Origin: a virus
Reading direction: 5' to 3' (one strand)
IMG/VR virus record: IMGVR_UViG_3300014501_000090
Span: 1 to 20,849 of that record
DNA: 20,849 nt
Program-made: the position numbers and the translations under genes
The notes under the pieces: model-generated
Told to the model about the DNA's origin: nothing
The model's database searches: none
What the model saw: only the letters and a program-made list of their open reading frames with translations
Part shown: one piece after another, positions 1 through 20,849 of the stretch
How positions within the stretch are numbered: position 1 is the first letter of the stretch
Layout: every line of letters begins with the position of its first letter

Positions 1-159
1 CGGAGCGACATCCCGGATTATGTAGCAGAGGCACCGCGCCGGCGCAATACCTTACATGCGCCGAACAACGTATTTAGTCATCCGAATCGCCGGACGGCGC
101 TGCACACGGCTGAAGTGTTACTCTTGAAGCAGGGCGTTGAACTCTTGTTTCAGGCCAGT

Positions 160-226
160 GTCAAATGACCAAGGACAAAGGACAAAGGACAAGTGACAAA
201 TGACAAATGACAAATGACAAATGACC
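160..226. repeat. TGACAAA/GGACAAA heptamer direct repeat
   Basis: Directly after the connector stop, the + strand reads as nine or so consecutive copies of a 7-base word, GGACAAA shifting to TGACAAA. Related words recur near 5192-5235, 14642-14655 and 19190-19263. The rest of the leftmost 226 bases holds no gene I can support. Confidence 0.8.
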
Positions 227-1168
227 CTACCGTGCAATCACCCTGTCATGCGCGATGTACGGAGCGATCAGCCCGAAGATTTTCGGGCTTCGGGTGAGCG
301 CGCGGGCCGACGTGTTGAGCGTATAGGCGGCGGAGCCGAGATGGGCGCTCTCAACGGCGCTGTTGAGCTGTGACTGGCCATACAGGTCGGCGGCAAGCTG
401 CACGCACGCCTCCTGAATGGCGTCGGGAATCACCGCGAAGCCGGCGGAGTAGTCGACGCGGATGTTCAGTTGGCCGCGGGGCCAGTAGCCGAAGAGTTCG
501 CCGGTCTGCGCGTCGAGGCGCCAGGCGCCCGGTGAAGCCGACCATGCCGCATCGGCCCATCCATCGGCAGGCCAACCGCCGGCGCGATAGTCTTCGTAGA
601 TCTCAAGCATGGCGCCACCGGCCAGGGCGGTCACTGCGCCCTGGGTGACCTTCAGGTCGGCTGACGGCCACAAGGCGAATGAGCCGTAGGCGCCGGAGAG
701 TGTCTGGGCGGACCAGCCGGTCCCAAGGGCCGCGATCGCCGCCGCCAGCGCGGCGAGAGTTGGATAGGTGGCGTACGGCAGCACCGTCGTGGTAGCGATG
801 CCTGATGAAACAGTCACCAGGGTCAGGCCGGTGGCAGTGGTTGCCACGGTCGCTCGCTGGACGGATGAGCCGCTGTTGTTTACCTGCATCGCCAGCGCCG
901 CCGTCGCTACGCGGGTGATCGCCACGACGGGGAACTGCCGTAGTCGCAGCACGCGCTGGTTCGGCAAGCCGCTGTGGTACTCGGAATAGGACGAGGCTGT
1001 AAAGTCGCGATGACACTCGGCTCGGATCGCGCCCGATGCCGCACACACCAGGCTGGCAAAGTAGGCCGCGTTTGAAGCAGCCAGCGCGGCTAACGTGGCG
1101 TTTTCCTGCGCTCGGCCTGCCGACACCAGGTCGCTTATCGTAGGGTTGGGTTGAAGGGTGATTGGCAT
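227..1168 (-). CDS. gp6-like head-tail connector protein
   Basis: This 313-aa protein probably sits under the portal and joins the capsid to the tail. Residues 40-90 have the layout of gp6-like connectors: a helical start, then ECHRDF, then RLRQFPVVAITRV. The C-terminal helix IPDAIQEACVQLAADLYG (about 247-264) is also typical. Residues about 100-190 form an Ala/Thr/Ser-rich segment that makes the protein longer than simple connectors of about 100-200 aa, so it looks like an inserted domain. I chose the ATG at 1168 because upstream in-frame codons run through the 34-bp palindrome and look non-coding. No clear Shine-Dalgarno sequence is visible. Its place at the end of the portal-protease-capsid order supports the call. 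Function is inferred from family resemblance and position. Confidence 0.72.
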   Translation of the reverse strand: MPITLQPNPTISDLVSAGRAQENATLAALAASNAAYFASLVCAASGAIRAECHRDFTASSYSEYHSGLPNQRVLRLRQFPVVAITRVATAALAMQVNNSGSSVQRATVATTATGLTLVTVSSGIATTTVLPYATYPTLAALAAAIAALGTGWSAQTLSGAYGSFALWPSADLKVTQGAVTALAGGAMLEIYEDYRAGGWPADGWADAAWSASPGAWRLDAQTGELFGYWPRGQLNIRVDYSAGFAVIPDAIQEACVQLAADLYGQSQLNSAVESAHLGSAAYTLNTSARALTRSPKIFGLIAPYIAHDRVIAR

Positions 1169-1232
1169 GGGGTGGAGGCGCTTGGGCCGAGGAGTGGTTC
1201 CAGAACCGGACGGCGGCCGGGATTTACTGAAT

Positions 1233-1325
1233 GGGTGCCATGGGCAAGCGTACTCGCTTGCCCGTGTTTTCTTGCCTTCTACAACCAGCTCCACGGGCAA
1301 GCGAGTACGCTTGCCCATGGCACCC
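1233..1325. repeat. perfect 34-bp inverted repeat (REP/MITE-like)
   Basis: The arms at 1233-1266 and 1292-1325 are exact reverse complements of 34 bp, with a 25-nt spacer. Each arm contains a smaller near-palindrome, GGGCAAGCG-TA-CTCGCTTGCCC-like, so the element can fold as a cruciform or a long RNA hairpin. It fills most of the 196-nt gap between the connector gene and the 82-aa gene. There is no T-run that would make it a classical terminator on the minus strand. Confidence 0.9.
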
Positions 1326-1364
1326 GCTTCTAACGCCAGGCAGCTTGAGGCCGACTCTGCGTCC

Positions 1365-1613
1365 CTATCGACGAGCGATGACATCGGCGGACCTGCGCGT
1401 CCGACGCTCGGGCCGCAATAGTTTGTTCTGCGGCGGCGAAGGCTCGGCGTGACCGCACGGCAGCTCGCCCGCACCGGCCGGCTCCCGGCCCGCCTCCTCC
1501 TGCGGCACGCCAACTCCCCTCTGGATCAGCAGGTTGGCGATGTCCGGCATGTCCGGTTCGAGCACGTCGCCGGTGTCGCCGAATTCACATGGTTCGGTCA
1601 GTCTGATCTTCAT
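1365..1613 (-). CDS. small phage accessory protein with short beta domain
   Basis: This 82-aa protein has an N-terminal segment (residues 1-40: MKIRLTEPCEF, GDTGDVLEP, ANLLIQRGVGVP) of a type common in phage head modules. There it occurs as a small stand-alone protein of unknown role. The first 36 residues of the major capsid protein at 5191 have the same pattern: MKxIK, GEIVQVED, ADTLIENGMAE. The C-terminal half is Pro/Arg-rich and probably disordered. The ATG at 1613 is preceded by GGAG with 6 nt spacing, which supports this start. It lies 23 nt downstream of the methyltransferase-glycosyltransferase gene and is probably cotranscribed. I cannot assign a specific function. Confidence 0.65.
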   Translation of the reverse strand: MKIRLTEPCEFGDTGDVLEPDMPDIANLLIQRGVGVPQEEAGREPAGAGELPCGHAEPSPPQNKLLRPERRTRRSADVIARR

Positions 1614-1636
1614 AGTTCGCTCCATTGCGTCGGAGA

Positions 1637-2839
1637 TTATCTCAACGCCTCTATCGGCACGCCCTCCCGCCGGTACTCGCCTACGTCCTGAACGATCGTC
1701 GTCAACTGGCGGCTCGGGTGCAGCACGACCTCTTCGACGTGGCCGACGCAGACCATCGGGGCGATGAACACCGAATTCCCGGCCTGCCGCCAATTCAGCC
1801 AGAACTGAACGTCGGCGTCCGTCCGTTGCGGGCCCCAGGACCCGGACGGATCGGGGACCGACATGAACCAGGGTTTACTGAGCTTCGCCAGGCTTGCGGC
1901 GCGAATCATGGTCAGCCCGAAATGGGCGGAGCGGCACCCGATCATGTCGCGCTCGAACCACTCGGTCGGTATCTCGCCCAGCGGCATGCCGGCGTTGTCG
2001 GGGTGCGCGAAAGTAGCCAGCGGCCCCGGCATTCCGCGGGCCATCTGAACCGGCGCAAGGGCGTCAACGTCGGGGTTATCGGCGATCAGCCGGTACAGTT
2101 CGCGGACGTCGTCGGGCGTGAAGGCCGTATCGCTGTCGATGGCCAGGATATATTCGGCGCCAGCGCCGATCGCCATTTCAAAGAGCAGTTCCTGGACCTG
2201 TTGCCAATAGGGGCCGCTCGCCATCTTCACTGGGACCCCCAGGCTATGTATCGCGGTGAAGATGCAGTCCATGGCGGTAGACTGCACGTAGCGGGGCACG
2301 GACATCACTCCCATGATGCCGCCCGACCCGCCCTTGAGGTTCACCGGCTCGGGCTTGAAGCCCTCCAGATTCAGGCTCACCGGCAGCGCGGCGCAATCCG
2401 CGATTTCGCTCGTCCATTTGCGGACACGCCGGAACCCGGCCCCGTGCATCAAAACGCGGAGCTTGTTCTCGGTGAAGATGGCCCCGTGCCGGTCATTCTC
2501 GTCGACATGGCCGCCCACGAGATAACCTTCGATGCCGCGGTGGCCAGCCATGTGTTGCCGGCAGATCCAATCGAAATCCGGGACGGCGATCCGGATCGAG
2601 CCGCCGGGCCGGAGCACGCGGAACCACTCGGCAAGAACGGCGAAGGTCTGCCGATGGGAGAAATGCTCCAGGACGTGTGACGCACGGATGGAATCGACAC
2701 AATCGTCGCGGTATGCGAGCGGGAACACCTCGCCGCCGAACTTGCGGTCGACGTTGAGGTAACCTTGCGGCTGCGGGCCGTCGCCACCGCCGAGGTTCAG
2801 GCGGAGGGGCGCGGCAGGAGGATCGTGAGGTTGTGTCAT
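1637..2839 (-). CDS. methyltransferase-glycosyltransferase fusion
   Basis: This 400-aa protein has two enzymatic halves. Residues 12-145 form a class I SAM-dependent methyltransferase: LNLGGGD at 14-20 is the SAM-binding loop, followed by ASHVLEHF (53-60) and FRVLRPGGSIRIAVPD. Residues about 178-375 look like a GT-A glycosyltransferase, with EYILAIDSDTAF (229-240) holding the metal-binding DxD at D235 and D237. Sugar transfer plus methylation suggests modification of virion glycoproteins or host surface glycans, but the substrate is unknown. The gene sits inside the head module, which favours a virion-related role. The ATG at 2839 begins the conserved domain cleanly. No Shine-Dalgarno sequence is seen upstream. 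Confidence 0.75.
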   Translation of the reverse strand: MTQPHDPPAAPLRLNLGGGDGPQPQGYLNVDRKFGGEVFPLAYRDDCVDSIRASHVLEHFSHRQTFAVLAEWFRVLRPGGSIRIAVPDFDWICRQHMAGHRGIEGYLVGGHVDENDRHGAIFTENKLRVLMHGAGFRRVRKWTSEIADCAALPVSLNLEGFKPEPVNLKGGSGGIMGVMSVPRYVQSTAMDCIFTAIHSLGVPVKMASGPYWQQVQELLFEMAIGAGAEYILAIDSDTAFTPDDVRELYRLIADNPDVDALAPVQMARGMPGPLATFAHPDNAGMPLGEIPTEWFERDMIGCRSAHFGLTMIRAASLAKLSKPWFMSVPDPSGSWGPQRTDADVQFWLNWRQAGNSVFIAPMVCVGHVEEVVLHPSRQLTTIVQDVGEYRREGVPIEALR

Positions 2840-2909
2840 TGGTTTCTGGATTGCTTGAAGGATCCCTGCTGCCGGGTATGAACCAGCGGGAGGGTGTTGC
2901 TTAGGGCGC

Positions 2910-2992
2910 AGCGTAGGGGCATAGCGTAGGGGCGGCTTCAGCCGCCGGTTTGTCGCGACACCTGAACGCGGCGGCTGAAGCCGCCCCTACGC
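2910..2992. repeat. 24-bp inverted repeat with extra half copy
   Basis: The arms at 2924-2947 and 2969-2992 are exact reverse complements of 24 bp, with a 21-nt spacer. The core reads GTAGGGGCGGCTTCAGCC. A partial direct copy (AGCGTAGGGGC) precedes the left arm at about 2910-2920. It sits between the methyltransferase-glycosyltransferase gene and the decoration-type gene. Confidence 0.88.
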
Positions 2993-3029
2993 CGACGCTC
3001 CGCACCGCCCCGACAGCCCAATGGATAGG

Positions 3030-3524
3030 CTACAGCGTGGCCCAGACCTGCACGTTCTTGCTGACCGCAGTCGATGGCTCAACCGCCCCGCGATACAGGT
3101 TGGCCACGATGGCGATCGTCTGCGTGGTTACCGGGCTGACGCTCACCTTGAGATAGCGCTGCTTCCCGCCGACCAGGGCCAGGTCGTAGGTAATCACATC
3201 GGCCGCCGAAGTATTCGTGTTGGCGGTCGTGTAATAGCTCGTCAGGCTGCCGCTGTTGGCGGTGACGGACTGATTGCTGGTGCCGCTGCCATAGTTCACG
3301 GCGCCGTTGGCGGTGATGTTGCCGAACGAGCTGGCGTTCGTGACATCGGCGGTCTGGAGGTTGAAGACAGATGGAACGTTCGTCGCGTTGTTGGACGCGC
3401 TAAGGACCGCGTCGATGGAAACCGCGTCGAACCCAAGGGTGTCGATGGTGAGCGCCGCCGTCGCCCCGTTCGTATACGAGGCGGGCGGCAGAACGATCTT
3501 TTTGGTAGTTTGAAGCTGGTACAT
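3030..3524 (-). CDS. virion structural protein, probable head decoration
   Basis: This 164-aa protein is rich in Thr, Ser, Ala, Asn and Val, with no Walker or catalytic motif, signal peptide or membrane segment. Its alternating polar/hydrophobic pattern predicts mostly beta strands (for example KIVLPPASYTN and ITYDLALVGG). It lies directly downstream of the major capsid gene, where tailed phages often place a decoration or stabilising protein; that placement is the main basis for the call. The ATG at 3524 has an AAAGG about 12 nt upstream. A tail-tube-like role cannot be excluded. Confidence 0.5.
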   Translation of the reverse strand: MYQLQTTKKIVLPPASYTNGATAALTIDTLGFDAVSIDAVLSASNNATNVPSVFNLQTADVTNASSFGNITANGAVNYGSGTSNQSVTANSGSLTSYYTTANTNTSAADVITYDLALVGGKQRYLKVSVSPVTTQTIAIVANLYRGAVEPSTAVSKNVQVWATL

Positions 3525-3563
3525 GATTGTTTCAAGCCTTTCGAAGAAGAGTGGCCGCTTTGT

Positions 3564-3670
3564 TCCCGCCCCCGGTACTCCGGGGGAGGGTTAGGGAGGG
3601 GGTTATTTCGATAATACAGCCACAATCCTAACCCCCTCCCCTGCCCTCCCCCGGAGTACCGGGGGCGGGA
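3564..3670. repeat. 42-bp imperfect inverted repeat
   Basis: The outer arms 3564-3590 and 3644-3670 match perfectly over 27 bp. After a 3-nt mismatch on each side, inner arms 3594-3605 and 3629-3640 match over another 12 bp, leaving a 23-nt AT-richer loop (3606-3628). The arms carry GGGAGGG/CCCTCCC words around CGGTACTCCGG. The element occupies half of the 206-nt gap between the capsid and decoration genes. A strong RNA hairpin here could separate their expression. Confidence 0.9.
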
Positions 3671-3730
3671 GAAAGACCGTCAAGGACGTTACTGACTCTC
3701 AAAGAGTCGACCGCGCACTACTCATTTGAA

Positions 3731-5191
3731 CTAACTCGACGCCGTGATCAGCCCCACCACCGGCCCGGCAACCAGTCCCATGACCGGATCGCGCGGGGTG
3801 CCGGCGGCGGATTCGCCGACGTCATGGACGCTGACGTCCACGCGCTCGGTGCCGCGGATGACGATTTCGTCCTGGATGAAGGCGTTGTCGGCGACGTCGC
3901 TGAATTGCAGCGTGGTGGCCCGGCGGTCGCCGAAGCTGGCCGCCAGGGACAAATCGCCCAGCAGGGCGACGACCTGGTTGACCGCCGATGTTTTCGGCAT
4001 CACCTGGGCGATCACCACCGGATAGCCGAGGAACGTCTTCTGGCGGGCGCCGTTGACGATCTCCTCGACGCGGTTCCCGCCGGCGGCCGTCGCCAGCCGC
4101 TGCATCACGCTGCCCCAGAAGGTGCGGTGGACGAACCAGGCGGTGTTGTCGGTGTCGGCAAATTCCGGGAGCAGCCCCACCACGGCGTTGAAGTCGGCCA
4201 GGGTAATGCTGTTGTAGCTGGAGCCGTAGCCGGTCCCGGATGCCACGCGCAGGCCCAGGATGTTGGCGATGGTGGGATCTACGTTGAGCAGCGCTTGGCG
4301 GACGCCGGTGATACCGCCGTAGGTGCTGGTTCCGTCGCCGTTGAAGCCGGCCTGGTCTTCCTTGTTGGCGAAGGCCCAGACGATCTCGCGGGCGTAGTCG
4401 TCGCCGAGGTTGATGACCGCATCTTCGTTGATTTCGTTGCTGATGCGGGTGAGGGCCATCAGCTTCTTGGCGGTCAGGCGGACGCGGTCCCAGGTCTTGT
4501 CGGAGTAGGACGCCGACTGGCTCTCACCGACCCAGTAGGCGGTTACGCCGCCGCGGCGCCGCGGGTCGGACCGGGTGTCGCTGGTCATCGGGACCTTCTT
4601 GGCGTACTTGCGGAAGACGCCGTACTTCTCGCGCAGGTCGATCAGGTCGTTCTCGAACTCATCGGGGACGAGGAACCCGGCAGAGGTGTTGTTGTTCTCC
4701 CGCGTCGCCTTGGTGCGCGGTCCGTCGGCCTCCACATCGACCGTGAAACCCAGCCCGTTCTTCCGGCACCACTCCACCGCCCAGGGCGTGTGGAACTGCT
4801 GGCTATGCTTGGTCGCGTTGGCCAGGCACCACATGCCGAAGCGATACGCTTTCTCGTACCCCTGGTCGGTGTTGGGGAAGCATTCCAGGGTCTTGTAGCG
4901 GCGACAGACGGCCCAGGGCCGCTGCTCGGGTTGTCCCGAGGGCAGGTCGGCCCGCTTCATCGCCGGCGCGAACTCGCGCCGGAACCCGGCCAGCGCCTCG
5001 CCGGCGGCGGCCTTGGCGATGTCGGAGAACGCCGACTTCAGTTCCGCCGCCGCCCCGCTGACTTCCGCGGGAGCGGCCGAGGCCTCAGCCATGCCGTTCT
5101 CAATGAGCGTGTCGGCGGCGTTGTCTTCAACCTGCACGATCTCGCCGGCCGAGCGGCCTTTGGCGGAGATGAGGTACTTGATCCATTTCAT
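3731..5191 (-). CDS. HK97-fold major capsid protein
   Basis: This 486-aa protein is the main shell subunit. Features typical of the phage capsid family are SAGFLVPDEFENDLIDL (start of the mature-like region, about residues 168-184), AYWVGESQSASYSDKTW, KKLMALTRISNEI and NKEDQAGFNGDGT. TAWFVHRTFW and FLGYPVVIAQVMP follow nearer the C-terminus. The N-terminal 36 residues carry an extra small domain resembling the 82-aa gene product at 1613. Residues about 37-165 are probably the delta/scaffold region removed by the neighbouring protease. The ATG at 5191 has AAAGGA 8 nt upstream, supplied by the local GACAAAGGACAAA repeat. The order portal-protease-capsid confirms the call. The N-terminal extension is long for this family. 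Confidence 0.92.
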   Translation of the reverse strand: MKWIKYLISAKGRSAGEIVQVEDNAADTLIENGMAEASAAPAEVSGAAAELKSAFSDIAKAAAGEALAGFRREFAPAMKRADLPSGQPEQRPWAVCRRYKTLECFPNTDQGYEKAYRFGMWCLANATKHSQQFHTPWAVEWCRKNGLGFTVDVEADGPRTKATRENNNTSAGFLVPDEFENDLIDLREKYGVFRKYAKKVPMTSDTRSDPRRRGGVTAYWVGESQSASYSDKTWDRVRLTAKKLMALTRISNEINEDAVINLGDDYAREIVWAFANKEDQAGFNGDGTSTYGGITGVRQALLNVDPTIANILGLRVASGTGYGSSYNSITLADFNAVVGLLPEFADTDNTAWFVHRTFWGSVMQRLATAAGGNRVEEIVNGARQKTFLGYPVVIAQVMPKTSAVNQVVALLGDLSLAASFGDRRATTLQFSDVADNAFIQDEIVIRGTERVDVSVHDVGESAAGTPRDPVMGLVAGPVVGLITASS

Positions 5192-5235
5192 TGTTTTTGT
5201 CCTTTGTCAGTGGTCAGTTGTCCGTTGTCAGTTGG
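5192..5235. repeat. GACAAA-type word repeat upstream of capsid gene
   Basis: On the minus strand this stretch is made of GACAAC/GACAAA/GACAAAGGACAAA words running up to the capsid start. It supplies the AAAGGA likely used as the ribosome binding site. It resembles the repeat at 160-226. Confidence 0.65.
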
Positions 5236-5340
5236 AATCGGAAATGGCATCTACGGGACTTGCCTGCTTGCTCCGGTCGAACGACCTGCAAGCTCCGGCG
5301 CTTTGACCAAGGGTCAACCCTGATGTCTCTGAAAGGTCTC

Positions 5341-5448
5341 TCGCGTGTCGAACCGCGAGCTTCCGCTTGCGGCTATCAAAGAACGCTTAAGAGTTACGTT
5401 CTGATATCCTTGATAGCCGCAAGCGGAAGCTCGCGGTTCGAGACACGA
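5341..5448. repeat. 31-bp perfect inverted repeat
   Basis: The arms 5349-5379 and 5410-5440 are exact reverse complements over 31 bp. The core is GAGCTTCCGCTTGCGGCTATC. Inside the 30-nt spacer a second short pairing, AGAACG (5380-5385) with CGTTCT (5397-5402), prolongs the hairpin. The outer flanks match imperfectly. It lies in the capsid-protease gap of 265 nt. A 6-bp pair, TTGACC/GGTCAA, lies nearby at 5303-5317. Confidence 0.9.
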
Positions 5449-5456
5449 AATGACGC

Positions 5457-7010
5457 TTACACCTTCCCGGTCGCCCGCGCAAACGCTTCGGTCAATTCCG
5501 CGCGGATGAGCGACGGAAGCTCCCCTCGCGCATCCTCGACTGCTCTGCGAATAGCAGTTCGAATCGTCTCCGGCCGCACGAATGCCGCCGAGGCGGCACG
5601 GTCGATTTCCGCGGCCTTGGCCGCCGCCGCGTCGGCAGCGTGGATTGCCTGCATGAGCCGGCGCGCAGCGTCGGCAATCTCTGTTTGCCCCTCCTGCGAC
5701 GCTCGGCTCTCGGCGGCCGCGACGCCCCGCCGGTAAACCTCGCCGCGCTTGATGACCGGGTACTTCCAATGCGCCTCGGTATCGACCCCCGCCAGGTCGT
5801 CCACGGCTAGAGAATCGTCGGGATGAGCGGACCGGTGATCTTCGGCGGTGAACGACCAGGGGGCGTCAGTCAGCTTACCTTGTGCGATCAATGCCTCGGC
5901 TCGGGCATAGCCGGCGTGGTGCAGATGAATTCCCGCCGTGCCTTTCAACTTTGCATCGACCGGCGGCTGCGTCGGCGCGTCGAACGTCGAGCCGCAGTAT
6001 TCACAGGTATAGCCGGGCGATTCTTCGGGAGGTGCCGATGAGTCCTGCGCCCGTCGAGCCACACCATCATTACTGCCGCACTGCGGACACGGCGGCATAG
6101 GCTCCGCGAGAACGTTCGCCGAAGCGGTTGGCGAATCAGCGGGGGCGAGGAGCGCCCCGCCGGCGCCTGATTCGGCAGCTTTCGCATCGGATGGGGAAGT
6201 GTCCAGCACAATGATCTCGCGTTGCAGGGCCGGTCCGGCGTTGGGAGTAACGGTCCGCAGTGCGGACCCTACGGGATCGGCTGCCCGGTAGCGCAGCGGG
6301 CTTCGCCATCCGTCGAGGAACGGCGTCATGGCCTTGGTGATCAGCTCGGCGACGCCGGAATCGAACACGCCCGCCTCGACGCCCTTGGCGACGGCCAGCA
6401 TCTCGGCTTCAGGGTTGCACGGCACCGGGACGACGCTGTATTCGATCCCCGCCCAGCGGTCGATGACCGGAACGCCTTTCAATTCAGGCCGGCGGGCGAT
6501 TTCCTCGCCCGTGGCCTCGCGGATGTTCAGCGGCAGGAAACCGATGCTCTTGCCGGTGCAGGTCGGCACCGGCTGCTGCAACAGGTGCAGCACCGCCGAC
6601 GGCAGCCAGGGGGCATCGCCCCAGTCGGCCGGTTTGGCCGGATAGTGCGTCTTGGCGATGAGCCGGCTCCCGGCCGCGGCTGATTTCGGTTTGATCCACC
6701 AGCACGACCCGGCCGGGAGCTGCCGGTAATCGTGCGCAAACGGCACGACGCGGTTATACGCCGACCAGTCGCCCCCCGCCGGCAACACACATTCGCGGTC
6801 GCGGTCGAGGGCGTCGGTGGTAATGGTGCTGACGTCGGTGCGCTCGCCGGGGTCCAGCTCGAGCTCCGCCGCGGGAGCCGAGCGGCGCCGGTAGCCGAAA
6901 TCGCGGGGCAGCCCGCGCGACAGCGCGTCGATCCGCCGGGCCGTGGCCTCGGGGAGGAGAAAACCTGAGGCGGCGTGTTCGACGATAGTGGGGAGGGTTC
7001 TGGGCTTCAT
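5457..7010 (-). CDS. HK97-type prohead protease with zinc-ribbon insert
   Basis: This 517-aa enzyme would cleave capsid precursors during head maturation. Residues about 50-215 resemble the prohead serine protease: VSTITTDALDRDRECVLP, then VVPFAHDY carrying the likely catalytic His, and EYSVVPVPCNPEAEML carrying the likely catalytic Ser. Next comes an Ala/Ser linker, a CPQC...CEYC pair that looks like a zinc ribbon, and then a conserved-looking block (HWKYPVIKRGEVYRRG). The C-terminus is an Ala-rich helical region, possibly coiled coil or scaffold. Family members are usually about 200-300 aa, so the C-terminal half is an extension. I chose the ATG at 7010, 34 nt after the portal stop; the longer reading frame starts inside the portal gene. 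No Shine-Dalgarno sequence is visible. Confidence 0.78.
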   Translation of the reverse strand: MKPRTLPTIVEHAASGFLLPEATARRIDALSRGLPRDFGYRRRSAPAAELELDPGERTDVSTITTDALDRDRECVLPAGGDWSAYNRVVPFAHDYRQLPAGSCWWIKPKSAAAGSRLIAKTHYPAKPADWGDAPWLPSAVLHLLQQPVPTCTGKSIGFLPLNIREATGEEIARRPELKGVPVIDRWAGIEYSVVPVPCNPEAEMLAVAKGVEAGVFDSGVAELITKAMTPFLDGWRSPLRYRAADPVGSALRTVTPNAGPALQREIIVLDTSPSDAKAAESGAGGALLAPADSPTASANVLAEPMPPCPQCGSNDGVARRAQDSSAPPEESPGYTCEYCGSTFDAPTQPPVDAKLKGTAGIHLHHAGYARAEALIAQGKLTDAPWSFTAEDHRSAHPDDSLAVDDLAGVDTEAHWKYPVIKRGEVYRRGVAAAESRASQEGQTEIADAARRLMQAIHAADAAAAKAAEIDRAASAAFVRPETIRTAIRRAVEDARGELPSLIRAELTEAFARATGKV

Positions 7011-7044
7011 CGGTTGATGGGAGGTAGTGGATTCGTCTGGGTGA

Positions 7045-8622
7045 TCACACGGGCAGTGCCGGCGCGTCGACCGGTCGCGTAGCAGGAGCACACGCCTCCG
7101 GTTTCCCCGTCACCGCATCCACCGGCGTCATGATGTTCGGCACCAGCGGGGTTTCGCCCCAGGGGACCGGCTCCAGGTCCAAGGCGGCGCGCATTTCGTT
7201 GCGGGTGACCGCGCCGAGCGATGCCGCCACGCGGTTCTGCTCCAGGGCGAAGACCTCGTCTTCGGCCAGCGGCGAATCGAACGCCAGCAGCAGGCGGCCG
7301 CTGGTGTCGTACATCCGCAGCAGGCGTCGCAGGGCGCCGCCGAGGCGGTTGCAGCGGGGTTGGATGGTTCGCTTGGCGTATTGGTATTCGGCGGACTTGG
7401 CACTGGCCAGGTTGGCCTCGTTCAGGTCGAGCATGGCGTTGGGCACGCCGAAGGCGTTGGCGATGTCGGTCTTGATGGACTTGGCGCGTTCGAGTTCGAC
7501 GACGTCGCCGGGCTTCCAGCCCAGGACCTGGAGTGAGCCGGGGTATTCGCTGACCAGCAGGCCGCCGCGGCCGGCGCGGGCGAATTCGGATCGCATGGCG
7601 GAGCGGACTCGGCTAGCTTCGGCCTCACCGATGCCGCCCCCTTCGCTGTCGCCGCGCGGGGACCAGATGGCGTCGGGGCGGGCCATGTTGTCGAGCAGGG
7701 CGTTCACGTGGGCGTCGCCCTTGCGGGCGATGCGGATTTTTTCGATTGCCGCCATGAGCGGCGCGTACCCGCCGCGATAGGGGTCGTCGGGGTCGGGGTT
7801 GCTGAAGCGGAGCACGTCGCGCGGGTCGTAGCGGTAGCCGCCGGCGCCGTAGGTCGAGCCGTATTCATAGCAGGCGACCACCCGCCGGCCCGAGGGGTCG
7901 GGGACCTCGCGGACCAGGTGCGAGCGGAGCAGGCGGACCTGCCGCGGGACGCCCAGGGCGTCGCGGTCGAGCAGCCAGTAGGCCCGGCCGAGGGATTCGA
8001 GATAGAGCTGCGTCAGGTAGATGAGATCGTGGCCGCTGAGGTCGGGCTGGCCGTCATCATCGTTTGCATCTTCATCAAATGCTTCGGGATCGCTGGCGCC
8101 GACGCCGATGTGCTGCACGTCGAGCAGGCGGAGCAGCGGGTGATCGGTGATCTCTTCGATCTTCGATCCGCCCACGGCGAAGGCGGCGCCGGTTCGGCCC
8201 CGGCCCAGTTGGCGTACTACCTTTGTCGCGACAGGCCGGGCGGCCCAGCGCGTGACCAGCTCATTCGGGGCGGTGCGGACGAACAGCCGGAGCCGCGTCG
8301 ATGCGACGGCATCGGCATTCAGGTGGGCGCAGGCATAGGCCACGCCGGTGATTTGCCGGATCAATTCGCGCGGCGTGGGCGCGCGGTCCTTGCGGAACTC
8401 GTCGGCATACGGCGCGCCGTGCGGCAGATAGAACATCCCGCCGGAATAGCCGGCAGACGCGGACTCGGCCGCCTTGGTAACGGGTGCGGGGATGCCGGTC
8501 GCCGCGGGGAGGGAGTAGATGGGTTCAAATAGCACGGTGGGGCCTTGGGGTTTTCTGTAGTCGCAGTGGGTGACGTGGCTCGTGACGTTGTTTCGGAGTA
8601 GTACCAGGCGGGGGATCAACAC
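7045..8622 (-). CDS. portal protein
   Basis: This 525-aa protein would form the dodecameric ring at one capsid vertex through which DNA enters and leaves. Portal-family hallmarks are DHPLLRLLD, SLGRAYWLLDRD, DVLRFSNPDPDDPYRGG and PLMAAIEKI. GVPNAMLDLNEANLASAKSAEYQYAKRTIQP and a C-terminal EMRAALDLEPVPWGE follow. Length fits the HK97-type portal group. The GTG at 8622 is 6 nt after the large terminase stop, suggesting translational coupling. An internal GTG at 8535 (beginning VLFEPIYSLP) is an equally credible start, since the first 29 residues look unconserved. The gene lies between large terminase and protease, the expected order. Confidence 0.9.
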   Translation of the reverse strand: MLIPRLVLLRNNVTSHVTHCDYRKPQGPTVLFEPIYSLPAATGIPAPVTKAAESASAGYSGGMFYLPHGAPYADEFRKDRAPTPRELIRQITGVAYACAHLNADAVASTRLRLFVRTAPNELVTRWAARPVATKVVRQLGRGRTGAAFAVGGSKIEEITDHPLLRLLDVQHIGVGASDPEAFDEDANDDDGQPDLSGHDLIYLTQLYLESLGRAYWLLDRDALGVPRQVRLLRSHLVREVPDPSGRRVVACYEYGSTYGAGGYRYDPRDVLRFSNPDPDDPYRGGYAPLMAAIEKIRIARKGDAHVNALLDNMARPDAIWSPRGDSEGGGIGEAEASRVRSAMRSEFARAGRGGLLVSEYPGSLQVLGWKPGDVVELERAKSIKTDIANAFGVPNAMLDLNEANLASAKSAEYQYAKRTIQPRCNRLGGALRRLLRMYDTSGRLLLAFDSPLAEDEVFALEQNRVAASLGAVTRNEMRAALDLEPVPWGETPLVPNIMTPVDAVTGKPEACAPATRPVDAPALPV

Positions 8623-8628
8623 GCGAAC

Positions 8629-10248
8629 TCAAATACCCACATCCACATCGCGCCACGCCCTCGGGTCCCTTTCGTTTTCGCTTGCGTCAGCCGCCTCCGC
8701 GCCCTCCGCCGCCTGCCTTCCCACCCCACGCGCTCCCATGCGTTTCTGCACCCACATGGCGGCGTGGGCCAATTCATCGACTTGATCACTGTGCTCGCTG
8801 TTGGGCCAGGAGAGCAGTTCCTGTTGCAGGTCCCAGAGCCACGGAGCGTCCTTCTTGAAGTAGACGGTGCCGGCGGCCATGCGGATCTCGGCGGTTTCGC
8901 TGCGTGCTTCCTTGCTGCCACGGGCCGGGATCGCTTTGACCGTAAGGCCGCTGGCCTTGATCGTCTGCAGGATGCCTTGCCCGATGCCGTTCTTTTCCAC
9001 GCCGATCCAGGGCAGTCTGAAGTGCTCACAGATTTTGATGGCCTCGGTTACGACCTCAGGGGCTTCGAGCTGTCCTCGGAAATGGTGCACCTTGAGCATC
9101 TCGCCGCCGGGCGTGATGGCCCATACGCCGATCACGGTGTAGCAGGGGTTATAAGCGCCCCCACGGCCGGAGGCGCTGGTGGTAGCGGGGTCCATCATGC
9201 CGAAGTGGTCGCAGTCGTCGATCGGGACGCGTTTCGGCCCGAGGCCGTCGCCGTGCAGCGTGTAGAACTCGCCGTCTTCGGTGAAATACCGGAACCACTC
9301 GCGCTTGAACCGTCCGCCGCCGGCCGGGGCGGGACGCTGCTGGAATTGGCCGGCGTACCCCATCGGGCCCAGACGCAGCTTGAAATCGGCGATTTCGCCG
9401 GCGCCGATCCTCTGGGGCCAGAGGAGTTCGCCCTGGGCGCTGCGCGGGTCGGCCCAGCCCAGCGATGTGGCGCAGCGCCGCTCCGGCTCGAACTCGGCGG
9501 GCAGGCACAGGTGCTCGTAGCCGCCCTGCTTGAGCACGTGGCCGGACAGGTCGCCGTCGGTGACGCGCTGCATGACAATCACTTTTGCGCCGGTCCGCGG
9601 GTCGTTCAGGCGGGTGCTCATCACTTCGTCCCACCAAGTGAGCGTCTCTTCGAGTTTCTTTCGGCTATCCTTTTCCTTGACGTTGTGCGGATCGTCGACG
9701 ACCACGATGTCGCCGCCTTCGCCGGTGTTGGACCCTCGGACGCCGGTGGCGATCCGGTAACCGGTCTGGTCGTTGTCGAAGCGGGTCTTGGCGTTCTGGT
9801 CGCCGGTGAGACGGAAGCGATCGCCCCACCGTTCCTGGTACCAGGGCGAGCCGATGATGGAGCGGCACTTGCGCGAATCGCGGGTGCTTAAGCCGGCAGC
9901 GTAGGCACTGTACAGCCAGCGCGTCTGCGGCCGTGATGCCCACAGCCAGCACATCCAGAAGACCGACACGCACAGGCTCTTGGCGTGGCGCGGCGGAACG
10001 TTGATCAGCAGGTTCCGCAACTGTCCTGCCGACACCGCTTGCAGGTGCTCGCAGATAGCGTCGAGGTGCCAGCCCGGCACGAACACAGTTCGCGGCTCGA
10101 CGATGTGCCAGGCGCTCCGCACGAAATCATGCAGGCTCGCCTGGCACAGGGCCGCTTCGATCCGCGCCAGCGTCGGGACCGGGTAAGCATCGCGCATCAG
10201 CGTCGCCATCGGCGGCGGGGAGTTCAACGGATTTGCTTTTTTTTCCAC
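8629..10248 (-). CDS. terL: terminase large subunit
   Basis: This 539-aa protein is the packaging motor ATPase and headful nuclease. NVPPRHAKS (residues 83-91) is the deviant Walker A of phage terminases. IVVVDDPH (181-188) is Walker B, and EGGD/RGSN precede it. The nuclease half shows MMDPATT (D353), VEKNGIGQG (E418) and HSDQVDELAHAAMW (D488, D491), fitting an RNase H-like metal site. The start is uncertain: GTG at 10248 gives a 122-nt overlap with the small subunit, while ATGs at 10209 and 10197 give shorter overlaps. An A8 run follows the GTG. The last 40 residues are charged and probably disordered. Confidence 0.93.
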   Translation of the reverse strand: MEKKANPLNSPPPMATLMRDAYPVPTLARIEAALCQASLHDFVRSAWHIVEPRTVFVPGWHLDAICEHLQAVSAGQLRNLLINVPPRHAKSLCVSVFWMCWLWASRPQTRWLYSAYAAGLSTRDSRKCRSIIGSPWYQERWGDRFRLTGDQNAKTRFDNDQTGYRIATGVRGSNTGEGGDIVVVDDPHNVKEKDSRKKLEETLTWWDEVMSTRLNDPRTGAKVIVMQRVTDGDLSGHVLKQGGYEHLCLPAEFEPERRCATSLGWADPRSAQGELLWPQRIGAGEIADFKLRLGPMGYAGQFQQRPAPAGGGRFKREWFRYFTEDGEFYTLHGDGLGPKRVPIDDCDHFGMMDPATTSASGRGGAYNPCYTVIGVWAITPGGEMLKVHHFRGQLEAPEVVTEAIKICEHFRLPWIGVEKNGIGQGILQTIKASGLTVKAIPARGSKEARSETAEIRMAAGTVYFKKDAPWLWDLQQELLSWPNSEHSDQVDELAHAAMWVQKRMGARGVGRQAAEGAEAADASENERDPRAWRDVDVGI

Positions 10249-10657
10249 GGGAGAGAAGGGCCAGGCGAAGCAGGGCGATCATCTGGCGTTGTTGCTCGAC
10301 GGTGAGCCGGCCCCAGTCATACATTTCGCGCTTGCGGGCGGGCCGTTCCTCGCCGGGTTGGTTGCGTCGGAACTGCCTCCGCCAGCGCCGTTCCAGCACC
10401 CACGCCGACGCCTGCCAGGCCGCCGACTTGGTGATTTTGGTCAGGTGGTGGACTTTTCCCTTGTGGATCGCCTGGCGCAAGCCGCGTTCGAACATGGGAT
10501 CGCTTTGCCGCCTGGCCCGGATGACCGAAACCGGCACGCCGGCACATTCGGCGGCGTCTTTCAGCGATGTCCCCACGCTGACGCAGCCGTAAACGAGGCC
10601 GACGCCAACATCGGTGAGGCTGGCCTCACCGACCGGCTCACTGGATTCTGCATTCAT
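10127..10657 (-). CDS. terS: terminase small subunit
   Basis: This 176-aa protein would recognise the packaging site and hand DNA to the large subunit. Residues 18-55 form a helix-turn-helix-like segment (GCVSVGTSLKDAAECAGVPVSVIRARRQSD). AAWQASAWVLERRWRRQFRR (79-98) matches the W..ERR motif typical of small terminases. The C-terminal 40 residues, after the A8 tract, are Gly/Pro/Asp-rich and overlap the large subunit gene. The ATG at 10657 lies 11 nt after the stop of the proline-rich gene. The position directly upstream of terL makes the call firm, although the primary sequence is divergent. Confidence 0.8.
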   Translation of the reverse strand: MNAESSEPVGEASLTDVGVGLVYGCVSVGTSLKDAAECAGVPVSVIRARRQSDPMFERGLRQAIHKGKVHHLTKITKSAAWQASAWVLERRWRRQFRRNQPGEERPARKREMYDWGRLTVEQQRQMIALLRLALLSRGKKSKSVELPAADGDADARCLPGPDAGADRSGPVPGEPA

Positions 10658-10668
10658 GAAAAATGGGC

Positions 10669-11532
10669 TTACTTCGCCGCCGCTGAGGCGCCGGGGACAT
10701 TGACCGTGCCCTCAGCCGCGGCCCCGCCCTGGGCAGCCTTATGGGCCACCACGGCGGCCGCCAAGTGGGCACGGGCGGAGATGACATCGGGGTCCTTGGC
10801 GGCGGCCTCACGCTCGATCTGGGCGATGCGCTGGCCGGCTTCCAAGCCGCGCCGGGCGACGGGGAGGATCTGGTCGTCGTCACCCTTTGCTCGCAGAGCG
10901 GCTACTTGATCCTGGGCGGCCTGCTTGTCGCTGACCGCGGCCTTGTAGTCCGGGTCCTTCCTCAGAGTGTCGCGCATCCGCTCCATGGCGGCATCGAGTT
11001 CCGCGGTCGCCTGGGCTACCGCCGGGTCAGCCGCCGGGGCATTCGACGGCTGAGAGGTCGGGCTCGATCTCGGCGCCGGCGGGGTCGCCGGGGCAGAAGA
11101 ATCGCCAGTTGCCGCGGCACTGGAGTTATCCGGAGGTGTCGTTGGAGCTGGATTGCTGGACGAACTGGTGTTCGTGTTCTCGGTAGTCCCAGGATTCGAC
11201 CCGTTGTACGGATATCCATAGGGATAGCCATACGGATATTGGCCGTACGGGTATCGATTGTTGGGGAATTGGTTGCTGGGATTGGAATTCTGAGTCCCGG
11301 TGGACTGACTGCCGGTCGGCGGGGGCTTTGAAGACGAAGGGGGCGGGGTTTGCGAGGGCGAACCGGAGCCGGGCTGCCGCGGCGGGGCCGGTTGTGGCTG
11401 CTGCGGCGGCGGCGGCGGTTGCGGGGGTTGCCCGCTTGCCGGCGGCTGCTTGGGGTTCCCGGCTGCCGTGAAGGCGAAAACGCCGAGCGCCACTGAGGAA
11501 ACCGCGACGATCACTGCATGACTCTTTTTCAT
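10669..11532 (-). CDS. exported Pro/Tyr/Gly-rich paralogue, no heme motif
   Basis: This 287-aa protein begins with a signal or anchor segment (residues 4-24: SHAVIVAVSSVALGVFAFTAAG). A disordered Pro/Gln/Ser region (28-90) follows, then a tract of Tyr-Pro-Tyr-Gly words (94-109). After another Pro/Ser/Thr linker comes a helical C-terminal domain (168-270: AVAQATAELDAAMERM, DPDYKAAVSDKQAAQDQV, GLEAGQRIAQIER). The C-terminal domain is closely similar to that of the gene at 12627, so the two are tandem duplicates. The ATG at 11532 has GAGGTG 4 nt upstream. It is not a recognisable virion protein and looks host-like. Function unknown; an envelope-associated role is inference. Confidence 0.75.
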   Translation of the reverse strand: MKKSHAVIVAVSSVALGVFAFTAAGNPKQPPASGQPPQPPPPPQQPQPAPPRQPGSGSPSQTPPPSSSKPPPTGSQSTGTQNSNPSNQFPNNRYPYGQYPYGYPYGYPYNGSNPGTTENTNTSSSSNPAPTTPPDNSSAAATGDSSAPATPPAPRSSPTSQPSNAPAADPAVAQATAELDAAMERMRDTLRKDPDYKAAVSDKQAAQDQVAALRAKGDDDQILPVARRGLEAGQRIAQIEREAAAKDPDVISARAHLAAAVVAHKAAQGGAAAEGTVNVPGASAAAK

Positions 11533-11615
11533 CGGGCACCTCTGCGAACGGTCATCGCCGTGGCGATTTGAAACCGGCAGCGCCAAATCAGAAACTAAAT
11601 GGCTACTCTGGTTGG

Positions 11616-11644
11616 ACGATACCTCGCGCGTCATTTTGACGCAA
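11616..11644 (-). promoter_or_regulatory. candidate promoter of the second paralogue
   Basis: On the minus strand a -35-like TTGCGT (11639-11644) and a -10-like TATCGT (11616-11621) are separated by 17 bp. The same layout with the same -10 occurs before the paralogue at 12627. GCGTCA and TGACGC (11628-11642) form a 6-bp inverted repeat over the -35 side, a possible operator. Confidence 0.45.
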
Positions 11645-11712
11645 CGAATTTCCGAAAGTCTGGCAGTCTTTTTCGGCTGGAGCAGTCCTTCTCTACAGAA
11701 GCCGAGTCGGGC

Positions 11713-12627
11713 TTATTGGACAGCCACGGCACCGGCTGGAAGCGGGGACGCCTGTGCCGCCGTACCGCCGCGGGCGGCACTGTGGGCAGCCAGCGCTGCG
11801 GCGAAGCGGGCGCGGGCAGCGATCACGTCAGCGTCCCTGGCGATGGCCTCGCGCTCGATCTGGGAGATGCGCTGGCTGGCTTCCAAGCCGCGCTGGGCAA
11901 CGGCGAGAACCTGGCCATCGTCCCCCTTGGCACGCAGAGCGGACACTTCATCCTGGGCGGCCTGCTTGTCGTTCAGGGCTGCCGTGTAAGCGGGGTTGCT
12001 TTTCAGTGTTTCCTTCAATCGCCCGATGGCTGCATCCAGTGCCGCCCTTGCCTGGGTAAGCGCCGGGTCGACTTCAGCGGCAGTGTCCGATGGTGCCGTG
12101 GTCGGGCTCGATTTCTGCGCCGCAGGCGCCGGGTCGGGAAGGTTGGTGATCAACGGCGCTGCCGGATCGACCGGGGGTGTCGCAGGGGGCGCCGCAGGAG
12201 GGTTGGTGTTGGCTGTGGGATCGAAAAACCCGGTTGTCCAGCCGCTGTACGGATATCCGTAGGGATAAGTGTTGTAAGGGTATTGTCCGTTGGAATTGGA
12301 GGTCGAGGTTTGAGACCCGGTAGACGGCGAGTTTGAACCAGTATAATAGGGCGGCGGGGGTGCGTCCGGTCTCGGAACGATGTTCAACGTATTGGGGCCG
12401 TAACCGGCGTTGTGGCAACTGTAGCAACTGCTGGTAATGATGTCGTGCTTCGGATTCGTGCCGGGGGCCTGGAAACCCTTCGTTGGCGATGCCGGCGGGT
12501 CTTGTTGGGACGATTGCTGCGGTCGTCCGCTCGCTTGAGGGAAGCGCGGATTTCCTTCCGCTTTCCATGCCAGGACGCCAAGAGTCAGAGCAGAAATGAC
12601 CCCGATCAGCGCGTGAATCTGTTTCAC
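11713..12627 (-). CDS. exported Pro-rich protein with one CxxCH heme motif
   Basis: This 304-aa paralogue of the 11532 gene has the same plan: signal/anchor (residues 3-22), a Pro/Gln linker, then SSCYSCHN holding C68, C71 and H72. That is a single c-type heme attachment motif absent from its sister. A Tyr-Pro-Tyr/Gly tract (116-127), a Pro/Ala linker and a helical domain (188-285) follow. The likely start is GTG at 12627, with GGAGGTG just upstream; the longer reading frame would add 18 residues before the signal segment. Only one heme motif in a largely disordered region means heme binding is plausible but unproven. It lies between the ABC-ATPase/GNAT gene and its sister copy. Confidence 0.75.
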   Translation of the reverse strand: MKQIHALIGVISALTLGVLAWKAEGNPRFPQASGRPQQSSQQDPPASPTKGFQAPGTNPKHDIITSSCYSCHNAGYGPNTLNIVPRPDAPPPPYYTGSNSPSTGSQTSTSNSNGQYPYNTYPYGYPYSGWTTGFFDPTANTNPPAAPPATPPVDPAAPLITNLPDPAPAAQKSSPTTAPSDTAAEVDPALTQARAALDAAIGRLKETLKSNPAYTAALNDKQAAQDEVSALRAKGDDGQVLAVAQRGLEASQRISQIEREAIARDADVIAARARFAAALAAHSAARGGTAAQASPLPAGAVAVQ

Positions 12628-12713
12628 CGGGCACCTCCGTGAAAAGGGAACCGTGGTGGCGATCCGCAGCCGGCAACGCACGCAAGTTCGACAAGAATCG
12701 CCTGGAAAGACCG

Positions 12714-12742
12714 ACGATACGCCGCAATCAGAGTTGACACAA
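12714..12742 (-). promoter_or_regulatory. candidate promoter of the CxxCH paralogue
   Basis: The minus strand shows TTGTGT (12737-12742), 17 bp, then TATCGT (12714-12719), about 87 nt before the GTG start. Hexamers and spacing match those upstream of the sister gene. The leaders between promoter and start also share blocks such as TGCCGG, ATCGCCAC and GAGGTGCCC. Confidence 0.45.
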
Positions 12743-12835
12743 CAACGTTCATGACGTTTGCGAAATTCCCGACACTAGCAGATTTTTCACTGGGCACCGG
12801 CTGAAAAGAATCACAAGGCAAGCAAATACAACAAT

Positions 12836-13909
12836 TTACCGATATTCGAACGAGGCCACGGCCCTTCCCGCACTCAGCCCATCCGAGCCTGCCCCGCGCT
12901 TTCGGCAATCGCGGCGGCGTTGGAAACCGGTCTTGCGGAACCCCACACACTTCCAGTTCAGGCTCCTGCCCAGCGACGCGATCATCGAAGGGTGCGAGGT
13001 CGTCAGGTTCACACGCCGGCCCATCGCCCGGCGCAGCGAAGCAACTGCATCGAGCACCCGTCCGCCGATCCCCAGGCCCTGATAGTCGGGCAGCACAACG
13101 ATGCGGGAGACCCGGTCCCGGCCGACCCGGCCTGTAAGCGGCAACACCGCGCAGAACGCCGCCGGCTGACCTTCCCACGTCGCCAGATAACACTGGGCGG
13201 CGGGGTGAAGGCTGCCGTTCAGATAGTGATGGCGCGCAAACAGCCGCCAAGCCGCACCCCGGCAACGAAACAGCTCGATTTGGATTTGAGGGCGCCGAAG
13301 CCGCCCCCTTGCCAGCTCACGGCTGGCCATATCGACCACCCAGTCCGGCTCGAGCCATTGCGCAATGTCGTAATGGCAACTGACGGCAACGAACTTGCGG
13401 GCGATCTTCCCAGAGCGGATGGCCCGCGCCACCGCCGCCGACCCCACGCGGGCGACCGTGCGGTCCACAACGCTGGTGAACTCATCAAACACCACTAATT
13501 CCCGCCCCGCCAGCAGTGCTCGGGCCAGGTCGCAGCGGAACTTTTCGCCGTTGCTAAGCACCGCATACGGCTTGACCCAGGCCGGCGGGCTGCTGAAGCC
13601 GACTGCCGTCAGGGTCTGCGTGACGTGCTTCACCGGCAACTCGCCGAACCCGTCGATCACCGCCCGCGCGGCATCCCATTCGCCCGCCTGGTGGACGTCC
13701 GAGCCGAACGCTTGGCGGGCGATGGTGGATTTCCCCGAGCCGGAGGGGCCGACGATCAGGCCGATTTGCCAATCCTCGTCGGGCGAAGGGACCTCGACGG
13801 AGAATGTCTCCTGGCTGGTCTCGGCCAGCGCAAGGTCGAACATGCCGGCGATCTGAGAGACGCGGAACGATGGGTGAACGGGGCAGGAGACGGTGGCGTG
13901 AATGAGCAC
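12836..13909 (-). CDS. ABC-type ATPase fused to GNAT acetyltransferase
   Basis: This 357-aa soluble protein has a complete ABC nucleotide-binding domain: Walker A GPSGSGKS (54-61), signature LSNGEKFR (118-125, a variant of LSGGQ), Walker B LVVFDE (138-143), D-loop SVVD and switch His179 in VSCHYD. Residues about 208-335 form a GNAT domain with the acetyl-CoA loop PDYQGLGIGGRV (274-285). There is no membrane segment, so it is not a transporter. The architecture corresponds to the conserved group of ABC ATPases fused to a predicted acetyltransferase (COG2401), whose role is unknown. The GTG start at 13909 is supported by GGAGGAGGG (13919-13927), whose last bases touch the hexamer array. Neighbours are the ParB-like gene upstream and the exported paralogues downstream. 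Confidence 0.85.
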   Translation of the reverse strand: MLIHATVSCPVHPSFRVSQIAGMFDLALAETSQETFSVEVPSPDEDWQIGLIVGPSGSGKSTIARQAFGSDVHQAGEWDAARAVIDGFGELPVKHVTQTLTAVGFSSPPAWVKPYAVLSNGEKFRCDLARALLAGRELVVFDEFTSVVDRTVARVGSAAVARAIRSGKIARKFVAVSCHYDIAQWLEPDWVVDMASRELARGRLRRPQIQIELFRCRGAAWRLFARHHYLNGSLHPAAQCYLATWEGQPAAFCAVLPLTGRVGRDRVSRIVVLPDYQGLGIGGRVLDAVASLRRAMGRRVNLTTSHPSMIASLGRSLNWKCVGFRKTGFQRRRDCRKRGAGSDGLSAGRAVASFEYR

Positions 13910-13925
13910 GGCTCATATCCCTCCT

Positions 13926-14045
13926 CCTAATCCTAATCGTAATCCTAATCGTAATCCTAATCGTCGGTTCCAAAGCGGGGCCTCCCATGACCTCCCATGG
14001 CACATTGCGATTACGATTACGATTAGGATTACGATTAGGATTAGG
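13926..14045. repeat. inverted hexamer arrays (GGATTA/CGATTA), copy 1
   Basis: On the + strand 13926-13963 reads as CCTAAT and CGTAAT hexamers. 14008-14045 reads as CGATTA and GGATTA hexamers. The two 38-bp arrays are reverse complements with one mismatch, separated by 44 nt. They lie between the ParB-like and ABC-ATPase/GNAT genes. Confidence 0.92.
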
Positions 14046-14074
14046 AAGGCGAATGGATAGTGGACATCCAACAG

Positions 14075-14641
14075 TCACGTCGTCAGCACCCGGCACTGCA
14101 GCCCCTCGCCCGTCAGCCGGTCGTACACTTGCTGCTGCTCGGCTTCGTCCCGGCATTCGACGACGACCTGGAAGGACTCCCCAACGGTCGCCTCTTCGGC
14201 GGAGCCTGTCGGCTCGACCGCTCCCAGGCCGGCATCGAGCTTCGCCAGTTCCTCCGGCGTAAACCCGACTCCGGCCAGGTCGAGGCCTACTTCGCCGGCC
14301 AGGTGAGTCAACTCGGGGACGTCCCAGGTACTCAGCTCGTTGGAACGGTTGTCTCCGACGGCGAGCTGCGCCTTCTGGCGAGGCGACAGCCCGCAGCGGC
14401 GGACGGCGACGAGCGTCTTGCCGTCGGCATCGACGACGCGAACCTTTTCGATTCCCGCGCGGCCGGCGGCGGCGAGCACGCCGTTGCCCGCGAGCACCAC
14501 GCCCTGTTCGTCGATCACGATCGAACGTGCCGCGCCTACCTGCCCCAGCAGATCGGCGATCACCTCCAGGTTCCGCTCCGGATGACGCCGGGCGTTTTTT
14601 GGGTCGGAGGTCAGGTCGTTAATGCTTTGGATCGATTTCAT
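14075..14641 (-). CDS. ParB-like (ParB/Srx-fold) phage protein
   Basis: This 188-aa protein has a ParB N-terminal-like domain (residues 3-100). DPKNARRHPERNLEVIADLL is followed by IVIDEQGVVLAGNGVLAAA, where AGNG replaces the GxGR-type box of chromosomal ParB. SPRQKAQLAVGDNRSNEL follows. No helix-turn-helix for parS binding is evident. The C-terminus (about 154-188) has a short alpha/beta segment. Such phage proteins often lie near terminase genes or DNA methyltransferases; possible roles are CTP-dependent DNA binding, nuclease or packaging regulation. The ATG at 14641 follows GTGACAAACG with no Shine-Dalgarno sequence. The gene is bracketed on both sides by inverted hexamer arrays. Confidence 0.8.
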   Translation of the reverse strand: MKSIQSINDLTSDPKNARRHPERNLEVIADLLGQVGAARSIVIDEQGVVLAGNGVLAAAGRAGIEKVRVVDADGKTLVAVRRCGLSPRQKAQLAVGDNRSNELSTWDVPELTHLAGEVGLDLAGVGFTPEELAKLDAGLGAVEPTGSAEEATVGESFQVVVECRDEAEQQQVYDRLTGEGLQCRVLTT

Positions 14642-14674
14642 CGTTTGTCACTGGTCGACGGCCGCATGTTCCTA

Positions 14675-14822
14675 CTAATCCTAATCGTAATCGTAATCCT
14701 AATCGTAATTGTAATCCTGGTTTGTTATTGGTTAGGTCATGGGCGGAGCCGCCTGGAAATCGACGATCCCCGACCAACGATTAGGATTAGGATTACGATT
14801 AGGATTAGGATTAGGATTAGGA
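14675..14822. repeat. inverted hexamer arrays (GGATTA/CGATTA), copy 2
   Basis: The left array at 14675-14716 (CTAATC/GTAATC words) and right array at 14778-14822 (CGATTA/GGATTA words) are inverted relative to each other, with a spacer of about 60 nt. Same word family as 13926-14045 but with a different order of variants. It fills most of the gap between the 205-aa gene and the ParB-like gene. Confidence 0.9.
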
Positions 14823-14849
14823 ATTAGGACTGACCAAGGCCGGCAACGT

Positions 14850-15467
14850 CTATGGAACCACAACACTCTCAACATCCGACTGATCACCCGTGGCCGAGGT
14901 GACCAGTTGATAGCTTCCGCTGGAGCAATAGATGGGGGCCAGCCAGCGGCCGTCGGGGCCGGTGGTGGCGGCGCCGAGAACGGTGGAGAATGTCGAGTCG
15001 GCGGCGGCGTAAAGCCGCAGCGTGGCCCCGTCGATGCCGTTGCCTTGGGAATCGAGGACGCGGAGGCAGTCGGTGGCGGCGGGGACGCCGCCGATGGTAT
15101 CGGCAGCGCCGGCTGCGCCGGTGCCGCCATCGTGATTCAGGGCGTAGGGGCCGATGCCGGAGCTGGTCGCCGAGGACGCTCCGGAACCGATGGGAACGTC
15201 ATCGGCGGCGGTCCCGTCCACATGCCTGCGGAAGACGATCGCATACGCGCCGGCTGCCACCACGCCGGCCGGCGTAGCGGCGGTGTAGCGGGCGCTGCCT
15301 GAGCCGCTGCCGCCGTCCTCGGGCGCCGTCACGCCGTATTGGCCGGCATTGTAATGGCTGGCGGAGAACATCTCATAGACGCTGCTCTGGGTGTTCCAAA
15401 TGAGGTTGCCCTGATGGTATTCGGCCATGACGGTCAGGCCCGAGATGTTGTAGGAGAGCGAATCCAT
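14850..15467 (-). CDS. virion-type two-domain protein
   Basis: This 205-aa protein has an N-terminal part (about 14-85: LIWNTQSSVYEMFSASHYNAG, then SGSGSARYTA, then AGAYAIVFRR). It resembles small beta-rich proteins commonly seen near phage fibres. Residues about 133-192 (CLRVLDSQGNGIDGATLRLYA, TTGPDGRWLAPI) look like an Ig-like or carboxypeptidase-regulatory-like beta sandwich of the kind used in tail appendages. The ATG at 15467 gives the full first domain; an internal ATG at 15428 is possible. It follows the tail fibre gene by 32 nt and is probably in the same transcript. A fibre accessory or baseplate decoration role is inferred. Confidence 0.6.
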   Translation of the reverse strand: MDSLSYNISGLTVMAEYHQGNLIWNTQSSVYEMFSASHYNAGQYGVTAPEDGGSGSGSARYTAATPAGVVAAGAYAIVFRRHVDGTAADDVPIGSGASSATSSGIGPYALNHDGGTGAAGAADTIGGVPAATDCLRVLDSQGNGIDGATLRLYAAADSTFSTVLGAATTGPDGRWLAPIYCSSGSYQLVTSATGDQSDVESVVVP

Positions 15468-15499
15468 GGTGAAATCGATAGCCGCGATCTTTTAGCGGC

Positions 15500-17158
15500 C
15501 TAGTCGGTTGTGAAGGTGATGCCGTCGAGCCAGTACAAGCCGCCGTTGCCGCCGTACGAACCGACCACGCCGACGCTGCTGACGTCGATCCAGGACGCCG
15601 CTGCCCCGCCGGCAAAATTCCCGGCCGAGAAGATGAGCACTGGGCTGCTCGGGCGATAGCCCGCGGGAAGCGTAAACATCGCGCCGATGCTCGATCCGGA
15701 TGCCGTGACCAGGCCTGCCAGATGAACGACGCCGCCGGCGTCTTTCCAAAACCGGGCGCCGGAGTATCCGCTGCCATAGTTGGCCCACGTGTCCTGGAAC
15801 GCCGGCGCGCCGCTGGCGCCGACGAAGATCGTCGGGTATATCGGCACCCCGCCGTCCGTGACGCCGCTGAAGGTGACGTAGGGCTGGGCGAGATCGGTCC
15901 AAACAACGGGTGTGGTAGCTTCGTCCGCGACATTGGAGAGCGAAACGCCGCTCATGCCGTTGGCGGCGTTGAACTCCAACCCCATCGCTATCCCGGCTTC
16001 AATGACGGCATTACTCACGTTGACATTGGCGATCGCGGCGGAAAATGCATCAATCGCGATGCCCCACGCCGAGCCACCACTGCTGCCCGCTGTGCGGCAA
16101 ACGACGTTGTCGACGTTCACGCCGCTGGTTGGAGCATAGTTGTCGCTCTTGATGTAGCAATGGCTGTTTCCGCCGCCGGAAAACAGGCCGTTGGAGACGT
16201 TGCAATCCGATCCCTTGATGGCGAAGCAGTGCGTGGCGTACCAGCTCTCGACCGCGTCGACGATCGCCCCCTCGACGTTCTCGATGCGCATCCCGTGGCA
16301 CTGGTTGGTCGGGCCCGACCCCAGCGCCACCACACCGCTCACTCGCGGCCGCTTGATCCGGGCCACCCCCGTGGGGTGGCCGATCGTGAGTGCCAGCGTG
16401 CCTCCGGTGAGGCTGCCGGTGTTGACGGTCAGTCCGTACGGATTGGCCAACACCGCAAGCTGGATCAGCCAGCTCCCGGCCGAGCCGGTGACTGTGGCGC
16501 CGCCGGCACCGACGGTCGATAACGCGACGAGGGCCGCTTGGATCGTCGCGGCGCTGGCGTTGTAGGCAAGTGCCGCCGTCGTGGCCGTGGCGGTCAGCGT
16601 CGCGGCGGTGAGGGTGAACGTTCCACCGGTGGGAGAGCCGGCCAAGGTGTAATTCAGCGCGACGTTGGAGATGGCCAAAGCATCGGCTGCCGAGCCGCTA
16701 TAGAGCGCGGTGCAGACCTCACTGCCGGAATCGACGCCCAAGTTGTGGACCTCGACGCCGTCATTGAACAGCAAAAGCGGCCCTTGGATGACCGTGCCGT
16801 TGAGCAGCTTGGTCGGAGCCGACTCGGAGTCGACGGTGGGCCGGCCGCTGCCCCAGATCCGCACCCATGCAGGCAGCGTTGCGGTGAGCGGCGCGAACGT
16901 GCCGACGCCGACGCGGATCGTGTCGCCGGAGACGGCCGCGGCGGCCGCGGCATTGAGCGTCGCGAAGGCAAGGTCGCTCCGGCCCCGGGCCGCCGACGAG
17001 TCATCGCCGTTGGCGGCCACATAGAGCGTCGCGGGATCGTGGGCGACCGCCGACGACACGCCGCTGTCGGCCAGCAGGCCGGTGGAGGTGAGCGAGGCGA
17101 GGTCGCCGGCGGTCGCGCCGACGACCGGGCTAATTCCGAAGGGTTGAGCTTCGACCAT
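15500..17158 (-). CDS. tail fibre/spike with beta-helix and tip domain
   Basis: This 552-aa protein likely binds the host surface. Residues about 44-175 and 263-430 show repeating short beta units (GDTIRVGVGTF, GVEVHNLGVDSG, VEGAIVDAVESW, NVSNAVIEAG) typical of a right-handed parallel beta-helix. A separate module interrupts it at about 176-262 (LAYNASAATIQAALVALSTVGAGG), a common phage/surface insert. Residues about 456-552 (DTWANYGSGYSGARFWKDAG, GGVVHLAGLV, FTLPAGYRP) match tip domains of receptor-binding tail proteins. No signal peptide. The ATG at 17158 follows the large inverted repeat. No catalytic residues of a depolymerase can be assigned. Confidence 0.78.
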   Translation of the reverse strand: MVEAQPFGISPVVGATAGDLASLTSTGLLADSGVSSAVAHDPATLYVAANGDDSSAARGRSDLAFATLNAAAAAAVSGDTIRVGVGTFAPLTATLPAWVRIWGSGRPTVDSESAPTKLLNGTVIQGPLLLFNDGVEVHNLGVDSGSEVCTALYSGSAADALAISNVALNYTLAGSPTGGTFTLTAATLTATATTAALAYNASAATIQAALVALSTVGAGGATVTGSAGSWLIQLAVLANPYGLTVNTGSLTGGTLALTIGHPTGVARIKRPRVSGVVALGSGPTNQCHGMRIENVEGAIVDAVESWYATHCFAIKGSDCNVSNGLFSGGGNSHCYIKSDNYAPTSGVNVDNVVCRTAGSSGGSAWGIAIDAFSAAIANVNVSNAVIEAGIAMGLEFNAANGMSGVSLSNVADEATTPVVWTDLAQPYVTFSGVTDGGVPIYPTIFVGASGAPAFQDTWANYGSGYSGARFWKDAGGVVHLAGLVTASGSSIGAMFTLPAGYRPSSPVLIFSAGNFAGGAAASWIDVSSVGVVGSYGGNGGLYWLDGITFTTD

Positions 17159-17172
17159 AGGTGGGGGGGTTT

Positions 17173-17342
17173 AGCCGACGGCTTTTGCCGTCGCCCTGAG
17201 CGCAGCCGACCGCTTCAGGCGGTCGCCCTGAGCGCAGCGAAGGGTCTCTTCCTTTCGCGATCGAAGAGACCCTTCGCTGCGCTCAGGGCGACGGCAAAAG
17301 CCGTCGGCTGCGCTCAGGGCGACGGCTTGAAGCCGTCGGCTG
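17173..17342. repeat. composite inverted repeat, CCCTGAGCGCAG family
   Basis: A perfect 29-bp core pairs 17222-17250 with 17264-17292 across a 13-nt spacer. Outside it, blocks of GTCGCCCTGAGCGCAG alternate with small hairpins such as GACGGCTTTTGCCGTC on both sides, partly out of register. The word CCCTGAGCGCAGCGAAGGG belongs to an interspersed repeat type I have seen in several GC-rich environmental genomes. The right edge lies inside the glycosidase gene and encodes its last few residues. Confidence 0.88.
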
Positions 17343-18837
17343 TTTTCGCGAACCGTACCGCCGCCTTGAACTTGGGTTGGGTCAGATCAGACACGTCGTC
17401 GGTCAGCCCGAAGATCTTGCCTGGTCCGACGGAGTTGCAGATGTTGTATTGGATGAGCGGGCCGTCGCCTTTCCAGGCTTGCCAGTAGGCATAGAGCAGG
17501 TCCTCCATGCGCGGGTCCTTCTGGGTGGCGGGGTCGAATTTGGTGCCGGTATAGTCCGGGCCGGATTCGTAGCAGCAGCTTGCCAGTCCCCACTTTCTGG
17601 CCAACTCGTGTTGCGCCTGAACGTGCTTGCCGTTGAGGAGCAGGACGTGCCAGTCGTTGGGCTGCATGTCCGGCGTGATGGCCGCGTATGGGGCGGTGGC
17701 GATGCCATAGAGGTACTCGCTCGGCTGCCCGACTTTTTTTGAGAGGAAGTCGAGTCCGTCGGAGAGCGTCGCGAGGTTGGCGCCCTGGCCGCACAGGACG
17801 GGCCGGACACGCTGCGGCCCCAGGGCGGCGCGGAAGATGGTGCCAAGGCGCGCGGTTTCCCGTGCGGTGCGCTGCCAGCCGGCGATTTCGGGGTTGGGGT
17901 CGAACGACACGCCCGCCGACCGCTCCTGCGCCGCGGCGTCCAGGTTGATCTGGTGCTGGCCGAACGACCGGTTCCAATTCTCGTTGCCAAACTCGACATA
18001 GACTTTGAGGTCGGGCCGCAACTGCTGCTTGACCAGGGCGGCCAGTTGCTTGCGATAGTCGTCGTCGGCCCCAACCGGCACATTGAGCCAGAGGTCGGCG
18101 CCGAGGCGGTTGCAGATATCGATCAGGTCTTCGACCGGCCCGCCGTGGCCACCGGTCTCGCTGTACATCGGGGAATCGTGAGTGGGCCGGTCGGCCCAGT
18201 GGACGACTGGATTGCTGTTGGTGACGACAAAATCCATTCCCCGGATCACGCCCGGCGACACGGCTTTGAGCATATTGATGAATTCATCAGTGAACACCTT
18301 GCCGGCCTCATCCGCCTCGGCGTAACCCGGGCGGATCACTTTGAGCCGGCCGGTCAGCTTGGCGCCGATGAACTGAACATTCAAAACCTTCGAGCCGGCC
18401 GGGTCGAACGTCAAATCGGCGCGAACGGTGCGGGTGCCGGCATCGATAGTTTGGTTGGTGACCTTGGCGCCCCGACCGGCACGGATCTCCCGGACGGTGC
18501 CGGGAAAGACGATTTTGTAAGTGCCGCCCATCGAAGGCGCGGCGCCTTCGATCAAGAGCACGCCGAAATCGCCGCTGGGCCAACCGTTGGGGCCGAGTTC
18601 GGCCTTGCCGTCGCGCGGGTGGGCGATGGTGTCGAAGCCGTAGGCGGTGCGGAGCGCATCGATGTAGGTGCGCGAGCGCGACCAGGGGATGAGCCGTTCC
18701 AGGTTCATGCCGAAGCGCGGGTTGGCGGGCGGGGTGGCCGGCTGAGGACCGGCCGCGCGGGCCGGACCCAGGAACCCGACGGACAGGCAGATGGCAGATA
18801 CCGCGACGGAAACGATTCGATTCGATGACACTCGCAT
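17314..18837 (-). CDS. exported clan-A-like glycoside hydrolase
   Basis: This 507-aa protein starts with a Sec signal peptide (residues 1-29, SVAVSAICLSVGFLGPARA-A). The main domain looks like a TIM-barrel glycosidase of clan GH-A. VYVEFGNENWN (279-289) carries the Asn-Glu pair, with E286 as likely acid/base. CCYESGPDY (421-429) offers E424 as nucleophile. WLNVPVG and DWHVLLLNG fit barrel strands. I chose the ATG at 18837 because it begins the signal peptide; a TTG at 18873 overlaps the upstream stop. The last four to six residues come from the intergenic repeat. Export plus position beside the fibre and a membrane protein suggest a wall- or polysaccharide-degrading lysis or conversion enzyme. 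Substrate unknown. Confidence 0.65.
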   Translation of the reverse strand: MRVSSNRIVSVAVSAICLSVGFLGPARAAGPQPATPPANPRFGMNLERLIPWSRSRTYIDALRTAYGFDTIAHPRDGKAELGPNGWPSGDFGVLLIEGAAPSMGGTYKIVFPGTVREIRAGRGAKVTNQTIDAGTRTVRADLTFDPAGSKVLNVQFIGAKLTGRLKVIRPGYAEADEAGKVFTDEFINMLKAVSPGVIRGMDFVVTNSNPVVHWADRPTHDSPMYSETGGHGGPVEDLIDICNRLGADLWLNVPVGADDDYRKQLAALVKQQLRPDLKVYVEFGNENWNRSFGQHQINLDAAAQERSAGVSFDPNPEIAGWQRTARETARLGTIFRAALGPQRVRPVLCGQGANLATLSDGLDFLSKKVGQPSEYLYGIATAPYAAITPDMQPNDWHVLLLNGKHVQAQHELARKWGLASCCYESGPDYTGTKFDPATQKDPRMEDLLYAYWQAWKGDGPLIQYNICNSVGPGKIFGLTDDVSDLTQPKFKAAVRFAKTADGFKPSP

Positions 18838-18869
18838 GGATTGGATCAGACGGCGGCGCGATCCGGCAG

Positions 18870-19214
18870 TCAAGCGTGAATCGAGGAGGCAATCGCCCTG
18901 GCGAGCAGAGCCACAACGATGCCGGCCACCAGCCAGAGGAACCGCGAGTAGTTGGCCAGCGACCGCTCGGCGCGGTCCATGCGGACGATCAAACCCGGCG
19001 CCCCGTTGCCGTTGACGGCCTTTTCAAGCTTCGCCAGCGTCTTGTCCTGGGTCGCCAGGTTGAGCTTGATCTCGGCCAATCCCAGTACGACAGTCTGTAA
19101 CTCCCCAACTTGCTCGTGCCGAGCCTTGCGAAGGTGTTCCACCTCGGCGGTCAGGCGCTCGATGCGGTCGTCGTCCTGGCAGTCCCTTGTCCTCGGTCCT
19201 CTGTCATTTGTCAT
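18870..19214 (-). CDS. coiled-coil plus C-terminal membrane anchor (holin/XhlA-like)
   Basis: This 114-aa protein has a long heptad-like helix (residues about 20-70: DRIERLTAEVEHLRKARHEQ, IKLNLATQDKTLAKLEKAV). A NGNGAPGLIVRMDRAE turn motif is seen in small phage proteins. One membrane segment lies near the end (FLWLVAGIVVALLARAIA). The layout resembles XhlA/holin-associated proteins. The start is uncertain: the ATG at 19214 and a GTG at 19229 both lie inside the TGACAAA-type repeat, so the first 15 or so residues are repeat-encoded. An internal GTG in the coiled coil could be the original start. The stop overlaps the upstream TTG option of the glycosidase gene. Confidence 0.6.
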   Translation of the reverse strand: MTNDRGPRTRDCQDDDRIERLTAEVEHLRKARHEQVGELQTVVLGLAEIKLNLATQDKTLAKLEKAVNGNGAPGLIVRMDRAERSLANYSRFLWLVAGIVVALLARAIASSIHA

Positions 19215-19263
19215 TTGTTGTTTTGTCACTGGTCACTGATCACAGGCCACTTGTCACTTGTCA
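19190..19263. repeat. TGACAAA/GGACAAG-type repeat spanning a start site
   Basis: On the minus strand this stretch is a run of TGACAAG, TGACCAG, TGACAAA and GGAC words extending from the glycosyltransferase stop into the 5' end of the coiled-coil gene. It is the same word family as at 160-226 and 5192-5235. Confidence 0.75.
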
Positions 19264-20127
19264 GCAGACATAGGCTGGGCCCACGACATTGGGCTTCGCT
19301 GACGAGTTCGAATCCGGCCCGAACGGCGCGGTCTTGCGGCCTGACCAGTTGGCGCCCATCTTCGACGGCTCGCTTTCCAGGTGGATGGCCACCACCTCTT
19401 CCAGCAACTGCCGCTTGTCGCGCGGCCATTGCAGGGCGTGCAGCACATCGGTGTGCTCGGCGTTCCCCTGCCGTAGCGGATAACGCCGGCCATGACGGCC
19501 GTGCCAGAGCTGGAAGAACCCGATCGGGACATAGCCCCCCTGCTCGCGCAGCACCAGCCGCGAGCCCAGCGGGAACGGTGGCGGCGTCAGCAGACAATGG
19601 TATCGATGCTGCAGCAGATGGCCGGGACGGGCGGACGCGGATGAGGTAGTGGAGTTGTGGGGTAGTTGGGTGGTAGAGTGTGCGTTGGACCCAGCTACTC
19701 CGCTACTCCCCACTCTGCTGTTTCCCGCGTAATTCCCGGTGAGGTATTGCCGCCAGGCATCGTACCCGACGCAGTTGACCCGGTCGCATCCGTAAATGCA
19801 CTGCTCGTCCGGCTCCGATGCCTCGATCCAGTGCCGGGTCATGGGCGGCAGGAAGATATCGGCGTCGAGGTGACAGACCCACCCGTCGCGCCGCAGGAAC
19901 CCCAGGCCCCAGTCGATCGCCCGGCCCTTGGCAAAGGCGTCGCCTCCTTTGTCGAACAGGTCCGTAGGCCGGCATTCCACGCCGAGTTCCCGGCACAGCA
20001 ACTGCGTCGCGTGGTCGTCAAATCGCGTGACGACGAGGTAGTCGTCGAAGTGCGCCAGGTTGTGCGGAAGCACCTCGCGAAGGAAGTCGGCATAGCCGAC
20101 ACAAATGGTGATGCATTCGATTTTCAT
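19261..20127 (-). CDS. GT-A-like glycosyltransferase with in-frame repeat insert
   Basis: This 288-aa protein begins MKIECITICVGYADFL, followed by YLVVTRFDD. WVCHLDADIFLP (83-94) carries the metal-binding DxD at D88 and D90. GANWSGRKTAPFG (258-270) ends the conserved region. It would transfer a sugar from a nucleotide sugar; the acceptor is unknown but may be a phage or host surface glycan. Residues about 132-172 are Ser/Thr/Gly/His-rich, look unlike the rest and coincide with a GT/AG-word repeat at 19612-19734. The ATG at 20127 starts the domain; a GTG at 20157 is possible. No Shine-Dalgarno sequence. The insert could impair activity. Confidence 0.7.
   Translation of the reverse strand: MKIECITICVGYADFLREVLPHNLAHFDDYLVVTRFDDHATQLLCRELGVECRPTDLFDKGGDAFAKGRAIDWGLGFLRRDGWVCHLDADIFLPPMTRHWIEASEPDEQCIYGCDRVNCVGYDAWRQYLTGNYAGNSRVGSSGVAGSNAHSTTQLPHNSTTSSASARPGHLLQHRYHCLLTPPPFPLGSRLVLREQGGYVPIGFFQLWHGRHGRRYPLRQGNAEHTDVLHALQWPRDKRQLLEEVVAIHLESEPSKMGANWSGRKTAPFGPDSNSSAKPNVVGPAYVC
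19612..19734. repeat. word-rich repeat inserted inside glycosyltransferase gene
   Basis: GGTAGTTGGG, GTAGTGGAG and GGTAGAGTG words (about 19645-19680) face CTACTCC/CCCACTC words (about 19692-19716) in the opposite sense, forming a degenerate inverted array. It keeps the reading frame open and adds about 40 low-complexity residues. Confidence 0.6.
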
Positions 20128-20166
20128 GGTGATGGTGGTCAACTCGGAATCGTTCACGATTCAGTG

Positions 20167-20186
20167 ACAAGCACGCAAATGCTTGT
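20167..20186. other. 7-bp hairpin upstream of glycosyltransferase
   Basis: ACAAGCA and TGCTTGT pair across a 6-nt loop, 10 nt upstream of the possible GTG start and about 40 nt upstream of the ATG. It could be an operator or an RNA hairpin; nothing else in the 129-nt gap (20128-20256) is recognisable. Confidence 0.35.
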
Positions 20187-20256
20187 GAAGCTGGGGACAT
20201 AGGCGCGATATCATCGTTTCTCGCAGGTGGTAGTCTCACGGACCGGTTTCCCCCTG

Positions 20257-20520
20257 TCATGCGTGGTCCGTGGGGAGCAGTGAAAAGGTCCGAAAACGGA
20301 CCGGCTTCTTGTTCTGCGACATGGCTCGGGCATATCTTTCGAGGGCGGGCTGCTGGTCCACCGCCCGCTTGCGGGCACGCGACAGGTGCTTCTTAACGGC
20401 CTGGACAGTGACGCCGAGCATCAGGGCGATCTCGCGCCGGCTCCGGCCCAGGACACGCTCCTCAGCCACACGCTGTTGCAATCGCGTCAGTTGAACGGCC
20501 GCCATATGTTTTTCATTCAT
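20257..20520 (-). CDS. small HTH protein, sigma-70 region-4-like
   Basis: This 87-aa protein is mostly helical. Residues 12-53 (TRLQQRVAEERVLGRSRREIALMLGVTVQAVKKHLSRARKR) form a helix-turn-helix very like sigma factor region 4 or LuxR-type domains, with REIALMLGVT and VKKHLSRAR as the two helices. No region 2 or other domain exists, so it is not a full sigma factor. It is likely a small DNA-binding regulator, perhaps of the late operon downstream. The ATG at 20520 has GGAAGGGG (20527-20534) as a good Shine-Dalgarno sequence, which rejects a longer reading frame running into the array. The C-terminal 25 residues are unremarkable. Confidence 0.7.
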   Translation of the reverse strand: MNEKHMAAVQLTRLQQRVAEERVLGRSRREIALMLGVTVQAVKKHLSRARKRAVDQQPALERYARAMSQNKKPVRFRTFSLLPTDHA

Positions 20521-20563
20521 TGCTAGCCCCTTCCATATAGATTGCCGGGGTGGGGTACAAAAG

Positions 20564-20849
20564 GTGAAACGTGAAGACGTGAAACGTGAAAACGTGAAAA
20601 CGTGAAAACGTGAAACGTGAAGACGTGAAACGTGAAGATGAAAACCTGAGGAGTTGAGGACGTGATGGCTGCTGATTACTTGATGTGTCTGCGTCCACGT
20701 TTTCACGCTTCACGTCCTCGCGTTTCACGTCTTCACGCTTCACGTCTTCACGTTTCACGTCCTCACGTCTTCACGTTTCACGTCTTCACGTCTTCACGTC
20801 TTCACCTCTTCACGTTTCACGTCTTCACGTCTTCACGTTTCACGTCTTC
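20564..20849. repeat. large inverted array of ACGTGAA words
   Basis: This fills nearly all of the 329 bases right of the HTH gene. The left array (20564-20638) repeats GTGAAAC/GTGAAGAC words of 7-9 nt. After a spacer (20639-20692) the right array reads as TTTCACG/CTTCACG words and continues to the window edge. The arms are inverted, and the right one is at least 150 nt long. No gene is seen in it. Confidence 0.92.

Follow-up and report, generated by a model that had tools for sequence, protein, structure and literature searches.

Two kinds of probable host-lineage repeat at the gene junctions of an apparent Planctomycetota phage, and candidate RAYT-type transposase genes in its relatives

What process could place a different long inverted repeat (IR) at one gene junction after another within a single phage region? 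The window examined in the present study comprises positions 1-20,849 of IMGVR_UViG_3300014501_000090, a virus record without stated completeness. It appears to represent the part of a Planctomycetota phage genome that encodes packaging and head functions, several of its proteins being left unnamed by pfam and phrogs scans. All eight IRs listed in a first-pass annotation are present in the sequence where it had placed them, compared with none in 19 of 20 dinucleotide shuffles and one in the remaining shuffle. Arms measure 24-49 nt with 86-100% complementarity in a non-overlapping set; of the range initially given (about 24-80 bp or more), lengths up to 70 nt (86%) were seen only in an alternative alignment of the last IR (20559-20849), and spacers are wider (21-91 nt) than the approximately 13-60 nt proposed. 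Based on gene calls made in this analysis, 11.3% of the window is non-coding, and seven of the eight IRs contain no coding base. The remaining one (17173-17342) covers 29 nt of a gene's 3' end, including the stop codon of gene 17314-18873. The called genes all run in one direction, with seven IRs lying between two genes and the last at the contig end, and the predicted RNA folds are approximately 11-24 SD more stable than those of shuffles (50 per element).

The eight IRs are of two kinds, namely five inverted pairs of short palindromes (starting at 1233, 2924, 3564, 5341 and 17173), with an architecture as in REP/BIME/REPIN elements, and three inverted arrays of 6-8-bp units (Table 1). Each arm of element 1, which lies directly upstream of the head-tail adaptor gene, contains the palindrome GGGCAAGCG-TACT-CGCTTGCCC, while element 2 combines a GTAG foot, one base and GGCGGC-TTCA-GCCGCC, its GTAG ends facing outward. 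Element 3 sits between the capsid gene and its neighbour, and element 4 contains CCGCGAGC-TTCC-GCTTGCGG with one mismatch. An inverted REP doublet with a short spacer is seen in elements 1, 2 and 3 and the compound element, and imperfectly in element 4; a GTAG foot is present in element 2 and in the single REP at 6251-6272, whereas elements 1, 3 and 4 do not clearly share a foot. Under a strict test (a perfect internal palindrome in the arms, stem of 6 or more), which element 4 failed, palindromes were found in 4/8 window IRs, 33/84 host-class IRs and 8/26 IRs of nine near phage loci, compared with 2-5% of shuffled arms. By eye, three of those eight near-phage IRs resemble tandem arrays. The description of the sequences as mostly unrelated holds for most of the set, with no match among the remaining IRs at E<=1e-4; the exception is the pair at 13925 and 14675, which belong to one hexamer family flanking one gene.

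Table 1 Repeat elements and the packed gene block in the window
Feature	Position	Strand	Structure and location
REPIN-like element 1	1233..1325		34-nt arms, 100% complementary, 25-nt spacer
REPIN-like element 2	2924..2992		24-nt arms, 21-nt spacer
REPIN-like element 3	3564..3670		42-nt arms, 23-nt spacer; palindrome CCCCCGG-TACT-CCGGGGG
REPIN-like element 4	5341..5448		39-42-nt arms, 24-30-nt spacer; between protease and capsid genes
Compound nested element	17173..17342		Palindrome CGACGGC-TTTT-GCCGTCG joined to CCCTGAGCGCAGCGAAGGG and its reverse
Inverted TAATCC/TAATCG hexamer array	13925..14046		39-nt arms, 44-nt spacer; between ParB-like and ABC/GNAT genes
Inverted TAATCC/TAATCG-family hexamer array	14675..14822		Opposite side of ParB-like gene
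Inverted ACGTGAA(R) 7-8-mer array	20559..20849		Reaches contig end
Direct CAAATGA heptamer array, not inverted	162..225		Beside head-tail adaptor gene 3' end
Single REP GTAGGGTCCGC-AC-TGCGGACC	6251..6272	-	In frame within protease gene
Protease, portal, large and small terminase block	5457..10657	-	No IR in window

The three inverted arrays form a second kind of host-type repeat, which REP-associated tyrosine transposases (RAYTs), the movers of REP/BIME/REPIN elements, do not explain. Direct arrays similar to that at 162-225 occur at 5204-5234 and 19225-19263, and genome G172 contains direct ACGTGAA arrays with 90-92% identity to the array at 20559-20849, a pattern with no exact match in the viral contigs database. 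G172 was considered as a host candidate on account of these arrays and dropped, having only 0.25 IRs per 10 kb. Intergenic heptamer tandem repeats are known in Cyanobacteria as STRRs. Tandem units of 7 bp located between genes are also a feature of the TAACTGA repeats of Beggiatoaceae and Cyanobacteria, for which the sections covered of PMC4679880 count 169 sets as direct and a single repeat as indirect, whereas the arrays described here are inverted, form hairpins and draw on numerous unrelated units, 6-10 bp long.

The IRs are largely a trait of the host lineage, because the same two kinds are abundant in chromosomes of a Planctomycetota class, with 84 IRs in 800 kb (40 stretches of 20 kb). 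Density per 10 kb is 3.84 in the window, 1.05 in host-class chromosomes and 0.06 in 73 other loci with a related terminase or capsid (6 IRs in 998,708 bp). The unusual density first ascribed to one phage-type module is thus real, but it is not special to that module. The host-class value comes near the equal host density that was to have marked a general genome trait, yet the window remains denser than the host mean (8 versus 2.1 IRs per 20-kb stretch); two of the 40 host stretches exceed eight IRs and 18 have none. The window's own host was not identified, the best of 10 terminase-alignment loci among genome contigs reaching 51%. The protein of 17314-18873 has 27-40% matches in 29 of 294 Planctomycetota genomes, and a DNA query concatenating the eight elements matched at least 18 of the 294, mostly through the arrays and the CCCTGAGCGCAGCGAAGGG core, a count that is too low because two candidates were scored per genome. 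The core of element 1 (GCTTGCCCATGGCACC, up to one mismatch) was found at chance level, in 31/294 genomes versus approximately 25 for a reversed control, and the element 2 family in none of 148 host-class genomes. The family of the single REP at 6251-6272 (loop NN) is present in 27 of these 148, with up to 65 copies per genome and none of the reversed control pattern.

Elements come and go at the gene junctions of related phages, the comparison that the first-pass annotation had proposed as a check. The few pairs of occupied and empty junctions that were aligned have diverged beyond the point at which target-site duplications would be legible. The terminase, portal, ABC and (in L170) capsid proteins of the window and of contigs L170 and L002 are 78-93% identical, L171 being more distant, and in these relatives the same junctions mostly carry different elements or none. 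Element 4 is missing from the corresponding L170 junction, the compound element matches the L002 terminase-portal junction (4760-4840) at 85% over 81 nt, and arrays of unrelated units occupy the junction equivalent to 13925-14046 in L171 and, weakly and with a relaxed detector, in L170. Arm-like matches of 40-44 nt to element 3 occur in L170 (11595-11638) and L149 (7345-7384), while the other loci compared contain no further copy of element 1, 2 or 4. Among relatives of the ABC/GNAT gene (L145-L171), 8/27 loci on seven distinct contigs have an IR, and even L146, with 64% identity, has none. The claim that the terminase-portal-protease block lacks such repeats stands for the window, but not as a rule, because relatives have repeats at the block's junctions and a REP lies in frame within the protease gene (a label assigned by position). 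This REP is found at the matching place in L002 and is absent from L170.

Transposase genes linked to repeats were found in relatives and in hosts. In L170, an intact RAYT-like gene lies between portal and protease with an IR on either side, both of one family; this repeat family is also found at the L002 portal-protease junction without the gene, and the window has neither. The 190-aa L170 product (P0001) combines a TnpA fold with an HUH motif and a catalytic tyrosine (HxH at 98/100 and Y158, invariant in nine aligned sequences; Z 10.7-13.2 to TnpA structures), and its best Foldseek match is 4er8 (E 1.5e-4), the structure of a RAYT in complex with a REP hairpin. The gene may instead be a plain IS200-like element, because its VIA-align Z to the IS608/ISDra2 transposases (13.2) exceeds that to 4er8 (10.7). 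The protein scored 14.3 bits against the NCBIfam REP_Tyr_transpos (NF047646) cut-off of 80 and gave no Pfam match, to PF01797 or otherwise; at E<=0.1, eight of the nine aligned proteins match NF047646 and seven match PF01797. L171 has a second RAYT-like gene at its contig end (31.5% identity) with its own repeat at both ends and two further copies of this repeat at the abc-terS and terL-portal junctions, and this gene may lie outside the phage.

For host chromosomes, 23 RAYT-like loci were available (the 30 best-scoring class-3-like loci minus seven that were too short). Same-family IRs flank both sides within 600 bp in eight of them, compared with 0/600 random positions (7/600 had unrelated IRs on both sides); 13 have no flanking IR and two have one on one side only. 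In G328, the 6251-6272 REP family brackets a frame-broken gene that is RAYT-like by motif alone. A gene flanked by the same REP was thus seen for host and relative-phage families, and not for window elements 1-4, and no RAYT gene was identified in the window. Matches to the A3 profile (64/98 class genomes) and Y1_Tnp (20/20 genomes tested) cannot serve as RAYT counts because they include weak or IS200-type matches. A tblastn search with the host class-3 protein L305 gave partial matches in 6 of 50,697 phage and 4 of 72,556 plasmid records, mostly annotated as IS200/IS605 or transposase.

We consider it probable (roughly 70%) that the gene junctions of a Planctomycetota phage have been colonised by repeats of its host lineage, the palindrome pairs having been copied by RAYT-type transposases. 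Elements 1-4 and 17173-17342 would be of REP/REPIN type, each consisting of a palindrome present twice in inverted orientation and copied in single-stranded hairpin form by a RAYT (TnpA-REP) superfamily transposase of the HUH-Y1 type. Every REP family would have its own transposase, which would yield unrelated arm sequences on one constant plan, and insertions would persist only where no gene is broken, that is, at junctions or in-frame sites. The transposase would be supplied by the host chromosome or, once a REP-flanked transposase gene has entered the phage, by the phage itself, as may be the case in L170 and perhaps L171. Many REP families would in this way have spread from the host lineage to the phage; both the copying by transposases and this direction are what we infer. 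The shared generating process originally suggested is accordingly likely for the palindrome pairs, and unlikely for all eight elements because the three tandem arrays differ from them in kind.

A common origin of all eight was nevertheless considered, in the form of a sequence-independent inverted duplication (fold-back synthesis or template switching at junctions) rather than transposition. The constant plan with differing sequences would fit, as would the tendency of array arms to match in register: among 27 arrays the mean in-register match is 0.92, compared with 0.85 when unit order is shuffled, and 23 lie above the null. Only one of the 27 falls below p 0.05, however. Two of the three window arrays qualified for the test and are non-significant (p 0.24 and 1.0), and a wider excess over 49 IRs (0.93 versus 0.69) is partly selection because the detector takes the best register. 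Local duplication moreover does not predict palindrome-pair families that are multicopy in host genomes and flank transposase genes. With mirrored unit order amounting to a weak aggregate signal, a single process was dropped, and we regard this explanation as highly improbable.

It is likewise very doubtful that the phage has selected the elements as functional RNA hairpins, assembled out of any sequence available, for 3' end processing, termination or differential stability of segments of a polycistronic message. Co-directional genes, the position of seven of the eight between two genes and the very stable folds (z about -11 to -24) are compatible with such a role, but orthologous junctions in relatives have no hairpin or unrelated ones, the same kinds fill host chromosomes, and one REP is embedded in frame in the protease gene. 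Elements may gain a function after insertion. That the window is instead a decaying prophage or a mis-assembled piece of metagenome, its host repeats having built up without a phage function or being artefacts of assembly, is suggested by a 20.8-kb virus record of unstated completeness for which no host was found. We judge this unlikely, given that the window shares its gene order with four other metagenome contigs (L170, L002, L171 and L150), its main genes are open, and equivalent elements occur on contigs from other metagenomes.

The elements have close counterparts among known systems. As described in the sections covered of PMC8266576, PMC3733652 and PMC6006769, REPIN/BIME elements with class 2 RAYTs are likewise inverted short-palindrome pairs, mostly intergenic and with several families per genome, and GTAG-tagged REPs share the foot of element 2 and the 6251-6272 REP. 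The window elements differ in lying in a phage head module and in belonging to mutually unrelated families, and neither their host nor their cognate transposases were identified. Class 3 TnpA-Y1, with 24 proteins (11 Planctomycetes, 6 Acidobacteria, 5 Proteobacteria) and atypical flanking structures in the sections covered of Quentin et al. 2018 (PMC6006769), resembles most host proteins found here in its HxH, W and Y----Q-type motifs (YVLHKQ etc.), size (approximately 155-200 aa) and occurrence in Planctomycetota, and part of the host loci in being flanked by palindromes that differ between genes. In contrast to that class as described there, the L170 protein has YILDHE without Q, feet appear by eye more varied (CTGA-GCC, GCGA-GCC) than CnGA, and gene and repeats lie within phage contigs.

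What is new is the occurrence of phage-borne candidate RAYT-REPIN units; among the titles and abstract openings listed from the open-licence PMC literature, none describes planctomycete phages carrying a RAYT or a REPIN. In the sections covered of PMC8049555, modelling has RAYTs vertically inherited and unseen on plasmids, with replicative REPIN transfer unlikely unless the RAYT is copied too, while the sections covered of Quentin et al. (PMC6006769) infer horizontal transfer from patchy gene distribution and name no vehicle. A more tentative proposal, which we think possible rather than probable, is that Planctomycetota phages are working RAYT-REPIN vectors, in which a head-module transposase and its REPINs seed junctions and new hosts and an inverted-array hairpin class moves alongside. 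Unrelated repeats on one plan in a metagenomic phage can also indicate the host lineage. A class-3-like transposase with flanking REPINs in a phage module would be a co-moving unit for horizontal transfer, and the system is offered for testing REPIN spread by phage; if true, phage vectors would give REPINs a horizontal replicative route denied by a current model, as set out in the sections covered of PMC8049555.

All eight inverted repeats (IRs) listed in the first-pass annotation are present at the positions it gave within the 20,849-bp virus record, in which the phage genes lie on the minus strand and comprise a head-tail adaptor, capsid, portal, small and large terminase, ParB-like, ABC/GNAT fusion and tail-like genes. 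Their intergenic location was confirmed using our own gene calls, with all IRs falling in the non-coding 11.3% of the window except for 29 nt of the 17173 element. Nineteen of 20 dinucleotide shuffles of the window contained no IR, and the remaining shuffle contained a single IR. Based on a single detector and a single rule, four elements have an arm with a perfect internal palindrome (stem ≥6; palindromes occurred in 2-5% of shuffled arms) and two are tandem arrays, with 5341 (imperfect palindrome) and 20559 (7/8-mer array, 0.68) narrowly missing the thresholds. We therefore count five of the elements as palindrome pairs and the other three as inverted arrays. No copy of elements 1, 2 or 4 was found outside the window among the loci and genomes compared. 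Direct heptamer arrays also occur at gene junctions.

Coordinates of repeats and genes in the window and the related phage contig L170
Feature	Sequence	Position	Strand	Basis
IR elements 1 to 4	window	1233; 2924; 3564; 5341		
Other IR elements	window	13925; 14675; 17173; 20559		
Direct heptamer arrays (CAAATGA / TTGTCAG type)	window	162-225; 5204-5234; 19225-19263		
Presumed protease gene	window	5457-7091	-	position alone; no family match
Presumed protease gene	L170	10786-11958		
In-frame REP-type sequence in protease gene	window	6251-6272		
In-frame REP-type sequence in protease gene	L170	about 11595-11638		
Tandem pair of similar proteins (321 and 322 aa)	window	10669-12681		
ParB-like gene adjoining ABC-ATPase/GNAT fusion	window	12836-14641		
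190-aa gene	L170	between portal and protease		

Gene order is kept in the related contigs L170, L002 and L171, and the alignment of related phages proposed in the first-pass annotation indicates that junction elements mostly differ or are absent between the window and its relatives. At the ParB-ABC junction, a TAATCC array in the window corresponds to a CACAGAG-type array in L171 and a weaker GGGTAGTG array in L170, detected with a relaxed detector only. Element 4 separates protease and capsid in the window and is missing from L170, the sequence beyond it being conserved. At the head-tail adaptor start, the window has element 1, L171 and L150 (a further relative) have array-like IRs, and L170 has none. 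The reported absence of IRs from the terminase-portal-protease block holds for the window but not for the relatives, which carry repeats at one or both junctions. The terminase-portal junction has none in the window and L170, a 17173-family element in L002 and a copy of a REPIN (inverted pair of palindromic REPs) in L171; at the portal-protease junction the window again has none, L002 has two IRs, L170 a transposase unit and L171 an array-like IR. Relatives agree in two exceptions: the portal-protease IR family of L170 and L002, which flanks the transposase gene in L170 and occurs without one in L002, and the protease-gene REP, common to the window and L002 but not L170, whose family was found in 27 of 148 host-class genomes (up to 65 copies in one). 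The middle of the presumed protease gene is variable, and the in-frame REP-type sequences lie there.

The 190-aa L170 protein has the invariant HxH and Tyr. Its predicted fold (mean pLDDT 76) is closest to 4er8, a complex of REP with a REP-associated tyrosine transposase (RAYT), by Foldseek, and to the IS608/ISDra2 transposases by VIA-align (Z 13.2, versus 10.7 for 4er8). The two IRs flanking the gene have a 33-nt block in common (91%). A similar gene at the L171 contig end has its own repeat at both gene ends, with further copies at two other junctions. In viral_contigs, a profile scan based on one strict peptide pattern, which may miss others, identified such genes in L170 and L171 only.

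The Planctomycetota class containing genome G122 was taken as the probable host class because G122 has array families in common with the phages, and because many of 297 class genomes then gave strong matches to an alignment of the ABC/GNAT protein; the phylum name is based on Brocadiia record L068 (genome G001). Each of the 20 genomes tested had Y1_Tnp matches, IS200 copies included. Sufficient flanking sequence was available for 23 class-3-like loci; same-family IRs (a common run of 12 nt; exactly 12 at one both-side locus, at least 27 at the others) lay on both sides of eight of these, one side of two and neither side of 13. Of 600 random positions, seven had IRs on both sides, none with 12 nt in common. 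Matching repeats on both sides were seen by eye at seven (L295, L299, L302, L303, L305, L306, L308) of 20 hand-picked loci, mostly weaker Y1 hits from four genomes; the L299 gene is also among the eight. The class 3 TnpA-Y1 proteins described in the literature (PMC6006769) fit the host-class proteins. At locus L347 of genome G328, a GTAGGGTCCGC REP brackets a frame-broken gene, RAYT-like by motif, and inverted GTAGGGTCCGC REP copies lie 613-634 nt apart at three places in this genome.

In 73 loci (63 viral and 10 from genomes; 998,708 bp) recruited because of a similar terminase or capsid, six IRs were detected; there were 26 in nine nearer loci (105,746 bp), a biased sample picked for carrying IRs. 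Loci L145-L171, retrieved via the ABC/GNAT and portal genes, had at least one IR in eight cases and none in 19 (n = 27). Forty 20-kb host-class stretches, 20 around an ABC/GNAT homologue (19 genomes) and 20 at arbitrary places in six of the genomes, contained 84 IRs (mean 2.1 per stretch, range 0-12), with 18 lacking any. Genome G172, from another class, had 0.25 IRs per 10 kb.

A ParB-like match lay beside the ABC/GNAT homologue in 19 of 20 neighbourhoods inspected; together with the strong matches to the fusion in many of the 297 genomes, this suggests that the pair may be chromosomal or within a conserved prophage. A role in DNA modification is conceivable. Both proteins of the tandem pair look secreted by eye and are matched in relatives, and the second has a CxxCH motif.

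We estimate a probability of roughly 0.7 that the palindrome pairs are RAYT-moved REP/REPIN-type elements from the host lineage and the inverted arrays a second host-type repeat, a confidence slightly lowered because some relatives lack IRs and because IS608 gives the L170 protein higher Z-scores. We infer that RAYT-like enzymes move these very palindrome pairs. Under this mechanism, palindrome-pair REP/REPIN-type elements moved by such enzymes would enter the phage from its host lineage, and selection would then leave them at gene junctions.

Follow-up and report, generated by a model that had tools for sequence, protein, structure and literature searches.

We predict that two adjacent genes of a tailed-phage fragment, one encoding a ParB-like protein and the other an ABC ATPase fused to a GNAT domain, form a phage cassette for ATP-dependent acyl-CoA:DNA-base modification that protects the phage DNA, and we put the probability of this reading at roughly 0.6. 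The strongest evidence is that known DNA-modifying enzymes replace the ABC-GNAT protein beside relatives of its ParB-like partner, for which reason ABC-GNAT is itself a putative DNA-modifying enzyme.

The fusion protein and its surroundings

The window, by which we mean the whole stretch of DNA analyzed, is a linear virus record of 20,849 bases (IMGVR_UViG_3300014501_000090) and represents a planctomycete-type phage fragment. Its minus strand encodes a portal, an HK97-type capsid protein, a head-tail adaptor, a terminase large subunit (TerL; 8629-10248, minus strand; PHROG 38, 1.1e-81; Pfam Terminase_6C) and a terminase small subunit-like (TerS-like) protein (10127-10657, minus strand; PHROG 4102, 2.2e-06). 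Short tandem repeats of 7-8 bp were seen near both contig ends, at 20560-20849 and 162-225 (CACGTCTT; CAAATGA).

The fusion gene (12836-13909, minus strand; 357 aa) is read from 13909 to 12836, starts with GTG and carries an AGGAGG-like site ahead of the start. Its product matched PHROG 11143 end to end (residues 11-356, E 1.1e-102), and the Pfam families ABC_tran (4.3e-08), Acetyltransf_7 (1e-07) and Acetyltransf_1 (1.6e-07) were matched as well. The AlphaFold2 model (mean pLDDT 89.3, pTM 0.83) consisted of two domains, of which residues 1-205 (13295-13909, minus strand) showed the ABC nucleotide-binding domain fold (Z about 14-15) and residues 207-357 (12839-13291, minus strand) the GNAT fold (Z 16.1 to 1y9k and 15.4 to CoA-bound 1yvk). 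Among the 60 matches listed in a sequence search of solved structures, generic ABC proteins alone were retrieved.

Walker A (G54-K60), the signature (L118-S-N-G-E122), Walker B (D142-E143), the D-loop (V147-V-D149) and the H-loop (H179) were all located in the ABC half, and the cores of Walker A, Walker B (DE), D-loop and H-loop were invariant in 100 homologues. The L, S and G of the signature were likewise invariant and its N occurred in 55%, and LSNGEK is a normal signature variant for this family. The alignment would place D86 at the expected Q-loop position, and on the same reading the expected glutamine is apparently an aspartate in 98% of the 100 homologues. The GNAT half contains H228-Y229, R269, a P274-D-Y-Q277-G-x-G280-x-G acyl-CoA motif and H306-P307; in the 100 homologues the Q-G-x-G and the His-Tyr pair were invariant, and the two residues of the His-Pro pair were conserved at 97% (H) and 100% (P). 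Since the ATPase and acyl-CoA motifs are intact and the folds match, both halves look catalytically competent as judged from the sequence. Thus, Pfam, PHROG 11143, the model and conservation agree with the first-pass annotation, which had described a complete set of ABC motifs with LSNGEK, no membrane part and a fused GNAT domain. A GNAT half unable to bind acetyl-CoA, which was to have refuted its proposal, is not what the data suggest, given the invariant Q-G-x-G and the fold matches to CoA-bound GNATs.

The nucleotide-binding fold of the ABC half is common to ABC transporter ATPases; unlike these, however, the fusion has a GNAT domain attached, no membrane domain and Asp at the expected Q-loop position. 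An assignment as an ABC transporter was rejected, as the fusion has no transmembrane stretch (maximum 19-residue Kyte-Doolittle value, 0.90) and no permease adjoins it, the neighbors being ParB-like, secreted-type, TerS-like and TerL genes. Among anti-phage defense models, the matches were confined to two from the MADS system, a partial one to mad3 that covers 70 residues around the ABC signature and a weak one to mad8 at the P-loop. In one viral contig (L022, positions 528-1651) and its duplicate L023, the reading frame of ABC-GNAT is interrupted within the ABC domain, ahead of the H-loop; this may reflect a frameshift or damage to the copy, not a clean separation into two genes.

The first-pass annotation had also placed the fusion beside a ParB-like gene just upstream of terminase. 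The ParB-like neighbor was confirmed (PHROG 620), but the terminase lies farther off, with two secreted-type paralogues (12681 to 10669) and the TerS-like gene intervening. The latter is homologous to the gene that separates ABC-GNAT from TerL in many related loci, where it usually stands alone between the two. The paralogues (10669-11634 and 11713-12681, minus strand) are proline-rich proteins, 46% identical and with signal-like N-termini, one of them carrying a CxxCH motif; in L002 and L003, the closest relatives, one gene of this kind was observed. In addition, two long palindromes lie at 13925-14046, before the ABC-GNAT gene, and at 14675-14822, before the ParB gene. They are composed of runs of TCCTAA/TCGTAA hexamers with arms of ~39-42 nt, and the loop of one is related to that of the other in inverted orientation, as though a small repeat element were present in two copies; the palindrome pattern used found no match in other viral contigs.

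The ParB-like partner and its C-terminal tail

The ParB-like ORF (14075-14641, minus strand; read from 14641 to 14075) encodes 188 aa of the type that is fused to phage DNA methyltransferases (PHROG 620/498). It matched PHROG 620 at 3.3e-24 and PHROG 498, 'DNA methyltransferase', at 2.9e-21, the latter via the N-terminal ParB part of the profile; Pfam ParB_N gave no match to this protein. Foldseek comparison of the N-domain of its model (pLDDT 82, pTM 0.59) yielded ParB and Noc structures (6sdk, 7bm8) as top matches, with modest scores.

To survey the pairing, 26 viral-contig ABC-GNAT loci, the best 80 of 338 bacterial-genome stretches (by their titles, all Planctomycetota) and four phage records were used. 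A ParB-like gene was found to end just before ABC-GNAT in 101 of the 103 loci with enough upstream sequence, with a median gap of 57 nt, although the 101 loci are not independent, since most are related planctomycete prophages. The same order recurs in Pseudoalteromonas phage SL25, Gordonia phages NHagos and Sisko, Rhodococcus/Gordonia phage Jace and Arthrobacter phage EastWest. It is also kept where the fusion is split at the domain boundary into an ABC gene followed by a GNAT gene, both behind ParB, as in Lactococcus P335, Oenococcus Vinitor-27 and Streptococcus MismyG. The pair is therefore present in unrelated phages, with hosts among Actinobacteria, Firmicutes, Proteobacteria and gut bacteria, and the pairing is not due to chance. 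This near-universal recurrence supports the proposed two-gene unit, with DNA as its probable target, a proposal that a lack of recurrent pairing was to have refuted. No recognizable ParB or tail was found beside the fusion homologue in L011, L091, PX29 (L154), P12024S (L155) and VmeM-32 (L212). In MismyG (L210), the split ABC and GNAT genes are followed by a gene annotated as ASCH domain-containing (6075-6443). ASCH has a PUA-like fold, and PUA-like domains are candidates for the reading of modified bases.

The survey also bears on control of packaging or head filling, a role suggested for the pair in the first-pass annotation, in which it would act with the terminase. TerL of the window type does lie downstream in 65 loci, typically ~1.0-1.2 kb away and with a TerS-like gene between. 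However, no terminase occurs among the annotated genes around the unit in EastWest, Komp_PAO1_1, Porphyromonas phage007a, PX29 and P12024S, and the unit is found beside a sliding clamp in EastWest and after tail-fiber genes in Komp_PAO1_1. Because copies occur away from any annotated terminase, the packaging role is weakened, and we regard it as very unlikely.

What proved constant in the ParB partner was a stretch of ~35 residues at its C-terminus rather than the ParB domain. This tail, corresponding to residues 153-188 in the window (14078-14185, minus strand), has the consensus F.V.VEC.DE..Q..YERL..EG..CRVLTL. When the consensus was searched against 50,697 phage records, 23 matched, of which 21 were ABC-GNAT records as well and the other two (E 8-9) were transketolases, that is, chance matches. 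Furthermore, the tail is encoded by a mini-gene of its own immediately ahead of ABC-GNAT in Porphyromonas phage007a (42 residues), Pseudomonas Komp_PAO1_1 (49 residues) and a gut phage (at most 55 residues). The near-obligate partner of ABC-GNAT is thus the tail rather than the ParB domain and, being constant across loci and encoded on its own in some of them, the tail is probably a docking adaptor to ABC-GNAT.

The tail also matters for the idea that a ParB with an ABC partner serves plasmid-like partition or replication control. The likeness of the N-domain model to ParB and Noc structures agrees with that idea, but the ParB part is missing where the tail alone is kept (L153, L156 and L213), the ATPase is of the ABC type with a GNAT domain attached, and no ParA was present among the scanned genes of the window, itself a fragment. 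We consider partition extremely unlikely.

Enzymes beside ParB relatives and the proposed function

From viral contigs, we gathered sequences related to the P335 ParB domain irrespective of the presence of ABC-GNAT. Among the long ORFs, 18 of 20 matched N6_N4_Mtase and 19 of 20 matched ParB_N, identifying them as ParB-methyltransferase fusions. Short ParB relatives were followed by TAGT glycosyltransferases, a Tet_JBP oxygenase or a PAPS-reductase-like protein, and others by TGT-like proteins, Mom or other DNA methyltransferases; Mom-like genes adjoin such ParBs in Microbacterium phage Antuna and Arthrobacter phage Sonny. The tail was present in two short relatives, L195 and its near-duplicate L196, and ABC-GNAT follows L195. 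A ParB-like gene has also been reported among the first five genes of a Rhodococcus phage, at the head of a proposed thymidine hypermodification operon (PMC11955845), and the ParB-ABC-GNAT-formyltransferase genes of Gordonia NHagos occupy the same genome position as those proposed hypermodification genes.

By analogy with TmcA, the unit might instead carry out ATP-driven acylation of tRNA or another RNA, which we judge quite improbable. The tRNA acetyltransferase TmcA joins an ATPase module to a GNAT domain and acts on a nucleic acid, so the combination as such is known, and tRNA-acting relatives exist for the TGT-like partners of the ParB family. However, TmcA differs from the cassette in its helicase-like, non-ABC ATPase, its tRNA substrate and the lack of a ParB. 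The ParB-like partners together with the methyltransferase, Mom, TET and TAGT neighbors point to DNA, and TGT relatives act on DNA too, as in Dpd systems (PMC12839542).

In several branches further enzymes follow the unit. A formyltransferase (PHROG 9240 / PF00551) was encoded directly downstream in L024-L027, L029, L153, L156, L211 and L213, the carriers being Gordonia NHagos and Sisko, Komp_PAO1_1, Porphyromonas phage007a, a gut phage and four viral contigs. Inspected by eye against known motifs, these proteins seem to have replaced the canonical formyltransferase asparagine. In Jace, the next two genes encode an aspartate decarboxylase (PF02261, 2e-33) and a CoA-transferase III-like protein (PF02515, 2.2e-08). 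Judging from these partner genes, the acyl group may be of the aminoacyl type, for instance glycyl or beta-alanyl, with formylation as a later step. No formyltransferase was found beside the fusion of the window, formyltransferase matches being confined to other branches, and acetyl-CoA itself may serve as the donor in the branch of the window.

ATP-gated acetylation, as the first-pass annotation had it, could have a protein as its substrate, although the evidence for this is poorer than for DNA-base acylation. The GNAT domain would then acetylate a protein of host or phage, for example RNA polymerase, a nuclease or a defense protein, with the ABC and ParB parts as DNA- or ATP-sensing gates. 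The closest GNAT folds do include the protein acetyltransferases RimI and Ard1/Naa50, and protein-acetylating phage GNATs such as Rac are known (PMC7824862). Nevertheless, members of the ParB partner family are elsewhere associated with enzymes that modify DNA, and formyltransferase, aspartate decarboxylase and CoA-transferase partners better fit an elaborated small-molecule mark; overall we hold protein acetylation to be unlikely.

For DNA-base acylation, we propose that the GNAT half moves an acyl group from acyl-CoA onto a base of the phage DNA, and that the ABC half, likely in the form of an ATP-dependent dimer, would bind DNA or drive the enzyme along or onto it. The ParB-like protein would bring the complex to DNA or sense a nucleotide, and its tail, in view of its constancy and of the stand-alone tail genes, may dock it on ABC-GNAT. 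In some phages the downstream formyltransferase, or the aspartate decarboxylase and CoA-transferase, could elaborate the mark or supply the donor. By analogy with other phage DNA modifications, the purpose is most likely the shielding of phage DNA from host nucleases. If this is right, a widespread phage gene family whose members now bear the labels 'ABC iron siderophore transporter' or 'hypothetical protein' serves DNA modification, phages gain a further route past restriction, a new mark joins the known DNA bases, and tail-bearing ParB-like genes become a usable marker for finding the system. The mass of the modified base can then be guessed in concrete terms from the formyltransferase, decarboxylase and CoA-transferase partners.

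A more specific version, which we put forward tentatively and consider improbable, is that the cassette aminoacylates the base with a glycyl or beta-alanyl group from a CoA ester, that a GART-like formyltransferase formylates the resulting glycinamide-like adduct, and that the ParB tail, as a dedicated adaptor, loads the ABC-driven acyltransferase on DNA. GART-like formyltransferases formylate glycinamide ribonucleotide. Were this version true, it would represent a new DNA base-modification chemistry and, as far as we know, the first acyltransferase that modifies DNA with the power of an ABC ATPase.

Relation to known systems

DNA acylation by such proteins is not a new idea, since PMC7824862 cites Iyer et al. 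(2013) for the earlier prediction that GNATs coupled with ABC ATPases acylate DNA bases. The 'unknown system' of the first-pass annotation is to be taken with this qualification. The predicted ABC-coupled GNAT system (Iyer 2013; PHROG 11143) has the same domain pair in the same phage setting; in the passage on it in PMC7824862, no ParB partner, tail adaptor, or formyltransferase or CoA-transferase partner is mentioned. Our literature searches retrieved no description of the tail adaptor or of donor or partner enzymes, none of the ParB pairing (which Iyer 2013 itself may mention), nothing on COG2401 or on ParB with TET and glycosyltransferase, and no measured modified base for an ABC-GNAT cassette.

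Phage ParB-methyltransferase fusions (PHROG 498) use the same ParB-like N-domain together with a DNA-modifying enzyme; in contrast to the cassette, they contain a covalently attached N4/N6 methyltransferase in place of a separate ABC-GNAT, and they lack the tail. Mom of phage Mu is, like the GNAT half of the fusion, a phage enzyme of the GNAT superfamily, and Mom-like genes too adjoin ParB-like genes (L145, L149 and L204). An invariant His-Tyr near the GNAT start is shared as well (H58-Y59 in Mom, H228-Y229 in the fusion), a two-residue match that may be chance. Unlike the fusion, however, Mom has no ABC domain and its alignment no QGxG acyl-CoA motif, and the ParBs beside Mom are without the tail. 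For the comparison, the Mom profile was built from a diverse set from annotated phages, the close relatives of Mu Mom in viral contigs all being too alike for use in a profile; membership of the GNAT half in the Mom family was rejected, with no PF25680 match at E 0.1 and an hhalign probability of 0.2%. In Aeromonas phage PX29 (L154/L147), a Mom-like gene and an ABC-GNAT gene are present at separate sites.
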